Shown here: in pieces, positions 1 to 64,000 of the stretch | Position numbering within the stretch: the stretch's first letter is position 1 | How the letters are laid out: every line of letters begins with the position of its first letter | Source of the DNA: Hyphomicrobiales bacterium | GTDB lineage: Bacteria > Pseudomonadota > Alphaproteobacteria > Rhizobiales > Rhizobiaceae | DNA: 64,000 bases | Assembly (NCBI GenBank): GCA_900474095.1 | Contig: UCOA01000007.1 | Location: forward strand, 1 to 64,000 | Direction: 5' to 3' | Made by a program: the position numbers and the translations under genes | The notes under the pieces: generated by a model | What the model saw: only the letters and a program-made list of their open reading frames with translations | What the model was told of the DNA's origin: nothing | The model's database searches: none

Positions 1-2122
1 CCCCCAGCCAGTCTTTCGGCGGGCGCAGATAGCGGCTGTGATAGAGTTCCAGAAACTTCGCCCGGAAACTCGGAACATTGACCTTGATCGGGCACCCACC
101 GACGCAGGACTTGCACGCGAGGCAGCCATCCATCGCCTCTTTGACCTCATGCGAAAAATCGGCTGCCCGCTGGCCTTGAAATGCCGAATTCAGGACCTTG
201 GCGGGAACGCTGCGCCAGGAAGAGAGCGAGCGAATATGGTTCGCTTCCGCCAAGGGATCCGACCCATTGGCCGCAATCTGTCTCAGCCATTCCTTGGTGA
301 GCATTGCCCTGCCCTTCGGCGAATGCCGACGCTCTCTGGTTGCTTTCCAGGAGGGGCACATCGCCGTATCCGGATCCCAATCGTAGCACGCGCCATTGCC
401 GTTGCAGCTCATCACGTCCGTATAGACAGCTCGCACGCTCTGCGGAATTTTTCTGTCGGCCTGGCCCCGTGTCGGAACGCCGTCGATCTTCAGAAGTGCC
501 TCGCCTCTCGGCGCTGCGATCTTGCCCGGGTTCAGCTGGTTGTGCGGATCGAATATCTGCTTGACCGCCTGGATCACCGGATAAAGCTGACCGAAGAACT
601 TGGGTGAATATTCGGAACGCACGCCCTTTCCATGTTCGCCCCAGAGCAACCCGCCATATTTCAGCGTCAGATCTGCAACTTCGTCGGTAATCTCGCGAAT
701 AAGCTTTTCCTGCTCCGGCGCCTTCATGTCGATGGCTGGCCTAACATGCAGGACGCCGGCATCCACATGACCGAACATGCCGTAGTCCAGGCCGCGCCTG
801 TCCAGCACCGCTCTGAACTCCTCGATGTAGTCGGCGAGATTTTCAGGAGGAACTGCCGTGTCCTCGACGAACGCGATGGGGCGCTTGTCGCTCTGCATGT
901 TGCCGAGAAGGCCGACGGCGCGCTTTCGCATCTGCCAGATGCGCCGCACCGACGCTTCGCCGCGTGCAATCGTAAAGCCGAGACGACCCGCCACCCGGCC
1001 CTCAACCTCGAGCGCCGCAACCAAACGGGCGAGCGGTCGTTCGACGTCGTCCGCCGTGGTGCCGACGAATTCGACCAGATTGACTCCCCGCGCCGGCTCA
1101 CCGGCAATGGACGGGAAAAACTCCTTCACACCATCCCAGACGATGTCTTCCTGCGCCAACCCAAGCACCTTGGAATCAACCGTTTCGATGGACGCCGCTC
1201 CGAAATCGATCAGGGACTGTGCATCACGCAGACATTTATCGAAATTCTCGTACTGAACGTTGACCAGAACGGAATACTGCGGGATCGGGAGAATCCGCAG
1301 CTTGGCTTCAGTGATGACGCCAAGCGTCCCTTCTGAGCCGCAAAGAACGGAATTAAGATCGAACCTTCCCTCCCTATTCCTGATGTGGGCAAGGTCGTAG
1401 CCCGTCAGGCAGCGATTGAGTTTGGGAAACTGCTTCTCGATGGCAGAGGCATTGTCTCGCTGAAGCTGGTCGATGACCCGGTGGACGTCGCCGACAATGC
1501 CGGGCGTTCGCTTTGCCTGCGCGAGTTGCAGATCATCGATCGGGTGGGAGGTCCAGAGGGTGCCATCGAAGAAAACCGACGTCAGCTCGAGAACATGATC
1601 GCGGGTTTTGCCGTAAAGACACGAGCCTTGACCGCTGGCATCGGTGTTGATCATTCCTCCAATCGTTGCACGGTTGGATGTACTCAATTCCGGAGCGAAA
1701 AACATCCCATGTGTGTGCAGGGCAGCGTTGAGCTGGTCCTTAACGACCCCAGCCTGGACACGAACCCAGCCCTCGTTCGCGTTTATTTCAACAATACCGT
1801 TCAAATATCGGGAAAGATCGAGAACCACTCCGTCGCTGAGAGACTGGCCGTTCGTGCCGGTTCCTCCGCCGCGTGCTGACAGCTTCAGATTTCTGAAAGC
1901 TGGCTGCGCGAGAAGCCTGAGCACGACAGAAACATCGTCGGCGTTCTGGGGAAACAGAACGGCCTTAGGGGCGATTTCATAGATCGAATTGTCCGTTGCA
2001 AAAACCACCTGGGCGGAGCGGTCTGCACTGATGTCTCCACCGAACCCTGCTTCGCCAATGGCAACGAGATACTCATTCACCAGCGAGGCGTCATGAGGAT
2101 CTGGAGCGAGGCGAGGAATCAT
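1..2122 (-). CDS. FAD-linked oxidase with 4Fe-4S domain, YdiJ/D-2-hydroxyacid dehydrogenase-like, partial
   Basis: The reading frame is open from an ATG at 2122 to the left edge (707 codons), so the C-terminus is missing; relatives have about 1000 residues. The N-terminal third has the FAD_binding_4 fold, with a glycine-rich ARGGGTGTNGQ stretch near residue 84 and NRATIGGMINTDASG near 150. An FAD-oxidase C domain follows, with GHVDAGVLHVRP and PHNQLNPGKI. A ferredoxin-like cluster motif is at C667-x2-C670-x2-C673-x3-C677-P. This domain order is that of YdiJ-type membrane-associated D-2-hydroxyacid (D-lactate or D-2-hydroxyglutarate) dehydrogenases. AGGA lies 9 nt before the ATG. It is the last visible gene of the minus-strand operon starting at 8506, directly after a lactonase, which fits oxidation of the hydroxy acid released from a lactone (inference). 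Confidence 0.85.
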   Translation of the reverse strand, partial: MIPRLAPDPHDASLVNEYLVAIGEAGFGGDISADRSAQVVFATDNSIYEIAPKAVLFPQNADDVSVVLRLLAQPAFRNLKLSARGGGTGTNGQSLSDGVVLDLSRYLNGIVEINANEGWVRVQAGVVKDQLNAALHTHGMFFAPELSTSNRATIGGMINTDASGQGSCLYGKTRDHVLELTSVFFDGTLWTSHPIDDLQLAQAKRTPGIVGDVHRVIDQLQRDNASAIEKQFPKLNRCLTGYDLAHIRNREGRFDLNSVLCGSEGTLGVITEAKLRILPIPQYSVLVNVQYENFDKCLRDAQSLIDFGAASIETVDSKVLGLAQEDIVWDGVKEFFPSIAGEPARGVNLVEFVGTTADDVERPLARLVAALEVEGRVAGRLGFTIARGEASVRRIWQMRKRAVGLLGNMQSDKRPIAFVEDTAVPPENLADYIEEFRAVLDRRGLDYGMFGHVDAGVLHVRPAIDMKAPEQEKLIREITDEVADLTLKYGGLLWGEHGKGVRSEYSPKFFGQLYPVIQAVKQIFDPHNQLNPGKIAAPRGEALLKIDGVPTRGQADRKIPQSVRAVYTDVMSCNGNGACYDWDPDTAMCPSWKATRERRHSPKGRAMLTKEWLRQIAANGSDPLAEANHIRSLSSWRSVPAKVLNSAFQGQRAADFSHEVKEAMDGCLACKSCVGGCPIKVNVPSFRAKFLELYHSRYLRPPKDWLG

Positions 2123-2247
2123 GAGGCATTTCCTGGTATTGCATCAGGTGCAAAGACGCGTGGATACCGCTGGAATAGCGGTCCCGATCACATTGGGGCG
2201 GTGGTGATGGCGCAAATTCTTGCCCCATCACCAATTCTACAGGTGTG

Positions 2248-3042
2248 CTAGGCGTAATAGTCGGGGACTTTCTTGAAATGCTGCCAGCCCTCAAGATCGT
2301 GGCCTGTAACGACGATCGCGTCCGTCTGCTTGGCGAGCATCCTCAGCTTCTTGACGCTTCTCACAGTGTCCACCGCTGACGTCATGAAGCCCGGAAGGCA
2401 TTTTTCATTCCAGTGATCGAGTGTATAGGCAGCATCGATCACGAGCATAATGGGACCCGATTCCGGAAGCGTGATCAAAAATGACTGATGGCCGGGTGAG
2501 TGACCGGGCGACGTGTAGAGCTTGATCACGCCGTCGCCGTAGAGGTCGAACCCGTCGGTCTTCTCGCCTTCGAGGAAAAACCAGTCGAGGCCGGGCTTGT
2601 CAAAATCCTTGCGGATGTATCCGCCCGCCGAAAACCAGTCGGCGTTGAATGCGTATTCGTACTCACTTCGCTGCACGATGTGGGTCGCATTCGGGAACCT
2701 TCCGGTCGCACCGGTATGATCGAGGTGGAGGTGTGAGTGAAGGACGTATTTCACGTCCTCGACCTTGAACCCGGCCTTGATCAGCTGATTGACGCAGGTC
2801 TCTTCTTCCGTCAGCAACGGATAGTAGACGTCGGCCGTCGTGCCCCAATGCCCCTTCGGATCCTGCGCAGCCTCAAGCGCAATACCGCCGTCGATGACGA
2901 CATTGCCCTTTGGATGCGTGATCAGGTACCACGGGATCGGTGTGATAAATTCGCCCTGGCCCCGACCCAATTTGATGTCCACTTCCTTCTGCCGGATGTG
3001 TCCTGTCTGGAACATGTAGAGACGTATCTCTGTCAATGTCAT
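2248..3042 (-). CDS. blcC: Metallo-beta-lactamase-fold lactonase, BlcC/AttM/AiiB-like
   Basis: The 264-residue protein closely resembles Agrobacterium BlcC/AttM, a gamma-butyrolactone and N-acyl-homoserine lactone lactonase. The dizinc motif HxHxDH is H104-L-H106-L-D108-H109, followed by FPNATHIVQRSEYEYAF, GHSPGHQS, the bridging aspartate in VIDAAYT and a late histidine in VVTGHD. There is no signal peptide, so it should act in the cytoplasm. The ATG is preceded by GAGGAGAA. It lies 50 bp downstream of the sugar ABC ATPase gene and 125 bp upstream of the FAD/4Fe-4S dehydrogenase gene. In Agrobacterium the family sits with a semialdehyde and an alcohol dehydrogenase (blcAB); here it sits in a sugar-import operon, so a sugar-derived lactone is a likely substrate. 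Activity on homoserine lactones is possible but not shown. Confidence 0.88.
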   Translation of the reverse strand: MTLTEIRLYMFQTGHIRQKEVDIKLGRGQGEFITPIPWYLITHPKGNVVIDGGIALEAAQDPKGHWGTTADVYYPLLTEEETCVNQLIKAGFKVEDVKYVLHSHLHLDHTGATGRFPNATHIVQRSEYEYAFNADWFSAGGYIRKDFDKPGLDWFFLEGEKTDGFDLYGDGVIKLYTSPGHSPGHQSFLITLPESGPIMLVIDAAYTLDHWNEKCLPGFMTSAVDTVRSVKKLRMLAKQTDAIVVTGHDLEGWQHFKKVPDYYA

Positions 3043-3091
3043 TTCTCCTCGATTGATGGGCTCCTACCTGCCCACTATTTCCGACTGCAGC

Positions 3092-4606
3092 CTATGCGCT
3101 GACAACCATATTGACCTTCGGATTGGCTTCCTTGCTGATCGTCATCGCCAGCAGACCATCCCTGTCACACCCCGATCGTGGGAGCTGCGCCGAGACCGCC
3201 CCGTCGTGCACAACCATGATTGTTTCAGATAGAGCCAGCAGTTCCTTCACGGATGTCGAGATGACGATGATCGCCGCACCTGCCTCTGCCATTTTCAGGA
3301 TGATTTCATAAATCTGGCGGATCGCACCGACATCGACGCCGGAGGTCGGCTCGACAAATACGTAGACTTTCGCCTGCCGTTCTAGCCACTTGCCGATCAC
3401 TGCCTTTTGTTGGTTGCCGCCCGAAAAATATCGGATCGGCCGGTCCGGCGCGTTGGGATATATCGAAAGGCGCTGGATGATCCCCTCGGCATAGCGGCGC
3501 TTCGCCGCACCCTGCACCAGTCCCCGTTTTGCAAGTCTCGACAGTGCCGGCAGGCTGACATTCTCGGCCATCGACAGGCTGGGGAACAGAGCCTGCTTGC
3601 GCCGCTCCTCCGGAATGAGGGCGATACCGCATTTCAGGGCGTCACCCGGATTGCGAATGACTGTTAAGGCCCCATCGATCACGATCTCGCCTTCATAGGC
3701 CGAGAGACCACCCAGGCACTTCTCGATCTGCTCCATGCCAGCGCCCAATGGGCCTGTAACGCCCAGAATTTCACCTGCTCTGACTTTTAAGGAGAGTGGG
3801 GCAAGTCTGGGCGTTGAAAGGTTTTTGAGCTCCAGAACGACCCGGTCCTGGCTGTGCCCGTGATTTTCGATCTGCAGATCTGCGGAGCTTCTGTTGACCA
3901 TGAGCTGGGTTACCACCTCCTCGTCGATCTTACCGCGTTCCAGCGTCCCGGAGACTCGACCGTCCCGAAGGATCGTGGCGCGGTCGCAAAGCAGCTTCAC
4001 CTCGTGAAGCCGGTGCGAAATATAGACAATCGTGATGCCGCTTTGCTTGAAGGTCGCGATCATCTTAAAGAGAAGCTCGCTCTCGCCGGCCGACAGGCGT
4101 GCAGTCGGTTCGTCGAGGATGATAAGCTTGTAACGACGGTGAAACAGTGTCGCGAGCGTCACCATCTGCATCTGTGCTGCCGTGAGGGTCGATGCCTTGC
4201 GATCGGGATCAAGATCGAGACCGATCTCCTGCATGATCCTCGCCGCCTCCTGGCGAATATTGCGTCTGTTGATCCAGATGCGGCTCGGCTCGTTTCCAAG
4301 CAGAATGTTCTCGGCGACCGTCATGCTGCCGGCGAGCTCGGAGTCCTGATAGACCGCACCCAGACCGTGTGCATGGGCATCCACCGGACGATGGACATGG
4401 ATCGGCTTGCCGTCGAGCAATATCTCTCCGCCGGACGGAGAATAGACACCCGTCAGGATCTTGATCAGCGTCGACTTGCCTGCTCCGTTCTCGCCCAGCA
4501 GACCGTGAACTTCGCCACGCTCGAACGAGAGGGAAATGCCTTTCAGGACCTGGATGCCGGCGAAGTCCTTTGCCAGGTCTTTCAGTTCGATCAATGGCGT
4601 TGCCAT
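3092..4606 (-). CDS. Sugar ABC transporter ATP-binding protein (CUT2, RbsA/MglA type), importer I
   Basis: This 504-residue protein has two ATP-binding domains in tandem, as in the ribose/galactoside CUT2 family. The first has Walker A GENGAGKST at 38-46 and Walker B LIILDEPTARLS. The second has the usual degenerate Walker A (GPLGAGMEQ), the signature YFSGGNQQKA and the CUT2 hallmark EERRKQALFP. Oddities are the first signature, LTAAQMQMV, where LSIGQQQMV is common, and the second Walker B, YVFVEPTSGVDVGA, in which the Asp before Glu is replaced by Val. GGAGG precedes the ATG, and the permease gene ends 10 bp upstream. It energises uptake by importer I. Confidence 0.93.
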   Translation of the reverse strand: MATPLIELKDLAKDFAGIQVLKGISLSFERGEVHGLLGENGAGKSTLIKILTGVYSPSGGEILLDGKPIHVHRPVDAHAHGLGAVYQDSELAGSMTVAENILLGNEPSRIWINRRNIRQEAARIMQEIGLDLDPDRKASTLTAAQMQMVTLATLFHRRYKLIILDEPTARLSAGESELLFKMIATFKQSGITIVYISHRLHEVKLLCDRATILRDGRVSGTLERGKIDEEVVTQLMVNRSSADLQIENHGHSQDRVVLELKNLSTPRLAPLSLKVRAGEILGVTGPLGAGMEQIEKCLGGLSAYEGEIVIDGALTVIRNPGDALKCGIALIPEERRKQALFPSLSMAENVSLPALSRLAKRGLVQGAAKRRYAEGIIQRLSIYPNAPDRPIRYFSGGNQQKAVIGKWLERQAKVYVFVEPTSGVDVGAIRQIYEIILKMAEAGAAIIVISTSVKELLALSETIMVVHDGAVSAQLPRSGCDRDGLLAMTISKEANPKVNMVVSA

Positions 4607-4616
4607 GGTCGCCTCC

Positions 4617-5636
4617 TCAAATGAACTTCAGGTGAATTTCTTCACGGTTTAGAGCGGCATTCGCTCCAACAGCGGCCAACAGAACGAAACCGTTGAACAG
4701 CTGGCGCGTGGCAAACGAAATCCCGATCATGTTCATGCCGGAGCTGACCATGTAGAGGAAAAAGACGCCGAGCAGAGTACCCAGAACATGCGGCTTGCCC
4801 TTGCCCAGAATGGTCGCGCCAAGGAACACGGCGGCGAATGCTTCAAGGAGATATCCTTGGCCGCCGACTGGTTGCGCGGATGAAGAGATCGATGTCAGCA
4901 GGATGCCACCGATGCCGCTAAACAGTGCGGACAGGACGAAGCTAACGATCACCCAACGGTAGACGCTGATTCCGGAGTAGTACGCGGCCATGGGATTGTC
5001 GCCAACGGCACCGATATAGTGCCCCGCCTTGCTGCGAGTGGACAGGACGTGTCCACAGACGAATACGGCTGCAAGGATGATGACGGGGAAGGCGATCGGA
5101 CCGACACGTCCCTGCCCCAGAAACCTGAACACGGCCTCGTTGTAATCGACTGGAATTTGATAACCGCCCGAGAGGTAGGTATTGACGCCACCAAGCAGAA
5201 ACATGACGCCAAGCGTCGTAACGATGCCGGAGAGCCTGCCGTAGGTCACGAGAACTCCGTTTACGGCGCCGATAAGGCATGCCGCACCAAGGCCCACTGC
5301 CGTAGCACCAATCCAGCCGATGCTCGGGATGAGCAGTGCGGTGATAATGGATGTAGTCGTCACGACCGCGCCGATTGAAAGATCGAAGCTCCCGGCGGCC
5401 ACAACATATGTCAGCCCCATCGAAAGGAGTGCGCTGACGATCATCGAGAACAGGATATTGTTGAAGTTTGAAACCGTCCCGAAATACGGGCTCATCAACG
5501 AGAAGAACACCCCAAAGAGGATGATCACAAGAATCGTTCCCCAACGTCGGAAGAAACTGAGGATCGCGCTTGTACCGGTTTCGGTTTGGATGTCTGTGCG
5601 GGCCTTTGCGACGGCGCCTGTCGAGGATGTGGACAT
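4617..5636 (-). CDS. Sugar ABC transporter permease (CUT2, RbsC type), importer I
   Basis: A 339-residue, very hydrophobic protein with about eight to ten membrane segments belonging to the BPD_transp_2 family. Family landmarks are GSFDLSIGAVV in the first half, VLVTYGRLSGIVTTLG, and the loop AVFLGATILGKGKPH near the C-terminus. AAGGAG lies upstream of both a GTG at 5639 and the ATG at 5636; I use the ATG. It is the single permease of importer I (presumably a homodimer), between the binding-protein gene at 5772 and the ATPase gene at 4606. Confidence 0.92.
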   Translation of the reverse strand: MSTSSTGAVAKARTDIQTETGTSAILSFFRRWGTILVIILFGVFFSLMSPYFGTVSNFNNILFSMIVSALLSMGLTYVVAAGSFDLSIGAVVTTTSIITALLIPSIGWIGATAVGLGAACLIGAVNGVLVTYGRLSGIVTTLGVMFLLGGVNTYLSGGYQIPVDYNEAVFRFLGQGRVGPIAFPVIILAAVFVCGHVLSTRSKAGHYIGAVGDNPMAAYYSGISVYRWVIVSFVLSALFSGIGGILLTSISSSAQPVGGQGYLLEAFAAVFLGATILGKGKPHVLGTLLGVFFLYMVSSGMNMIGISFATRQLFNGFVLLAAVGANAALNREEIHLKFI

Positions 5637-5771
5637 CACGGATGTCTCCTTAGAACTGTGTTAAACCGGGTGCCGCGTTTCCATTCCGCGCTTCGATTTT
5701 CCAGAATTGTACCCCGGTCTGCTCGGGCCCGGAGGAACTGTCTCCGGACCCGATCCCCTTGGGAGGTTTTT

Positions 5772-6860
5772 TTATCCGCCGTAGGTCTTGAGGAGTTCGA
5801 TCGCCTTCTGGTCCATCGCCTTAAGCTCCTGAAGAGCACCCGCAGCTTCCGACTTTTCGATCGCCGTCACCGGCACACGGTAGGTGTGGTTCGGAATCTC
5901 CTGGCCCTGACCCAAAGCGAGCGCGATCTCGCCAATTTTATCACCGGCCGTATGGTAGGGAACGTCTGTCGAGAACGCGATCGGGCTGTCTGGAGATGCC
6001 ATTTCGCTGAGCAACTGATCTGAGAAGTAATGGTTCACCACAAGTGCTTTGCGACCCATCTGCGTCAGGGCCTGCGATGCGCCGACGGTCAGAGGCCACC
6101 ACCAGGAAACGATTGCCTGGAGGCTTTCGGGATCCGGGTTCGACTGCAGAAGCGACAAGGCGTTTTCACGGCCCTTGGAAATCTGGTCGGACGTCGACGT
6201 CGAGCCGGTCATGAATGGCAGCATCTTCATGCGCGGTTCGAACTTCGTCATGACTTCGAGCTGATCGACCTCCTGATCGAACGGCGTATAGAAACCGCGA
6301 TCTTCGGCGGTCTGGATGATGGTGCCCTGACGCGAAAGCTTGTTCTGGAGCCAGTAACCCATCGCGGTACCCGTCGCCCAGGTGTCTTCCTGAACGGATG
6401 GGGAATCCTTGACCGGCACCATGAAGCCGACGGTTTTGATGCCGCGGCGATGCGCCTCTTCAACAATGTATGCGGTCTCCGATTCCTGAGAATAGATGCC
6501 CAGAACGAGGACGTCGATGCCGCGGTCCAAAAGCTGCCGCGCCGAATCCTGTTCGCTCTGCTTGGAGGGTTCCCCCCGAACGGTGACGAGCTCGCCGCCG
6601 TTATCCAGCACCGTCTGTGCGATACGCCAGCATCCGCGCCGCCAGGGCTGGTTGAACGGGCCGTAGCAAAGACCAAGTCCGACCTTCACCTTCTTGCCGT
6701 TTGACACGAATTTGGGAATCTCGCTCGTCAATGCGTATGCCGATTGGGCTGTCGCAGCCAAAGCACCTGCTGCAGCAATACCAGCGCCGAGCCCAGCCAA
6801 AATCTGCCGTCTGTTGTAGCCTATATGCTCCTGCATTTCTTCTTTCCAGAACCTAGTCAT
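5772..6860 (-). CDS. Periplasmic sugar-binding protein with Tat signal, importer I
   Basis: The 362-residue product is a Peripla_BP_4-type substrate-binding protein. Its leader has a twin arginine (NRRQILAG at residues 16-23) before a hydrophobic stretch ending SAYA, which predicts Tat rather than Sec export. The mature part starts VSNGKKVKVGLGLCYGPF and has the alternating fold of two Rossmann-like lobes (RGIDVLVLGIYSQESETA, AIVSWWWPLTVGAS). AAAGGAGG stands 8 nt before the ATG, which supports this start over an internal Met at residue 9. It is the third-lowest spaced member of the operon, 54 bp after the GMC gene and 135 bp before the permease gene. The ligand cannot be told from sequence; an oxidisable sugar or polyol fits the neighbours. 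Confidence 0.9.
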   Translation of the reverse strand: MTRFWKEEMQEHIGYNRRQILAGLGAGIAAAGALAATAQSAYALTSEIPKFVSNGKKVKVGLGLCYGPFNQPWRRGCWRIAQTVLDNGGELVTVRGEPSKQSEQDSARQLLDRGIDVLVLGIYSQESETAYIVEEAHRRGIKTVGFMVPVKDSPSVQEDTWATGTAMGYWLQNKLSRQGTIIQTAEDRGFYTPFDQEVDQLEVMTKFEPRMKMLPFMTGSTSTSDQISKGRENALSLLQSNPDPESLQAIVSWWWPLTVGASQALTQMGRKALVVNHYFSDQLLSEMASPDSPIAFSTDVPYHTAGDKIGEIALALGQGQEIPNHTYRVPVTAIEKSEAAGALQELKAMDQKAIELLKTYGG

Positions 6861-6913
6861 TTCCGTTCCTCCTTTGTGAATTTCTCTACCTCTCAGAGCA
6901 TTCTGCCGCGTGG

Positions 6914-8506
6914 TCAGGGTGCTCTGTCCTCCCGGATCATGGCGGCGCCCTTTTCAGCAATCATAAGGACCGCCGCCATCGTATTTCCGGAGATCTGCGT
7001 GGGCATGACCGACGCATCGATCACCCTCAATCCGTCAATTCCATGCACGCGAAGACGATCGTCAACGACCGCCTGGGGTCCGGTTCCCATGCTGCACGTG
7101 CCGACAGGGTGATAGATCGTCTGGCCGTTCTCGCGTGCGAAGTGGAGCCACTGGTCGTCGGTTTCGACATTTTTGCCGGGGCTCATCTCATGCGAGACAA
7201 ATGGCTTCATCGCGCTTTGTCCGACGATATCCCGGGCAATTCGCATTCCCCGGATCAATGTGTCCTGATCCTCGGTCGTCGCGAGTATATTTGGTCGAAT
7301 TGCCGGAGCGACAAACGGATCTGCGGATTTGACGTGGATCGTGCCACGCGATTCCGGGCGCAACGGCGACACGCCAATCGTCATCCCCGGCTGACGATCA
7401 AGCTTGCGATCGGCTGCGTTGGCGTAACTGGCATGCATGAAGAAATATTGGACATCCGGAGACGACAGCCCCGGACGGGTCCTGACAAAACCATGAGCCA
7501 GGCCGGTCGCAAGCGTCAAGATGCCTTTTCGGGTCGTGAAATATTGCGCGACTGCCTTTGCAAGCGCAACACCCCGGCTTTGTTCGTTCAACGTAATCGG
7601 TTGAGTGACGCGCCAGTTCATCCGGGTGCAGAAATGATCCGCGTAGTTCGCACCGACCCCTGGCAACACATGATTGATTGGGAGCCCGGCGGATTTTAGC
7701 ACTTCGGGATCTCCGATCCCCGAAAGCTCGAGTATCTGCGGGGACTGGACCGCGCCCGCAGCCAGAACGACTTCTTTCGTGAAAACCTGGCATTTCCGCC
7801 CGTCTCGGTAATACTCCACGCCACTAACGCGGGTGCCATCCAGGATGACACGCGTAACATGTGAGTTGGTATGTACTTCCAGATTTGGACGGTTGCGGGC
7901 AGATTGCAGATATGCCGTGGACGTGCTCCAGCGGCGTCCATCACGCTGATTAACCTGGTAATACCCAAACCCGTCCTGGTCAGCGCCATTGTAGTCTGGG
8001 TTTTTGCGGTAGCCGGCCTGTAACGCTGCGTCTATGAAGGCTTCGGAAAGCACCGGGCGTTCCTTTACCTCGACCACATTCAATGGTCCTTCGCCACCGC
8101 GAAGTTCATTGGATCCTCCCTCCCAATTTTCCATCCGCCGGAAGTATGGAAGGACGTCCTGAAAGCCCCAGCCCTTATTGCCAAGCTGCGCCCAATGATC
8201 AAAATCCTGCGGCTGTCCCCTCACGAAAATCATGCCGTTAATCAGCGAGGACCCCCCAAGGCCTTTACCACGCGGGACCACGATTTTTCTCTGAAGCACA
8301 TTCTCTTCGGGCTCGGTCCAGAAGCGCCAGTTGAAGCGTTCATTGACCAGCAGCTTGCCAAAACCGGCAGGAATGTTGACCCAGAATCCTTTGCCCTCGC
8401 CTCCCGCCTCCAGCAGAAGAACTTTGTAGTTGGCGTCTTCGGTCAAGCGGTTGGCAAGGACGCAACCAGCCGTTCCTCCGCCAATGATGACGCAGTCGAA
8501 ATTCAT
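6914..8506 (-). CDS. GMC-family FAD oxidoreductase (choline/alcohol/sugar dehydrogenase type)
   Basis: A 530-residue glucose-methanol-choline oxidoreductase. The N-terminus is the dinucleotide-binding motif IIGGGTAGCVLANRLTED, followed by the GMC signature PRGKGLGGSSLINGMIFVRG. The C-terminal catalytic region has YHPVGTCSMGTG and ISGNTMAAVLMIAEKGA, giving the expected His and Asn. There is no signal peptide. It is first in the minus-strand operon running down to the left edge and is divergent from the GntR-type gene at 8922 across 415 bp. With a lactonase in the same operon, a role in oxidising an imported sugar-like alcohol or hemiacetal is plausible; the substrate is unproven. Confidence 0.93.
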   Translation of the reverse strand: MNFDCVIIGGGTAGCVLANRLTEDANYKVLLLEAGGEGKGFWVNIPAGFGKLLVNERFNWRFWTEPEENVLQRKIVVPRGKGLGGSSLINGMIFVRGQPQDFDHWAQLGNKGWGFQDVLPYFRRMENWEGGSNELRGGEGPLNVVEVKERPVLSEAFIDAALQAGYRKNPDYNGADQDGFGYYQVNQRDGRRWSTSTAYLQSARNRPNLEVHTNSHVTRVILDGTRVSGVEYYRDGRKCQVFTKEVVLAAGAVQSPQILELSGIGDPEVLKSAGLPINHVLPGVGANYADHFCTRMNWRVTQPITLNEQSRGVALAKAVAQYFTTRKGILTLATGLAHGFVRTRPGLSSPDVQYFFMHASYANAADRKLDRQPGMTIGVSPLRPESRGTIHVKSADPFVAPAIRPNILATTEDQDTLIRGMRIARDIVGQSAMKPFVSHEMSPGKNVETDDQWLHFARENGQTIYHPVGTCSMGTGPQAVVDDRLRVHGIDGLRVIDASVMPTQISGNTMAAVLMIAEKGAAMIREDRAP

Positions 8507-8723
8507 CGGAATACTCGCTTTGAAGTCTGGATATCTTGCAGCAAGGACTGGCGGAAGCAGCCAGCGCCAAGCCGAATTAGGGTGTCGCCGCTGACGATAT
8601 CAGCCGACGCAGAAACCCGTGATCTGGCGCATCCATCTCATGCACATGATTTTCCCTCCTCTCGGACGACCGGAATTGTCCGTCTCGCACAGGCCGCCTC
8701 CACAACGGCCATTTCTTCTGAAG

Positions 8724-8757
8724 TAAACTAACCATGAAACCATGTTGCCTGACAAGT
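8724..8757. promoter_or_regulatory. 34-bp regulatory element, copy 1 (upstream of operon I)
   Basis: This 34-bp stretch matches 16261-16294 at 32 of 34 positions, with mismatches only at positions 20 and 28. It contains TTGCCTGACAA (8745-8755), which resembles the short TTG-N5-CAA dyads bound by FadR/GntR-type regulators. It lies 218 bp upstream of the GMC gene and 165 bp upstream of the GntR/FCD gene. It is a likely operator of that regulator. Confidence 0.6.
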
Positions 8758-8855
8758 GAAAATCTGCTTAAATCAGAAAAAAGTTTCGAAGGCTTGGTTG
8801 CGCCACCTCAGCCATGATACCGGAGGGACCTTTTACCGCGCGATTGGGTGGCTAC

Positions 8856-8871
8856 TTGACCCTCTCAGGGT
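8856..8871 (+). promoter_or_regulatory. Possible promoter/dyad before the GntR gene
   Basis: TTGACC at 8856 overlaps a small dyad, ACCCT-CTC-AGGGT (8859-8871), about 50 bp before the GntR start codon. It could be a -35 box with an overlapping operator for autoregulation. The arms are short, so this is weak. Confidence 0.25.
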
Positions 8872-8921
8872 TAATGCTCGAAAACGTGAAGTGAGGTTCT
8901 AGCGCTTGGGGAGAATTACTG

Positions 8922-9635
8922 ATGGCGAGTACGAAATTGATAAACCGGGGGCCTTCTCTTGCGGATTCTGTGTCTGATAGCATTCGCATCGAGATAACCA
9001 ACGGAAGCTATGCAATTGGTGATAAGCTTCCTACCGAAAAGACGCTGGCGGACACCTACGGTGTGAGCCGGCCCATTGTTCGCGAGGCAATCAATTCGCT
9101 CAAGCGCGATGGTCTCGTTGTGACACGGCAAGGATTGGGGGCTTTCGTTAGCGAAACGCGCGAGCAGAATTTTCGGTTTACAAGCTTCGACGTGAATGAC
9201 GCCCTCGACATTCGCAACGTTATTGAACTTCTAATGGCAGTGGAAGCTGCGGCAACCGCGCGGGCGGCCGAGCGGCGCACAGAGGAAGACATGAAGAAAA
9301 TTGAGGGCCGTTTCAACGCAATGCAGACCGCAATTGATGAAGGGCGGAGTGGCGTAGACGAAGACATGGAATTTCATCGTGCGATTGTCGAAGCAGCGCG
9401 AAACCCATATTTTCGAGACATGTCGGACTTTCTCGACGCGAACGTCAGGAACTTTATTCGCAAGGCTCGCGAAAACACCGCGAGACTTAAGAGTGGTTTG
9501 GTCCAGGAGGTGCAAGGCGAGCACCGCGTGATCCTTGAAGCGATTGCGTCCGGTGACGCGCAAGCGGCCAGAAAAGCCGCGGAAGCTCATTTGATCGGGG
9601 CGGCTAAGCGGCTTGCACTATATATAAAGCCTTAG
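8922..9635 (+). CDS. GntR family transcriptional regulator, FadR/FCD subfamily
   Basis: A 237-residue regulator. Residues about 10-75 form the winged helix typical of GntR proteins (GDKLPTEKTLADTYGVSRP, IVREAINSLKRDGLV). Residues about 85-230 form an all-helical FCD effector domain with the expected metal-binding residues, including DEDMEFHRAIVEAARNPYF and the late EHRVILEAI. GGGGAG precedes the ATG. It is transcribed away from the GMC/ABC operon. FCD proteins commonly bind sugar acids or other carboxylates, which fits control of the adjacent pathway. The 34-bp element at 8724 and 16261 is its best candidate target. Confidence 0.92.
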   Translation: MASTKLINRGPSLADSVSDSIRIEITNGSYAIGDKLPTEKTLADTYGVSRPIVREAINSLKRDGLVVTRQGLGAFVSETREQNFRFTSFDVNDALDIRNVIELLMAVEAAATARAAERRTEEDMKKIEGRFNAMQTAIDEGRSGVDEDMEFHRAIVEAARNPYFRDMSDFLDANVRNFIRKARENTARLKSGLVQEVQGEHRVILEAIASGDAQAARKAAEAHLIGAAKRLALYIKP

Positions 9636-9668
9636 CTTCGTTCTCCGGAGCAGTCGTCCGAGATTCAT

Positions 9669-9928
9669 CGTAAGAAGCTTTTGCGCAGAGACATTGTGAA
9701 GTTCTTCGAGAAAGCGCCGTCGACTGCTATCGCGTTCGAGGTCTGTCGCGCTCCTCATCATTGGGCGAGGGTATCGAGCTCATTCGGCCACTAGGTGAAA
9801 AAATGATCGCGCCACATCCGGCGACGCCTTATGTCAGAAACGACGCGTCGGAGACGGAAGCTTTGCAAGGCGACCAGCCGCCCTGCCTGCGCTTTGTACC
9901 GGTAAAGACGCGACCAAGGGTGCGCTGA
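9669..9928 (+). pseudogene. IS110-family transposase fragment, decayed
   Basis: One plus-strand frame reads like the N-terminal part of an IS110-family transposase: FFEKAPSTAIAFEVCRAPHH, WARVSSSFGH, then a TAG stop, then TPYVRNDASETEAL and CLRFVPVKT. These match the conserved family order (FF..LP, EAC..AHHWAR, G-H-V, YVK..KNDAADAEA, RFVPVKS), including the DEDD-type catalytic neighbourhood. The residues between YV and ND are lost, an in-frame stop is present and the frame closes at 9926. No terminal repeats or second half are recognisable, so this is an old remnant. It marks the boundary between operon I and the second importer operon. Confidence 0.65.
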
Positions 9929-10298
9929 AGCGTGGCGTTGATGACGTGAACTTGCAAGAGAGATGGTGCGATCGATCGACGATGCGCATAACTGCCTTGG
10001 CGAGTAGCGTGTGCGACCCAACGCGGCATGCTTGCAAGCAAGCAAGCGATCAAAAATACATCAAAAACGACCTGCCGTCATTGCACCGCCAACAATGTTG
10101 CATCACGCTAATCTTGATTGCGAAAAACGTCAGTAAGCCTTGCCCACTGGTGAGCTCGGAGTTACTTCGAGGGGCCCTAAGGTCCGGGCCGCATCTGTCT
10201 CTGCTTGCCCGCCCAGCGGCCCATCCCGAGCCTTGAAAACCGTAGATGGACGACGAATATCAGGAGGCAGGGGCCAAGCGCCCCCACCCCTTTAAAGA
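9929..10298. other. Intergenic region without recognised gene
   Basis: About 370 bp follow the transposase remnant and precede the end of the convergent alpha/beta hydrolase gene. Short open frames here have no family resemblance. It may contain more unrecognisable insertion-sequence debris. Confidence 0.4.
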
Positions 10299-11186
10299 TC
10301 AGTTCCACTTGGAGATGAATTCGAGTGTATGAGCGTTCACCTCGGCGGGGTTCGTAGCACTCAGGAAATGGTTTCCGCCTTCGACGATTCTCAACTCCGC
10401 CGACTTCGAGTTCGTGAAGCCCGCGATCTCATTTCGGGCATTCGCAACGCTGTAAACCTGGTCTTCCGTGCCGTGCAGCCACAGAACAGGGCACTCAACG
10501 TAATCCAGGCGACCGTGGAGTCCATCGCGGTCACGCAGATTGATTGCGCACATCCTGATACGTCGGCGTCCTTCGTCCCCCTTGTAATTTTCCCTGAGCT
10601 TTTTGGCCCAGAAAGCACGAGCCTCGTCCGAGACATTCACGCCCAGCCCGGATTCGGCAAGCCCGTCGCAATATTCATCCGAGGGCACCCAATCGTCTCC
10701 GACTGGCTGGGCGAGATCGAGGATCAGGGGATTACAGAAGTCGTCCGCGATCCAACAACCAAGCTCTCTGCTGGCGGCACTTTCATAATCCAGTGACGTC
10801 CCAAGCGGGACGATGCCCTTAATCGTGCTTGGGGCCAGTATCGCCATGCGTACCGCGATCCAACCGCCTTGCGAGGTACCCAGGACAAACGCTGAAGCAA
10901 TGCCCAGCTTTTCAAGGACTTGGAGATTTGCGATTGCCGAGTCCCAGTATGTGAATTGTTCACTTCGGGTACGGGTTACTCCGTGCCCGTAAGGCTCGAT
11001 AGCGAGAAGGTTTACTTTGCTCATGAGGGCCTCGTCGGCATATTGAGCGCGGTAAAGCTCCGACGACGTCGTGAACGAGTTAACCAGAACCAAAGTCGGA
11101 AGTGCTGGGTTATATTCTGCGCCGAAACGGTAGCCAATTTGCGACCCACCAAGATGTGACACATCGGCCGTTTGAACTGTTTGCAT
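10299..11186 (-). CDS. Alpha/beta hydrolase
   Basis: A 295-residue alpha/beta-fold hydrolase. The nucleophile elbow is GTSQGG with Ser105; a later VLWLHGTEDQVYS holds the acidic residue region, and GGNHFL near the C-terminus supplies the catalytic His. I start at the ATG at 11186 because AAGGAGG lies 5 nt before it; a frame extension of 13 codons upstream has no such site. There is no signal peptide. It is the last gene of the importer II operon, 137 bp after the binding-protein gene, and may hydrolyse an ester or lactone form of the imported compound (inference). Confidence 0.88.
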   Translation of the reverse strand: MQTVQTADVSHLGGSQIGYRFGAEYNPALPTLVLVNSFTTSSELYRAQYADEALMSKVNLLAIEPYGHGVTRTRSEQFTYWDSAIANLQVLEKLGIASAFVLGTSQGGWIAVRMAILAPSTIKGIVPLGTSLDYESAASRELGCWIADDFCNPLILDLAQPVGDDWVPSDEYCDGLAESGLGVNVSDEARAFWAKKLRENYKGDEGRRRIRMCAINLRDRDGLHGRLDYVECPVLWLHGTEDQVYSVANARNEIAGFTNSKSAELRIVEGGNHFLSATNPAEVNAHTLEFISKWN

Positions 11187-11322
11187 CGCTGCCTCCTTAA
11201 TTGAATGCGGAACGGCGCATCTCATGTGCGGCCCGCGGTTACGTTAGCAATTACTAACCCGATCCTTACGGGAAGAACGGGTCTAGGCGGCGACAAGCGT
11301 TTGGTTCGCGCCGCCCTTCCCT

Positions 11323-12537
11323 TTAGTTGGCTACGATCGGTTCGATCTTATACGGCTTATAGGCATCTGCCGGTGCATCGCACTTTTCACAATTGATGCC
11401 CGGTGCGTTCACTGCTTCCTTCACTTCTTTAGGAAGTGGTTGGATTATGGCCCCATCGACAGCGGTACCATTGATAGCGGATTCCATAGACAACTCAGGA
11501 AGCATAACAGGATCCAAAACTTCGGTCACAAATGACGAAGGAACCTTGCTTTCCGGAAAGGCATTGCAGCCGTTTTCGAAACGGTCACCCGCACAGACTT
11601 TGACATTTTCAGCTAACACCCATGGAAGTGGATACTCGATGTTCATCGCTTTTAGATCCCGCTTCTTTGTCAGGACCTCCATCATCAGCTTGAAAGCGTA
11701 GCCCGATGTTGCTGGTGGTGATCCGGCCGATACTCCTTTGAGTCCCTTTGCCTGCATCTCAGGGTTCGCCAGAGCAAGGCGGAAGCCGTTCGAGTTTTCA
11801 CCGGTCACCGGAACAAGCTTGCCGCCTTTGTCCAGCAAGGCTTGAATGGCGCCATATTCGCCAGCCTGCGACCAAATTCCATCTACGTCAGGATGTGCTG
11901 CGAGTGCCTTGGCGGTTTCTTGCTGTGTCGTGCGGTCATCCCAGTACGAGTAATATTCCGCTACAACTTTTATTCCCGGATACTTGTTGAATACACTCAT
12001 CGCTCCATCGGTATGATGCTTGTCGACAGAATTTCCTGGAACGCCACGGCTAAGAAAGATATTGCCCTTGCCGCCTAGGATATTCACAAGTGCCTGCGCG
12101 GTGTTTTCACCGAAGCCCGTCGTCAGATAGCTGACATTGTAGGCGCATTTCTCGGTGACGGTCGCATCATACATAAAGAACAGCACGCCTTGGTCGCAGC
12201 CGCGCTTGATGGTGCGGTTCAGCGCGGTCGACGAAATTGGGAAACTGATGATGCCATCGGCGCCATCATCGACCATGCTTTCGTAGGCAGAGATCTGCGC
12301 CTGCGGGTCGGTGCCCGAAATGACCTCTTTCAGGTCCACCATGTCCTTATAGGGCGAGGTAGCTGCCAATGCCTTGACAATATTGGCGGTTTCCGATTGC
12401 CAGGCGTTGCCAGAATAGCTCAGGCTCAAGTAGATCTTGAATTTCTTATCCTGCGCCCCCGCAGGCTGCGCGAGCACCGTCCCGGCCGCCAGCAGCGACA
12501 TCGCCGCGAGCGTCATTTTCATTGTATTGCTAAGCAT
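11323..12537 (-). CDS. Periplasmic sugar-binding protein, importer II
   Basis: A 404-residue Peripla_BP_4-type binding protein with a Sec signal peptide (MLSNTMKMTLAAMSLLAAG, cleavage likely after the following AQPAGA). The mature protein starts QDKKFKIYLSLSYSGNAWQ, typical of CUT2 sugar-binding proteins, with later motifs GADGIISFPISST and DGIWSQAGEYGAIQALLD. GGAGGAG precedes the ATG. An unusual feature is a C-terminal extension with a CEKC pair at about residue 380. It follows the second permease gene by 54 bp. Confidence 0.92.
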   Translation of the reverse strand: MLSNTMKMTLAAMSLLAAGTVLAQPAGAQDKKFKIYLSLSYSGNAWQSETANIVKALAATSPYKDMVDLKEVISGTDPQAQISAYESMVDDGADGIISFPISSTALNRTIKRGCDQGVLFFMYDATVTEKCAYNVSYLTTGFGENTAQALVNILGGKGNIFLSRGVPGNSVDKHHTDGAMSVFNKYPGIKVVAEYYSYWDDRTTQQETAKALAAHPDVDGIWSQAGEYGAIQALLDKGGKLVPVTGENSNGFRLALANPEMQAKGLKGVSAGSPPATSGYAFKLMMEVLTKKRDLKAMNIEYPLPWVLAENVKVCAGDRFENGCNAFPESKVPSSFVTEVLDPVMLPELSMESAINGTAVDGAIIQPLPKEVKEAVNAPGINCEKCDAPADAYKPYKIEPIVAN

Positions 12538-12591
12538 TGGCTTCTCCTCCTCAAGATGCCTATTAGGGACGGCGTCCCCTTCAATGCGGGC

Positions 12592-13608
12592 TCAGGGTCT
12601 CCTGAATGCACGCAACCGTTCGAAAAACTCATCGCGCAACACAAGCAGCGCGATGAGGATGATTGAACCTTCGATGATTGTTCGAAGGCCGAAATTCAGT
12701 CCGATTGCGGAAATGACGGTGCCAAGTGTCGTCAGCAAAATCGCACCACCGACGGTTCCCAGGAATGTTCCCCGTCCGCCAAGGATCGAGGAACCGCCGA
12801 TAACCACGGCTGCAATTGACGGAAGCAGATAATTGTCTCCCATGCGGAGCGTCGCACCGTTCGAATAGCCGACCAGCATCATTCCGACGAAGCCCGCGCA
12901 AACGGCGCTTATCACGTATGGAAGAAACTGGGTGAGTGTCACAGGTATGCCCGCAATCCGCGCAGCTTGATCATTTGTGCCAACGGCATAAACGTGCCGG
13001 CCGAAGACACTGCGCGCTTGCAGCACCCATCCAAAAAAGACGAAAGCCAGCAGAAGGAGAATGGATGCAGGTACTCCTGCGATTTGGCTTTTCATCAGAT
13101 CCGTCAGTAGTTCAGGTGCCGCTCCGCGTGTTGTTCCATTCGTCATACCCAAGGTCGCCGACGCGACCATGATGGAGGTGGCCATAGACATGATAAACGG
13201 AGGAACTTTCAGCCAAACAACACCAACCGCTGTGAATGATCCGACAAGGCCGCATCCAACAAGGACGAGTGGCAGGAGAAACAGAGCATCCGGATTCCCT
13301 GCTCCAACCCAGGCTGTAGACAAAACACCACCCAGTGTGATGAGCGCGGGCAGCGAGAGGTCAAGTCCTCCTGACAGTATCACCAGCCCCTGGCCGAACG
13401 AGAGAACAACCAGGAATGATCCCAGTGTCAGAACTGTCTCGACCTGGCTCCACGACCCGAGCGATGGACTGATGAAACGAGAGCCCAGAAGAATAACGAC
13501 ACAGAGAACGGCGACGGAGACAGCGCTGATGGTTTCTCTGCTGACCTTTGCGTTGCCGCGCTTGTCCGGCACGGCGATGTATGACGTGTTTTGCGAGCGA
13601 CTGGTCAT
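12592..13608 (-). CDS. Sugar ABC transporter permease 2 (CUT2), importer II
   Basis: A 338-residue membrane protein of the BPD_transp_2 family with about ten hydrophobic segments. Landmarks are LVILSGGLDLSLPALITLGG and, near the C-terminus, NYLLPSIAAVVIGGSSILGG. Its ATG overlaps the stop of the first permease gene (ATGA, 13605-13608), so the two are translationally coupled. It aligns with the second half of the fused permease at 52636. Confidence 0.92.
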   Translation of the reverse strand: MTSRSQNTSYIAVPDKRGNAKVSRETISAVSVAVLCVVILLGSRFISPSLGSWSQVETVLTLGSFLVVLSFGQGLVILSGGLDLSLPALITLGGVLSTAWVGAGNPDALFLLPLVLVGCGLVGSFTAVGVVWLKVPPFIMSMATSIMVASATLGMTNGTTRGAAPELLTDLMKSQIAGVPASILLLLAFVFFGWVLQARSVFGRHVYAVGTNDQAARIAGIPVTLTQFLPYVISAVCAGFVGMMLVGYSNGATLRMGDNYLLPSIAAVVIGGSSILGGRGTFLGTVGGAILLTTLGTVISAIGLNFGLRTIIEGSIILIALLVLRDEFFERLRAFRRP

Positions 13609-14588
13609 TTGTTTTTTCTTTCGCCCAAACGTGTCAACAGCGCACTAAACATGACCGCAATGATAAGAACCGCGCCTTGGAAGATCCCTGTGTAGAAAGA
13701 GGACACCCCGCTTGAGAACAGGACTTTCTGAAGTAGCATCAAGGTGGCGGCTCCCATGACGGAAGCGAACAGCCCCCCTTTCCCCCCAGACAGAGACGTG
13801 CCGCCAAGCGCGACCGCCGCGAACGAGAGCATGAGAAGCGGTTCGCCGGCAGTCGGGCTTCCTGTGGCCGTTTGCGCACTCAGCATGTACCCCGCCAGCC
13901 CATAGATCATGCCGGCTAGGACGAATGCGAAGAAGCGCACCTTCAGGACAGGGATACCTGACAATCTAGCAGCATGTTCATCGGCGCCGATGGCGTAGAG
14001 CGCGATGCCAAAGTCTGTCTTTCTCGCCAAAAGCCAGAGGCATACGACAGCGCCAAGGATCAGCCCGGAGACCGGAATAAAATTGAAGATTCGATCCGTG
14101 AGTTCATAACTAACCCACTCCGCTACAGTCCCGCCGGGCGCGTCCAGGATGAGAAGCGCGACTCCTTGACAAACGATCATTGTGGCAAGTGTCGCGGCTA
14201 TCGCCTGAATGCGCAGATAAGCGACCAGCCAGCCGTTTACAGCGCCGACGACGGCCCCTATCGCAAGGCAGATGGCGAGCGATGCAAGGGCTCCGCCTGG
14301 ACCCTCGAGCGGATAGACCGCCATAACAACGTTCGTTATCGAAACAACGCCCGCAAGCGAAAGGTCAAAGCCGCGGCTAAGAACAACAATAGCCTGCCCG
14401 GCGCTGGCGAGAGCCAGCGGTACCGTGTTGTTGAAGAGGCTCGCGATCGCTCCCGCACCGAGTGCACGGGGCTGCTGAACCACGTAAACGACATAGAGCG
14501 CAATGTAGAGAGCCATTATGATGAAGGACCCGCGCAGCAGGACGCTCTTCATCGAGGGCTTGGGATGGACGACACCGGCCTTGCTCAT
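13605..14588 (-). CDS. Sugar ABC transporter permease 1 (CUT2), importer II
   Basis: A 327-residue BPD_transp_2 permease with about ten hydrophobic segments; AIVVLSRGFDLSLAGVVS and LSFAAVALGGTSLSGGKGG are the family landmarks. Its ATG overlaps the stop of the ATPase gene (14585-14588), and its own stop overlaps the next permease start. Importer II therefore has a heteromeric membrane part. It resembles the first half of the fused permease at 52636. Confidence 0.92.
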   Translation of the reverse strand: MSKAGVVHPKPSMKSVLLRGSFIIMALYIALYVVYVVQQPRALGAGAIASLFNNTVPLALASAGQAIVVLSRGFDLSLAGVVSITNVVMAVYPLEGPGGALASLAICLAIGAVVGAVNGWLVAYLRIQAIAATLATMIVCQGVALLILDAPGGTVAEWVSYELTDRIFNFIPVSGLILGAVVCLWLLARKTDFGIALYAIGADEHAARLSGIPVLKVRFFAFVLAGMIYGLAGYMLSAQTATGSPTAGEPLLMLSFAAVALGGTSLSGGKGGLFASVMGAATLMLLQKVLFSSGVSSFYTGIFQGAVLIIAVMFSALLTRLGERKNK

Positions 14589-16141
14589 TGCATCGCCCTC
14601 AACCGGGCGGTGGCGCGGTGTCCGATCATCGCCGCGACCAGACCTTGCTCATCTATTGCCGAGCCTTCGAACGTTTCGACAATTTTGCCCTGATAGAGAA
14701 CCATGCAGCGATCAGCCAGTTGAACGATCTCCGGCAATTCCGACGAATAGAACAGAACTGAACCGCCGCTGGCAGCAAATGCTCTAATTGCGCTATAGAT
14801 CGCCTGCTTCGTTCCAACATCGACCCCGCGCGTCGGGTCAAATAGCAGCAGGGTGCGCGCGCCAGTGGCCAAAGTCCTTGCAATCAGAGCCTTCTGCTGA
14901 TTGCCGCCGGAAAGGTCGCCAATTGCGAATGAAAGATAACGTTCGCTTAGTTCAACCTTCGCCCCCTCGGGGCCAGCCGCTTCGGCTTCGGCATTCTGTC
15001 CTACCAACCTCGCGGTGGAAATTGTCGACAGGATCGGAACGACGATGTTGGTTGCCGCGCTCAGCCCGGCAAGAATCCCTTCTGTTTTCCGCTCTTCGGG
15101 AAGATATGCAATGCCGCTACCAGCCTTGAGCGCTTTGCGTGGACTCGAGATAGAGTGCTCCCGGCTATCAATTTCTATCGAGCCTGACTTTGCAGGCTCC
15201 AGCCCGGCGAGACACCGGAACAACGACCTTTGGCCCTGCCCTTCCAATGCCGCTACCGCAAGAATTTCGCCTGGCCGCACGTTGAATGACGCATCCACCA
15301 AAACACCGTTGCTGAGGGACTTTACGCTGAGACGCGGTGCAGCGTCTTTAAGGGCACTGCTTGCATGTTTTCTGACATGATCGTCGCGACGACCGACCAT
15401 CATTTCAAAAATGTCGTCGTTGCTTGCCTCTTTCAAAGAGACAGTTGCGATTGTGCGACCGTTGCGCAGCACCGTCGCGCGCTGACAAATCTCGCGAACC
15501 TCTGCAAGGCGGTGTGAAATATACAGAACCGCCACGCCCCGATCCGTTGCGCTCCCTATCTGGCCAAACAGCCAATCCGTTTCCGCAAGCGACGCGGTGG
15601 GTTCATCCAGGATCAATACTCGCCCAGCATTTTCCAGGGCTCTTACGATCTCAAGACGTTGCCGGTCGGCCAGAGGAAGCGATGATACTTCAATGGCAGG
15701 GTCAATGCGTTCAAGGTCATACCGCGCCAACATCGATGACGCCCTTCGCATCGTCTCAGCGGCGGACGAGATGAAGAAAACACTCTTTGGGATCCGAGGC
15801 AGCAGCAAATTCTGCGCAACCGACAAGTTGGGTACGAGGCTCAGTTCCTGGAACGCCGTGGACACTTGCTGGTCCCGCGCTTCCGTGATCGACATCGGGC
15901 GATACGGCGCGCCGTGAAGATGCATTACGCCACAGTCCGGTACGACAGCACCTGCCAATATTCGAACCAGCGTGGATTTCCCGGCTCCGTTCTCTCCCAG
16001 AAGCGAATGGACCTCGCCTGCGCGCAGATTGATGTCGGCCTGTTCCAAGGCGACCGTGGCGCCATACGATTTTCCCACCCGAACGACAGACAGTTCTAGC
16101 CCCTCGGAAATGGCAGGCACGCAAGCCCCTGAGATCAGCAT
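14585..16141 (-). CDS. Sugar ABC transporter ATP-binding protein (CUT2), importer II
   Basis: A 518-residue protein with two ATPase domains. Walker A GENGAGKST is at 49-57 and Walker B is RVLILDEPTASLAE. The second domain has YLPEERKTEGIL and the signature LSGGNQQKALIA, then LLLFDPTRGVDVGT, where the normal DEPT has become FDPT. Importer III has the same substitution (FDPC), so these two cassettes share a lineage. GGAGGAGG stands just before the ATG. It is the first gene of the operon that runs down to the hydrolase at 10299, and the 34-bp element lies 120 bp upstream. Confidence 0.93.
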   Translation of the reverse strand: MLISGACVPAISEGLELSVVRVGKSYGATVALEQADINLRAGEVHSLLGENGAGKSTLVRILAGAVVPDCGVMHLHGAPYRPMSITEARDQQVSTAFQELSLVPNLSVAQNLLLPRIPKSVFFISSAAETMRRASSMLARYDLERIDPAIEVSSLPLADRQRLEIVRALENAGRVLILDEPTASLAETDWLFGQIGSATDRGVAVLYISHRLAEVREICQRATVLRNGRTIATVSLKEASNDDIFEMMVGRRDDHVRKHASSALKDAAPRLSVKSLSNGVLVDASFNVRPGEILAVAALEGQGQRSLFRCLAGLEPAKSGSIEIDSREHSISSPRKALKAGSGIAYLPEERKTEGILAGLSAATNIVVPILSTISTARLVGQNAEAEAAGPEGAKVELSERYLSFAIGDLSGGNQQKALIARTLATGARTLLLFDPTRGVDVGTKQAIYSAIRAFAASGGSVLFYSSELPEIVQLADRCMVLYQGKIVETFEGSAIDEQGLVAAMIGHRATARLRAMQ

Positions 16142-16260
16142 ATTTCCTCCTCCACTCTGTGCAGTAGTCCCATCGTTGGGGACGTTGCGGCCCTAAAGGG
16201 CAATCTCCGTCTTCTGCTCCCTCAGAAGATGCTGCGTTCGCTTGGACGACATCAGCGATA

Positions 16261-16294
16261 TAAACTAACCATGAAACCAGGTTGCCTTACAAGT
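16261..16294. promoter_or_regulatory. 34-bp regulatory element, copy 2 (upstream of importer II operon)
   Basis: This copy matches 8724-8757 at 32 of 34 positions, including the internal TTGCCTTACAA (16282-16292) and a dyad AACC-N9-GGTT. It lies in the 259-bp gap between the Old Yellow Enzyme gene and the ATPase gene. It is the likely control site of the importer II operon, probably for the GntR/FCD protein encoded at 8922. Confidence 0.6.
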
Positions 16295-16400
16295 ACTATT
16301 TTGAAAATTCGTAACACCGTGGCGCTTGCCGCAACTTCTCGCCAGAGAATCCGGGGCGGCGGGCACCTCAACCCAATCCACAGCTACGCCATGGAATCCT

Positions 16401-17513
16401 CTACATCAGTTCGCCAAGGTGCTTTGAGTCAAAGCCCTTTAAAGCAGCGTCGTCGCCTTCGCGTATTTTCATTACCCACTCGGGGTCACTTAGCAGAGCG
16501 CGTCCAACGGCGATGAGATCAAACTCTTTTCGTTCCATACGTTGAATCAGATTATCGATACCGATGCTGGTGGAACTCTGCCCTGCGAATGCAGAAACAA
16601 ACTCGCCTGACAGTCCGACCGATCCAACGCTGATGGTTGCGGCGCCAGTCAACTTCTTTGCCCATCCTGCAAAATTGAGACCGTTCGGCCCATCGAGCGT
16701 TGGGAACTCCGGCTCCCAGAATCGTCGTTGAGAGCAATGCAAGACATTGACACCAGCTTCTACCAGCGGCTGGAGCCACTCAGCCATTTCAGCTGGGGTT
16801 GTGACCAAACGCGCATTGAAGTCCTGCTGTTTCCATTGGCTAACACGAAGAATGATTGGAAAGTCCGCCCCGACCGCTGCCCGAACCGCCGCTATCAATT
16901 CTCGTGCAAAACGAGAGCGGTCGACTATTGCATTGCCGCCATATCGATCTGTGCGCTGATTGGTACCGTTCCAGAAGAACTGATCAATCAGATAGCCATG
17001 GGCGCCGTGCAATTCCAGCGTATCGAAGCCCAGATTTTTCGCCGCCACGGCAGCCCTGACAAAAGCGTCAATCGTGTCGGCAATCGCCTCCTCATTCATC
17101 GGTTCGCCGCGAGGGGAGCCAGGCGCCTCTACTCCGGAAGGGCTTTCGATAGGGCCGTCGGGCTCCCAATCGGTTAGCGAGGTTTTGCTCGCTCCAGTAT
17201 GCCAAAGTTGAGGCCCCATCCGGCCCCCTCCAACATGAACGGCGTCGATGACCTTCTTCCACCCCAAGAGCGGTCTCTCCCCGTGAAAAAACGGGACGCC
17301 GGGGTCGTTGCGAGATGCAGGTCGATCCACCACCGTACCCTCAGAGAGGATCAAACCGACGCCGCCTTCGGCCCGCCTGCGATAATAATTCGCGTTGATG
17401 TCGCCTGGGACACCATCTTGTGCCAGAGCCCGCGTCATCGGGGCCATAACGATGCGGTTGGGAAGCGTCATCGAACCGATCGATAGCGGTTCAAAAAGGA
17501 TCTCGCGGTTCAT
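16401..17513 (-). CDS. Old Yellow Enzyme family NADH:flavin oxidoreductase
   Basis: A 370-residue FMN-binding TIM-barrel protein. It begins LFEPLSIGSMTLPNRIVMAP, the usual OYE opening, and contains LWHTGASK, ELHGAHGYLIDQFFWNGTNQ with RTDRYGG, and VGRALLSDPEW near the C-terminus for phosphate binding. Such enzymes reduce activated C=C bonds or nitro groups with NAD(P)H. I use the ATG at 17513, which has GGTGGAAG upstream; an ATG at 17534 overlapping the stop of the preceding hydrolase gene would add seven residues. It is co-transcribed with that hydrolase. Confidence 0.9.
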   Translation of the reverse strand: MNREILFEPLSIGSMTLPNRIVMAPMTRALAQDGVPGDINANYYRRRAEGGVGLILSEGTVVDRPASRNDPGVPFFHGERPLLGWKKVIDAVHVGGGRMGPQLWHTGASKTSLTDWEPDGPIESPSGVEAPGSPRGEPMNEEAIADTIDAFVRAAVAAKNLGFDTLELHGAHGYLIDQFFWNGTNQRTDRYGGNAIVDRSRFARELIAAVRAAVGADFPIILRVSQWKQQDFNARLVTTPAEMAEWLQPLVEAGVNVLHCSQRRFWEPEFPTLDGPNGLNFAGWAKKLTGAATISVGSVGLSGEFVSAFAGQSSTSIGIDNLIQRMERKEFDLIAVGRALLSDPEWVMKIREGDDAALKGFDSKHLGELM

Positions 17514-17530
17514 TTGACTTCCACCCGTCA

Positions 17531-18463
17531 TCATTTGGCAGTCGAGTCAATCGCCCTGCCAAGGAAGGATGCTGCGTTTGCGATCGCCTCTCTACCTTCG
17601 GCAAGTTCAGCCTGAAACATGTGCCAGACATGGAACATGTTCGGCCAGATTTCCAACGTGACGCGAACGCGATTTTCGCCAAGGTGTGATGCCAGTCGGA
17701 TTGCATCGCTCAACATCAGTTCAGCTTCGCCGATCTGCACCAGTATTGGCGGTAACCCTCGAACATCTGCAAATACAGGCGAGGCTTCTGGACTGTTCGG
17801 CAGCGCCCCTCCCAAAAAAGTGCGAGCCATCAGATCAAGGCCCGCCTTCGTGTTCAAGCGATCCAAGCCTTCACGATTAAACATCGAAGGCCCGGTATGC
17901 TCCAGGTTGGCCCAGGGCGACAAGGCTGCCCCACCCGCTGGTAGCGGCACGCCGGCATTTCGGGCCATCACCATAACCGACACCACCATCGCTCCGCCTG
18001 CAGAGTCGCCGGCGAACGTTACCGACCGCGGATCTTGACCTTCTTCGATCAGCCAACGGTACGCGGCGTAGGTATCTTCGATTGGCACTGGGAACGGGTA
18101 TTCCGGCGCTAGCCGGTAATCGGGCAGATAGACCCTCGCTTTCATCGCCACAGCAAACGCTGCAGCCAAGCCATGATATCCACCAGGTCCGCCAACGATA
18201 TAAGCGCCGCCGTGAATATAGAAAAGCACCCTGTCGCCCAAGACAGTGTCGGGCGTAATCAACGTTCCGGGTACGCCGCCCATATCAATCGCCTCGACCC
18301 GCACGTCTTCAACAACGGGATGTTCTGCCATCTTGGAGATGTAAGATCTGCGGATTTCCTCAATCGTCACTTCCTTGTTTTGGCCAAGGATGACAGGACC
18401 AAGATCCTGCAGACTGTTGGCCCACTGATCGAGTCGACGGGTTACGATTTCATTGAAAGCCAT
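17531..18463 (-). CDS. Alpha/beta hydrolase, hormone-sensitive-lipase family
   Basis: A 310-residue esterase-type hydrolase. It has the HSL oxyanion motif HGGA at 84-87, the nucleophile motif GDSAGG with Ser154, and the late MFHVWHMF with the catalytic His. There is no signal peptide. It is the first gene of a two-gene unit with the Old Yellow Enzyme and is divergent from the LysR gene at 18557 across 93 bp, so that regulator probably controls it. The likely job is hydrolysis of an ester or lactone before or after reduction by the neighbour. Confidence 0.9.
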   Translation of the reverse strand: MAFNEIVTRRLDQWANSLQDLGPVILGQNKEVTIEEIRRSYISKMAEHPVVEDVRVEAIDMGGVPGTLITPDTVLGDRVLFYIHGGAYIVGGPGGYHGLAAAFAVAMKARVYLPDYRLAPEYPFPVPIEDTYAAYRWLIEEGQDPRSVTFAGDSAGGAMVVSVMVMARNAGVPLPAGGAALSPWANLEHTGPSMFNREGLDRLNTKAGLDLMARTFLGGALPNSPEASPVFADVRGLPPILVQIGEAELMLSDAIRLASHLGENRVRVTLEIWPNMFHVWHMFQAELAEGREAIANAASFLGRAIDSTAK

Positions 18464-18556
18464 TGTGAACGTCCTTGATGATGCGGATCTTTCCTGTCAC
18501 CTATAAGCGATTTATTGGAGAATTGGCGTCAACACTGCGAGGACGGACAAGCTGAG

Positions 18557-19444
18557 ATGACCTTAGGACACATCAACGATATCGCGGCATTTGTCGCCGC
18601 AGCGGAGACGGGAAGCTTCGTCGCCGCAGGACGCGTCCGCTCGATGACCAGATCAGGTATCGCAAAGAGCGTGTCACGACTTGAGAATCGCCTTGGGGTC
18701 AGGCTCTTTAATCGAACAACCCGGAGCCTCGGGTTGACAGATAGCGGCTCCGCCTTTTTTGAGCGATATTCGGAAATCCTCTCCGACCTGGAGGATGCAG
18801 AGTTCTCGTTATCAAGCGGATACGGAGAACCGCAAGGAATGTTCAGGTTGACCGCGCCAGCAACGTTTGGTCGAGTTATGATACTTCCGCTGCTCAACCA
18901 GTTCCTGGAAGCGTGGCCACGACTTCGGGCTGAGGCAAGCTTGACAGATAGGGTGAACGACATCATTGCAGATGGCTTTGATCTAGCGATCCGCATCGGA
19001 GAGATGCGCGAAAACACGAGCCTTATTGCCAGAACAATTGCCACTCAGCGGGATATTGTCGTTGGAAGCCCTTCGTATTTGGATGGCAGGCAGCATCCGC
19101 GAGCGCCGGAAGACCTCGCGCAGCACAACTGCCTTAGCTATGTTAACGCGGGCCAACAGCGAGCATGGCGACTTTCTGTGAACGGAGAGGTTATTGCGTT
19201 AAGGCCTAAAGCTCGCCTCGCTCTCGACGGTGGCGAAGCACTGCGAGATGCAGCAATCTCTGGAGCAGGTCTAGCATTCCTGCCAACCTACCTCGTAAAT
19301 GAAGATATCGCTGCGGGTCGTCTGTACGAGGTCCTTGAGGACTTCGCAGCGCCGCCGGTTCCAATCAGTGCGATCTATCCGAGTCGTCGCCATCTTGCTC
19401 CCAAAGTACGTAAGTTTATCGATCTGGTAACGATGAGCCAATGA
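18557..19444 (+). CDS. LysR family transcriptional regulator
   Basis: A 295-residue LysR-type protein. The N-terminal winged helix is INDIAAFVAAAETGSFVAAG with RLENRLGVRLFNRTTRSLGL; a LysR substrate-binding domain fills the rest (DLAIRIGEMRENTSLIAR). It belongs to the large LysR class whose effector domain contains the DLAIR motif. I use the ATG at 18557; a TTG 42 nt upstream is in frame but starts outside the conserved helix. It is divergent from the hydrolase/OYE unit. Confidence 0.9.
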   Translation: MTLGHINDIAAFVAAAETGSFVAAGRVRSMTRSGIAKSVSRLENRLGVRLFNRTTRSLGLTDSGSAFFERYSEILSDLEDAEFSLSSGYGEPQGMFRLTAPATFGRVMILPLLNQFLEAWPRLRAEASLTDRVNDIIADGFDLAIRIGEMRENTSLIARTIATQRDIVVGSPSYLDGRQHPRAPEDLAQHNCLSYVNAGQQRAWRLSVNGEVIALRPKARLALDGGEALRDAAISGAGLAFLPTYLVNEDIAAGRLYEVLEDFAAPPVPISAIYPSRRHLAPKVRKFIDLVTMSQ

Positions 19445-19965
19445 GTGCGGATTCCGACGTGAAGCCGGCCGCCATTCCGATCACAGACCGGCCACCATTT
19501 GCGACCGTCCCACCGGGAGTAACTTAAAAGTCTTGCAAACACTCAAATTAAGCGTGATGTTATAACAGATCAGATCAATCAACATTATGGAACTGATGTG
19601 CAGGCGACCATTTGGCCTATCGAAAGTCGGTTAAGCGCGGAGCTAAAAATTCTCTATTGCAGGTCTAACCCGACGCCCAGCGGGCGTCGAACCAACAACT
19701 GATGCTGCCTCTGCAAACCGCGACTAGCGATCCTCAGCCGTTCATGAGTGAGGCTCATTACGTCATGCAAACTCTGCAGGCTAATCAAACGTTCGGGCGG
19801 CCAATATATTGGAGCATGCCGTGCCGCTCTACGTGCAGAATCAAGCCCCGCTTCGATGCGCGTCACGGTCGAGAAAAGCCCACGTGCCGCCAATGAGAGA
19901 TGAAGCTCACGATGATCGCTTGGCTCAGTCTCTCAGAGGGACATGAACTACAGCTAGGGAGTCAT
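19445..19965. other. Intergenic region with a short perfect hairpin
   Basis: These 520 bp hold no convincing gene. A strong hairpin, CGACGCCC-AGC-GGGCGTCG, is at 19671-19689; it has no T run, so I cannot call it a terminator with confidence. The downstream half may hold the promoter of the adenylate cyclase gene. Confidence 0.4.
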
Positions 19966-21294
19966 ATGGCCAATAAGCACACTTTATTTAGCTCGCCTGA
20001 AGCGACCGCGCCTGCCTTGAGAAGGGCGGAACGAACAGGGTTCAAGATCGCTGTAATCGGCCGAACCGCAGCGGTAATGCTTATCGCATTGGCCTACCTT
20101 CTAAGCTACTACTTTCCGATAAATGTCGGAATTTTCGGAATTACCGCGACAATTGCACTTGGGGGGCTAACGTCTCTAGCCGCCATTGGAACGCGTTATG
20201 AAAAACAGGCGAGATTTGCGCTTTTTGCTTTCGACGCGACAGCGGTAACAGTTCTGCTCGCTTTTGTACCACTGAGTAGTGGCGGAAATGTTCCCCAAAA
20301 TCTCGTATTCTTGACCAGTTCGGTCCAGCACTACTATCTGGTAGTCGCCGCAGCAATTCTGACGCTCTCCCCTCCTCTCGTCCTTTGGACTGGAGCATGG
20401 GCTGCTGGCGGCCTTCTCTTTGCCACTTGGTGGATTTTGTCCGGAATGGAGCAGGTCGTAAGCTACAATAACCTTCCGATCTCCCCCCCGCGGGATGTTT
20501 ATATCGACACTGTTCTCAATCCAAATTTTCTCGGTATTGCGTCGAGAATTCAAGAGGCTCTGATCATTGTTTTGGTTACCGCCATTGCCGCGTTGGCCGT
20601 TCATCGGGCAAGGCGGGTGGTAAGTGATCATGCGAAGGCCGAAGCTAGTCAGCGCCGCGTGCAAAACCTTTTCGGACGCTACGTCCCTGCTCCCGTCCTG
20701 CGCGAGCTTCTGGACGAAGGTCACCTTGTTCCGCAGACGCGGCTTGCGACACTTCTGTTCGCCGATATAGAAGGGTTCACACGTCTCTCGGAAGGCATGC
20801 ACCCCACAAAACTCGTTCATTTTTTGAATGAATTCTTCACTGCGGTTACGGACATCGTTGACCAGAATGGCGGCGTTGTCGTCAACTACATTGGGGACGC
20901 CGTGCTCATATCCTTCAATGCGCCGCTTCCAGTGGAAAGCCACGCTGATCGTGCTCTGAGTGCCTCTCGAGAAATCTTGGCAATGACTGCAAATCGAAAA
21001 TTTGACGGAATACCCGTCCGCCTCCGGATCGGAATCGCCACGGGACTTATAGCCGCCGGGACGGTTGGTGCTGGCGACCGGCAAACATACACGGTCTATG
21101 GCGATGCAGTAAATCTTGCGCAGAGACTTCAGGAACTGAACAAAGAGATAGGGACGGACTGTCTCATTTGCGGAGCGACGGCTCGGCATGCACGCAACGG
21201 CTTGCTCACCCGTCTCGGCATGTTTCCGATCCGGAATCTTGGCGCGCCGATCGAGGTATTTGGGCACAAGGATGAACCCCTGGTTACTGGTTAG
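19966..21294 (+). CDS. Membrane-bound class III adenylate/guanylate cyclase
   Basis: The 442-residue product has an N-terminal membrane part (about six hydrophobic segments, roughly residues 25-220), a short linker (QRRVQNLFGRYVPAPVLREL) and a class III cyclase domain. The catalytic domain has both metal aspartates (TLLFADIEGFTRLSEG and VNYIGDAVLISF) and the late GDAVNLAQRLQELNKEIG. It should make cyclic AMP (less likely cyclic GMP) from the cytoplasmic face. The ATG at 19966 has AGGGAG four bases upstream; an ATG at 19900 would add 22 residues with a poorer site. It stands alone, convergent with the MFS gene at 21403. Confidence 0.88.
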   Translation: MANKHTLFSSPEATAPALRRAERTGFKIAVIGRTAAVMLIALAYLLSYYFPINVGIFGITATIALGGLTSLAAIGTRYEKQARFALFAFDATAVTVLLAFVPLSSGGNVPQNLVFLTSSVQHYYLVVAAAILTLSPPLVLWTGAWAAGGLLFATWWILSGMEQVVSYNNLPISPPRDVYIDTVLNPNFLGIASRIQEALIIVLVTAIAALAVHRARRVVSDHAKAEASQRRVQNLFGRYVPAPVLRELLDEGHLVPQTRLATLLFADIEGFTRLSEGMHPTKLVHFLNEFFTAVTDIVDQNGGVVVNYIGDAVLISFNAPLPVESHADRALSASREILAMTANRKFDGIPVRLRIGIATGLIAAGTVGAGDRQTYTVYGDAVNLAQRLQELNKEIGTDCLICGATARHARNGLLTRLGMFPIRNLGAPIEVFGHKDEPLVTG

Positions 21295-21402
21295 GTTGAG
21301 GTCACAAGTTGTTACCGCTTAGGTGCAAGACCAATTCGCAAGGGCTGCGGCGGGTGTTTTCACTGATGGCTCTAGCTATCGACGCTAAGGCAGTCTTGCT
21401 CG

Positions 21403-22605
21403 TTAGACCTGGCGACCTACACCAGTTCGGCGCAAGATCAGGAAAGCTGCTGGTCCCGCGCACGACACCAGAATGGCGCTTACCAGAAATATGGCCGGTA
21501 AACCGGCCGCATTTCCAACGAGACCAAGCAGCGGTCCGCTGAGCGCAAGCGCAAAGTCCAGGCAAGCCGAGTAAAGCCCCATTGCCATACCACGACTTTC
21601 TGCTGGTGCGGCACTAACGACGGCCACGCCGAACCCGGGAAAGACGAGCGAATAACCCAAACCAACTGTGGCAGTGCCGATCGTTCCAATGATCGGCCCG
21701 GGCGCTATCCAAATTATTATCAAGCCCAGAACCTCAACGACGACGAAGACCAATGCCGTCCCACCGCCTCCCAGTCTGTCAGGGAGATGGCCTAGGAAGA
21801 TACGGGCGACGACAAGGGCTGCGGCAAAACACGTAACGGCAAGCCATGGGTTTGGCCATTGCCGGCTCGCAAAAAGGAGAACCGAAAAGGTTAATACTGC
21901 TCCATAGCCGACACTGCTCAATGCCGCGCCAAGGCCCGGCAACCAGACCGCGCTGATAACCTTTCTTCGTGGACCCAGTCGGGCCGCCCGCCCGGGAACC
22001 GACGGCAGAGGAGCAATGATCAAGGACGTCATCAGTGGCAGCACTATCGTTGCGATCGCAATCGCTGAGAAGCCCATTGACGAATAAAGCGCTGTTCCGA
22101 CGGGGGCGCCGGCAGCCAGAGCGCCAAACATCGCCGTGCCGACCCAGGCGATCACTTTGCCAGCATTCCGGGGTCCGGCGGTGGCTAAACCCCAAGCCAC
22201 AGAGCCCGTGAGAATAAGGCCTTCGGCTGCGCCGAGCACAGCGCGGCCAATCAACAGAACGAAGGCTGAAACGGTCGGTTGCTGGATAAAAAGCGTCGAT
22301 GCGAAGTAGAGGACGCCGGCAAAGACCGAGGTTCCCAGGCCGAAGACCACGGCCTGTTTTGGGCCGCGGCGATCGGCGTAGTTCCCTGACCAGAGACGCG
22401 TTAGAAATGATGCGGCAAATTGGCTGCCAGCAATTATGCCAACAACGAAAGTGCCCAAGCCAAGCTCGTTGTGCACATGCAGCGGTAGTACCGGCATGGC
22501 CATCCCAGCGATCAGGAAGCCGACAAAGACAACAGCCATTTTCGGCGCAAGTGTTCTGAAGACCGCGCTTTTACTGTCCGCATTTGGAAAGATTGGATCT
22601 AGCAA
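21403..22605 (-). CDS. MFS transporter
   Basis: A roughly 400-residue, twelve-segment major facilitator protein. The loop between segments 2 and 3 has the MFS signature LWSGNYADRRGPKQAVVFGL. The opening PVLPLHVHNELGLGTFVVG is typical of the YhhS-like drug/metabolite efflux group. The start is uncertain: the longest frame uses a TTG at 22605, and an ATG at 22536 lies at the edge of the first membrane segment. Substrate unknown; no neighbour clarifies it. Confidence 0.82.
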   Translation of the reverse strand: MLDPIFPNADSKSAVFRTLAPKMAVVFVGFLIAGMAMPVLPLHVHNELGLGTFVVGIIAGSQFAASFLTRLWSGNYADRRGPKQAVVFGLGTSVFAGVLYFASTLFIQQPTVSAFVLLIGRAVLGAAEGLILTGSVAWGLATAGPRNAGKVIAWVGTAMFGALAAGAPVGTALYSSMGFSAIAIATIVLPLMTSLIIAPLPSVPGRAARLGPRRKVISAVWLPGLGAALSSVGYGAVLTFSVLLFASRQWPNPWLAVTCFAAALVVARIFLGHLPDRLGGGGTALVFVVVEVLGLIIIWIAPGPIIGTIGTATVGLGYSLVFPGFGVAVVSAAPAESRGMAMGLYSACLDFALALSGPLLGLVGNAAGLPAIFLVSAILVSCAGPAAFLILRRTGVGRQV

Positions 22606-22629
22606 AAGGGGTTTCCGGGATTTTGGGTT

Positions 22630-22850
22630 TCAATTGTCCGTCGCGGGGCGCGGACGGATGAGAATGTCGACATTGGCAATTTCGAAAACTTCGGGCGGCA
22701 TACCAGGATTTCGCCACGAGCTTCAATGTAGAACTGATCTTGATCCTCGACATTGGTGTCGAACCAGGTTCACCGCCTTGGATCGCTTCTGCGTGGAGTT
22801 CCTCCGCCGCGACATGCCGGTGTCCGCTTGCTAACAGAAGAATGGGAAGG
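22630..22850 (-). pseudogene. Possible decayed coding sequence, unidentified
   Basis: Protein-like text runs across three minus-strand frames: HRHVAAEELHAEAIQGG, then WFDTNVEDQDQFYIEARGEI, then MPPEVFEIANVDILIRPRP up to a TGA at 22630. The continuity across two frameshifts suggests a dead gene end. I do not recognise the family. The rest of 22606-23504 shows nothing I can support. Confidence 0.3.
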
Positions 22851-23504
22851 ACTAAGCGTTGCGTCGGGCCTCGAACTTGCAGTTCGCAGGCGTTGCGCAG
22901 TGGGAATATGGTGTCGCATATTTTGGGTCCGTGTGATGTCGTAACACTTCTATCAAATTTGCAGCCGATCCGAGATTTTCTTACAGGGACAACTGACGGG
23001 GTTATAACGTCAGGTTGTACGGTGAACCGGCTGTGAAATATGCCAAATCCCGGCGGCCGACTTTCTACAAAGCGAACCTTTTGCTGCAATGGCGGGATCT
23101 GCATTGATTGGGGAGCTCCGCGATTGACGCAGTCGTGGCACCCCACGGCGCGATTAGGCTCATCGATAACAGTCCCCGCGTTCTGACCCGGCGCGGCCAG
23201 AACCTGCGACTCCCAGATTCACATTGAGACGTCGGTTCGACCTCTGCGGAAAACCCGCGTGCAATCGCAGGCCAATCCGTTGGCTCTCCGAAGACTGCCC
23301 CAGAAAGAAGATCCCGTGGCGATGGCCCCACTTACCGCCCGTGTGGCTCTTTCGAACGGCGCGGTTTCTGAGGTTGGTCGGATAGGAAAGGCCAGCTTAT
23401 TCATGAGCAGACCTCATAACGACGAGCGAAACAGGTGGCCTTATTCCCTCGGCCTGGCTGCATTACATTACCAGCCAAGCAATCTCCATAAAGGAAACAA
23501 CAAG

Positions 23505-24623
23505 ATGATCGAGAGCCCGGACAGTACAGATATAACCGATGGGAGTGGCTTTGATGCGGATCGCCGCAAACTCCTAAAACTGACCGGCGCCGGCGTTGCC
23601 GCGCTCGGTGCGATGTCATTTCTCGATCGATCAATTGCAAAGGCTCAAGACATGTCCAACGGTGCTAACAACTTCTACAAGAGTGATAAGGTCACCGTTC
23701 AGAAGGTTACTTTCAAAACCCAGTACCAAATGAATGTGGCCGGCAGCCTCTTCATTGCCAATGATCTCGATCGCAATGCCAAGAATCCGACCATTATAGT
23801 TGGTCATCCGATGGGGGCAGTGAAGGAGCAGAGTGCGAACCTCTATGCCACAAAGATGGCTGAGCAGGGCTTCGTGGCCATGTCTATCGATCTGCCTTTC
23901 TGGGGCGAAAGCGACGGACAGTCTCGCAACCTTGTGTCGCCTGACGTCTACGCTGAAGCCTTCAGTGCCGGCGTTGATTTCCTGGGTACCCAGCCATTCG
24001 TGGACAGAACGAACATCGGTGCGATCGGAATTTGCGGCAGCGGCAGCTTTGTCATCAGCGCGGCCAAGATCGACCCGCGCATGAAGGCCATCGCGACGGT
24101 TAGCATGTACGATATGGGAGCCGCTAATCGTAACGCACTTAACCACTCGCTGACCGTAGAGCAGCGCAAGCAATTCATCGCCGCGGCGGCAGAGAAACGC
24201 TACGCGGAATTCGCGGGTGCTGAAGTCGAATTGACCGGCGGGACAACGCATGAATTGACGGCCGAGACGCACGCCATTCAGCGCGAGTTCTATGACTTCT
24301 ATCGTACGCCACGAGGCGAATATACCCCTCCAGGTGCAACACCGCTCACCACGACGCATCCGACGCTGACCAGCAATGTGAAGTTTATGAACTTCTACCC
24401 CTTCAATGACATCGAGACAATCTCGCCTCGGCCGATGCTGTTTATTTCCGGTGATCAGGCGCACTCCAAGGAGTTCAGCGAGGACGCCTACAAGCGGGCC
24501 GCCGAGCCGAAAGAGCTTGTCTGGGTTGCAGGCGCCGGTCATGTCGATCTCTACGACCGTGTGGACTTGATCCCGTTCGATAAGCTGAAGTCGTTCTTCG
24601 ACCAGCACCTTGTCGCTGCTTAA
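23505..24623 (+). CDS. Tat-exported alpha/beta hydrolase, dienelactone-hydrolase-like
   Basis: A 372-residue hydrolase. A twin-arginine leader (DRRKLLKLTGAG at 19-30, hydrophobic stretch to AKAQ) predicts Tat export and a periplasmic location. The nucleophile elbow reads GICGSG, with Cys177 where most relatives have Ser, as in dienelactone hydrolase. Other landmarks are GHPMGAVKEQ, PFWGESDGQ, the acid region PMLFISGDQAH and the catalytic His in GAGHVDLYD. The ATG is preceded by AAAGGA; the longer upstream frame lacks support. It is followed 110 bp later by a secreted cyclophilin-like gene, probably co-transcribed. Confidence 0.88.
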   Translation: MIESPDSTDITDGSGFDADRRKLLKLTGAGVAALGAMSFLDRSIAKAQDMSNGANNFYKSDKVTVQKVTFKTQYQMNVAGSLFIANDLDRNAKNPTIIVGHPMGAVKEQSANLYATKMAEQGFVAMSIDLPFWGESDGQSRNLVSPDVYAEAFSAGVDFLGTQPFVDRTNIGAIGICGSGSFVISAAKIDPRMKAIATVSMYDMGAANRNALNHSLTVEQRKQFIAAAAEKRYAEFAGAEVELTGGTTHELTAETHAIQREFYDFYRTPRGEYTPPGATPLTTTHPTLTSNVKFMNFYPFNDIETISPRPMLFISGDQAHSKEFSEDAYKRAAEPKELVWVAGAGHVDLYDRVDLIPFDKLKSFFDQHLVAA

Positions 24624-24733
24624 CTATCGTTTTCAAAGGATCTGGAGAGCCCGCGGTTCTCCAGTATCCAAGGCAGCCGCTGCCGCGCCAAGCGCCTGCG
24701 GACAACAGGTACAGTTTGATCAGGGACGGCAAC

Positions 24734-25144
24734 ATGCTGAAAACAGCCTTCGGAGCTTTTGTCATCACACTCGCATTGACAGGATCAGCAATGGCACAAC
24801 AACGCATTTTAATTTCCTCCGACTGGGGAGACGTTACCGCCGAGCTGACGGACAACATTGCCGCCAGCTCGCTTGTGCAAATGTTGCCGTTGACAATCGA
24901 GATGACCGACCACTTGCGACAGGAGAAAACAGGCAGTTTGCCCTCACCATTGCCAACGGTTGCCCGACAACGAGATTTCTCAGCGGGGACACTCGGCCTT
25001 TGGAGCGCCGATCACTTCGTTATTTACTATCGAGATGGAAGTGTTCCCCAGCCCGGTATCATTCTGCTTGGCCAGGTGAAGGGCGATGTGTCTGTTTTTG
25101 ACCGACCTGGTCCAATCACCGTCAGGATCACGGCGATTCCTTGA
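24734..25144 (+). CDS. Secreted cyclophilin-like fold protein
   Basis: A 136-residue protein with a Sec signal peptide (MLKTAFGAFVITLALTGSAM, cleavage near AMA-QQ). The mature part matches the bacterial cyclophilin-like domain family: LISSDWGDVTAELTDNIAAS, LPLTIEMTDHLRQEK, WSADHFVIYYRDG and ILLGQVKGDVSVF. The family has the cyclophilin barrel but no proven isomerase activity. The ATG at 24734 follows GGGACGGC. It is probably in one transcript with the Tat-exported hydrolase. Confidence 0.82.
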   Translation: MLKTAFGAFVITLALTGSAMAQQRILISSDWGDVTAELTDNIAASSLVQMLPLTIEMTDHLRQEKTGSLPSPLPTVARQRDFSAGTLGLWSADHFVIYYRDGSVPQPGIILLGQVKGDVSVFDRPGPITVRITAIP

Positions 25145-25348
25145 CACGTTATTGCAGAACCGAGGCCAAGAAACCGCAATGTACCGTAAGAAGTCGCAAG
25201 ATGGTCGGCCAGTAGCTGGACGGAAAACATAGCGACCGCAAAGTCGCACGCGCACTGATCTCGGCATTGTCACTTGAAACTGTGCCTGCCGGGAAGCGTA
25301 TGGCGGACCTTTCGTCCGCTGTCTGAATCCCCCCGCCGAAGTGGAAAC

Positions 25349-25379
25349 GCCAAGCGCGTCAGAAGGGCGCTTGGCTTAT
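25349..25379. terminator. Rho-independent terminator, convergent
   Basis: A perfect 9-bp stem, GCCAAGCGC (25349-25357) and GCGCTTGGC (25367-25375), is followed by TTATTAATC. It lies between the cyclophilin-like gene (+) and the SUMF1-like gene (-), so it can serve both. Confidence 0.7.
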
Positions 25380-25401
25380 TAATCTGGTAGGTTCTCTTGC
25401 C

Positions 25402-26097
25402 TCAAGAGACCGCACTTTCTTTAATCAATCGGAAACTAAGCGTATTTGCTGCAGTGCTTGCATCGCAGGACACGCGTACGTCGCTTCTGCGGCCGTTTTC
25501 GTCGATGACGTCAGCCCCGCGGCAAATACGCGGGGCCGGGCTCGGCGAGCCGGTTCCGGAATTGGCGGATGCTACTCCGTCCGAATCCCAGCACCATTCG
25601 AGCCTTGGTGTTTGCGTGGCTCCCATGTACCAGGGTCCGGGTGGAACCCGGTTGTCGTTGCGTTGGTTACGATGTCCTTTGGCACCGGCGCTTGAAGAAG
25701 ACGGATCCGCCAGAACTTTACGAGCCATTTTTTCCCACTCGGATTCTGTCGGCAAGCGATAGCCACCTGTAGCGGGATTGGACTCGACCGTGCACTTGCC
25801 TTCCCGTTGACCGAGGATGTAGGACTGCGACAAGCCCTCACTCTCGCTCTTCCAGTTGGCGAACCATAGTGCATCGTACCAACTCACCAATACAACGGGA
25901 TCGTGTTCACCCTGCTGCTTATAGGGGTTGTCCCAGGAAGCGTCGTGCTTTTGCTCCCATCGATTCTTGGCGAATACCCAGCCGCTATCGTGCTTTTCGC
26001 AGTCCGTGCGATATCCCGTACGCCTTACAAACTCCCGGAACTCGCCGACGGTAACCTTCTGCTCCCTCGCAAGAATTCCGCTCGATTGTGTTCGCAT
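25402..26097 (-). CDS. SUMF1/formylglycine-generating-enzyme-like protein, degenerate
   Basis: The 231-residue product has the core of the SUMF1 (FGE-sulfatase) fold: VTVGEFREFVRRTGYRT, PVVLVSWYDALWFANW, GYRLPTESEWEKMAR, LEWCWDSDG and NTLSFRLIKE. It lacks the usual N-terminal segment (signal peptide, then GGxFxMG), and the stretch between EKMAR and EWCWD is not family-like (the PWGD and N-x-GLYDMxGNVWEW blocks are missing). GGGAGGA precedes the ATG at 26097. No sulfatase is nearby. It may be a non-enzymatic relative or a decaying gene. Confidence 0.6.
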   Translation of the reverse strand: MRTQSSGILAREQKVTVGEFREFVRRTGYRTDCEKHDSGWVFAKNRWEQKHDASWDNPYKQQGEHDPVVLVSWYDALWFANWKSESEGLSQSYILGQREGKCTVESNPATGGYRLPTESEWEKMARKVLADPSSSSAGAKGHRNQRNDNRVPPGPWYMGATQTPRLEWCWDSDGVASANSGTGSPSPAPRICRGADVIDENGRRSDVRVSCDASTAANTLSFRLIKESAVS

Positions 26098-26267
26098 GCA
26101 CTGTCTCCTCCCATTGATCCATCGTTATTACTTTCCTCCTCTCACCGGCAGCGAGCGATCGCTGTCGCAAATGTGATCTCATTGTGATTCCGTCGGCGAC
26201 CATTGCCACTGTCCTCTTCATTGTTTCAACACTATAAAGAGATCGAAAACATGAGAAAGATTCATAA

Positions 26268-27161
26268 GTGGCGCGTGAGAACATTAACGATCTGGTGGCT
26301 TTCGTGGCAGTTGCTCGAGAACGCAGCTTTACTAGGGCGGCCGCAAAGTTTGGCGTCTCGCAATCCGCCCTGAGCCACACAATTCGCCTGCTTGAAGCAA
26401 GACTCGGCGTTCGGCTGCTGACCCGCACGACGCGTGCCGTGACGCCAACTGAAGCTGGCGAGCGCTTGCTTGAGGGGATCGGCCCTCATTTCGACGAGAT
26501 CGAGATCCAAGTCGACGCGCTGAGCGCTCTGCGAGATAAGCCGGCGGGTACAATCCGCATTAGTGCTGCCGATTATGCGATCAAGCATCTCTTGTGGCCT
26601 AAGCTGAAAAAAATCCTTCCGAATTATCCCGATATCAAAGTCGAACTGATACTCGACAATGGGCTGACGGATATCGTGACCGAGCGCTACGATGCCGGCG
26701 TGCGAATGGGCGAGCATCTCGCCAAAGACATGATATCCGCACGAATTGGCCCCGACTTTTGCCTCGCGGTCGTCGGTGCGCCATCTTACTTCGCCAACCA
26801 TGTCGAACCGCAACACCCGAAAGACCTCGTAAACCACACCTGCATCAATTTCCGCCTTCCAAGCTCCGGCGGCCTCTACGCCTGGGAGTTCGAGGAAGAG
26901 GGACGAGAAATCCGAATCCGCGTCGATGGCCAGGTTAGCTTCAACAATACGTTCGATCTTCTTGAAGCTGTTCTCGACGGATTCGGTCTGGCATATATCC
27001 CAGAGGAGATTATCTTGCCTTACGTTGACGACGGGCGAATTGTACGCGTCTTGCAGAGATTTTCTCCCTACTGGGATGGCTACCATCTTTACTATCCCAG
27101 CCGCAGGCAGTCCTCGCCCGCATTCATCGCCGTGCTCGACGCACTGCGACATCGCCAATAG
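26268..27161 (+). CDS. LysR family transcriptional regulator
   Basis: A 297-residue LysR protein: helix-turn-helix at INDLVAFVAVARERSFTRAA with RLLEARLGVRLLTRTTRAVT, then a LysR effector domain (YDAGVRMGEHLAKDM). The start is GTG, with AGAAAG upstream; no in-frame ATG precedes the conserved helix. Its 3' end overlaps the convergent cytochrome b gene by 38 bp. It is divergent from the SUMF1-like gene across 170 bp. Confidence 0.88.
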   Translation: MARENINDLVAFVAVARERSFTRAAAKFGVSQSALSHTIRLLEARLGVRLLTRTTRAVTPTEAGERLLEGIGPHFDEIEIQVDALSALRDKPAGTIRISAADYAIKHLLWPKLKKILPNYPDIKVELILDNGLTDIVTERYDAGVRMGEHLAKDMISARIGPDFCLAVVGAPSYFANHVEPQHPKDLVNHTCINFRLPSSGGLYAWEFEEEGREIRIRVDGQVSFNNTFDLLEAVLDGFGLAYIPEEIILPYVDDGRIVRVLQRFSPYWDGYHLYYPSRRQSSPAFIAVLDALRHRQ

Positions 27162-27885
27162 CGTCCTCCAACTCGTCTTTGCCTAGCGGGACCCTCCGTG
27201 CAATAGCGGGCACTGTCGAACGACGTTTACGCGACAACACCAACCAATAGTGCGTTACGGTGGCTGGAAGCGCGACAACGCCGGTCCAATGCGCAAAGAA
27301 GGGTGTCACCGAAGCGTTGAAATCCCAGAAATCCAGACTGTAATTAAAGGTGAGCTTGGACCAAACGCCAAGCACCGAGACGCTCCAGACGCCAAATCCG
27401 GCGATCAGGCATGAAGCCACACGAAGCAGCAAGGTCCTGATCGTGTTCCCTTGGGGAATGCGGAAAAATGAACGGCCCGTCGCCATCACGCGCGCCCAGT
27501 GAAGGCCGAGATGGATGCCGACGAGGATCATCACCCAATAGGCCGCAAACCAGTGAATGTCCCGCAGATAGATGCTGTCTGGGATCGGAAGGGGCTCAAA
27601 TACGGATCTCGAGATCACGATGCTTGTGACCAACAGGACAAGCATATTCGCGATCAGCAGGACGTGGAGCCCGAGTGCGAGTGTGCGGCGTGCGTCGTAA
27701 CGCCCTTTGATTAAATTTTTGAACCAGAACCGGTTCACGGCAATGTGCCAGACAAGCAAGGCAAACAGAGCCGTCCCGAATAATTCGTGCGGCAGGTTAT
27801 CAAGCCACCAATAGGCGAGCGAAAGGAGCAGGAATGTAGCCATAGCGCCAGGCAGGACAAAGCGCGAAACAAAAATTCTCTTCAC
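27124..27885 (-). CDS. DUF4405-type membrane cytochrome b protein
   Basis: A 253-residue membrane protein with about five to six hydrophobic segments and conserved histidines in LLVWHIAVNRFWFKN, LGLHVLLIANM, IHWFAAYWVMILVGIHLGLH and VTPFFAHWTGV, as expected for b-type haem ligation in the DUF4405/cytochrome b561-like group. Its ATG overlaps the stop of the P460 gene (27882-27885), so the two are coupled and probably form an electron-transfer unit at the membrane. Confidence 0.75.
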   Translation of the reverse strand: MKRIFVSRFVLPGAMATFLLLSLAYWWLDNLPHELFGTALFALLVWHIAVNRFWFKNLIKGRYDARRTLALGLHVLLIANMLVLLVTSIVISRSVFEPLPIPDSIYLRDIHWFAAYWVMILVGIHLGLHWARVMATGRSFFRIPQGNTIRTLLLRVASCLIAGFGVWSVSVLGVWSKLTFNYSLDFWDFNASVTPFFAHWTGVVALPATVTHYWLVLSRKRRSTVPAIARRVPLGKDELEDAIGDVAVRRARR

Positions 27886-28370
27886 GACGGAGGGCTCCCA
27901 TCAAACGCTAACGCGTCACTGAAGGTGAACATGAACTGGCGCTCACGGCGGGACCGCTGGTGGCATGAATAGCATTGAGCGATGTTTTCATCAGTCTTGA
28001 CCGACTGATCTGGCCAGAACCACTGGTATTGCCAGTCATCGATGCCATCACCCATTTTTTGGGCAACCAGATAGCGCGTGAGCACGTCGCTCTGATAGTC
28101 GACAAGAACCACATGCGTACCGGATGGAACTTGTTTGCCAGCTTTGATGGCGTCGAGCGCGGCCTGGCTGGTCAGCATATGCTCTCTTGTTACCCCCCGA
28201 CGAACCGTCGTGTAGTGCTTGAGCTGGTCAAGGGGCGGAAAAGTGACCCTGTTGGCCTCCGCAAAAGCGGGTGTAGGTCCGGTTCCGTCGGGCGACAATA
28301 GCAAGCCACCGACAAGAACGATCACGCCCGCCATCAAAACCAACACGAACTGGCCGACAAATCTCGTCAT
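27882..28370 (-). CDS. Cytochrome P460 family protein
   Basis: A 162-residue protein with an N-terminal hydrophobic anchor or signal (FVLVLMAGVIVLVGGLLL) and a cytochrome P460 domain. Landmarks are THVVLVDYQSDVLTRYLVAQ, the tryptophan-rich DDWQYQWFWP, and the single haem c site CYSCH near residue 135, followed by RRERQFMFT. P460 proteins oxidise hydroxylamine or, in other members, only bind haem. AAAGGA precedes the ATG. It is translationally coupled to the cytochrome b gene. Confidence 0.82.
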   Translation of the reverse strand: MTRFVGQFVLVLMAGVIVLVGGLLLSPDGTGPTPAFAEANRVTFPPLDQLKHYTTVRRGVTREHMLTSQAALDAIKAGKQVPSGTHVVLVDYQSDVLTRYLVAQKMGDGIDDWQYQWFWPDQSVKTDENIAQCYSCHQRSRRERQFMFTFSDALAFDGSPPS

Positions 28371-28727
28371 TCTGTGCCTATCCTTTCAGGTATGCTCGCC
28401 TGCGAGCGCCGACATTACCGACTGTTCACTTTCGTTCGCTCACGAGTCCCATCCCAGGGCCACCGTTGAGATGTGCGACCGATGATTGTTTCCGTCGAAG
28501 TTCCCACCTGCCCGGCCGACATGACTGAATGCGACGAGAGATTCCGAAGAGCAAAGAGCGTTTCGTCCGAGCCTCCAGGCGAGCCTTCCAGAGGCTTTGA
28601 GCAGGTGCAGAGATAGCAGATCGCCCCTTGAGCAATTAGGGGTGTTTGAATGTTTGTGGCTATGAGGCAGATTCATCAATCCGAGCACCCGCGCCCCATC
28701 GTGCATTTTCGAATGGAGGGTGCCTTC
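28371..28727. other. Intergenic region
   Basis: About 360 bp upstream of the P460 gene without a supported gene. A small hairpin CCCCT-N9-AGGGG is near 28625-28643. The minus-strand promoter of the P460 unit should lie at the left end. Confidence 0.35.
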
Positions 28728-28796
28728 ATGAGCATCACTCATGAGAGCATGCGGGAATTGGCATCTAATCAGTGCAAGGTCAGCGGAGGTAAATAA
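28728..28796 (+). CDS. Possible 22-residue small ORF
   Basis: An ATG with GGAGGG seven bases upstream opens a 22-codon frame (MSITHESMRELASNQ...GGK) that ends in TAA and runs straight into a GCCGGC/GCCGGC hairpin at 28798-28822. The ribosome site is good, but the peptide has no recognisable family. It could be a leader peptide or chance. Confidence 0.25.
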   Translation: MSITHESMRELASNQCKVSGGK

Positions 28797-28853
28797 AGCC
28801 GGCACGGCTAAAGGAAGCCGGCCGTTTGTGCAAGCGATCAAGGAGTTCGCCCT

Positions 28854-29581
28854 ATGCGCCCCTACATTATCTGCCATATGATCACTCCATTGACGGTCGC
28901 CTTCATCCCAGTCGGTTTACCGCCCCCGCCCATGGGATTTCTGCCGACTTCTTGCGGGGGCATTACGAGACAGTGGCGGGTGGTTTCCAGGCAGATGGAT
29001 GGATCGTTGGCCGTAGGACCATGGCCGAAATGGTCAACGGCGAGGAACGAGCCGTGGGCAATATCTCCGCGGTAGACCGCAAACCACATATCGCCAATCG
29101 CGATGATCGCGACCTAGCCGTCTCGATTGATCCATCCGGACGCCTGCACTATGGCAGTGACAATGTCGGTGGGGATCATATCGTCGCGGTTCTCGGTGAG
29201 CAGGTCTCGGACGCTTATCTGAGCGAACTCCGCGAGGACGGTGTCTCTTATATTTTTGCCGGACCAAAAGGCGATGATTTGCCTGGGGCCATGGCCGAAC
29301 TCGTGTCAGTCTTCGGCATCAAAATGCTGCTGCTCGAGGGTGGCGGCACAATCAATGGCGCGTTCCTCAAGCAACGACTGATCGACGAGTTCAGCACTTT
29401 GATCTATCCCGGTGTTGACGGCGCCGCCGCGACGCCAAGTATCATCGACTGGCGAGGCGGCGATGGCGATCAGCGACCTGGCGCCGGCCAATCCCTTCGG
29501 CTAATTTCCTGTGAGCGGCTCGAAGGGGGAATGATCTGGTTACGTCATGCTGTCGAGCAAGCGGCCTGTCCCGAGCAATGA
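28854..29581 (+). pseudogene. RibD C-terminal-domain (dihydrofolate-reductase-like) protein, frameshifted
   Basis: AAGGAG stands 8 nt before the ATG at 28854, which opens MRPYIICHMIT, the standard start of this family. The family continues with SIDGRLHPSRFT, but here that text lies in another frame, so one base appears to be lost between 28884 and 28889. Downstream the frame is intact to 29581 with GWIVGRRTMAEM, SYIFAGPKGDDLPGAM, MLLLEGGGTINGAFL and RLISCERLEGGMIWLR. Restored, the protein would have about 242 residues and bind NADPH. Either the gene is inactive or the base is a sequencing error. Confidence 0.8.
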
Positions 29582-29723
29582 TGAGCTGTCGCCCGGATCC
29601 GCCGTGGCGGCGTGAAAATTCTAGCGGCATCGGGAGACCAGATCGACCACGATGAAGATCTGAGCGATTGCCTCGCCATGCCCCGCTTCCGCTACAAGCC
29701 GGATGTATTACACTATCCTTTAG

Positions 29724-30365
29724 TCAAAGTTCGACAGCAAAATCCGCGCCCGTCTTGGAGCGAATTTCATCCAGTGATACATCCTCGCATAATTCAATCA
29801 GCGTCATTTTCGCAGCCCCGTGCCTTGCCAAGCGAAAAACGCCGAGGTCGGTAATTACCAGATCGGCGACACGCTGGCCGGTCAGCGGCAGGCTGCATTC
29901 CTTGACGAGCTTGGCTTCGCCTTTGGCAGCATGGTCCATGACGACCACGACCCGCTTGACACCGGCGACTAGGTCCATGGCCCCGCCCATACCCTTGACC
30001 ATCTTGCCCGGAATCATCCAGTTGGCCAAATCGCCGCTTTCCGATACCTGCATTGCACCCAGGATCGACAAATCGATATGACCGCCGCGGATCATGGCAA
30101 AACTGTCCGCCGATGAGAAATAGCTCGTCATTGGCAGTTCGCTGATCGTCTGCTTTCCGGCGTTGATCAGATCGGCATCCTCTTCCCCTTCAAAAGGAAA
30201 AGGACCCATGCCAAGCATTCCGTTCTCGCTCTGCAGGGTGACGTCCATGCCTTCCGGAATGTAGTTCGCCACAAGCGTCGGAATACCGATGCCGAGATTG
30301 ACATAAAAGCCGTTTTTCAGTTCCTGAGCCGCACGGGCGGCCATCTGTTCACGTGTCCAGGCCAT
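29724..30365 (-). CDS. scoB: Succinyl-CoA:3-ketoacid CoA-transferase subunit B
   Basis: A 213-residue family I CoA-transferase beta subunit. It has the catalytic glutamate motif LQSENGMLGMGP, the start WTREQMAARAAQELKNGFYV with NLGIGIPTLVANYI, and GGAMDLVAGVKRVVVVMDH. It moves CoA from succinyl-CoA to a 3-oxoacid. The ATG is one base from the stop of subunit A. The same fold serves acetoacetate or 3-oxoadipate; sequence favours the SCOT type. Confidence 0.92.
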   Translation of the reverse strand: MAWTREQMAARAAQELKNGFYVNLGIGIPTLVANYIPEGMDVTLQSENGMLGMGPFPFEGEEDADLINAGKQTISELPMTSYFSSADSFAMIRGGHIDLSILGAMQVSESGDLANWMIPGKMVKGMGGAMDLVAGVKRVVVVMDHAAKGEAKLVKECSLPLTGQRVADLVITDLGVFRLARHGAAKMTLIELCEDVSLDEIRSKTGADFAVEL

Positions 30366-30366
30366 G

Positions 30367-31083
30367 TTATGCGAGCTCCTCTACCTGCTTCTGTCGTGTC
30401 GTGCGTTGCTCGATGCGCTTTTTCGGACTTGGCACGTGGACGATTTTCTTGACGAATATGCCGGGGGTATGCACCGCATCGGGATCAATCTCACCGGCGG
30501 GAACCAGATGCTCGACTTCGGCGACCGTTAGGCGCGCTGCTGTCGCCATCATCGGATTGAAGTTCCGCGCGGTCTTGCGGTACAGGAGGTTGCCTTCCGT
30601 ATCGCTCGTCCACGCATGCACGATCGCGAGATCGGCGAACAGACCGGTTTCCATCACGTAGTCGTCCCTCCCGAAGCGGCGGATTTCCTTGCCCTCGGCG
30701 ATCATCGTGCCGACACCTGTTTTGGTATAGAAAGCCGGAATGCCTGCCCCGCCTGCGCGGATGCGTTCGGCAAGCGTGCCCTGCGGATTGAATTCAACTT
30801 CGAGATCGCCGGACAGGAACTGCTCGGCGAACAGCTTGTTTTCGCCAACATAGGACGAGATCATCTTTCTCACCTGGCGCGTCTCGAGAAGGACGCCAAG
30901 CCCGCAGCCATCGATGCCCGCATTGTTGGAGATGATGGTCAGGTCCTTTACCCCCGATAGCCTGACGGCTTCAATGAGGCTTGTCGGAATGCCGCAAAGA
31001 CCGAAGCCGCCGGACATGATGGTCATGCCATCAACAAGCACAGAAGCAAGCGCTTCCGATGCATTCGAAACAACTTTTCTCAT
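30367..31083 (-). CDS. scoA: Succinyl-CoA:3-ketoacid CoA-transferase subunit A
   Basis: A 238-residue family I CoA-transferase alpha subunit with the CoA-binding MSGGFGLCGIPTSLIEAV and the conserved SNNAGIDGCGLGVLL, ISSYVGENKLFAEQFLSG, NPQGTLAERIRAGGAGIPAF. GGGAGGAAAA lies just before the ATG at 31083; an in-frame upstream extension of eight codons has no such site. It is divergent from a PAS-LuxR regulator gene across 75 bp. It links a 3-ketoacid pathway to the TCA cycle, possibly the beta-keto products of the BKACE-containing regulon (inference). Confidence 0.92.
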   Translation of the reverse strand: MRKVVSNASEALASVLVDGMTIMSGGFGLCGIPTSLIEAVRLSGVKDLTIISNNAGIDGCGLGVLLETRQVRKMISSYVGENKLFAEQFLSGDLEVEFNPQGTLAERIRAGGAGIPAFYTKTGVGTMIAEGKEIRRFGRDDYVMETGLFADLAIVHAWTSDTEGNLLYRKTARNFNPMMATAARLTVAEVEHLVPAGEIDPDAVHTPGIFVKKIVHVPSPKKRIEQRTTRQKQVEELA

Positions 31084-31112
31084 CGATTTTCCTCCCGATC
31101 GTGCCAAAAAAC

Positions 31113-31148
31113 TACGACTTGACGGCTTGCCTCCGTGAGTCGTATTTA
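31113..31148 (+). promoter_or_regulatory. Promoter with flanking 7-bp inverted repeat
   Basis: TACGACT (31113-31119) and AGTCGTA (31138-31144) are perfect inverted arms 18 bp apart. They frame a likely plus-strand promoter, TTGACG (31119) and TATTTA (31143), 18 bp apart. It sits between the divergent scoA and PAS-LuxR genes and is a candidate binding site for the regulator. Confidence 0.45.
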
Positions 31149-31158
31149 TACTGCATTT

Positions 31159-31725
31159 ATGAGAGATCGCGTGGAAACAGCATTCTCATCTATGCGCTTT
31201 GCGCTAAGCGACGTGCCCGTTCCGATGGTCTACGCGACGCATCGGATCATTCGCGAATGCAACGAGGAATTCCTCAAGCTGTTCGGGTATCATCGGTCCG
31301 ATCTGGTCGACCGCAGCTTCGCCCGTCTTTATCCCAAACCAGCAGACTTCGTGCGGACCGGCCTCGTGTGGCGATCTCACCTCGCCGGTGGCAAAGTCTA
31401 CTATGATGAGCGGATCATGACGGCGAGCGACGGACGCAGCTTCTGGTGTCAGGTGCACGGCCGCTCGCGCAATCTGTCAGACCCTTTTGCCGAGGCTCTC
31501 TATTGTTTCCAGCCGATAGCACGCCCGGTGGCGCAGGACCGACTGCGTCTTACCGATCGGCAGCGCCAGATCGTGACACTTGTCGCGCAGGGCAAGACCA
31601 ACGCAGATATCGCCACGGAGATTGGTATTTCAGTTCGAACGGTCGAAGCGCATCGGGCACGGCTGATGAAAGCCGCAGGACTAAAAAACGCTGCCGAGCT
31701 TGCCGCACGATTTGCCAACAACTAG
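31159..31725 (+). CDS. PAS domain-containing LuxR-type regulator
   Basis: A 188-residue protein. An N-terminal PAS-like domain (VPMVYATHRIIRECNEEFLK, LFGYHRSDLVDRSFARLYP) is joined to a C-terminal LuxR helix-turn-helix (LTDRQRQIVTLVAQGKTNAD, IGISVRTVEAHRARLMKAAG). The start is uncertain: GTG at 31135 would lie ahead of the inferred transcription start, so I use the ATG at 31159; an ATG at 31195 is also possible. Divergence from scoAB suggests that it controls that unit in response to a small molecule. Confidence 0.85.
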   Translation: MRDRVETAFSSMRFALSDVPVPMVYATHRIIRECNEEFLKLFGYHRSDLVDRSFARLYPKPADFVRTGLVWRSHLAGGKVYYDERIMTASDGRSFWCQVHGRSRNLSDPFAEALYCFQPIARPVAQDRLRLTDRQRQIVTLVAQGKTNADIATEIGISVRTVEAHRARLMKAAGLKNAAELAARFANN

Positions 31726-31808
31726 CCGGCACGGCGGCGTTTACATCGCTCCGGTGATTGAAAAGCCCATTGATGTCATCCGACGCCGCGAGCCTCATCG
31801 AGTCCGAG

Positions 31809-32996
31809 TTACCCGCTGTTGCTGCCTGATTTTCGCACAGCAACGACCGCGTTGAGCCCCAGAGATATCGAGACGGCTAGAAACACCCCGGAAATTCCCA
31901 TCGGACCGGCCATCACGCCCGCGACGATCGGGAGCGTGGATTGGCCGACCCGATTGACGGCCAGACGCAGAGAATACGCGCTGCCGCGGATTTCGGGCGG
32001 CACGATATCGGCAAGCCAGGCCAGTGTCAGAGGTGCGCCCATCCCAAGGCCAAGACCGGCAACGAACAAGGCTATCCCCATGACCAGCGGCATCGCTGCC
32101 AGCGTCAGGATCCAGATGGCTGCTGCCGACAGGCACAGGCTGAACAGCAAAAGCCTGTCTCGCCCGAACAAAGACAGCAAGCGACTGAAGAAGAAACGAG
32201 AAAGAATGGAAGCAGCAGCCCGAACGGCAAGCAGCACGCCTATTGTGCTGGCGACAATGCCCTGTTCGGCGCCGTAAAGCGGCAGGTACAGAATCAGGAG
32301 ATCCATCGCGCCGAAGATCACCAGCGAGGAATAGGTCGCCAATTGATATTCTGGAATGCGTACAAGGATCAATGCGGTCTGGAGCACCCCCTGTCCTGGC
32401 TCACACGGCGCATGGCGGGGCAAGGAGATCAACGCAGCGCAGACGACGCAGAATGCACAAAGGGCGATGCTGCCCTGAAAGATCGCGTGTGTATCGGGTA
32501 GCACGCTGCCGTTCGACATAAGGGTGATGCCGAGCGGACCCGCAGCCTGCGCCATCGCGATGACCAAGGTCAGATTTCCAAGGCTTTTTGCCCGTCTGGC
32601 TCCCAGCGTCTTGCTGGCTGCGCTTTGCTGTGAGACGATCCCGAGAAATTGTCCCGCACCGAGCGCGATGCTGCCGGTGAGCAGCGTCAGGATCGACGGG
32701 GTCAGCAACGCGAGACAGAGGGACGCCACAACCATCGCGATCGATCCCCAGAGAAGCGCCCGCGTTTCACCATGCCGATCGATGTAGCGACCAACATGCA
32801 GCCCAAGGACCGCCGGAAGTACACCGTAGGCGCCGCCGATAATGCCGATCCAGACATCACCCAGTTCGATGGCAACGGACTGGTAGACGACACCCAGACG
32901 CAGAAGGATCGAAACACCCTGCACGAGGAATGCGTGGAGCAGTAGAAGAGGAAACCTGTATTTCTGAAGCACTATCCGCCGCCCTGTCCGTTTCAT
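31809..32996 (-). CDS. MFS transporter
   Basis: A 395-residue major facilitator protein with about twelve hydrophobic segments. The first half has LGLHVGRYIDRHGETRALLW, the usual loop 2-3 signature, and IVSQQSAASKTLGARRAKSL. I start at the ATG at 32996 (AAAGGA just upstream) rather than at a further GTG. It follows the MmgE/PrpD gene by 172 bp on the same strand and may be the last gene of the GMC2 operon, exporting or importing the pathway compound. Confidence 0.83.
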   Translation of the reverse strand: MKRTGRRIVLQKYRFPLLLLHAFLVQGVSILLRLGVVYQSVAIELGDVWIGIIGGAYGVLPAVLGLHVGRYIDRHGETRALLWGSIAMVVASLCLALLTPSILTLLTGSIALGAGQFLGIVSQQSAASKTLGARRAKSLGNLTLVIAMAQAAGPLGITLMSNGSVLPDTHAIFQGSIALCAFCVVCAALISLPRHAPCEPGQGVLQTALILVRIPEYQLATYSSLVIFGAMDLLILYLPLYGAEQGIVASTIGVLLAVRAAASILSRFFFSRLLSLFGRDRLLLFSLCLSAAAIWILTLAAMPLVMGIALFVAGLGLGMGAPLTLAWLADIVPPEIRGSAYSLRLAVNRVGQSTLPIVAGVMAGPMGISGVFLAVSISLGLNAVVAVRKSGSNSG

Positions 32997-33168
32997 GCAT
33001 CCTTTGACGCTGGAATGCGCGGGATGACCGCCAATGCCAACGCGTGTCATTCGCCTAAAGCCCCAAGCCCGAAACTACTCTCGACCCCTGCTTCGGATAG
33101 TGGTCAAATCCGTTCCATTGGCACAAGGCGCATCGACCCTCTACCAAGCGGACGTCGCAGGATCTGGA

Positions 33169-34530
33169 TCAAGCAGGCCGCCCGGCAAGGGCAAGGTCCG
33201 CAGCATTCTCCAAGGTAGCCACCTGCCAGGACATTCTCGCCAGGGCGTCAGCACGATCACTGCCGATGACGGGTACGCATTGATTGATGAACTTGACCAC
33301 GAGGTCCTCGTCACTCATCGGCGCTTCGGGGCTCCCCAAGCAGTGCTCGACCGCTTGAAGCATCTGCCGTCCGTCACGCAATTTCACAGTCAGCCGCGCG
33401 CCATGGGGCGGCATAGACGGGTCGCCTACGATGTCAACCAGGGATCGCAGCTGGACGATATCCGGATCTGAGACGAGATCATTCATGGCTTCCGCGATAC
33501 CGGCCTTGCCGCGCGCAGCCGCAACCGCGACCCAGTGCTGAATACTGAATTTTGCCTCCAGATCATGAGCTGGCTGAGGCCGATCACCGAAGGTAACAGC
33601 ACTCGGCGTCACCTGCAGAGCGATGCGGGTGATGTCGGCGCTGTTGAATTCATGCGCCTGTTTCAGGCGCAACATGACATCAATCGACGGATGAACCACA
33701 ACACCGGTTGGAAAGGGCTTGTAGGTGTCGCGCAGCAATTCGAACTGGCTGCCAAGGCCGTCCACCAATGCGGGAAAATTCGGCTTGGAGGAGAAGACGC
33801 TGGCAAATCCATGTCGATCCTCGATTGGACGCGCGGAACTGGTAAAGCCGCTGGCCGCGAGAAGGGCTGCTCGAAGCCCGCTTTGTGCCGCCCGGCCAAA
33901 AATCAGCGAGGCGGCCATGCTGCCATGTTCCACCCGCGTTCCAGCCGCCTCGGACACCGCGATGCCAAGTGCCGAGCGCAGCTGATCGGGGCTTAGGTCA
34001 AGGAGCTTGCCGGCGGCCAGCGCCGCAGCAATACCGCCGACAATGCCCGACTGAGACCAGGATATATTTCCTTCCGCTGGCGCAAGGGTTGTCATCTTCG
34101 TTAGCCGGCAGGCAACCTCGACACCGGCTGCGAACGCGCAGAGAAATGCCTGCCCGCTGACATGCCTGCGTTCCGCGACGGCCAGAAGCGCAGACAGGAC
34201 CGGTCCGCCCGGATGCAGCAGCGCTTCCGAATAGGTATCGAAAAAGGAATAGGCAGCGCCGGCAAGACCGTTGATGAGGACGGCGTGAAGGGCGTCGCTC
34301 TGTTCTGCACGGCCAAGGATCGTCGTGGTCGCAGGTCCGGCAAATTCACGCAGTGCGTCATGCGCGCGATCGACAATCTCGTGGCGGGCGCCGCCGACGG
34401 CGCAGCCCATGGCATCAAGGAGTGCACGCTGGCATTCATGCACGACGGGATCCGGCAGTGACGAAAAATCAAGCGCGTGGACAAAGGTGACCAAAGGCCC
34501 CGTCGCTATGTCCTTTGAAGCCTCACCCAT
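33169..34530 (-). CDS. MmgE/PrpD family protein
   Basis: A 453-residue member of the MmgE/PrpD fold (2-methylcitrate dehydratase and iminodisuccinate epimerase relatives). Landmarks are ECQRALLDAMGCAVGGARHE, NGLAGAAYSFFDTYSEALLH with HPGGPV, and KPFPTGVVVHPSIDVMLRLK in the C-terminal half. The typical ALDFDD sequence is replaced by YSFFDTY, as in divergent members. AGGAG precedes the ATG at 34530. A second family member is at 47539; both have 453 residues. It follows the GMC2 gene by 75 bp. Confidence 0.88.
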   Translation of the reverse strand: MGEASKDIATGPLVTFVHALDFSSLPDPVVHECQRALLDAMGCAVGGARHEIVDRAHDALREFAGPATTTILGRAEQSDALHAVLINGLAGAAYSFFDTYSEALLHPGGPVLSALLAVAERRHVSGQAFLCAFAAGVEVACRLTKMTTLAPAEGNISWSQSGIVGGIAAALAAGKLLDLSPDQLRSALGIAVSEAAGTRVEHGSMAASLIFGRAAQSGLRAALLAASGFTSSARPIEDRHGFASVFSSKPNFPALVDGLGSQFELLRDTYKPFPTGVVVHPSIDVMLRLKQAHEFNSADITRIALQVTPSAVTFGDRPQPAHDLEAKFSIQHWVAVAAARGKAGIAEAMNDLVSDPDIVQLRSLVDIVGDPSMPPHGARLTVKLRDGRQMLQAVEHCLGSPEAPMSDEDLVVKFINQCVPVIGSDRADALARMSWQVATLENAADLALAGRPA

Positions 34531-34605
34531 CTGTCGAAGCTCCTGCACACAATCCCACCACGATATTCACGCCGCTGCTACTGCCGTTCGATCCAGTCTT
34601 TTGCA

Positions 34606-36228
34606 TCAAGACGCCCTGACCCCCATTGAGGCAATATCGGCGCGCACGAGATCGGCGCCTTTTTCCCCGATCATGATCGTTGGCGCATTGGTATTACCGG
34701 ACGTGACCACCGGCATGATAGACGCGTCGATGACGCGCAGACGCTGAATACCATGTACGCGCAGCCTGCTGTCAACGACCGCCATCTCGTCATGACCCAT
34801 CTTGCATGATCCGGCCGGGTGGAACACCGATGAAGCGTCACGGCGCACGTAATCGGCAATCTTGCCGTCACTATCGGCATCACTGCCAGGGATGAGTTCC
34901 TTCTGAATGCGCGAGGCTAACGGCTCTGCCGCCAGAATACGGCGAAAGGCGCGGATACCGGCAACCGTCGCTTCCAGATCCTCGGAAGCGCCCAGGTAAT
35001 TCGGCTGGATAACTGGACCGTCGCCGGGATCCGACGATCTGAGCGTGATCTGGCCGCGGGAGGCAGGCCTGACGCGATAGACCGATCCGCTGATCGCATC
35101 GTAATTGTCGATTTCGATCTTGCCGGACGGCTGGGCAGTAAAGGTCATGGCTCGAAAGCTGATCTCGATGTCGGCATAGTCGGCGGACGCGCTGCTTTTG
35201 AGAAAAGCCGCCGCCGAGGAAGTTCCAAGGGCAAGATAGCCCTCCTTGGTCAAAAGGTAACGGGCGCCGTGGATGTACTTGCGCCAGCCACGAAGGTCGC
35301 CATTGTAAGAGCTGTCGCGACCCGTCTGGGCCTGGACGCGCACCGTCAGGTGATCCTGCAGATTCAGCCCGACCCCCGGCAGATGTGCAACAAGCGGCAC
35401 CCCGTGTTTTTGCAGTTGGTGCGCATCGCCGATGCCCGACAACAACAGCAGGTGCGGCGAGCGGATGGCGCCGGCTGAGAGAATGACTTCCCGACGGGCA
35501 TGAACGATGCGCTTCTGGCCATTGTCGATCAGTTCGACCCCGATAGCCACCTTGTCTGCCAAAGCAATCCGGCAGACTTTCACCCCGGTCTGTACTGTCA
35601 GGTTGGGGCGGTCTTTGACTGGTTCAATATAGGCCCGGTAACTGGAATGACGCTCGCCGTTGCGGATCGTGTACTGCACCGGGCCGGCACCCTCCTGCTC
35701 GCCCCATGCGAAATCCACGCGGCGCTGAAGACCGCATGCCTCGGCCGCAGCAATGAAGTTGTCGACGGTTGGATGAATGACGGATGGGTTGCTGACGTAA
35801 AGCGGCCCCTCACCGCCATGGATGTCACTGACACCCCGTTCATTGGTCTCGCTGCGCTTGAAATAGGGCAGAACATCATCCCAGGCCCAGCCGGGATTGC
35901 CTTGCTTTGCCCAGTTGTCGAAATCACGCCTGTCGCCACGGATATACACCATGCCATTGATGGCACTGCCGCCGCCCAACGCCTTGCCGGCCGGCCAGTA
36001 AATCGTCCGATTATTCAATCCGGGCACAGGTTCGGTCGTGTAATTCCAATTGACCTGCTCGGATTTGTGAAGCTTGGCAACTCCGGCGGGTGTCCGGTTC
36101 CAGAACCCGTCAGACGGTCCGCCCGCCTCCAGCAGGAGAACGCGGAGACTGTGATCGTCGCTGAGCCGTCGGGCAACCGCGCAACCTGCAGACCCCGCGC
36201 CAATGATAATGTAATCGTACTGGCTCAT
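34606..36228 (-). CDS. GMC-family FAD oxidoreductase (GMC2)
   Basis: A 540-residue GMC oxidoreductase beginning YDYIIIGAGSAGCAVARRLS, with the signature AGKALGGGSAINGMVYIRG and the C-terminal catalytic FHPAGSCKMGHD and VTSGNTNAPTIMIGEKGAD. I use the ATG at 36228, since the upstream frame extension has no family similarity. A probable IclR-type operator (36400-36418) and a promoter lie upstream. With MmgE/PrpD and the MFS gene it forms a probable operon. It should oxidise an alcohol to an aldehyde or ketone, with one of the aldehyde dehydrogenases next. Confidence 0.93.
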   Translation of the reverse strand: MSQYDYIIIGAGSAGCAVARRLSDDHSLRVLLLEAGGPSDGFWNRTPAGVAKLHKSEQVNWNYTTEPVPGLNNRTIYWPAGKALGGGSAINGMVYIRGDRRDFDNWAKQGNPGWAWDDVLPYFKRSETNERGVSDIHGGEGPLYVSNPSVIHPTVDNFIAAAEACGLQRRVDFAWGEQEGAGPVQYTIRNGERHSSYRAYIEPVKDRPNLTVQTGVKVCRIALADKVAIGVELIDNGQKRIVHARREVILSAGAIRSPHLLLLSGIGDAHQLQKHGVPLVAHLPGVGLNLQDHLTVRVQAQTGRDSSYNGDLRGWRKYIHGARYLLTKEGYLALGTSSAAAFLKSSASADYADIEISFRAMTFTAQPSGKIEIDNYDAISGSVYRVRPASRGQITLRSSDPGDGPVIQPNYLGASEDLEATVAGIRAFRRILAAEPLASRIQKELIPGSDADSDGKIADYVRRDASSVFHPAGSCKMGHDEMAVVDSRLRVHGIQRLRVIDASIMPVVTSGNTNAPTIMIGEKGADLVRADIASMGVRAS

Positions 36229-36369
36229 TCCCCACCCTCTCCCTTGCCGTCCTCCGCAACCGGACGGGTCGACTACGCAGACGGCGAGTTGAACCCCTCT
36301 GGCAGCACGGTGCTCGCCGCGTTGGCAAAAGACAAAGCATCGTCCGGCGACAATTTGACTGGATCCAGA

Positions 36370-36418
36370 CATATCCGCACACCGGAATTAGGTCAATAAA
36401 ATCCCACTATTCGCGATT
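36370..36418 (-). promoter_or_regulatory. IclR-type operator copy a, with promoter of the GMC2 operon
   Basis: AATCCCACTATTCGCGATT at 36400-36418 fits the 19-bp dyad found through this region (ARTCCC-N7-GNGAYT). On the minus strand TTGACC and, 17 bp on, TATGTC follow it, so the operator lies just upstream of a likely promoter. Confidence 0.5.
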
Positions 36419-36509
36419 AGTTACTATTCGCCACCGTTATGGCGCTAACTGGGGCGGCGCGGCAAAATCGCCGCACCGCCTGTTGTGGATGCCGACATCA
36501 AAGCAAACG

Positions 36510-37991
36510 TCAGCGTGGAATGAAATTGTTTGTCGGCCGGATCGCCGACATCGAAATCATCACGCTTTTGGTCTCCAGAAACTCGTTGATCGCTTCGATG
36601 CCGTTTTCACGGCCGACGCCGGATCGTTTCATTCCACCGAAGGGCATGGTGAAACTATAGGTTCGATAGGTATTTCCCCAGAAGGTTCCGACCTCGAGCG
36701 CCTTGGACATCCGCAGCATCCGGCCGATATCGCTGGTCCAGACCGCTGCATTGAGGCCATAGGCGGTTTCGTTGCCGATCTTGATCGCTTCCGCCTCATC
36801 CTCGAACCCGATGATCGCGAGCACCGGGCCGAAAACCTCTTCCTGGGCGATCCGCATGGAGTTATTCACATCGGCGAAAATCGTCGGCTCGACGAACTGG
36901 CCGCCAACAATCCCGGGACCGTGTGCAGGCTTTCCCCCTAATACGCAACGAGCGCCTTCGGACCGGGCAATCTCGATATAGTCGAGTACCTTCTTAAACT
37001 GCGGTGCTGTGGCAATCGGGCCCATCTGCGTGCTTGCGTCCATCGGGTCGCCGATCTTGATTTCGCGCGCCCGCGCCACGAGAAGCTCGGTGAACCTCTC
37101 CTTGATCGAGTTCTGCACAAGAAGCCGCGAACCGGCCGAGCACATTTGCCCCGCCGCACCGAATATGCCCGAAACCGCCCCTGCGGCTGCCAGTTCCAGA
37201 TCCGCGTCGGCGAATATGATGTTGGGTGACTTGCCACCCAACTCCATCGCGACGCGTTTCATGCCCGCCGCTGCCGCGGCATAGACCTTTGCGCCGGTGA
37301 CATCCGATCCGGTAAAGGTCACGTGAGCGATGCCAGGATGCTCGACGAGCGGCGCACCGATGTCGCCACCAAAGCCCGTGACGACATTCAACACGCCATC
37401 GGGCAGACCGGCCTGCTTAGCGAGCGCGGCAAATTCCAGCGATCCAACCGAGGAGAATTCAGACGGTTTGATGACCGCGGCACACCCGGCCGCAAGCGCC
37501 GGTGCGCATTTGATGGTGAGAAAATGCAGCGGAGAATTCCAGGCTGTCAGTGCGAGAACGACGCCCACCGGTTCCCGATAGGTCATGCCCAGCAGGTCGG
37601 GCTTGTCCATCGGCATGACCGAGCCTTCGATCTTGTCCGCAAGCCCCGCGTAATAATACCAGAACTCCGCAACATATTTCAGCCCGCCGCGGGTTTCTGC
37701 CAGCAGCTTGCCGTTGTCGCGCGCTTCCAGCGTGGCGAGGCGATCGATGTTCTCGATCACCAAATCGCCGATCTTGTGCAGCACCTTGCCCCTCTGCGTG
37801 GGGGTCATGCTCGCCCATGGACCAACCTTCATGGCCTCATGCGCGGCGGAAACGGCCAGATCCGCGTCGGCCTTGGTCCCCCTGGCAATTTGCGCCCACG
37901 CCTCGCCGCGATAGGGATCAACCGTATCAAACCATTCGCCAGATGCCGGAGCGACCTCTGCGCCGTTGATCCAATGATTGTATTTCTTCAT
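36510..37991 (-). CDS. Aldehyde dehydrogenase (NAD-dependent, ALDH1)
   Basis: A 493-residue aldehyde dehydrogenase. Catalytic residues are visible: Glu250 in MELGGKSPN, Cys284 in GQMCSAGSR, the cofactor motif FTGSDVTG and Asn in TAWNSP. EEVFGPV and the late PFGGMKRSGVGRENG complete the fold. AGGAG precedes the ATG. It lies 168 bp after the GMC3 gene on the same strand, an alcohol oxidase/aldehyde dehydrogenase pair. Substrate unknown. Confidence 0.94.
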   Translation of the reverse strand: MKKYNHWINGAEVAPASGEWFDTVDPYRGEAWAQIARGTKADADLAVSAAHEAMKVGPWASMTPTQRGKVLHKIGDLVIENIDRLATLEARDNGKLLAETRGGLKYVAEFWYYYAGLADKIEGSVMPMDKPDLLGMTYREPVGVVLALTAWNSPLHFLTIKCAPALAAGCAAVIKPSEFSSVGSLEFAALAKQAGLPDGVLNVVTGFGGDIGAPLVEHPGIAHVTFTGSDVTGAKVYAAAAAGMKRVAMELGGKSPNIIFADADLELAAAGAVSGIFGAAGQMCSAGSRLLVQNSIKERFTELLVARAREIKIGDPMDASTQMGPIATAPQFKKVLDYIEIARSEGARCVLGGKPAHGPGIVGGQFVEPTIFADVNNSMRIAQEEVFGPVLAIIGFEDEAEAIKIGNETAYGLNAAVWTSDIGRMLRMSKALEVGTFWGNTYRTYSFTMPFGGMKRSGVGRENGIEAINEFLETKSVMISMSAIRPTNNFIPR

Positions 37992-38158
37992 TTATCTTCT
38001 CCTGAAATTTAGATTTGCGATGCTCCGAATGGAGCGGTCGACCGCATCGAGCCAAAGGGTTGCACCTTTGCGCGGAACTTGACCCGCCCGCTGGTGGAGT
38101 GAAACATGGCCGCCCAGCCGAACCACACCCAAGCAGCCACACGTCTCCACGAAACTGG

Positions 38159-39781
38159 TCATTGAGTGCGGCCCCTGATCACGTCCGAGGCGCGCTCGGC
38201 CATTGCCAGAACCGTGGCGTTGATGTTGCAGCCAAGAATTTCGGGCATGACGGATGCGTCGACGACCCTGATCCCGTCCAGGCCGTGCACGCGCAGCGCC
38301 TGATCGACGACGGTGAGCGGGTCTGTCCCCATGCGGCATGTGCAGGCGGCGTGCTGAACCGTTGTTGCCGTGCAGCGGACATGAAACTCGATGTCATCGG
38401 GCGATTGGCAACCAGCGCCTGGGATCAATTCCTCACCACGGAAAGGGTCGATCGCCCGCTGGCGCGCGACATCCCGGGCGATCTCGAATCCACGACAGAG
38501 GGTGGCCACATCCCGATCGGTGGACAAATAGCTGGGGTCTATCGATGGGGGCACCAGGGGATCCGGCGATCTCAGCCGCACCTCGCCGCGGCTTTCGGGA
38601 CGAGCCAGGATCGGACGCAGATAGAAAAGATCCTCCCAGTTGTTGATGTGGGGAAACCAGGCCCTGGCTTCCATCGCCCCCGCCCCAAACAGCATCTGGA
38701 GATCTGGAGTTTCGACGTCCGGCCTGGATTTGAGGATTGCGTTGACGCCGCTTGGCAGCACCGTCGCGGGCCCACGCCCCATCAGCGTGGCCTGCACAAT
38801 CGCCACCGCTAGTCGATCTATCCGCAACATCCTGTGCAACGGACCTTCCGGGCCAATGCGCTTGTAGGTCAACGGCACCGACAGGTGGTCCTGTAGGTTC
38901 TTTCCAACGCCTGGCAGATCCTGGACGATTTCGATGTCGTGGTGGCGCAGTGCCGCAGCTTCTCCGACACCCGAAAGCATCAGGATATGAGGCGTATTGA
39001 AGGCCCCAGCCGACAGGATGACTTCGGTACCGGCATACGCCATACAGAGTTTAGCCTTGTGACGATACTGAACACCGGTGGCGCGGCTGCCCCGGAAGTT
39101 GACTTTCGTCACATGCGCGCGGGTCACCACGTTGAGGTTGCGGCGCGATCTGCGGATCGGGGCGAGATAGGCCCGGGAGGCACTGGCCCGTTTGCCGTTG
39201 TGGATCGCCGATTGTGCAAGCCCGAACCCCACAGCATCTGGCCCATTGAGATCGTCACAGATCGGTTGTCCATTGGCAGCAGCCGCCTCCAGTATCGCAG
39301 TGCCCAGAGGATCGGTGGTGCAGGTATATTGCACATGTGTCGGTCCGCTGGTGCCACGGTGTTGCGACGGCGCGCCATGCCACGTTTCTAGCTGTTTGAA
39401 ATAGGGCAGAAGGGCTTCGTGCGACCACTCCGTCGCGCCAAGTGCGACCCATCTGTCGAAATCGCATTTCGCACCGCGGTTATGGGCCATGAAATTGATC
39501 GAGGACGATCCGCCTAGCACCTTTCCGCGCTTCACTTCGACACGTCGTCCAAAGAGATGCGGCTGCGGTTCGGTGACGAAGCCCCAGTCGAACAGTTCTT
39601 GCTGACGGATCACGCCGACACCGAGTGGGACGTGAATGACCGGGTTCCAGTCCCGCCCGCCCGCCTCGATCAGCAGCACACGGCAGGACGGGTCTTCGGA
39701 AAGGCGGGCCGCCAGAACGCACCCGGCCGATCCACCACCGACGACCACGTAGTCGAAGTTATCCCGATCGTCGTTTCGCAT
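38159..39781 (-). CDS. GMC-family FAD oxidoreductase (GMC3)
   Basis: A 540-residue GMC oxidoreductase: FDYVVVGGGSAGCVLAARLS at the N-terminus, then KRGKVLGGSSSINFMAHNRG. The C-terminal active-site segment reads VQHAACTCRMGTD instead of the usual HPxGTCxMG, but the His is kept, and CNINATVLAMAERASD gives the second polar residue. I start at the ATG at 39781; the frame extends 52 codons upstream, with a leader-like MATFLLLPCAILAAPSV, but GMC folds begin at the Rossmann motif. It belongs to the VOC-GMC3-ALDH1 unit. Confidence 0.92.
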   Translation of the reverse strand: MRNDDRDNFDYVVVGGGSAGCVLAARLSEDPSCRVLLIEAGGRDWNPVIHVPLGVGVIRQQELFDWGFVTEPQPHLFGRRVEVKRGKVLGGSSSINFMAHNRGAKCDFDRWVALGATEWSHEALLPYFKQLETWHGAPSQHRGTSGPTHVQYTCTTDPLGTAILEAAAANGQPICDDLNGPDAVGFGLAQSAIHNGKRASASRAYLAPIRRSRRNLNVVTRAHVTKVNFRGSRATGVQYRHKAKLCMAYAGTEVILSAGAFNTPHILMLSGVGEAAALRHHDIEIVQDLPGVGKNLQDHLSVPLTYKRIGPEGPLHRMLRIDRLAVAIVQATLMGRGPATVLPSGVNAILKSRPDVETPDLQMLFGAGAMEARAWFPHINNWEDLFYLRPILARPESRGEVRLRSPDPLVPPSIDPSYLSTDRDVATLCRGFEIARDVARQRAIDPFRGEELIPGAGCQSPDDIEFHVRCTATTVQHAACTCRMGTDPLTVVDQALRVHGLDGIRVVDASVMPEILGCNINATVLAMAERASDVIRGRTQ

Positions 39782-39951
39782 TATCTTACGGTCTCGACCC
39801 GATGGCCCGGAAACGTCGATGGACGCTGCCTTGCGCTCTCTTTCAGTTCTTCGGTGATGGGCTTTACGCTCCCGCGGCACCTTCCCGACGGAGGGTGCCG
39901 CGAGGATCGCACATGGCAGGAGGAGGAAGGTCGCCATGCGCTGCAGAACGG

Positions 39952-40237
39952 TCAGAAGTCAGGCACGCCTTTCAGTGCGGCCGCATAACCGATGCCCGGA
40001 AGCTCGGCCGAATAGATTGCTGCGTACCAGCCCGGTGTCGACACTGTCGGATGGCTTGAACACATTGCATCCTGTCTCGTTCATTTCCTTCCACGTGCCA
40101 GTCTCGTACGGCTTGATCTTGTCGCTGGTCAATTCCTCGGTCGGCCCAACGCGCGCAATCACCAAATCCTGCCTTGCAGGACTTATTTTATGTCGGGTTC
40201 CTTTCTGGCACTGAATTGTTGGTGAGTCACCAAGCAT
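39952..40237 (-). pseudogene. Frameshifted 3' gene remnant, family not identified
   Basis: A minus-strand frame reads DLVIARVGPTEELTSDKIKP, YETGTWKEMNETGCNVFKPS and then loses sense. A one-base shift near 40055 continues with PTVSTPGWYAAIYSAELPGI, GYAAALKGVPDF and a TGA at 39952. The restored text looks like the true C-terminus of a protein of unknown family whose front part is missing. It lies between the VOC and GMC3 genes on the same strand, so a former pathway gene may have been lost here. Confidence 0.5.
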
Positions 40238-40304
40238 TTGAGCTGCACAGACTTTCGATATAACTGCCGCTTATAGCGCTCGGACCTGCACCGATCGCCC
40301 CACT

Positions 40305-40895
40305 TCAGGCACCCTCGCCGGAGGCAAGAAAGGCGGCACGATCGACGAAACGTCGCAAAGGTTGAGACCGTCCGTCCCAGTGCTTACAAAGGCGATGGAT
40401 CCGGCTGAAATAGGCCATTCGATCCGCTGTCAATGGAACGATCTCGACGATCGAGCCGACACATGCAGGCGCCTCATAGTACGCGACACTCATGCTGCCA
40501 TCCTCCATGCGAACCGAACCTATTTCGCTAAAGCCATTCTCTTGCAGCCAGGTGCAAGCCGCGGGAAAGTCATCGGGCCAGAAGGCTGTGTGGTGATAGC
40601 CTTCCTGTCCGCGATCAAAAAATTCCTTGTAAAGCGACGGATGGTTGTCTTTGGGTTGGATCAATTCGATCTGGAGGTCGCCGATGTAGGCGAAGGCGAC
40701 ATAAAAATCCATCGGCGTCGATTGTCCGCGGTAGAAGATATCGCGATTGCCACGGGAATTTTCGATTAATACGAACGGTCCGATCCGCATGACCTCCGTC
40801 CAGAATTTGATCGTCGCCTCAATATCCTTAACGACAAAAGCCAACTGCGCTCGTTCTCCCAGAAAGCGTAGAGGCATGGGTGTTTCAGGTGTCAT
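40305..40895 (-). CDS. VOC (glyoxalase/dioxygenase fold) family protein
   Basis: A 196-residue vicinal oxygen chelate protein: RAQLAFVVKDIEATIKFWTE opens the first beta-alpha-beta-beta-beta unit, with ELIQPKDNHPSLYKEF and GYHHTAFWPDDF, and the second unit ends SIVEIVPLTADRMAYF. Likely metal ligands include His in GYHHTAF and the Glu residues in QIELIQP and VEIVP. The exact chemistry (lyase, dioxygenase or isomerase) is unknown. AGGAA precedes the ATG. It appears to be the first gene of the unit running into GMC3 and ALDH1. Confidence 0.85.
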   Translation of the reverse strand: MTPETPMPLRFLGERAQLAFVVKDIEATIKFWTEVMRIGPFVLIENSRGNRDIFYRGQSTPMDFYVAFAYIGDLQIELIQPKDNHPSLYKEFFDRGQEGYHHTAFWPDDFPAACTWLQENGFSEIGSVRMEDGSMSVAYYEAPACVGSIVEIVPLTADRMAYFSRIHRLCKHWDGRSQPLRRFVDRAAFLASGEGA

Positions 40896-41068
40896 TTTGC
40901 GGTTCCTGTTTCAATTCTGCGCGCGACGCCCCGCGCCCATCCATCGCGACAACTACGGCCGATGCCGCTGCGTGTTTTGCCGAGCGCCAGACTTTGATCC
41001 CACCTCGGTGGACGAAGTAACGCTTTCCTTGCTCGACTGAGCGCGACCCGGTTGATGCGGTTGCAATT

Positions 41069-41097
41069 TAATCCCACATTGTGATTATGTTTGTCAA
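41069..41097 (-). promoter_or_regulatory. IclR-type operator copy d, with -35 box of the VOC operon
   Basis: TAATCCCACATTGTGATTA (41069-41087) is a dyad with TAATC/GATTA outer arms, two bases shorter than the other copies. On the minus strand TTGACA (41092-41097) is followed after 17 bp by GGATTA, so the dyad covers the promoter spacer and -10 region. Confidence 0.5.
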
Positions 41098-41182
41098 TTG
41101 ACCGAGAGTTCCGCGTGCGGGCTCCGCTGCATGGAGGCATTAGGTATTTTTACCTTTTGGCCCGCCCATTAGGCCAGTCCAC

Positions 41183-41198
41183 TTAATCCCAGATGTGA
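41183..41198. promoter_or_regulatory. Partial IclR-type operator copy e
   Basis: TTAATCCCAGATGTGA has the left arm of the dyad and a weak right arm. It lies between the full copies d and f in the divergent VOC/NIPSNAP gap and could be an accessory site. Confidence 0.25.
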
Positions 41199-41259
41199 CG
41201 CAGACCCCATGTCTTTGCCACCATCCGCACCTTCACATTTGAAGTTCTACGAGTGGCTC

Positions 41260-41303
41260 TTGATATAATCCCGCATATTGACACCATGCATCACGCATGG
41301 TGT
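41260..41303 (+). promoter_or_regulatory. IclR-type operator copy f and a perfect 9-bp inverted repeat
   Basis: TTGATA (41260) is followed by TAATCCCGCATATTGACA (41266-41283), so the operator fills the promoter spacer. Directly after it, ACACCATGC and GCATGGTGT (41281-41289 and 41295-41303) form a perfect 9-bp inverted repeat with a 5-bp gap, at or near the transcription start of the NIPSNAP gene. It may be a second operator or a transcript hairpin. Confidence 0.5.
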
Positions 41304-41413
41304 GTGTTGAACCACAGCTGGAGGCGGAGGATTCCTTCCAGCAAAGAGCAATGCGCGGTGTAGCCTTGCTGACCATCATTCGGACGAGAGCGGACGACCT
41401 CAGGGAGAATTGC

Positions 41414-42079
41414 ATGTGGAACAAGCCCATCGTCGAGATTCGGGTGGAGGAATACGAGCGCGGCACGCTTGCCCAACTCATGACGGTCTACCACGACCTC
41501 GGCCTGCCCGCTCAGCTGCGCCACCTTGGGAGCCCGCTTAACTTCTATGTGCCAAACGTCGGACGGATCAATTGCATCACGCAGTTGTGGGCGTTTGATT
41601 CCCTTGCAGACTACGAGGCGAAACAAACAGTACTTGAAGCCGATCCATCGTGGCAGAAATACCTCGAGGCTGCGGAGGGCTTGATCCGTTACCGCGAAAA
41701 CAGGCTGACACGTCGCATCGCATTCTCCAGCATCGATGGGCAACCGAATACTTCGTTCAAAAAACCGGTGGTGGATTTTCGCACCTATCTCATTCACTTC
41801 AACAAGATGCCGACTTTCCTTCAAACAACGGAGCAGCATGCCCTAAAGGTGATGGTGCGCCATATCGGACCACCGATAGGATATTACCAGACGACTGTCG
41901 GGAACCTGCAGCAGATCACCCATATCTGGGGGTATGACAGCATGGGTGACATGGAGACCCGTCGGCAGGCTCGCAATGCGGATCCGGAATGGGACAATTA
42001 CCTCAGGGCATCGCACGGGATCTACGAACGGCAGGAAACACAGGTACTAGTCCGGCTCAAATTGCCTGACAACGTCTAG
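41414..42079 (+). CDS. Tandem NIPSNAP-domain protein
   Basis: A 221-residue protein made of two NIPSNAP (ferredoxin-like barrel) repeats. Repeat 1 spans about 4-100 (IVEIRVEEYERGTLAQLMTV, WAFDSLADYEAKQTVLEADP). Repeat 2 spans about 118-215 (VVDFRTYLIHFNKMPTFLQT, WGYDSMGDMETRRQARNADP). The shared Dx(S)-(L/M)-x-D and ADPEW/ADPSW patterns show internal duplication. The ATG at 41414 has AGGGAG six bases before it. Function is unknown; bacterial members often lie in catabolic clusters. It is transcribed from the operator f promoter, divergent from the VOC unit. Confidence 0.87.
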   Translation: MWNKPIVEIRVEEYERGTLAQLMTVYHDLGLPAQLRHLGSPLNFYVPNVGRINCITQLWAFDSLADYEAKQTVLEADPSWQKYLEAAEGLIRYRENRLTRRIAFSSIDGQPNTSFKKPVVDFRTYLIHFNKMPTFLQTTEQHALKVMVRHIGPPIGYYQTTVGNLQQITHIWGYDSMGDMETRRQARNADPEWDNYLRASHGIYERQETQVLVRLKLPDNV

Positions 42080-42194
42080 CCGGAAAACTGGTGCCATGCG
42101 CACGGGCATAGACAGCGCGCCAGACACTTGATTGTGGCCGGCGTCGTTTTCGGAATGCTTGCAGCAAATGCGCGGCGGCAAGGAAATCATATAA

Positions 42195-42245
42195 AGTCCC
42201 GATATTCGGGATTTTGTTGACTTCGTCAATTCGTCCGGCTTAATG
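42195..42245 (+). promoter_or_regulatory. IclR-type operator copy g, with promoter of the ALDH2 operon
   Basis: AGTCCCGATATTCGGGATT (42195-42213) is a near-perfect dyad with 7-bp arms and one mismatch. TTGACT (42217) and TTAATG (42240), 17 bp apart, follow, so the operator abuts the -35 box. Confidence 0.6.
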
Positions 42246-42324
42246 TCGGACAGGAGTGAGCGGCGCGCTATCGATCCAGTCGGGGCGGTCCGGACCTGTA
42301 TTGATCCAAAAAAGGGAGGTCACC

Positions 42325-43821
42325 TTGACCGAAACATCAAATAGTTCTCAGATTGCCGGCTATAGCGAAGCGCTGGAGTGGCTGAGGGGCGGCCCCAAGC
42401 AGATGCTGATCAACGGCAAACACGTTGCCGCGCTTTCCGGCAAGACGTTCATGGCAATCAACCCGGCAACAGAAGAGGTCGTCGCTGAAGTTGTGGAAGG
42501 GGATTCGGCGGATGTCGATCTTGCAGTCGCGTCAGCCCGTGCGGCCTTTGAGTCAGCCGCCTGGACCAACATGACGCCTCACGCTCGGGGTAAATTGCTC
42601 AGTGATGTTGCCGATCTGGTCGATAAGCATGCTGACCAGCTGGCGGTGCTGGAAACGCTCGATCTCGGCGCGCCGATCACAGTCTCCCGGAACTTCGTCA
42701 AATACTGCGCCCAGACCTTTCGCTATTATGCGGGCTGGCCCACCAAGATCATGGGAAGCACATCGCCAAGCGAACCGGGTCGTTTGATCTACGGATTGCG
42801 CGAGCCGCTTGGCGTCTGCGCCCTCATCAACCCATGGAACGCGCCTCTGAACCAGGCTGCCACCAAGATCGCACCGGCGCTGGCCTGCGGCAATACGGCA
42901 GTGATCAAGCCGGCCGAACTCACCAATTTCACCACACTGCGGCTGGCTGAACTGATGCTAGAGGCTGGAGTCCCACCGGGCGTGCTGAACGTGGTGACAG
43001 GCCACGGTGCCACGGTGGGCAATGCCCTGACCAACCATCCCGACATCAACAAAATTTCGTTTACCGGCTCAACCGAGGTGGGGCGACAGATCCTTTCCGC
43101 CTCGGCCAGCAATTTCAAGAAGGTAACGCTGGAGCTCGGCGGCAAGTCACCGAACATCATCTTCTCAGACGCCGATCTCAGCAAGGCGATTGCAGCCGCG
43201 GCCAGCACCTTCACCCGAAACTCGGGCCAGATCTGCTCGGCGGGTACCCGATTGTTTGTCCATGAATCGGTTTACGACGAAGTGAGCGAAAAGGTCACGA
43301 ACATCGCCGCCGGTTACAAGGTTGGCTCGCCGTTTGAGGCAGGCGTCGAACTGGGACCGCTGATCTCGGCAAAGCAGCAGGAGCGGGTGCTCTCCTACAT
43401 ACAGGCAGGCCACACGCAAGGAGCGAAAGCCAGTCTTGATGGATCTCGGCAGAAGCGCGATACGGGCTACTACGTCAATCCGACGGTCTTCAGCAAGGTC
43501 GACAATTCGATGAAGATCGCACAGGAGGAAATCTTCGGTCCTGTCCTCTCCATTATCTCGTTCAAGGATGAGGATGACGCCGTCTTCCAGAGCAATAACA
43601 GCGGATACGGGCTAGCCGCCGCTGTGTGGACGCGCGACATCTCGTGCGCGCACAAGGTAGCCCGGCGCCTGCAAGCCGGTCGTGTCTGGGTAAACACCTA
43701 TGGCGAGATCGACCAGGTCATGTCGGTGGGAGGCTATAAGCAATCAGGCGTTGGCCGCGAGATGGGCCCGGAGTCCATCGACGCCTACACGCAGACCAAA
43801 TCGGTGATCGTTCGTCTGTAA
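42325..43821 (+). CDS. Aldehyde dehydrogenase (ALDH2)
   Basis: A 498-residue aldehyde dehydrogenase with Glu270 (TLELGGKSPN), Cys304 (GQICSAGTR), FTGSTEVG for cofactor and the late GGYKQSGVGREMGPES. I take the TTG at 42325 as start because GGGAGGT lies four bases before it; a GTG at 42256 would add 23 unconserved residues. It is co-oriented with the CMD-like gene 143 bp downstream and is driven by the operator g promoter. Confidence 0.93.
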   Translation: MTETSNSSQIAGYSEALEWLRGGPKQMLINGKHVAALSGKTFMAINPATEEVVAEVVEGDSADVDLAVASARAAFESAAWTNMTPHARGKLLSDVADLVDKHADQLAVLETLDLGAPITVSRNFVKYCAQTFRYYAGWPTKIMGSTSPSEPGRLIYGLREPLGVCALINPWNAPLNQAATKIAPALACGNTAVIKPAELTNFTTLRLAELMLEAGVPPGVLNVVTGHGATVGNALTNHPDINKISFTGSTEVGRQILSASASNFKKVTLELGGKSPNIIFSDADLSKAIAAAASTFTRNSGQICSAGTRLFVHESVYDEVSEKVTNIAAGYKVGSPFEAGVELGPLISAKQQERVLSYIQAGHTQGAKASLDGSRQKRDTGYYVNPTVFSKVDNSMKIAQEEIFGPVLSIISFKDEDDAVFQSNNSGYGLAAAVWTRDISCAHKVARRLQAGRVWVNTYGEIDQVMSVGGYKQSGVGREMGPESIDAYTQTKSVIVRL

Positions 43822-43964
43822 CCGAGCCGCAATTGCCGCACCGGCCCAACCGCCGGTTCGGCATTTCGCTCACGGAGAATGGAAGCAACAAGAACACCGA
43901 CCAATCGCGCACAGCCTTTGGCGATATGGCGTCTTGGACGCCCCGATGAATTGTGGAGTGAGAC

Positions 43965-44735
43965 ATGGAAGAGAAGATAACACCCAAGGGCGATCCGTTC
44001 GACCCCACCTCGTTTGATGCGCTGTTCAGCAGTCCGGATGTCATTGCGCATATCAAGCGAATTTCGCCGACCTCCTATGCGGCAGCAGCCCAGTTCTGGC
44101 GCGCGCCGATGGCGGGCGAACATCTGTCGCCGCGAATGAAAGAGCTGATCTACTTTGCGATGCATGCATCGGCCTCGGCTCTGAACGTCGAAGCGTTGCA
44201 GCGCCAGCAGAAGCGGGTGCTTGCCGCCGGCGGTACGCAGGATGATATCATTGACGTGTTGATCTCCATCGTGGGGCTGGCGAATCATGCGCTTTACGCG
44301 TCTGTTCCCGTGCTTGAGGAGGAGTGGACGAAGGCTGGCAAATCTGATGAGGAACTGCCGGACGATGATCCGATATTTGCCGCCGCAAAGCAGCGCTTTA
44401 TCGATATCCGCGGCTTTTGGAATAGCGATCGCGATTCCCTGGCGCGCCAGATGCCCGACTATTTTGCAGCGCTGGCGGATATGTCGACGGAATCCTGGTA
44501 TCGTGGTTGCCTGACACGCAAGGAGCGCGAGTTCGTCTGCATCGGGATCGACTGCACGGTGACCCACAGCTATGAGCCGGGCCTGCGCATCCATGTCCGC
44601 AATGCAATCCGCGAAGGGGCGACCAAAGGGGAAATCCTCGAGATCTTCCAGCTTGCAGCGCTGATGGGGCTCGAAGGTTTTGTGCTGTCGGGCGAGGCAA
44701 TGGCCCGCACCCTTGATAGAATGCCCCCCGATTGA
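43965..44735 (+). CDS. Carboxymuconolactone decarboxylase-family (AhpD-like) protein
   Basis: A 256-residue protein with two CMD-type helical repeats. Repeat 1 has LSPRMKELIYFAMHASASAL and GGTQDDIIDVLISIVGLANH. Repeat 2 has LTRKEREFVCIGIDCTVTHS and EGATKGEILEIFQLAALMGL. The pair Cys-x4-Cys-x3-His in repeat 2 stands near where AhpD relatives have CxxC-x3-H, so peroxidase-type redox activity is uncertain. GGAG precedes the ATG. Probably co-transcribed with ALDH2. Confidence 0.86.
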   Translation: MEEKITPKGDPFDPTSFDALFSSPDVIAHIKRISPTSYAAAAQFWRAPMAGEHLSPRMKELIYFAMHASASALNVEALQRQQKRVLAAGGTQDDIIDVLISIVGLANHALYASVPVLEEEWTKAGKSDEELPDDDPIFAAAKQRFIDIRGFWNSDRDSLARQMPDYFAALADMSTESWYRGCLTRKEREFVCIGIDCTVTHSYEPGLRIHVRNAIREGATKGEILEIFQLAALMGLEGFVLSGEAMARTLDRMPPD

Positions 44736-44790
44736 AAGGCTCAGGCGGCCACACCGGTCCCCGCTTGATTTCAATCTTTCCCTTGTCTGT

Positions 44791-44832
44791 TGCATGTCGC
44801 GTTTGAATGCATTCACCCAAGCGCGACATGCA
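44791..44832. terminator. Long-stem convergent hairpin, probable bidirectional terminator
   Basis: TGCATGTCGCG (44791-44801) and CGCGACATGCA (44822-44832) are a perfect 11-bp inverted repeat, extendable by three pairs inside. It lies between the CMD-like gene (+) and the SDR gene (-), which converge. No clear T run is visible. Confidence 0.55.
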
Positions 44833-44838
44833 TAGCCG

Positions 44839-45573
44839 TCAGCCACGATCCGTCGGAAGCACGACGATCTGCGCGATCTGCACATGCGCCGGCTGGTCAA
44901 GCACGAACATCACACTGCGCGCGATGTCTTCAGGTGCCAGATACATGCGAAAACGTTCCAGATAATTCTTCGCCTTTTCCACGTCGCCGCGAAACCGCTG
45001 CACCTGAATGTTTGTCTTGGTCAGGCCTGGATGGATCTCAGTCACCTTAATGTCGCTATCGGCCAATTCGGCGCGCAGGGTGTCGGTGAGCATGTGCACG
45101 CCAGCCTTCGAGGCTCCATAAGGCGCCATGGTCGGGACGATGCGCAGCGCATTGATCGAGCTGATGTTGACAATATGGCCCCTATTCCGCTCGATCATCG
45201 TCGGCAGAAATGCATGCGCCACGCGCATCAGGCCGATCAGATTGGTTTCGATGATCGAGGCCCAGTCATCGACCGGACCTTCAGCAAATTTAGTGCCGCC
45301 GCCCAGATGGTGGCCCGCATTATTGATGACCACGTCGATGGGGCCAAAATCCGCCGGGATGGCTTCGCGCAGGTTGCTGACGGCAGCAGCGTCCGTAACA
45401 TTGAGCGTCAAGGGCGTAGCATTTGGGCCGAGCTCCTCTGCCAATTCGCGCAGAGAATCGCCTTCCCGATCGGCCAACACAACCTTATGGCCCGCAGCAA
45501 CGAGCGAGTGTGCGGTTGCCTTGCCGATCCCTCCGGCTGCGCCGGTCAGGAATACTAGGAGTGGTTCGGTCAT
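44839..45573 (-). CDS. Short-chain dehydrogenase/reductase
   Basis: A 244-residue classical SDR: cofactor motif LTGAAGGIGKATAHSL, DREGD after beta-2 (favouring NAD), NNAGHH, the catalytic Ser in ISSINA and YGASK. GAGGA lies upstream of the ATG at 45573; the frame continues 58 codons further without family similarity. It should interconvert an alcohol and a ketone of the pathway. The operator copy h covers its promoter. Confidence 0.92.
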   Translation of the reverse strand: MTEPLLVFLTGAAGGIGKATAHSLVAAGHKVVLADREGDSLRELAEELGPNATPLTLNVTDAAAVSNLREAIPADFGPIDVVINNAGHHLGGGTKFAEGPVDDWASIIETNLIGLMRVAHAFLPTMIERNRGHIVNISSINALRIVPTMAPYGASKAGVHMLTDTLRAELADSDIKVTEIHPGLTKTNIQVQRFRGDVEKAKNYLERFRMYLAPEDIARSVMFVLDQPAHVQIAQIVVLPTDRG

Positions 45574-45735
45574 CGTGTTCAGATCCTCAATTCTATACGC
45601 GCCGTCATGACGGCTCGCGGACCGTGCCGGCCCTGTATCTGCCTGGGGTTCTCCGCCCGACAAGGACGGCGGAGGGGCTGTTGTGAGCCATCGCAACGAA
45701 CGCGGCGTGGCGGTAAAACGACCAGCCTGGTTCTT

Positions 45736-45764
45736 ACAAAATGCCACAATGTGGAATTAGTCAA
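45736..45764 (-). promoter_or_regulatory. IclR-type operator copy h within the SDR promoter
   Basis: On the minus strand TTGACT (45764-45759) and TTTTGT (45741-45736) are 17 bp apart, and the spacer is the dyad AATTCCACATTGTGGCATT (CCACA/TGTGG core). A protein bound here would block RNA polymerase directly. Confidence 0.55.
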
Positions 45765-45982
45765 TAGTACGACTCTGGCAGAAAGCGTTGGACATGTGCA
45801 GCGCGCCGACTGACAATTATCAAAGACAGACCATTGAACGCAAAAATTTTACATATGAATTCAGTCATTTACCGAAACGCAGACAGCTCTGGCAAACACC
45901 AGATGGCGCCCTGCCCGCGCTCGACCCGGTACAGACTATTTTCATCTGGATTGTGCCGAGTTAATATTGAGAGAGAATCTCA

Positions 45983-46013
45983 TTTTCTGGTATACCGTTT
46001 TTCTGGTATAGCG
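45983..46013 (+). promoter_or_regulatory. 15-bp direct repeats upstream of the IclR gene
   Basis: TTTTCTGGTATACCG (45983-45997) and TTTTCTGGTATAGCG (45999-46013) differ by one base and have a 16-bp period. The first holds the palindrome GGTATACC. They lie 54-84 bp before the IclR start codon and differ from the 19-bp dyads elsewhere, so they may bind a different factor or the same protein in another register. Confidence 0.45.
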
Positions 46014-46066
46014 TCATATCAGACGCAGGCTGCGGAACGTTATTCATGTAGCCCATTACAGAGGAT

Positions 46067-46939
46067 ATGGCCTTGGCTCGAACGGCAACCCAATCTCAGA
46101 CAGACGAGAACCCCGAAGTTCAAATGTCGGACGCGGAAGGTGAAACAGAGCGCAATGGAGCCAGCAGCCTTACCAAGATGCTGAGCATCCTGGATCTGTT
46201 CACGCCGGAGGCGCCCGTCTGGTCGACCAGTGACATCATTGAGGCGCTGGAAACCTCGCGTTCGACCGGCTATCGCTACATCAAGGCATTGCACTCGGCA
46301 GGACTGATCAGCGCTGTCGGCAATGGCTATTACATGCTGGGATCGCGGATTATTGAGCTGGACCTGCAAATTCGCAGAACCGATCCGCTTTTGCAGGCTG
46401 CGAGTGGGCTTCTCAATCAACTGGTCGACGCCACAGGCCATTCAGCGCTGCTTTGCATGCTTTTTCAGAATTCCGTGCTCTGCATTGACGAACTGCGGGC
46501 TCCGCTGAGCCCGACCAATCTCTTCACCCGTGGGCAACGCAGGCCGCTGTTCAGGGGGGCTATCTCGAAAGTCATCCTGGCGCATCTGCCCAGCCATCGG
46601 CTGCGCTCGATCTTCGATCGCCGGATCGAGGCGATCACGGAGGCGAAGCTGGGGCGGACATGGGCTGAATTTCGTGACGCCTTGGCGCAGATCCGTTCGG
46701 ACGGTTACGTGAAATCGGTTGGCGAGTTTAACCCGGGCGTCGTCGGCATCGCGGCACCGATCTTCAACGTTGATCATGCGATCATTGGTGCGATCGGCAT
46801 CGCTTGCAGTCAGGAAGAATTGCAGGACACCGACCTGCACAAGGTAACCATCTCGGTCAAACGGGCCGCACGCGAAATATCGCAACGCATGACGACGATC
46901 ACAACCGATCTAGGACTGCCGCCGCGCGCCGTGGGTTGA
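46067..46939 (+). CDS. IclR family transcriptional regulator
   Basis: A 290-residue IclR protein. The winged helix is at about 30-95 (LTKMLSILDLFTPEAPVWST, SDIIEALETSRSTGYRYIKA, AGLISAVGNGYYMLG) and the effector domain at about 110-280 (GHSALLCMLFQNSVLCIDEL, GEFNPGVVGIAAPIFNVDHA). The first 30 residues are a polar, probably disordered tail. AGAGGA is close to the ATG at 46067. It sits in the middle of the operons carrying the 19-bp dyads, which have the size and symmetry of IclR operators, so it is the best candidate for their regulator. Confidence 0.93.
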   Translation: MALARTATQSQTDENPEVQMSDAEGETERNGASSLTKMLSILDLFTPEAPVWSTSDIIEALETSRSTGYRYIKALHSAGLISAVGNGYYMLGSRIIELDLQIRRTDPLLQAASGLLNQLVDATGHSALLCMLFQNSVLCIDELRAPLSPTNLFTRGQRRPLFRGAISKVILAHLPSHRLRSIFDRRIEAITEAKLGRTWAEFRDALAQIRSDGYVKSVGEFNPGVVGIAAPIFNVDHAIIGAIGIACSQEELQDTDLHKVTISVKRAAREISQRMTTITTDLGLPPRAVG

Positions 46940-46942
46940 TCC

Positions 46943-46963
46943 GGACGGCACACCATTTGCCGT
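46943..46963 (+). terminator. Hairpin after the IclR gene
   Basis: GACGGCA and TGCCGTC form a perfect 7-bp stem with a 7-base loop, four bases after the IclR stop codon. No T run follows, so terminator function is only probable. Confidence 0.4.
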
Positions 46964-47179
46964 CACGGGAAACCTCCCACCGGGCCGGCTAGAGGGGATT
47001 CGGCAAGCCAGCAGAGCTCGACGTCTCGAGCCTCGGATCAGCCCCCGAATCTTGAACGCGCGTAGTACATCAACCACTTCCAACGCTACTTATTGAAACA
47101 GCGATCCGCGACAAAGCCAAGTGCGGTCTTATGCGCGGGCATCATGAGCACACTCAGCCTCGGTGCGCTCTGACAAAAA
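46964..47179. other. Intergenic region without recognised gene
   Basis: Together with the stretch to 47460, these bases carry no supported gene; they hold operator copies j and i and the promoter of the MmgE/PrpD gene at 47539. Confidence 0.4.
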
Positions 47180-47198
47180 AATCCCAGATATAGAGACT
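47180..47198. promoter_or_regulatory. IclR-type operator copy j
   Basis: AATCCCAGATATAGAGACT fits the 19-bp dyad consensus, with TGACA at 47171 nearby. It lies 280 bp upstream of copy i; it may be an upstream site for the same promoter. Confidence 0.4.
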
Positions 47199-47460
47199 GA
47201 TTGGAAGAACTTCTGAGTTCTGGCGTCGACCGCTTCAGGAGAAATCCGTTCGACACAGGCCCGTAGCGGGAGGTGCCGTGCCGATTCCGGGCACGGCTGA
47301 ACACGCGTTCGATAAACGCTAAATTGCAGTTATTCAAGCACGTTCTGCCCAAAACTCGCCCGAACCATTCCATATGTCGCGGCATGAAAGGCTTCGTCAA
47401 CGCGACTGACAGGCTATCGGCCCCCCGCTAAACTGCGTGCGTCTTCACATCAAACAGTAT

Positions 47461-47489
47461 TTGACTATATCCCGTATATTGGGATAACA
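47461..47489 (+). promoter_or_regulatory. IclR-type operator copy i within the MmgE/PrpD-Ohr promoter
   Basis: TTGACT (47461-47466) and ATAACA (47484-47489) are 17 bp apart. The spacer carries TATCCC-GTATATT-GGGATA (47468-47486), a perfect 6-bp dyad. This is the cleanest example of operator and promoter overlap in the window. Confidence 0.6.
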
Positions 47490-47538
47490 CATTAATGCGT
47501 CAGCATGAACGATGCGTATAAAGGGACCGAGGAACACC

Positions 47539-48900
47539 ATGACTCTGACTGCCGATCTCGGGAAATTCCTCGAGACTATCCGCTTCGAACAATTGCCAGC
47601 CGAGGCCATTCCGCTTGTCCGCGATGCTTTCAGCGACACGATAGGTGTCATCATGTCCGGCATTCCCGAACCGATAGTCAGGATCCTCCATGAAGAAGTC
47701 TCGATTGGACCCGCTCCGCGACAGGCCCGCGCCTGTCTGTCCGACCTGTGGATCTCGGCGCCGGATGCAGCCCTGATCAATGGCACAGCAGCACATGCGT
47801 TGGATTTTGACGACCAGGCCCTGACGGGGCATCCGAGTGCCATTCTCGTTCCCACAATTCTTGCAGAAGGCGAGATGCTGGGGGCGACGGGCCGCGACAT
47901 GGTGACGGCCTATGTCGCCGGCTATGAAGTCTGGGCTGAGTTGGTGCGGCGGAACGGCAACTATCACACGAAAGGTTGGCACCCGACCTCAGTGTTTGGC
48001 TCGCTGGCCAGTGCGGCCGCCGTGGCTGTGCTGCGCAAGCTGCCAGCAGACCAGGCATCGGGGGCGCTGGCCATGTCGGCCAGCCATGCAAGCGGCCTTG
48101 CCGTGAACTTCGGCACCATGACCAAGCCCTATCATGCCGGCATGGCCGCTCGCAGCGGCATCATCGCTGCGCGCCTGGCAGGCCGCGGGGCAACGGCATC
48201 GAAGATCGCGCTCGAACATCCGCGCGGCTTCCTGACGGCATTTTCGCCGACGATGACCGCCGAGTGGGATTCACCATCCAGACTGGGCGACGACTGGCAT
48301 ATTCTCGGCCACAGGCTTTGCGTTAAGCGCTATCCAACCTGCTATTTCATGCACCGGTCTTTCGATGCCACGGTGCGGATGCTGGAGGGCACAGAGGTTG
48401 CGGCGGATGACGTGGAGAATATCTCGGTCACCATGGGTCGCGGACAGACTGCCGTGCTGGTGAATGAGCGCCCGCAGACCGGGCTGGAAGCCAAATTCAG
48501 CGAACATTTCGCCATGGCGGCGGCGGTGATCCTGAAGCGGATGGGCATTGCCGAACTTAGTGATGAAGTGGTCTTGCGTCCCGAGATCCAGGCCTTTTTC
48601 CCGAAGGTTTCGCTGATCCCGGTGGATGCCTATGATGTGCGCGATCCGGCGCATTCTCCATCGGAACGCGTGATTGTGCGGTTGAAGAGCGGCAAGATAT
48701 TCGACACCGGCGAAATCACAACTGTCCTTGGACATGCGTTCGATCCGCTGTCAACTGAGCAGCTCTGGGCGAAATTCCGCGAATGTACCGCCGGCACCCA
48801 TAGCGAAGCTGAGGCCCAATTGCTGTTTGAACGCAGCCAGATGCTGCCGCAACTGTCCTCCACCGCGGATCTTCCGACGAAAGAACGCCTTTTTGCATAA
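47539..48900 (+). CDS. MmgE/PrpD family protein (second copy)
   Basis: A 453-residue MmgE/PrpD-fold protein. It keeps the standard NGTAAHALDFDDQ active-site stretch, HPSAILVPTILAEGE, and FGTMTKPYHAGMAARSGIIA with the conserved K-P-Y/H-A-G. It therefore looks more canonical than the copy at 33169. GAGGA lies six bases before the ATG at 47539. Family members are hydro-lyases or epimerases acting on carboxylic acids. Ohr follows 222 bp downstream on the same strand. Confidence 0.9.
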   Translation: MTLTADLGKFLETIRFEQLPAEAIPLVRDAFSDTIGVIMSGIPEPIVRILHEEVSIGPAPRQARACLSDLWISAPDAALINGTAAHALDFDDQALTGHPSAILVPTILAEGEMLGATGRDMVTAYVAGYEVWAELVRRNGNYHTKGWHPTSVFGSLASAAAVAVLRKLPADQASGALAMSASHASGLAVNFGTMTKPYHAGMAARSGIIAARLAGRGATASKIALEHPRGFLTAFSPTMTAEWDSPSRLGDDWHILGHRLCVKRYPTCYFMHRSFDATVRMLEGTEVAADDVENISVTMGRGQTAVLVNERPQTGLEAKFSEHFAMAAAVILKRMGIAELSDEVVLRPEIQAFFPKVSLIPVDAYDVRDPAHSPSERVIVRLKSGKIFDTGEITTVLGHAFDPLSTEQLWAKFRECTAGTHSEAEAQLLFERSQMLPQLSSTADLPTKERLFA

Positions 48901-49122
48901 GCCGCCCCGTGTCGAGCACTGTGCTGTGCGCGCAAGGTCGCCGCCTCATTTGCAGTGCCGTTGCGACAGCGGCGCGAGGCGAACGTCAAGCACGAGAGAG
49001 CCAGGGCCGCGCTGGCGACCTGGTTCAGACAATATGCCTTCGGGCATTTCATATCGAGGGCGCGGATGAACGTCACCCGCGCGGCTCCGATAGCAAGATG
49101 AAGCACAGCAAGGAGTGTAGAA

Positions 49123-49539
49123 ATGACTGAAACAAGCCCGGTAATCTATACCGCACATACGCATACGACAGGTGGCCGTGAAGGCGCTGCCCGCAGCAAC
49201 GATGGCCGGTTGGATGTGAAGCTTTCCAAGCCAGGCAGCACCGGCGCCGGCACCAATCCGGAGCAGCTTTTTGCCGCCGGGTGGTCAGCCTGCTTCGAAG
49301 GTGCGCTCGGCCTTGCCGCGCGGCGGATGAAAGTGACACTGCCCCCAGATATGGCTATTGATGCGGAAGTGGACCTTTGCGGCACGAGCGGTGAGTATTA
49401 TCTGCGCGCGCGCCTCAACATCAGCCTGCCGGGCCTAGAGCCCGAGGTCGCAACCCAGATGGCGGAAGCCGCACATCAGACCTGCCCATATTCTAAGGCC
49501 GTACGCGGCAATATCGAGGTTACAATCGCCGTTGTCTGA
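49123..49539 (+). CDS. ohr: Organic hydroperoxide resistance protein, OsmC/Ohr family
   Basis: A 138-residue Ohr protein with both redox cysteines: one in GWSACFEGALG and one in HQTCPYSKA. The front TNPEQLFAAG and the start IYTAHTHTTGGREGAARSND are typical. It reduces organic peroxides using lipoylated partners. AAGGAG precedes the ATG. In this setting it may protect against peroxides made by the oxidases of the pathway; it is probably co-transcribed with the MmgE/PrpD gene. Confidence 0.92.
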   Translation: MTETSPVIYTAHTHTTGGREGAARSNDGRLDVKLSKPGSTGAGTNPEQLFAAGWSACFEGALGLAARRMKVTLPPDMAIDAEVDLCGTSGEYYLRARLNISLPGLEPEVATQMAEAAHQTCPYSKAVRGNIEVTIAVV

Positions 49540-49736
49540 CCTGCTCTTCAAGCCTGCCAGATGCAATCGGTAGCTGACGCGATTTTCCAATGTGCGCACG
49601 TCAGCATCTCGTGGCTGTGTACCAATCTTGGTCATCGCGGAGTTTGACGCAGTGAACCGTTTTTCCGCAAGCATAGGATTATGAATGGGCTGTCCGTTGC
49701 TGCCCGGATGCGGATGCTGAAGCTGATATCGAACAG

Positions 49737-49773
49737 TGAAACGCCGCGCGTTGTTCCCCCGCGCGGCGTTTCA
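49737..49773. terminator. Bidirectional terminator hairpin
   Basis: TGAAACGCCGCGCG (49737-49750) and CGCGCGGCGTTTCA (49760-49773) form a perfect 14-bp stem with a 9-base loop. It lies 35 bp before the end of the convergent cupin gene and downstream of ohr, and its AAAC/GTTT ends supply short U tracts in either direction. Confidence 0.75.
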
Positions 49774-49807
49774 GGTCTTGGAATTGCCGATGTCGAGCGC
49801 AGCTGTA

Positions 49808-50188
49808 TCAGCCTTCCTCTGTGAAGAACTTGATCCCATCCATAAACTTGTTGGGCGCCATGAAGACGGACAGGATCACGGCTCCTTTTGGCGAATGGGC
49901 AATATGCATATTGCCACCGGGCCGCCAGACGAAATCGCCGGCCGAGCAGGTCCCCTCGTCATCCTCGAGCGAACCTTCCAGCACATAGGTCTGCTCAAGC
50001 TTGGTATGTTCGTGCAGGGGAACGATCGCTCCAGGTCCCATCTTGAAAAGAATGGTCGAGCGGCCATCCGCATCCTTGTAGAGGATCTTCATCTGGATCT
50101 TGTCGATGCCTGTTTCCTCCCACTCCATGGCAGATGCGGCGATGAAATGCGAAGCAAGCTCCGGGGGGTTGATGTTTTTCTGGGCCAT
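49808..50188 (-). CDS. Cupin domain protein
   Basis: A 126-residue single cupin (ChrR/anti-sigma cupin-like). Metal-binding motif 1 is seen as PLHEHTKLEQTYVLEGSLED (His, His, Glu), and motif 2 as GDFVWRPGGNMHIAHS. GGAGGA lies six bases before the ATG at 50188. It is the last gene of the BKACE-nitrilase-cupin operon, 20 bp after the nitrilase stop. It may be a small dioxygenase, isomerase or sensor; the sequence does not decide. Confidence 0.87.
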   Translation of the reverse strand: MAQKNINPPELASHFIAASAMEWEETGIDKIQMKILYKDADGRSTILFKMGPGAIVPLHEHTKLEQTYVLEGSLEDDEGTCSAGDFVWRPGGNMHIAHSPKGAVILSVFMAPNKFMDGIKFFTEEG

Positions 50189-50207
50189 GGGTTCCTCCAT
50201 TCCAAGG

Positions 50208-51059
50208 TTAAGAGATATCGAGTTTGTCGATTTTGAAGTCCGGATTCGTGTAGAGGCTGGGGACGCGAGTGCGAACCGTTTCACACAGGGCCGTATCGAT
50301 ATCGGCGATGCAGAAGGTCTCTGGCTGATCACCGCAACTGTCGATAACCTGTCCCCAGGGATCGATGATCATGGCATGCCCATGCGTGTGCCAGTCGCCA
50401 GGGTGGGTGCCGCAGGTGGCCGCTGCCAGAACATAGGCGCCGGTCTCGATCGCACGCGCCCGCAGCAATGGCTCCCAATGGGCACGTCCCGTTTCGGCCG
50501 TGAACGCTGAGGGCACCATGAGAATATCGGCTCCCGCCAGGGCGAGGCCACGATACAAGGCTGGAAACCTTAGGTCATAACAGACCGACATCCCGATTGT
50601 GCCGATCGGCGTCCCGACCACCACAGCCTGTGTTCCCCCTGCATAGTGGCGAGATTCGCCGACCAGGCGGCCATCCTGAAGGCGGGCATCAAACAGGTGG
50701 ATCTTGTCATAACGGGCCGCGATCGCACCCGCGGGTGTGATCAGAAAGGACCGGTTCAACAACCGCGATTGCGGGCTATCATCGGCCAGGATGACAAGGC
50801 TACCGACCAGCAACCAGATGCCGTGCTCGCCGGCCAGCACGCGCATTTGCGCTAGTACCGAGCTGTCTTGTTCCAGCGTTGCCGAGGATCGCATGGATTG
50901 ACCGGAGCGATCCAGATAAGTCGCGAATTCTGGCAGGCAGACCAGCGTCGCCCCCTGCTCCACCGCACGCGCAACGAGCCGCACGATCGTCGCCATGGTC
51001 TGGCCAAGGTCGTTGCCCGGCGTCAGCTGCAGACAGGCGGCGCGGCAGATCGCGGTCAT
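50208..51059 (-). CDS. Carbon-nitrogen hydrolase (nitrilase superfamily, Nit-type amidase)
   Basis: A 283-residue nitrilase-superfamily protein with the catalytic triad Glu44 (CLPEFA), Lys119 (RYDKIHLFD) and Cys160 (GMSVCYDLRFPALYR). It is closest to the Nit1/Nit2 branch, which contains omega-amidase and deaminated-glutathione amidase. Its ATG overlaps the BKACE stop (51056-51059), so both proteins should be made together. It would release ammonia from an amide intermediate. Confidence 0.9.
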   Translation of the reverse strand: MTAICRAACLQLTPGNDLGQTMATIVRLVARAVEQGATLVCLPEFATYLDRSGQSMRSSATLEQDSSVLAQMRVLAGEHGIWLLVGSLVILADDSPQSRLLNRSFLITPAGAIAARYDKIHLFDARLQDGRLVGESRHYAGGTQAVVVGTPIGTIGMSVCYDLRFPALYRGLALAGADILMVPSAFTAETGRAHWEPLLRARAIETGAYVLAAATCGTHPGDWHTHGHAMIIDPWGQVIDSCGDQPETFCIADIDTALCETVRTRVPSLYTNPDFKIDKLDIS

Positions 51060-51937
51060 TGCGCTGACAAGCCCAGCAGCGCGCGGGCTTCGGTCGATGT
51101 GGCAACCTCGCCGCCGATAGAGCGGATGATACCGACAGCCTTGTCCACGAGTTGCGCATTGGTGTCGGCAAGGACACCCTTGCCGAGATAGAAATTGTCC
51201 TCCATACCGACACGCACATGCCCGCCCATCAGGAATGACTGCGCAACCATTGGGAATTCGGACCGTCCGACGCCGAAGGCAGCCCAGATGGTGTCGCGCG
51301 GCAAAGCCGATTTAAAATAGGCCACCATTTCGGCCGTGGCGGGAGCGCCCCAGGGGATCCCAAGGGCAAACTGGAAAATCGACGCCGCAGGCACAGTGCC
51401 ATCCTTGAGCATTTTCAGGGCCAGCGCCAGGTGACCGGCATCGAATATCTCCAGCTCCGGAAGGGATCCGGCCTGCTGAATACCCCTGGCAATCGCCTCG
51501 ATCTGAGCAGGCACGTTAATCAGCGCGCCGCTCCCAAAATTCAGAGAACCCATGTCAAGCGTACAGATTTCGGGCTTCAGATCGAGGATGTGGCGAACCC
51601 GGTCCGATGGTGGACGGACGTTGGATCCGGCAGCGAACGTATTTGTTTCTTCCAGACCCGGTACGAAGCGGGCACCCGGACCGGTGGTCAGATTAAGGAT
51701 AATATCACTTCCGGAGTCGCGGATAATTTCCACCACCTGCCGATAGTATTCCAGCTCCATGCTCGGCTTTCCAGTATCCGGATGGCGGACATGGATATGC
51801 GCGATGGCGGCACCGGCGGTGCCTGCCTCGATGACCGCCTGCGCGATCTGCTTCGGCGTGATCGGCAATTGCTTGAACTTGTGAGCTACGTCGTCACCAC
51901 CCGTTACGGCGCAGGTTAGAATAGTCTTCTCGTTCAC
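51056..51937 (-). CDS. BKACE (beta-keto acid cleavage enzyme, DUF849) family protein
   Basis: A 293-residue zinc-dependent BKACE protein. Landmarks are LTCAVTGGDD, HIHVRHPDTG with His48 and His50 as zinc ligands, LNLTTGPG, FDAGHLALALKMLKDG and GMEDNFYLGKGVLADTNAQL. The family cleaves a beta-keto acid with acetyl-CoA to acetoacetate and a new CoA ester (Kce in lysine fermentation; other members use dehydrocarnitine and similar). The start is GTG with AAGGA nine bases upstream. First gene of the operon under operator k. Confidence 0.93.
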   Translation of the reverse strand: MNEKTILTCAVTGGDDVAHKFKQLPITPKQIAQAVIEAGTAGAAIAHIHVRHPDTGKPSMELEYYRQVVEIIRDSGSDIILNLTTGPGARFVPGLEETNTFAAGSNVRPPSDRVRHILDLKPEICTLDMGSLNFGSGALINVPAQIEAIARGIQQAGSLPELEIFDAGHLALALKMLKDGTVPAASIFQFALGIPWGAPATAEMVAYFKSALPRDTIWAAFGVGRSEFPMVAQSFLMGGHVRVGMEDNFYLGKGVLADTNAQLVDKAVGIIRSIGGEVATSTEARALLGLSAQ

Positions 51938-52097
51938 CCGTTTATTCCTTCTCAACAATCGGGGATTTGCCCCCTGAATTCTCGCGGTTGCAGCGCTGGA
52001 TCACCCTTTAAGTGCGCATCGAACTTTTGGAGCAATGGCCGGGGACCAGCCGCGGCATGACATTGTTAGTGCCATGCGGATTTGAAACGCTGAATTA

Positions 52098-52126
52098 ATA
52101 GTTCCTGCATTGTGGGACTTTGTCAA
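52098..52126 (-). promoter_or_regulatory. IclR-type operator copy k within the BKACE promoter
   Basis: On the minus strand TTGACA (52126-52121) and AACTAT (52103-52098) are 17 bp apart, with AGTCCC and GGAACT arms of the dyad (52100-52119) filling the spacer. The arrangement matches copies h and i. Confidence 0.55.
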
Positions 52127-52139
52127 TAAATGAATTCAT

Positions 52140-52540
52140 CTGGCGGCATCTATCCGGCGCACTTTTGGTAAGACAGCGCTCCAAGCCTGATCGATCCGAC
52201 AGGGATAAGCGGACCTGCCAAACGGGCATACAAACCGGGCTCGGAGACGGATACCGCCCGCGATACCATCCCGCGAAGAAAACCTCGCGGCACAGCCCTT
52301 TCAGCCAGCGAACCGCCGCCTAGGCAGGCCGTGACGCCGAGGCCATGGATGGGGAAAGGACCACCGGCAACGGCTTCCGTCTGCCGCAGACCGCGCATCG
52401 GCCCACCCATGCTGGTCACATAGGGGATATATAGCCGGCAAAAACCGGCCGGCGCGTGGGCACGTAGAATGCATTGACGTCGCTGCCATCCTCCCGGCAG
52501 CTCCAGGTCTCGCACGCAATACTGTCAACTAATAGAGCCG
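52140..52540 (-). pseudogene. Possible decayed coding sequence, unidentified
   Basis: One minus-strand frame reads DGSDVNAFYVPTRRPVFAGY before a stop; another continues PYVTSMGGPMRGLRQTEAVA, GGPFPIHGLGVTACLGGG. The pieces join at the same place (about 52440), which suggests a frameshifted dead gene. I cannot name the family. The remaining bases to 52635 hold nothing I recognise. Confidence 0.3.
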
Positions 52541-52635
52541 TTGCTCGCGCATGTCCCAGAGAGGGCTTTCGCGGGAGGTTCTTGCCACCGATGCATTCAC
52601 TCCGTCGTCTGTCCGGCGCTGGTTTGCCGGTGCCG

Positions 52636-54657
52636 TCACGATGACACCCGCCCCTCGCGCAAGGCCAGAAGTGCGGCCATCAGGACGCAGCCCAGTATGA
52701 TGCTGCGGAACGCATCCGGCAGCATCGTGCCACCGATCAGGATCTGCAGCGCAATCAGCATCAACACGCCGCAAACGACACCAGGATAGTGTCCACGCCC
52801 GCCGGTAATCAGCACCCCGCCGGCCACGACAACGGCAACCGATGGCAGCAGGTACTGGTCGCCCATGCTCAGCGTCGACGCTCCGTTGAAGCCAACCAGA
52901 AGCACCGCTGCAAGCGCGGTTGAGGCACCACAGATCATATAGGCCAGCACCGTTGTCAGGCGCACATTGATGCCGGAGAGATTGGCCACCACCGCGCTGT
53001 TGCCCAGGGCGTAGAGCTGACGCCCCGCAGCCGTGGCCGTCAGGAATATAGTAGCCAGGATGACGAAGGGGATGAAGGCCCAGACCACCGGCTGAAGCCC
53101 GAGCACGTTGCCGCTGACAAACCAGAGCAGTAACGGCGGGGAAAAACCCTTCGGTGAGCCATTGGTGTAGAACAGCGTCAGCCCCTGAAGAATTCCGTTC
53201 ACGGCCAACGTCATGACCAGTGGCGGTAATCCGAGGATGATCACGCCCAAGCCGTTGACCAGACCGACGGTTAGGCCAAGACCAATGACTGTAGGAACGG
53301 ACCATAGCAATGCCGCGTCGGATCCATCGACCAGGCTCGAAAACACGACGGCGCACAACGTGATCGCCCAGGGTATCGACAGGTCGAGCCCTCCGGTGAT
53401 GATCACCGTGGCTTGACCGAATCCCAGCACGCCGAGAAGTGCAGTCAGCAACAAGAGCGAGCGCACATAATCGGCTCCGAGATTGCCGAAAAAGGCAAAG
53501 GTGACAGCCACAATGACCAGGAATGCGCCCAGCGCCGGCAAGACCTGCCGGATATTCTCGGCATGCAGCACGCGAAACGAGGCGTGCGGCATGGCGCCGT
53601 CCGGGCTGGTCTCAGCCATAGGTCTATGGGCCCGTAGTCGCGGCGCCGCCAGGCTGCCACGAACCTGCCGGACGATATCGGACAGATTGTGCAGCAGCGA
53701 ATTTTCCGACATCAGGGAGCTGAGGACGACTGCCAGAATGAGGATTGCACCGTCGAAGATCGGCGAAAGATAGGTGGGCATCGAAAACACCATCAGGGTG
53801 TTGACCGTGCTCATCAACAGGAATGCGCCGAAAACCGGCCCGACCAGCCCGCCTCGACCGCCCGCCAGCGACGTGCCGCCCAGAACCACGGCAGTAAAGA
53901 CCTGAATGAGCATGGACGAGCCGACCAACGGATCGCTGCCCCCCGCCTGTGCTGTGATAAAAAGGCCTGAGGCACCGTAGAAGCCACCGGCGATGGTATA
54001 GGCCAGAAACTTGACTTTCGCCGTTTTGACCCCGTTTGCCGCTGCGGCGGCCTCGTCACTGCCGATGGCATAGATCGCCATGCCGAGCCGGCTGTTGCGG
54101 AGTAACATCCAGAGTGCGATCGCCGAAAGAATGACCACCAGCGCTGCGGGCAGCAGGTTAGGGATGGCATCGCCTGCAAAGAAATTGATGAACTCGCTCG
54201 TCACATACCCACCCGGTATCGGCATGACCAAGAGTGCCGCACCTTGCAGGATGAACAAAGTCGCCAGCGTCACCACGATCGGCTGGATCCTGAGATAGGC
54301 GATGAGGAACCCGTTTACCGCACCGGCGCCGGCGCCAATCAACAGGCCTAGCACCGACACCACGAACTGGTTGACCGGGCTGTCGGTCATCGTCGAGCCG
54401 ACAAAAACGCTGACGAGCGAAACAATGGCCCCGACGCTGAGGTCGATCCCGCGGGTCAAAACGACAAGCGCCAAACCCATGGACGCAAGGGCAAGGCCGC
54501 CCCCTGTGCCCAGGTTGGAACTGATATCGAAATAGCTGAGCGGAAACGGCGTGAACTGGTGGGTGATCAGTGTCACCCCGATCAGCAGTGAAAGCACGAG
54601 GAGCGGTGTGCGGTTCCGATGCAGTTGGTATTGCGCGCCTGCAAATGCTCCGGTCAT
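52636..54657 (-). CDS. Fused double permease of a CUT2 sugar ABC transporter, importer III
   Basis: A 673-residue protein made of two complete BPD_transp_2 permeases. The first (about 20-330) has LVVLTRGIDLSVGAIVSLVS and FTAVVLGGTSLAGGRGG; a charged linker (about 335-380) follows; the second (about 385-665) has ATVIITGGLDLSIPWAITLC and NYLLPS-like DQYLLPSVAVVVAGGVLITG. The halves match the two separate permeases of importer II in the same order. The ATG at 54657 overlaps the ATPase stop (ATGA). A natural fusion would fix a 1:1 heteromeric pore. Confidence 0.92.
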   Translation of the reverse strand: MTGAFAGAQYQLHRNRTPLLVLSLLIGVTLITHQFTPFPLSYFDISSNLGTGGGLALASMGLALVVLTRGIDLSVGAIVSLVSVFVGSTMTDSPVNQFVVSVLGLLIGAGAGAVNGFLIAYLRIQPIVVTLATLFILQGAALLVMPIPGGYVTSEFINFFAGDAIPNLLPAALVVILSAIALWMLLRNSRLGMAIYAIGSDEAAAAANGVKTAKVKFLAYTIAGGFYGASGLFITAQAGGSDPLVGSSMLIQVFTAVVLGGTSLAGGRGGLVGPVFGAFLLMSTVNTLMVFSMPTYLSPIFDGAILILAVVLSSLMSENSLLHNLSDIVRQVRGSLAAPRLRAHRPMAETSPDGAMPHASFRVLHAENIRQVLPALGAFLVIVAVTFAFFGNLGADYVRSLLLLTALLGVLGFGQATVIITGGLDLSIPWAITLCAVVFSSLVDGSDAALLWSVPTVIGLGLTVGLVNGLGVIILGLPPLVMTLAVNGILQGLTLFYTNGSPKGFSPPLLLWFVSGNVLGLQPVVWAFIPFVILATIFLTATAAGRQLYALGNSAVVANLSGINVRLTTVLAYMICGASTALAAVLLVGFNGASTLSMGDQYLLPSVAVVVAGGVLITGGRGHYPGVVCGVLMLIALQILIGGTMLPDAFRSIILGCVLMAALLALREGRVSS

Positions 54658-56294
54658 TGTAAGGCTCCGCTTTCGGCAACCCCACAGCATGGCGTCTTGT
54701 CGCCGAGCATGAACCGCATGATTTCCTTTTCGGAAATGTCGCCTTGCGGGCCTTGAGCTGACAGAACTTCGGCAACCCTTCCGCCATAGAGAACGAGCAC
54801 CCGGTGGCACATCTGGCACACTTCCGGTGTCTCGCTGGAATAAAGCAGGACCGACCCTCCGGCGGCGGCGAACTCGTTCACCATCCGATAGATTTCATGC
54901 TTGGTCCCGACATCGACGCCGCGGCAGGGATCAAAGAGCAAAAGCACATTCGGATCGGTCAGCAACCATTTGCCGATGACGATCTTTTGCTGATTGCCGC
55001 CGCTGAACGCGCCTGCGCGGGTATGGACGGCACGATCAGCCAGTTGCACCTGCTTCATCATCTGCGCCACCGCCATGGTTTTGCGGCGGCGGCTCAGCAA
55101 CCCGAAGCGGCTGATCCGGCCGAGAATTGGTGCGACCATGTTTTCCAGGCCGCTAAGCTGCAGAAACAAGCCCTCGGTCTTGCGCTCCTCAGGCACCAGC
55201 GCGATCCCGCTATTGATCGCCTGTCGCGGCGATCCCAGGCGCACGGGCACGCCGTTCAGGCTGACAGTACCGGCAGATGGCGGTTCGACACCAAACAGCA
55301 GATCGAACAACTCCTTTTGCCCCATCCCCTGCAACGCCGCGACCCCCAGAATCTCGCCGGGGCGCAGATCAAAAGAGCAGCCGGCGAGACGCGCCCTGGC
55401 GGACAGGCCTTCCACCCGCAAGGTCGGTTGCTTGTCCATGGCAACCGCGGTTTTTCGCGGAAAGGTGGCGTCCAGCGACCGGCCGATGATCATCTCAACG
55501 ATCTTTTCGTCGCAGACATCGCCTGCAGCAAACGACCCTACATCCCGGCCGTTGCGGAGCACCGTGACATGTTCGCAGAATTTTCTGATTTCCTGCATCT
55601 TGTGGGTAATCATTACTACGGTCATTCCGGCCGATTTCAGGTCACGAACCAGCCCTTCCAGCCAATCTACGTCGCGCGAGGTCAGCGCTGAGGTTGCCTC
55701 ATCCAGGAATAGCACTTCCGGCTGGCGGAAAAGAGCACGTGCGATCTCGACTTTCTGACGCTGGCTGAGAGACAGGGACCGGGCTTCTGCGCGAAGGTTC
55801 ACATCGTTCAGACCGAGCCTGTCGAAATGGTCGAGCACGGAGCGGCGCGCGGCGCGCCAGTCGATCAGTCCGAACGCCCTACGCGGCTCGTGCCCCAGCA
55901 CCATGTTTTGCAAAATGCTGAGATCCGGCGCCAGAGCCAGTTCCTGAAACGCTGTCTGCAGTCCAGCGCGCTGGGAATCGAGCGGTCCATTGAATACGAC
56001 CGGCCGTCCCTTGACGCTGATGGTGCCGCTATCCGGGCGAATGAGGCCACTCAGTAGTTTAATGGTCGTCGATTTTCCGGCGCCATTTTCGCCAAGCAGC
56101 GCATGCGCCGTGCCGGGCCGCACCGAAAAACTGACATCGACGAGCGCTTTGGTTGCGCCATAACTCTTTGACAGGTTGGCCACTTCCAGAGATGACGCAT
56201 CAATGGAATGGCAGGCAGCTCCTCGCAACAGGGCAATTGGCCCCGTCACGGGGACATCCGCGATAATCCCGGTCGAATGGAAAAGCGTGTTCAT
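54654..56294 (-). CDS. Sugar ABC transporter ATP-binding protein (CUT2), importer III
   Basis: A 546-residue double ATPase. Walker A GENGAGKST is at 68-76; Walker B VLFLDEATSALTSRD has Ala where DEPT is usual. The second domain has LVPEERKTEGLFLQ, FSGGNQQKIVIGK and LLLFDPCRGVDVGTK, sharing the FDP substitution with importer II. The ATG at 56294 has GGGAGG just upstream. The frame stays open 100 codons further up, but that part is not family-like. No binding-protein gene accompanies the cassette. Confidence 0.92.
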   Translation of the reverse strand: MNTLFHSTGIIADVPVTGPIALLRGAACHSIDASSLEVANLSKSYGATKALVDVSFSVRPGTAHALLGENGAGKSTTIKLLSGLIRPDSGTISVKGRPVVFNGPLDSQRAGLQTAFQELALAPDLSILQNMVLGHEPRRAFGLIDWRAARRSVLDHFDRLGLNDVNLRAEARSLSLSQRQKVEIARALFRQPEVLFLDEATSALTSRDVDWLEGLVRDLKSAGMTVVMITHKMQEIRKFCEHVTVLRNGRDVGSFAAGDVCDEKIVEMIIGRSLDATFPRKTAVAMDKQPTLRVEGLSARARLAGCSFDLRPGEILGVAALQGMGQKELFDLLFGVEPPSAGTVSLNGVPVRLGSPRQAINSGIALVPEERKTEGLFLQLSGLENMVAPILGRISRFGLLSRRRKTMAVAQMMKQVQLADRAVHTRAGAFSGGNQQKIVIGKWLLTDPNVLLLFDPCRGVDVGTKHEIYRMVNEFAAAGGSVLLYSSETPEVCQMCHRVLVLYGGRVAEVLSAQGPQGDISEKEIMRFMLGDKTPCCGVAESGALQ

Positions 56295-56594
56295 GTTTCC
56301 TCCCTGGTCCTCCATGCCGCGCATCCAGGCCTTACGACCCGCCTCTTCCCGTTGCGCGCGCCATTCGATGGCGGGGTCCTGACGGGACAGGACAAACCCG
56401 GCGAACTCCCTTCGCGTGATTGTCCTTGCGTCCGACAGGGGCATGCATTCGATGCGGTGGTGACGAAACGTTGATGTTGTGCAGATCAGAAAATCGCACG
56501 AGTCATGGCACCGGGCATGACCGTTCACAGACAAAGCCGTCTCCCAAGGCTTCCGTCGCATCTCACCACTTGTCACCTGCGGCACGATCTCCAC
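56295..56594 (-). other. Open frame ahead of the importer III ATPase, likely leader
   Basis: These 300 bp continue the ATPase frame without a stop (for example RTITRREFAGFVLSRQDPAI). I find no family match, and the strong ribosome site is at 56294, so I treat this as the untranslated leader, or as remains of an older gene. Confidence 0.3.
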
Positions 56595-56650
56595 ACGTGC
56601 CGTATCGAGGTACGATGAAACTGAAGCCTCCCAACTCCAGTCATTAATCT

Positions 56651-56669
56651 AGTCCCGCATATTGAGATT
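56651..56669 (-). promoter_or_regulatory. IclR-type operator copy l upstream of importer III
   Basis: AGTCCCGCATATTGAGATT shares the 12-base core TCCCGCATATTG with copy f. It lies about 360 bp before the ATPase start codon. No clear -35 box is visible, so the promoter is not placed. Confidence 0.5.
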
Positions 56670-56934
56670 ACATAAAAAGCAGACTTTGGGAAAGGCTTTA
56701 TTTGTCGCGGCAGGATCTGTTGTAGAAATTGCCTCGAAATCCCGATTTGCGCCAAGACCTGGCCCGGCTGAGCAGGACTTACAGGCATGCAGGTAAAAAG
56801 CAGGCCAGCCGTCATCCTACCGGCGCCGGTGGTTGGGCCGTCAATGTCATATATGGCATGAGCGCGTGTGGCACACGTTCCATGCCAATTTCACTGGCGC
56901 ATTTCCGGAGGCAAAACCCACCTTGCTAGAATTG
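56670..56934. other. Intergenic region
   Basis: No gene seen between operator copy l and the end of the molybdenum hydroxylase large-subunit gene. Confidence 0.35.
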
Positions 56935-59205
56935 CTAGATTGACCGGCCCGGCTGGTCGATCAGATCGGTAATCTTGATTGGATAGCGACGAACCCGGAC
57001 ACCGGTGGCATGCCAGACGGCGTTTGCGATCGCTCCCACCGTTCCGGTGATGCCGAGCTCCCCGACTCCCTTGGCGCCGAGGGCGTTCACGTGCGGATCG
57101 TATTCGTCAACGATCAGTGCCTCAAGCGAGACCACGTCGGCATTGACGGGGACATGATAGCCGGCCAGATCTGCATTCAGGATCCGCCCGGATCGGTGAT
57201 CGATCAATGCCTCCTCGTGAAGTGCAAAGGACAGCCCCCAGATCATGCCTCCGTAATACTGGCTGCGCACCAGCCGCGGATTGATGATTGCCCCGGCAGC
57301 GAAAGCGCCAACGAGACGCGATACCCGGACCTGGCCAAGCTCCGGGTCCACCAGCACTTCGGCAAACACGGCGCCATGGGCGTGCATCGCATAATCGGAT
57401 CGGATAGGATCGTCAGGTCCGACCTTGCTATCGGAGCGGATCTCGCCCAGCCCGGCGCGGCCGAGGATATCGATATAGCTATCGCTACGATCCTCGTCCT
57501 CGCGCAAATAAAGTCTGCCATCCCGAGCCACGATGTCTTTGTTGCCAGTTCCATGGAGCGCTGAGCGCTCGTCGCGTGCCGCTATTGCGGCAAGCTTGGC
57601 AATGAGGTCCCGTCCCGCTGCGTGAATGGCGCTGCCAGCCGTCGCCGTGTGAGCGGAGCCGCCGGCAATGCCTGCATCCGGAAATTTGGAACTGCCGGCT
57701 CGAAACTCCACCTTATCGAGGGAAAGCCCGAGACTGTCGGCTGCTATCTGGGCAAAGGACGTCCATGCCCCTTGCCCCATATCGGCTGCTGCGGTTTCCA
57801 CCGTGGCCGCGCCATCTGCAGTCAGAACCGCCCGGGCCTGCCCGTTGAACATGAGGGTTGGAAAGGTTGCCGTACCGACGCCCCAACCGACCAGCAGACC
57901 CGCCTCATTGCGCATCTGGCGCGGCAGGAGCGGCCGATCCGCCCACCCGAAGCGCGCAGCTCCTTGCGTATAGCAGGCTCGAAGCTCCTTGGACGAAAAG
58001 GGCTTGCCGGAGATCGGTTCGACTTCCGCGTAATTGTTCAGGCGAAACTCCAGCGGGTCGAGGCCGCGCGCGAACGCGGCTTCATCCATGGCTATTTCCA
58101 GTGCCGCAGAGCCCGAGGCTTCACCGGGCGCCCGCATGAAACCAGGCGTACCAATGTGCATGGGAACCGCCTGATGGTCGGTCGCAATCGCACGGCTGGC
58201 ATAGAGTGTTTGCGAAATCTTCCCCGCCGGTTCGACGAACTCGTCGAAGATGCTGGTTGCCGCTTTTATGGTATGGTTCAGGGCAACCAACTTGCTGTCA
58301 TCGTCCAGGCCAAGTTGAAAGCGTTGTTGCGTCCTGCCGCGATGGCCCAGCGGACCATACATCTGGTCGCGCCGCATCACCAGTTTGACGGGTTTTCCAA
58401 CCAGACGTGCCGCCAGAATGCCCAGTATCTGCGGGCCGGCCAGGAAACCCTTGTTGCCGAAGCCGCCGCCAAGAAAGGGGCTGCGCACATGAATATTCTC
58501 AAGCGGTATGCCAAAGAGGTCGCTGATCCGGCGCTGTGCCATAATCAGGCCCTGACTGGGCGTATCGACAGTCAGTTCATCCCCGTCCCACGATGCCACA
58601 ATCGCATGAGGCTCCATCGGGTTGTGATATTGCGCCGGCGTATCGTAGACCTCGTCAAGTCGGAAAGTGGCGGCATGAAGCTCAGTCTCGACATTTCCCA
58701 TTTCGTCCCGTGCGGGTCCAAACACACCCGCAGCAGTTGCCGCAAAGGTTTCGGCAGTGTCGAAATCCGCAACAGGGCTGTGCTCCTCGTATCGCGGGGC
58801 AAGCAAAGCTGCTCCTTCGGTCGCGGCCTCCAACGAGGTTGCAATGACCACGGCAATGGGCTGCTTTGCGTAGTGGACAATGTCGCTTTGAAGGACATCC
58901 AGCCGCCAGCCGAAGGGGGCGTCTGGCCCGGCCGGATCCGCAATCGGCGGCCGGTTGTCGGGCGTCATGACCTCGACCACGCCCGGATGACGCTTAGCCG
59001 CTTCGATCTCCAGTGAAGCGACCTTGCCATTGGCGATGTCGCTTGTCGCCATAACCGCGTGCAACATGCCCGGCGGATTGTTGTCGGCCGCATAAACCGC
59101 CGCGCCCGTAACCTTCAGGTGACCATCGAGGCGTGTCAAAGGCTGACCCACGCTCGATCCGTGACGACCACGCATGGCGTCTTTCGACTCCCGCATTTCA
59201 ACCAT
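56935..59205 (-). CDS. Molybdopterin-binding large subunit of an aldehyde oxidoreductase (xanthine dehydrogenase family, PaoC/YagR type)
   Basis: A 756-residue molybdenum hydroxylase large subunit. GQPLTRLDGHLKVTGAAVYA starts the aldehyde-oxidase a/b hammerhead domain. The Mo domain has SPFLGGGFGNKGFL, GTPGFMRAPGEASGSAALEI, ADMGQGAWTSFAQIAADSLG, and the catalytic Glu in KGVGELGITGTVGAIANAV. No Tat signal is present, so it is cytoplasmic, unlike E. coli PaoABC. The ATG at 59205 overlaps the end of the FAD-subunit gene by 8 bp; ATGs at 59196 and 59175 are possible. Probable substrate: an aldehyde or N-heterocycle. Confidence 0.92.
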   Translation of the reverse strand: MVEMRESKDAMRGRHGSSVGQPLTRLDGHLKVTGAAVYAADNNPPGMLHAVMATSDIANGKVASLEIEAAKRHPGVVEVMTPDNRPPIADPAGPDAPFGWRLDVLQSDIVHYAKQPIAVVIATSLEAATEGAALLAPRYEEHSPVADFDTAETFAATAAGVFGPARDEMGNVETELHAATFRLDEVYDTPAQYHNPMEPHAIVASWDGDELTVDTPSQGLIMAQRRISDLFGIPLENIHVRSPFLGGGFGNKGFLAGPQILGILAARLVGKPVKLVMRRDQMYGPLGHRGRTQQRFQLGLDDDSKLVALNHTIKAATSIFDEFVEPAGKISQTLYASRAIATDHQAVPMHIGTPGFMRAPGEASGSAALEIAMDEAAFARGLDPLEFRLNNYAEVEPISGKPFSSKELRACYTQGAARFGWADRPLLPRQMRNEAGLLVGWGVGTATFPTLMFNGQARAVLTADGAATVETAAADMGQGAWTSFAQIAADSLGLSLDKVEFRAGSSKFPDAGIAGGSAHTATAGSAIHAAGRDLIAKLAAIAARDERSALHGTGNKDIVARDGRLYLREDEDRSDSYIDILGRAGLGEIRSDSKVGPDDPIRSDYAMHAHGAVFAEVLVDPELGQVRVSRLVGAFAAGAIINPRLVRSQYYGGMIWGLSFALHEEALIDHRSGRILNADLAGYHVPVNADVVSLEALIVDEYDPHVNALGAKGVGELGITGTVGAIANAVWHATGVRVRRYPIKITDLIDQPGRSI

Positions 59206-60256
59206 TGGCAGATACTTTCGGTTGCTCGGCGAAAACCGATCCTGGTAGCGACCGGGGCTGGTCGGTGTTGCCGGCCTCGGCAACCCGGAGCGCACGCACG
59301 ACCAGTCGTCGGGACAGTTCAATTTTAGCCGCATTGTTGCCCGATGGGCGGGCGTCGGCGAGCGCAACTTCGGCCGCCTCGCGAAACAGGGTGTCACTGC
59401 AGACCTGGCCTTTCAGTCTGGTCTCTGCCGCCCGCGCCCGCCAGGGCTTGAGGGCAACACCACCCAAGGCTATGCGGGCATCTCGGATCATTCCCTCTTC
59501 GACAACAAGGCTGGCCGCGACGGAAACAAGGGCAAACGCGAAAGAGGTTCGGTCACGCAGCTTGAGATAGCGCGAATGTTGAGCAAAGGTTTTAGCCTCG
59601 GGCGGAAGTCGAATAGCGACAACCAGTTCGCCGGGTTGCAAAACGGTCTCACGCTCGGGATAATCGCCGGGCAGGGTATAGAATGCGTCGAGCAGTACTT
59701 CGCGGTGCCCGGAAATGCCGTCAATTTCCACCACGGCATCCAAGGCCACCATCGGCACGGCGAAATCGGAAGGATGCGTTGCAATACAGGACAGACTCCA
59801 CCCGAGAATGGCCAAGCCATGATTTTCGCCGTCGCGTGCATCACAACCGGCACCGGGCTGGCGCTTATTACATGCGCTTGCCAGGTCGAAGAAGTAGCTG
59901 CAACGTGTCTTCTGGAGAATGTTGCCCCCGGCCGTCGCTGCGTTGCGCAACTGACCTGACGCTGCTGACAGAAGCGCCTCTGCCACACTGGGATAATCGC
60001 GGCTGAATTGCGGGTGATAGGCAAGATCGGTATTGAGCACCAGCGCGCCGATTCTGACCCCACCGTTGGGCAGGAATTCCACGCGCGCCAGTTCCGCCAG
60101 ACCGGAAATATCGATCACACGGTCGGGGCGAGATACGCCTACCTTCATCAAATCAACAAGGTTGGTGCCGCCGGCCAGGAAAACCGCATTCTGTTCCATG
60201 GCCGCCGATGTGGCTTCCGCCACACTTGTCGCGCGGATGTACTCAAATCGTTTCAT
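59198..60256 (-). CDS. FAD-binding medium subunit of the aldehyde oxidoreductase (PaoB/YagS type)
   Basis: A 352-residue CO-dehydrogenase-type flavoprotein subunit. FLAGGTNLVDLMK and TAGGNILQ bind FAD. It has the extra 4Fe-4S insertion seen in PaoB/YagS, with cysteines at 119, 129, 138 and 157 (TRCSYFFDLASACNKRQPGA, GCDARDGENHG, SLSCIATHPSD). The ATG at 60256 overlaps the iron-sulfur gene by 14 bp and is followed downstream by an 8-bp overlap with the large subunit. Confidence 0.92.
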   Translation of the reverse strand: MKRFEYIRATSVAEATSAAMEQNAVFLAGGTNLVDLMKVGVSRPDRVIDISGLAELARVEFLPNGGVRIGALVLNTDLAYHPQFSRDYPSVAEALLSAASGQLRNAATAGGNILQKTRCSYFFDLASACNKRQPGAGCDARDGENHGLAILGWSLSCIATHPSDFAVPMVALDAVVEIDGISGHREVLLDAFYTLPGDYPERETVLQPGELVVAIRLPPEAKTFAQHSRYLKLRDRTSFAFALVSVAASLVVEEGMIRDARIALGGVALKPWRARAAETRLKGQVCSDTLFREAAEVALADARPSGNNAAKIELSRRLVVRALRVAEAGNTDQPRSLPGSVFAEQPKVSANG

Positions 60257-60737
60257 GGGTGGCTCCATCGGTCGAGAGGGCACCGTGATAGTCCATGATC
60301 GCCTCGACAATGCCCTGATAGGCACCGCATCGACAGAGATTGCCGCTCATCGCTTCACGAATCTGTTCGGGGTCGTTTCTCAAGGGCATTTCATTCGCCA
60401 ACCCCACCGCGCTCATGAGTTGCCCCGGTGTGCAAAAGCCGCATTGCAACGCATCGCGTGAGATGAAGACCTCCTGTATCGGGTGCAGCTTGCCGCCCTT
60501 GGCTAGTCCTTCGACCGTGGTCACGGAACGACCGTCGACGGAAAAAGCCAGGGTCAGGCAGGAATTGATGCGCCGCCCGTCGACCAGCACCGTGCATGCA
60601 CCGCATTGCCCGCGGTCGCATCCTTTCTTCGTGCCCGTCAGGTTGAGCCTTTCGCGCAATAGGTCGAGCAGTGTTACGCGCGGGTCGTCAACCTCAATGC
60701 TGCACGGCTTTTCGTTCAGTTCGATACGGATGATCAT
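60243..60737 (-). CDS. 2Fe-2S small subunit of the aldehyde oxidoreductase (PaoA/YagT type)
   Basis: A 164-residue protein with two 2Fe-2S clusters. The plant-type ferredoxin cluster has Cys40, Cys45, Cys48 and Cys60 (GCDRGQCGACTVLVDG, NSC). The second, helical cluster has Cys99, Cys102, Cys135 and Cys137 (QCGFCTPGQ, NLCRCGAY). It lacks a signal peptide. It passes electrons from the Mo site to FAD. I use the ATG at 60737; a GTG eight codons upstream is possible. First gene of the operon. No PaoD/XdhC-type maturation gene is in the window. Confidence 0.93.
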   Translation of the reverse strand: MIIRIELNEKPCSIEVDDPRVTLLDLLRERLNLTGTKKGCDRGQCGACTVLVDGRRINSCLTLAFSVDGRSVTTVEGLAKGGKLHPIQEVFISRDALQCGFCTPGQLMSAVGLANEMPLRNDPEQIREAMSGNLCRCGAYQGIVEAIMDYHGALSTDGATHETI

Positions 60738-61017
60738 GTTCGTTGAACTCTTCGGTCTCACATGGCAGGGCGAAAATTACAAGATGGCGGTCAATCACTC
60801 TGGTCAGTTTCGGCAAAGTCCCAGAAAGCAGAAGCCTCCCCGGCAGCGATCGGCTAGTCCTTTTGCGCCTCTACCACTCCCTAGGCCGCAGCAAATTCCG
60901 GGTGGACTTCGGACTTTTCCTCCGCCCCCACTCCCTCGTCGTGGCAGCATGCAGACTTGCAGATGTCTGGTCATTTTCCAAGCATGAGTGATGGCGGCAT
61001 CCTGAAGCCTTGTCAAA
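60738..61017. other. Intergenic region upstream of the oxidoreductase operon
   Basis: No gene seen. It should contain the minus-strand promoter of the aldehyde oxidoreductase genes, but I cannot place boxes with confidence. Confidence 0.35.
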
Positions 61018-61021
61018 TAAA

Positions 61022-61042
61022 ATGTCAAATAATGACATTTCG
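61022..61042. promoter_or_regulatory. Perfect inverted repeat between the oxidoreductase operon and LysR gene
   Basis: AAATGTCA-AATAA-TGACATTT is a perfect 8-bp dyad with a 5-bp gap. Its size and its place in a divergent gap next to a LysR gene make it a good operator candidate, although LysR sites more often have the T-N11-A form. Confidence 0.5.
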
Positions 61043-61227
61043 TAACTTTTATGTCGTGTTGATCGCTCAGTTCGGTTACACTGCTAACCGCAGCCTTCAC
61101 CGTGGAGGGAGCGGTCTGACGGGTATCGACCGGTCTTATCGACAGATACGTCAGCCATCAGAACGATAGGCCCGGGGGACAGGAGTCTGCACAACGGTCG
61201 CACGGGCCGGTTTCGGAAGGAGACCCA

Positions 61228-62151
61228 GTGGATCCGAGGAAGCTTTTGTACATGAAATCCGTCGTGGAGCATCGCAGCTTGAGCAAGGCTGCCAAGGAGC
61301 TTCACGTTTCCCAGCCGGCCTTGTCGATATCGATGGACAGGCTGGAAGCATCGCTTGGCGTGAAGCTTCTGGTCCGCGGGCCTCAAGGGGTTGTGCCAAC
61401 GCCGGCGGGCGAACTGCTGTATTCCCGCGCATTGTTCATCCAGGACGAGATCGACATTGCAAGGCATCAGATCCAGCATCGGGAAGAGGTTGGCAAAGCA
61501 CAAAGCATCACTGTGGGGGCGATCGTCAGCATCGTCGCCAACGTCGTGCCCCGAGCGCTTTGCAGGTGGCGCGAGCAGTATCCGGATGTGCAGCTTCGCA
61601 TTGTCGAAAACTCCTACCCGGAACTGTTTGCCGGCTTGATGCGGGCGGACCTGGATTTCATCATCGCGCAGACAGGGTGTTCAGAGCTTTGCGAAGGCAT
61701 CAAACAACGCGTGCTGTTCCGGGATTGCCTTGTCATCTATGCCCGCCCCAGCCATCCGGTCCTCAAGGGGCCTATAACGTGGCCGGAACTCGCCAGATAT
61801 CCCTGGGTCACCCATCTCATCTGGCGCCAGATGTCGCCGGCCGAGCAGATCATGAAAGCCGAGGGCGTGCGCGCGACCCAGCAATTGACAGAATGTAGCT
61901 CTGTCAGCTTCATGAAAACGGTCATGGAAAACAGCGATCATCTGGGCATGTTGCCGGAGCACGCTCTCAGCGACGAGCTTGCACAGGGAAGGTTGGTACC
62001 TCTCCCCATCACCTCGCCGCTGATGAACCGCAACATTGCGGTCTTCTTCCGCGAGCGGACGCTTCTGGACGAGGCAAGCCGCAGTTTCCTGGACAAGGTG
62101 GCCGAGACGGGCTCGCGCCTGTGCAAAAGCGCCATTGCTCCGAAGGCCTGA
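61228..62151 (+). CDS. LysR family transcriptional regulator
   Basis: A 307-residue LysR protein: helix-turn-helix at RKLLYMKSVVEHRSLSKAAK with LHVSQPALSISMDRLEASLG, then an effector domain (ITVGAIVSIVANVVPRALCR, DLDFIIAQTGCSELCEG). The start is GTG with GGAAGGAG six bases upstream. It is divergent from the aldehyde oxidoreductase genes and convergent with ALDH3, both of which it may control. Confidence 0.92.
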   Translation: MDPRKLLYMKSVVEHRSLSKAAKELHVSQPALSISMDRLEASLGVKLLVRGPQGVVPTPAGELLYSRALFIQDEIDIARHQIQHREEVGKAQSITVGAIVSIVANVVPRALCRWREQYPDVQLRIVENSYPELFAGLMRADLDFIIAQTGCSELCEGIKQRVLFRDCLVIYARPSHPVLKGPITWPELARYPWVTHLIWRQMSPAEQIMKAEGVRATQQLTECSSVSFMKTVMENSDHLGMLPEHALSDELAQGRLVPLPITSPLMNRNIAVFFRERTLLDEASRSFLDKVAETGSRLCKSAIAPKA

Positions 62152-62243
62152 CCAGGACGCTGTCCACCAGAAAGAGGCCTCCGCGGACGACGGCGCTGCA
62201 AAACACGGCTGCGATCGACTCGAAACGAAGGCGAATATTCATT

Positions 62244-63746
62244 TTAAAGGTCGATATAAACGGTCTTGGTGTAGAGATAGGCATCGAGGTGGGCCCGACC
62301 GCCCTTTGCACCGTAACCACTCATCTTTGTCCCGCCAAAGCCGACCAGCGGATCGATCACGCCATAGCAGTTGACCCACATGACACCGGTATGGATGCCG
62401 TTCACCACAGTCAGCGCAGTCGAGATGTTCCTTGTCCAGACGGCACCGCCCAGGCCATATTCGATCTGGTTGCCGAGCCCGATCGCCTCTTCAATGGTGT
62501 CGAACGGGATGACGGATACGACAGGTCCGAAAATTTCCTCCTGCGCAATCCTCATGCCGTTTTCGACACCTGCAAAGATCGTCGGGCTGACGAAGTAGCC
62601 AGCCGCAAGCGATCCCCCGAGACGCTCTCCGCCATGGATGAGCCTGGCCCCCTCTTCCGAACCGAGTTTGACATACCCCATCACACGGTCGAGTTGCCTG
62701 GCCGAAATCAGCGGCCCCAGTTGCGTTCCCGGATCGAAGCCGACACCGACGCGGATCGTCTTCGTGAAAGCTACTAGCCTGGCGTAGAATTCCTCGAGAA
62801 TGGGACGCTGGACAAAAACGCGCGTTCCGGCATAACAGACCTGTCCGGAGTTGCCGAACACGCCCATGCCGGCGGCCGGAACGGCCTTGTCCAGATCCGC
62901 ATCGGCGAAAATGATGTTCGGCGATTTGCCGCCGAGTTCGAGCTGGAGCCGTTTTATATTGCTTGTCGATGCCTCGATGACCTTGCGTCCGGTGGCAGTC
63001 GAGCCGGTAAACGCGATGCGATCGACGCCGGCATGACGCGCCAGCGCCGCGCCAGCGGTCCCGCCATACCCACTCACGACATTGATCACTCCTTCGGGCA
63101 GGCCTGCTTCGTGAAGGAGTTCGACGGTTCGCAGGATCGACAGCGATGCCTCCTCCGAAGGCTTGAGGACCGCCGTGCATCCCGCAGCCAGAACCCCACC
63201 GAGGACCCACCACTGGCTGGGCAAGGGGCCGTTCCACGGGATAATGCCTCCGACCACGCCCACCGGGGCCTTCAGGCTCATCGTCATGGTGCCGGTGAAC
63301 CCATTCGGCAGCGTTTCGCCGGCAACGGAACCGCATTGCGACGCGAAGAACAAGATGACCTTCAGCACAAATGGCTTGTAGTTGGCAGTCCGAGAGATCG
63401 GCGCGCCCATGTCCATCGTTTCGATATGCGCAAGCTCCTCGAAATTGCGGTCGATCACATCGTGGATGCGGTAAAGAAGCGCCTGACGCTCGTATGGTGT
63501 CCATCGGCTCCATGAACCTTCGAACGCGGCGCGCGCGCAGCTTACCGCGTGATCGATATCCTCAGCCTCACCTTCGGCAAGTCGCGCCAGAACCGCACCC
63601 GAGGAAGGGTCGTAGGTGGCGAAGGTCTTTCCGGAGAGCGCTGGCGTCGATTTCCCATTGATAAAATGCTTGAAATCCTTCCGCGACAGAAAGCGTTGCG
63701 CAGCTTGCGAGAGCGGCGGGGACTGGTTTGTCTGGGTCATGGGCAT
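62244..63746 (-). CDS. Aldehyde dehydrogenase (ALDH3)
   Basis: A 500-residue aldehyde dehydrogenase with Glu270 (LQLELGGKSPN), Cys304 (GQVCYAGTR), FTGSTATG and PWNGPLPSQWW; the C-terminal VGFGGTKMSGYGAKGGRAHL is normal. It is close to the betaine/phenylacetaldehyde dehydrogenase class. It lies 96 bp after a zinc alcohol dehydrogenase gene on the same strand, suggesting an alcohol-to-acid pair. ATG at 63746; a second ATG two codons in is possible. Confidence 0.93.
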   Translation of the reverse strand: MPMTQTNQSPPLSQAAQRFLSRKDFKHFINGKSTPALSGKTFATYDPSSGAVLARLAEGEAEDIDHAVSCARAAFEGSWSRWTPYERQALLYRIHDVIDRNFEELAHIETMDMGAPISRTANYKPFVLKVILFFASQCGSVAGETLPNGFTGTMTMSLKAPVGVVGGIIPWNGPLPSQWWVLGGVLAAGCTAVLKPSEEASLSILRTVELLHEAGLPEGVINVVSGYGGTAGAALARHAGVDRIAFTGSTATGRKVIEASTSNIKRLQLELGGKSPNIIFADADLDKAVPAAGMGVFGNSGQVCYAGTRVFVQRPILEEFYARLVAFTKTIRVGVGFDPGTQLGPLISARQLDRVMGYVKLGSEEGARLIHGGERLGGSLAAGYFVSPTIFAGVENGMRIAQEEIFGPVVSVIPFDTIEEAIGLGNQIEYGLGGAVWTRNISTALTVVNGIHTGVMWVNCYGVIDPLVGFGGTKMSGYGAKGGRAHLDAYLYTKTVYIDL

Positions 63747-63842
63747 TTTGTCCGCTTCACATTGATTTTGAGTGCCTCGACGGCGACGGGCATCGATCAG
63801 AAGCGATCAACGATCGTCGCGTCTTCAGGAGGCTGCCGTCGG

Positions 63843-64000
63843 CTAGATCAGGAAAACGCCTTTGCCGCTGCTCTGCTGACTGAACAGCTGATAGGCCTCT
63901 TCAGCCTGGTCCAGACGCCACCGGTGGGTGAAGATCCTGTCGAGGTCTATGCCTTTTTTCACGACGAAATCGCTGCACGCGCGCTGGGCCTGTATGGACA
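63843..64000 (-). CDS. Zinc-dependent alcohol dehydrogenase (MDR family), C-terminal part
   Basis: The last 52 codons of a minus-strand gene enter from the right edge and end in TAG at 63843. The text VVKKGIDLDRIFTHRWRLDQ and AEEAYQLFSQQSSGKGVFLI is the usual C-terminus of medium-chain zinc alcohol dehydrogenases (helix with AEEAY..F.....GK.V). It lies directly upstream of ALDH3 and is probably co-transcribed. The rest is outside the window. Confidence 0.8.
   Translation of the reverse strand, partial: SIQAQRACSDFVVKKGIDLDRIFTHRWRLDQAEEAYQLFSQQSSGKGVFLI

Follow-up and report, generated by a model that had tools for sequence, protein, structure and literature searches.

A 19-bp dyad shared by catabolic promoters is a probable operator of an IclR-family regulator

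About ten gene groups, mostly for nutrient breakdown, carry a common dyad, WRTCCC-N7-GRGAYW, in front of them in a 64,000-nucleotide stretch of a Rhizobiaceae genome (contig UCOA01000007.1, hereafter the window). The evidence supports the dyad as a real word shared by these promoters. Related IclRs in distant bacteria often carry the word at their own promoters, which makes it very probable that the IclR-family protein encoded at 46067 lands on it. The first-pass annotation had proposed an IclR-centred catabolic regulon, and this is supported: sites precede operons on both sides of the IclR gene, which is indeed central, lying between sites e and f among the site-bearing operons. Some 25 kb of catabolic genes would become one testable regulon with predicted points of action for its switch, and MmgE/PrpD, BKACE and GMC genes with no assigned role would be grouped into what may be one pathway.

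Sites and genes

Each of the nine copies printed in the first-pass annotation occurs exactly once in the window, with position and strand confirmed. We letter them a to i in printed order; the annotation's own letters, which ran up to k, do not map onto ours with certainty. The description as nine copies of a 19-bp dyad holds for seven (a, c, d, e, f, g, i), which share one register that h also fits, but not for b, a 17-bp version and the sole strong one (19.6 bits at 17-bp spacing versus 11.5 for the next best). In the list below, TTGAY-type words are placed relative to the dyad centre, and the relatives' matrix is built from sites in relatives' loci that had themselves been collected with the window matrix.

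Site a: 36400..36418, minus strand; before GMC oxidoreductase gene 34606-36372; TTGAC at +13 in the gene direction
Additional site, absent from the earlier list: 40165..40183, minus strand; 13.9 bits by the relatives' matrix, the window's tenth best place
Site b: 41070..41086, minus strand; 17-bp version; before glyoxalase-type gene 40305-40895
Site c: 41267..41285, plus strand; centre 21 bp before NIPSNAP gene 41297-42079; TTGAT at -16
Site d: 42195..42213, plus strand; before aldehyde dehydrogenase gene 42256-43821; TTGAC at +13
Site e: 45740..45758, minus strand; before SDR gene (ORF 44839-45747); TTGAC at -15
Candidate autoregulatory site: 45976..45994, plus strand; centre 82 bp before the IclR gene; 14.1 bits by the relatives' matrix, 14.5 by the window matrix
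IclR-family regulator: 46067..46939, plus strand; 290 aa, recognition helix SRSTGYRYI
Site f: 47180..47198, plus strand; in the gap ahead of MmgE/PrpD gene 47512, its centre 288 bp upstream of that of g
Site g: 47468..47486, plus strand; centre 35 bp before MmgE/PrpD gene 47512-48900; 24.5 bits, the best copy by the relatives' matrix; TTGAC at -16
Site h: 52101..52119, minus strand; 13.9 bits by the relatives' matrix in the 19-bp register; TTGAC at -16
Site i: 56651..56669, minus strand; before sugar-type ABC ATPase (ORF 54654-56594) and permease 52636-54819
Possible extra site: 61021..61039, strand not given; 17.3 bits; before LysR gene 61228-62151; outside the 36400-56669 span, membership unsure

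On the same strand, the GMC oxidoreductase gene behind site a is followed by MmgE/PrpD (33169-34548) and MFS (31809-33050) genes, and the three would form one operon. Site 40165 precedes a second GMC oxidoreductase (38159-39937) and then an aldehyde dehydrogenase (36510-37991), while h precedes BKACE (51056-51958), CN hydrolase (50208-51059) and cupin (49808-50332) genes. All copies had been placed in gaps, and all do lie outside every ORF with a family match except e, which overlaps the SDR ORF at its long N-terminal extension. The Pfam domain of that ORF starts only at residue 65; the true start is probably further in. The first pass had missed sites 45976 and 40165. The window has no tRNA gene by ARAGORN, and megablast of window positions 40000-60000 against plasmids gave nothing but short matches, none covering more than 1% of the query.

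Specificity of the word within the genome

When each of the seven 19-bp copies was left out of the matrix in turn, the held-out copy ranked between 2 and 10 among 63,982 window positions. The matrix of all seven reached at least 14 bits at 8 positions between 31.8 and 60 kb, namely the seven training sites and 45976. No copy had been noticed elsewhere in the window, yet 27321 (inside ORF 27124-27885) and 61021 also reach 14 bits with this matrix.

In 169,472 bases of other DNA from the same genome, the seven-site matrix found no position of at least 14 bits and 12 of at least 11, but the loose consensus with up to 1 mismatch ran near its control level (69 rows genome-wide versus 57 for the backward control), and the word is therefore specific at the matrix level only. 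Five of eight zero-mismatch matches in the genome lie in the cluster, from whose copies that consensus had itself been written. Among 51 distinct genome places scored by the relatives' matrix, the cluster supplies the four best (24.5 to 19.6 bits), with two off-cluster places close behind at 18.9 and 18.8 bits. Three off-cluster high scorers were not counted as members: one stands before a LacI-type gene, the likelier owner of that palindrome (C118), one after a peptidase gene near a contig end (C156) and one, of 15.0 bits, inside a long open frame (C233).

The loose-consensus count is also the point in favour of regarding the copies as chance, or as selected by eye among many short words. Against this stand the held-out ranks, the empty 169 kb control and the word recovered without any matrix; the cross-species matches described below already contradict chance, which we regard as having next to no probability.

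The IclR-family regulator

The 46067 protein carries both an N-terminal HTH_IclR domain (Pfam; 31.0 bits, cut-off 22, 2.2e-7) and a C-terminal IclR_C domain (97.2 bits, cut-off 24, 1.1e-27), the pair by which we judged family membership. Its best NCBIfam matches, BhcR and PcaR/PcaU, all fall far under their curated cut-offs (94.7 bits versus 350; 91.7 versus 284.75), and it stays below them for each of the PcaR/PcaU/PobR, BhcR, KdgR and IclR equivalogs. Contact rules given in the accessible part of PMC8222616 concern helix positions 27 and 30; by alignment reading the window IclR has Ser and Thr there, and these rules do not apply to it.

Relatives 62-64% identical to the window IclR occur on Sphingobium and Sinorhizobium plasmids (6/917 plasmid records examined) and in Pseudomonas. 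A single-sequence search of the genome contigs with the window IclR gave no match, and an alignment of five relatives, run against 385 genomes of the class at E <= 1e-75, found only the protein's own genome. With the same alignment as query, 58 named loci were assembled, chosen partly by the helix peptide.

Word and regulator together in other species

Word and IclR co-occur in other species as well. At 14 bits or more, the window matrix located 69 sites, versus 5.0 in shuffles, in 32 of the 58 named loci of IclR relatives, which span two phyla; 26 loci had no such site, among them three of four Alteromonas loci, where the IclR shares the helix and 60-62% identity. Paracoccus versutus pBEN has 9 sites versus 0.25 around an IclR of 48% identity, and at 38868 of a P. 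versutus locus (L023) a site lies between a homologue of the window ABC ATPase and a Peripla_BP_4 gene. Outside ORFs lie 62 of 84 distinct relatives' sites, where non-ORF DNA makes up 20.6%. In loci of Streptomyces, Pseudarthrobacter and Sinomonas, sites start 35-50 bp ahead of the IclR-matching stretch, a distance counted to that stretch rather than to a start codon. The family scan of genes behind sites covered 56 of 66 first genes; the other 10 were IclR genes or ORFs that were cut or doubtful, and in one case the neighbouring gene was scanned instead. Two near copies (L092 of L090, L114 of L098) are included in the 58 loci and the 84 and 62 site counts and excluded from the 57-site and 61-locus counts; L025 (Diaphorobacter, IclR 40% identical, no site of at least 14 bits) is excluded from those two and from the LysR-relative and base-count analyses.

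Site presence varied with the recognition helix: 22/26 loci with SRSTGYRY had sites and 0/14 with PASTCYRY, with SRSTCYRY (6/11) and SRSTSYRY (4/7) intermediate. A palindrome count made without any matrix, corrected for composition because the uncorrected count was swamped by G+C words, and ignoring rows of N, returned three frames of TATCCC-N7-GGGATA as the three best words in the 26 SRSTGYRY loci. These frames were absent from the top tens of the three other classes, the four differing in amount of DNA (34-124 kb) such that a small class might hide a weak motif. Because both matrix-free words and site presence follow the SRSTGYRY class, the dyad is tied to the window IclR. In the tree the helix classes form branches as well, and helix and motif may therefore share ancestry without causation.

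Could another DNA-binding protein, such as the LysR protein at 61228 or a global regulator, use the dyad, with IclR a bystander? A site-like word at 61021 does precede the LysR gene, and LysR genes are present in the Sinorhizobium meliloti and Paracoccus loci. But the window LysR has no relative (E <= 1e-15, 60% cover) among the ORFs called in the relatives' loci, the word and an IclR with the recognition helix co-occur over 61 loci and in the matrix-free count, 169 kb of other genome DNA held no site of at least 14 bits, and the dyad's length, symmetry and A/T centre fit the IclR class as printed in PMC8222616. We consider such a protein quite improbable and IclR the likely owner.

A wider reading, plausible but somewhat short of an even chance, is that IclR and its operator form a portable unit, keeping the word while swapping enzyme cargo and crossing between Pseudomonadota and Actinomycetota, and that the helix letters SRSTGYRY versus PASTCYRY set the WTCCC word. 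If true, the unit would put different breakdown genes under one switch, and the helix letters would be a new specificity rule for the IclR family. With more than 30 loci in two phyla, recognition-helix letters can be compared with operator letters.

Relation to known operators

Judged by its letters, the dyad matches the IclR group-1 operators except for one base. The group-1 subgroup WTT-11-AAW (Suvorova and Gelfand 2021, PMC8222616) shares with it an odd-length palindrome, an A/T centre, the spacing and a location that for most sites is 20-80 bp upstream of a gene start. Its printed consensus is WTTYCRYW3RYGRAAW, versus WTCYCRYW3RYGRGAW here, most copies having C for T at the third core letter (G for A in the other half). 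Among 62 relatives' sites, collected with the window matrix, the centre is A/T in 98%, flanked by R (93%) and Y (73%), and the layout printed in PMC8222616 recurs (odd palindrome, W3 centre, core spacing 11). The T expected at the third core letter (K-T-Y-C) does not: C stands there in 91%, a count that the collecting matrix favours and with which the matrix-free palindrome count agrees. The dyad is thus a variant of the class. Third-letter C is absent from all four printed group-1 subgroups of PMC8222616, which has 181 groups in its supplementary list.

Another close printed motif is that of GenR of Corynebacterium glutamicum, ATTCC-N7(5)-GGAAT (PMC8222616, Table 1). Its gap is either 7 or 5, which parallels the 19- and 17-bp versions here. 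The genes under GenR control are those for 3-hydroxybenzoate and gentisate, and its likeness to the window is one of motif; the family scan, which covered part of the window ORFs, named no gentisate dioxygenase. E. coli IclR, PcaR/PcaU/PobR and BhcR share the protein family with the window IclR, but the operators printed for IclR, PcaR, PcaU and PobR in PMC8222616 differ from the dyad. PheR, in the accessible part of PMC13273656, is an IclR protein with another motif (GCAACG). We found no relevant paper on TATCCC or AATCCC with the IclR family, the supplementary tables of PMC8222616 lying outside reach. The regulon had been called undescribed. That stands for the gene set, with no published regulon or cluster joining MmgE/PrpD, BKACE and GMC genes to an IclR found in a search that most subscription journals lay beyond, but less so for the operator type, a slight variant of a published class.

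Placement at promoters and proposed mechanism

For four copies (f, h, i and k in its own lettering) the annotation had the dyad fill the -35/-10 spacer, which is only partly right. In our lettering this placement is seen at c, g and h (TTGAY at -16) and at e (-15), but not at f, i, a and d. We consider it likely that the dyad is the operator of the 46067 protein acting as a repressor, a model drawing on sequence evidence for the sites, their promoter placement and their co-inheritance with the regulator. An IclR dimer would use the helix SRSTGYRYI to bind both half-sites. At c, g and h, and at e with one base less, bound IclR would block RNA polymerase from within the spacer, and an inducer made from the nutrient would release it. 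IclR family members commonly regulate their own gene and neighbours (PMC8222616, in part). The predicted targets here are the regulator's own gene, the sugar-type ABC importer, and enzymes that would oxidise alcohols or aldehydes and process acids (two GMC oxidoreductases, aldehyde dehydrogenases, SDR, two MmgE/PrpD, BKACE and an amidase-like CN hydrolase).

Pure occlusion does not fit all sites, because at a and d the TTGAC comes after the dyad, on its far side (+13), f and i lack a TTGAY anywhere up to 45 bp from the centre and 45976 has no TTGAC. Placement upstream of TTGAC could suit an activator too, and the regulator might be dual, repressing from the spacer and activating, or both, from just upstream of the -35 at a and d. 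PcaU and PobR are cases of this kind in the IclR family. Three relatives' TTGAC words at +12/+13 are consistent with dual action, as is the mix of repressors, activators and dual regulators that the accessible part of PMC8222616 describes for the family. We nevertheless think dual action rather unlikely: the case comprises two window sites and those three words, and an operator upstream of the -35 can repress too. The placement expected of a repressor, with the dyad filling the -35/-10 spacer, is the commoner one: of 57 relatives' sites, 12 have a TTGAC that starts at -16, against a mean per offset of 0.46. By crude ORF calls, a gene start stands in the promoter direction at 8 of these 12 and on the opposite side at 5.

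Dyad copies in the window

All nine dyad strings reported in the first-pass annotation (copies a–i, starting at 36400, 41069, 41267, 42195, 45740, 47180, 47468, 52100 and 56651) are present in the window, and seven of them (a, c, d, e, f, g and i) share one 19-bp register. Scored with a symmetric matrix of the remaining six, the omitted copies ranked 2nd, 3rd, 4th, 8th, 9th, 9th and 10th among 63,982 window positions. The matrix of all seven (the window matrix) reaches at least 14 bits at eight positions within 31.8–60 kb, namely the seven copies that built it and 45976, and at two positions in the rest of the window, with none below 27 kb. A control of 169,472 bases from elsewhere in the genome holds no position at 14 bits or more and 12 at 11 or more.

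By itself, the consensus at up to one mismatch is not rare genome-wide, giving 69 rows versus 57 for a backward control. We also scored sites with a matrix built from dyads at loci of related IclRs (the relatives' matrix). Among 51 distinct consensus places in the genome, its top four all lie in the cluster (24.5–19.6 bits) and the next two outside it (18.9 and 18.8 bits). Used alone, it returns as the 11 best window places the seven aligned copies, h and three others:

45976, candidate site before the IclR gene (46067..46939, + strand)
40165, candidate site before a GMC gene
61021-61039, high-scoring dyad-like word upstream of the LysR gene at 61228 and beyond the span first annotated

The last may be a regulon member or else LysR's own site. 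This matrix finds eight window places at 14 bits or more and 12 at 12 or more, versus one and five in the 169-kb control; because the relatives' sites were gathered with the window matrix, the window scan is a consistency check.

The dyad at loci of IclR relatives

The putative operator travels with IclR across hosts. The closest plasmid relatives of IclR are those of Sphingobium EP60837 (62.6% identity) and Sinorhizobium meliloti AK76 (62.5%), followed by Caballeronia NK8 (50.9%) and Paracoccus versutus (47.9%). With the window matrix at 14 bits or more, the 41 kb around the Paracoccus IclR hold nine sites versus 0.25 in shuffles, pAK76 two versus 0.15, pNK81 two versus 0.35 and pEP1 one versus 0.25. 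In 58 named relatives' loci drawn from one scan, the same matrix gave 69 sites versus 5.0 in block shuffles; 32 loci carry a site, Streptomyces, Pseudarthrobacter and Rhodococcoides among them, and 26 have none at this threshold. Pooling these with five plasmid loci gives 84 distinct sites, of which 62 lie outside ORFs of at least 150 aa, DNA that makes up only 20.6% of the total. The seven other IclR loci of the window's own genome (3.6–3.8 kb each) have no site at 14 bits or more.

A wider IclR branch uses similar words, since 11 loci of relatives 31–40% identical hold four sites of at least 14 bits. Near IclR genes of relatives 31–43% identical (L013 at 2287, L016 at 2315, L024 at 10110) stand AATCTCA-N5-TGAGATT-like dyads, a sister word with the same layout.

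A matrix-free count of every six-letter half-site at gaps of 3–11 between genes gave, for the 26 loci with recognition helix SRSTGYRY, the top words ATATCC-N9-GGATAT, ATCCCA-N5-TGGGAT and TATCCC-N7-GGGATA, three frames of a single motif, each found 14 times versus 0.15–0.23 expected. None of these words ranks among the ten best in the PASTCYRY, SRSTCYRY or SRSTSYRY helix classes. By matrix, a site is present at 22/26 SRSTGYRY, 6/11 SRSTCYRY, 4/7 SRSTSYRY and 0/14 PASTCYRY loci. Grouped as R[SP]TGYRY versus others, the counts are 24/28 and 11/33 (Fisher P 6.6e-5, which ignores kinship, as the helix classes are also branches in the IclR tree).

Suvorova and Gelfand (PMC8222616) give group-1 IclR operators as GKTYCRYW3-4RYGRAMC; among the motifs printed there, the GenR word ATTCC-N7(5)-GGAAT is a near match. 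The window dyad shares the group-1 layout, with C where group 1 has T. The window protein thus belongs to the IclR family, and its putative operator is a variant of the commonest operator class there. The literature searched yielded no paper describing the regulon.

Promoter geometry

Among 57 intergenic sites of relatives, TTGAC begins 16 bp before the dyad centre in 12 (mean 0.46 per offset), from seven loci of Paracoccus, Microvirga, Streptomyces, Pseudarthrobacter and Arthrobacter. The spacer-filling arrangement is seen in the window at c, g and h (TTGAY at -16) and at e (-15), each directed toward its gene. At a and d, TTGAC lies at +13, likewise directed toward their genes, and f, i and 45976 have no TTGAY within 45 bp of the dyad centre. 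The usual spacer between -35 and -10 boxes is 17 bp. With a -35 box at -16, the far half-site would then be overlain by the -10 box, which would make binding by IclR and by polymerase mutually exclusive at spacer-filling sites. Our proposal from these offsets is that IclR represses several promoters by occlusion; a dual role of IclR is possible at a and d.

Gene content, origin and spread

Behind the window sites lie two GMC oxidoreductases, aldehyde dehydrogenases, SDR, two MmgE/PrpD genes, MFS, a glyoxalase-type protein, NIPSNAP, IclR itself, BKACE with CN hydrolase and cupin, and a sugar-type ABC importer. The stretch 3092-16141 encodes another two ABC ATPases of the sugar type, along with a Peripla_BP_4 protein and a third GMC protein.

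The cluster looks acquired, because an IclR search of 201 genomes at 1e-40 matched 12, own genome included: none of the 20 same-genus genomes listed has a match, and the 11 matches besides its own are 31–40% identical. On the S. meliloti plasmid, IclR, MmgE/PrpD (68% identity to the window), BKACE (77%), CN hydrolase (60%) and cupin are neighbours, and Microvirga tunisiensis has the same MmgE/PrpD, BKACE and CN hydrolase set in one row.

In a midpoint-rooted tree of 63 IclRs, the 12 Actinomycetota rows form a single branch (support 100/99) that joins Pseudomonas (100/99) and is nested in Pseudomonadota rows. This nesting fits a single passage of IclR between phyla. Enzymes downstream of the sites vary from host to host; MmgE/PrpD is the commonest family, at 8 of 56 first genes scanned out of 66 listed, a count without a background tally. 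Our reading is that IclR and its dyad may form a portable switch whose enzyme cargo changes.

Molybdenum hydroxylase-type genes (56935-60325) adjoin site i and also stand beside the IclR of S. meliloti pAK76. On P. versutus pBEN, four MmgE/PrpD genes lie within the 41 kb holding nine dyads of at least 14 bits, and a TPP-dependent enzyme adjoins an aldehyde dehydrogenase.
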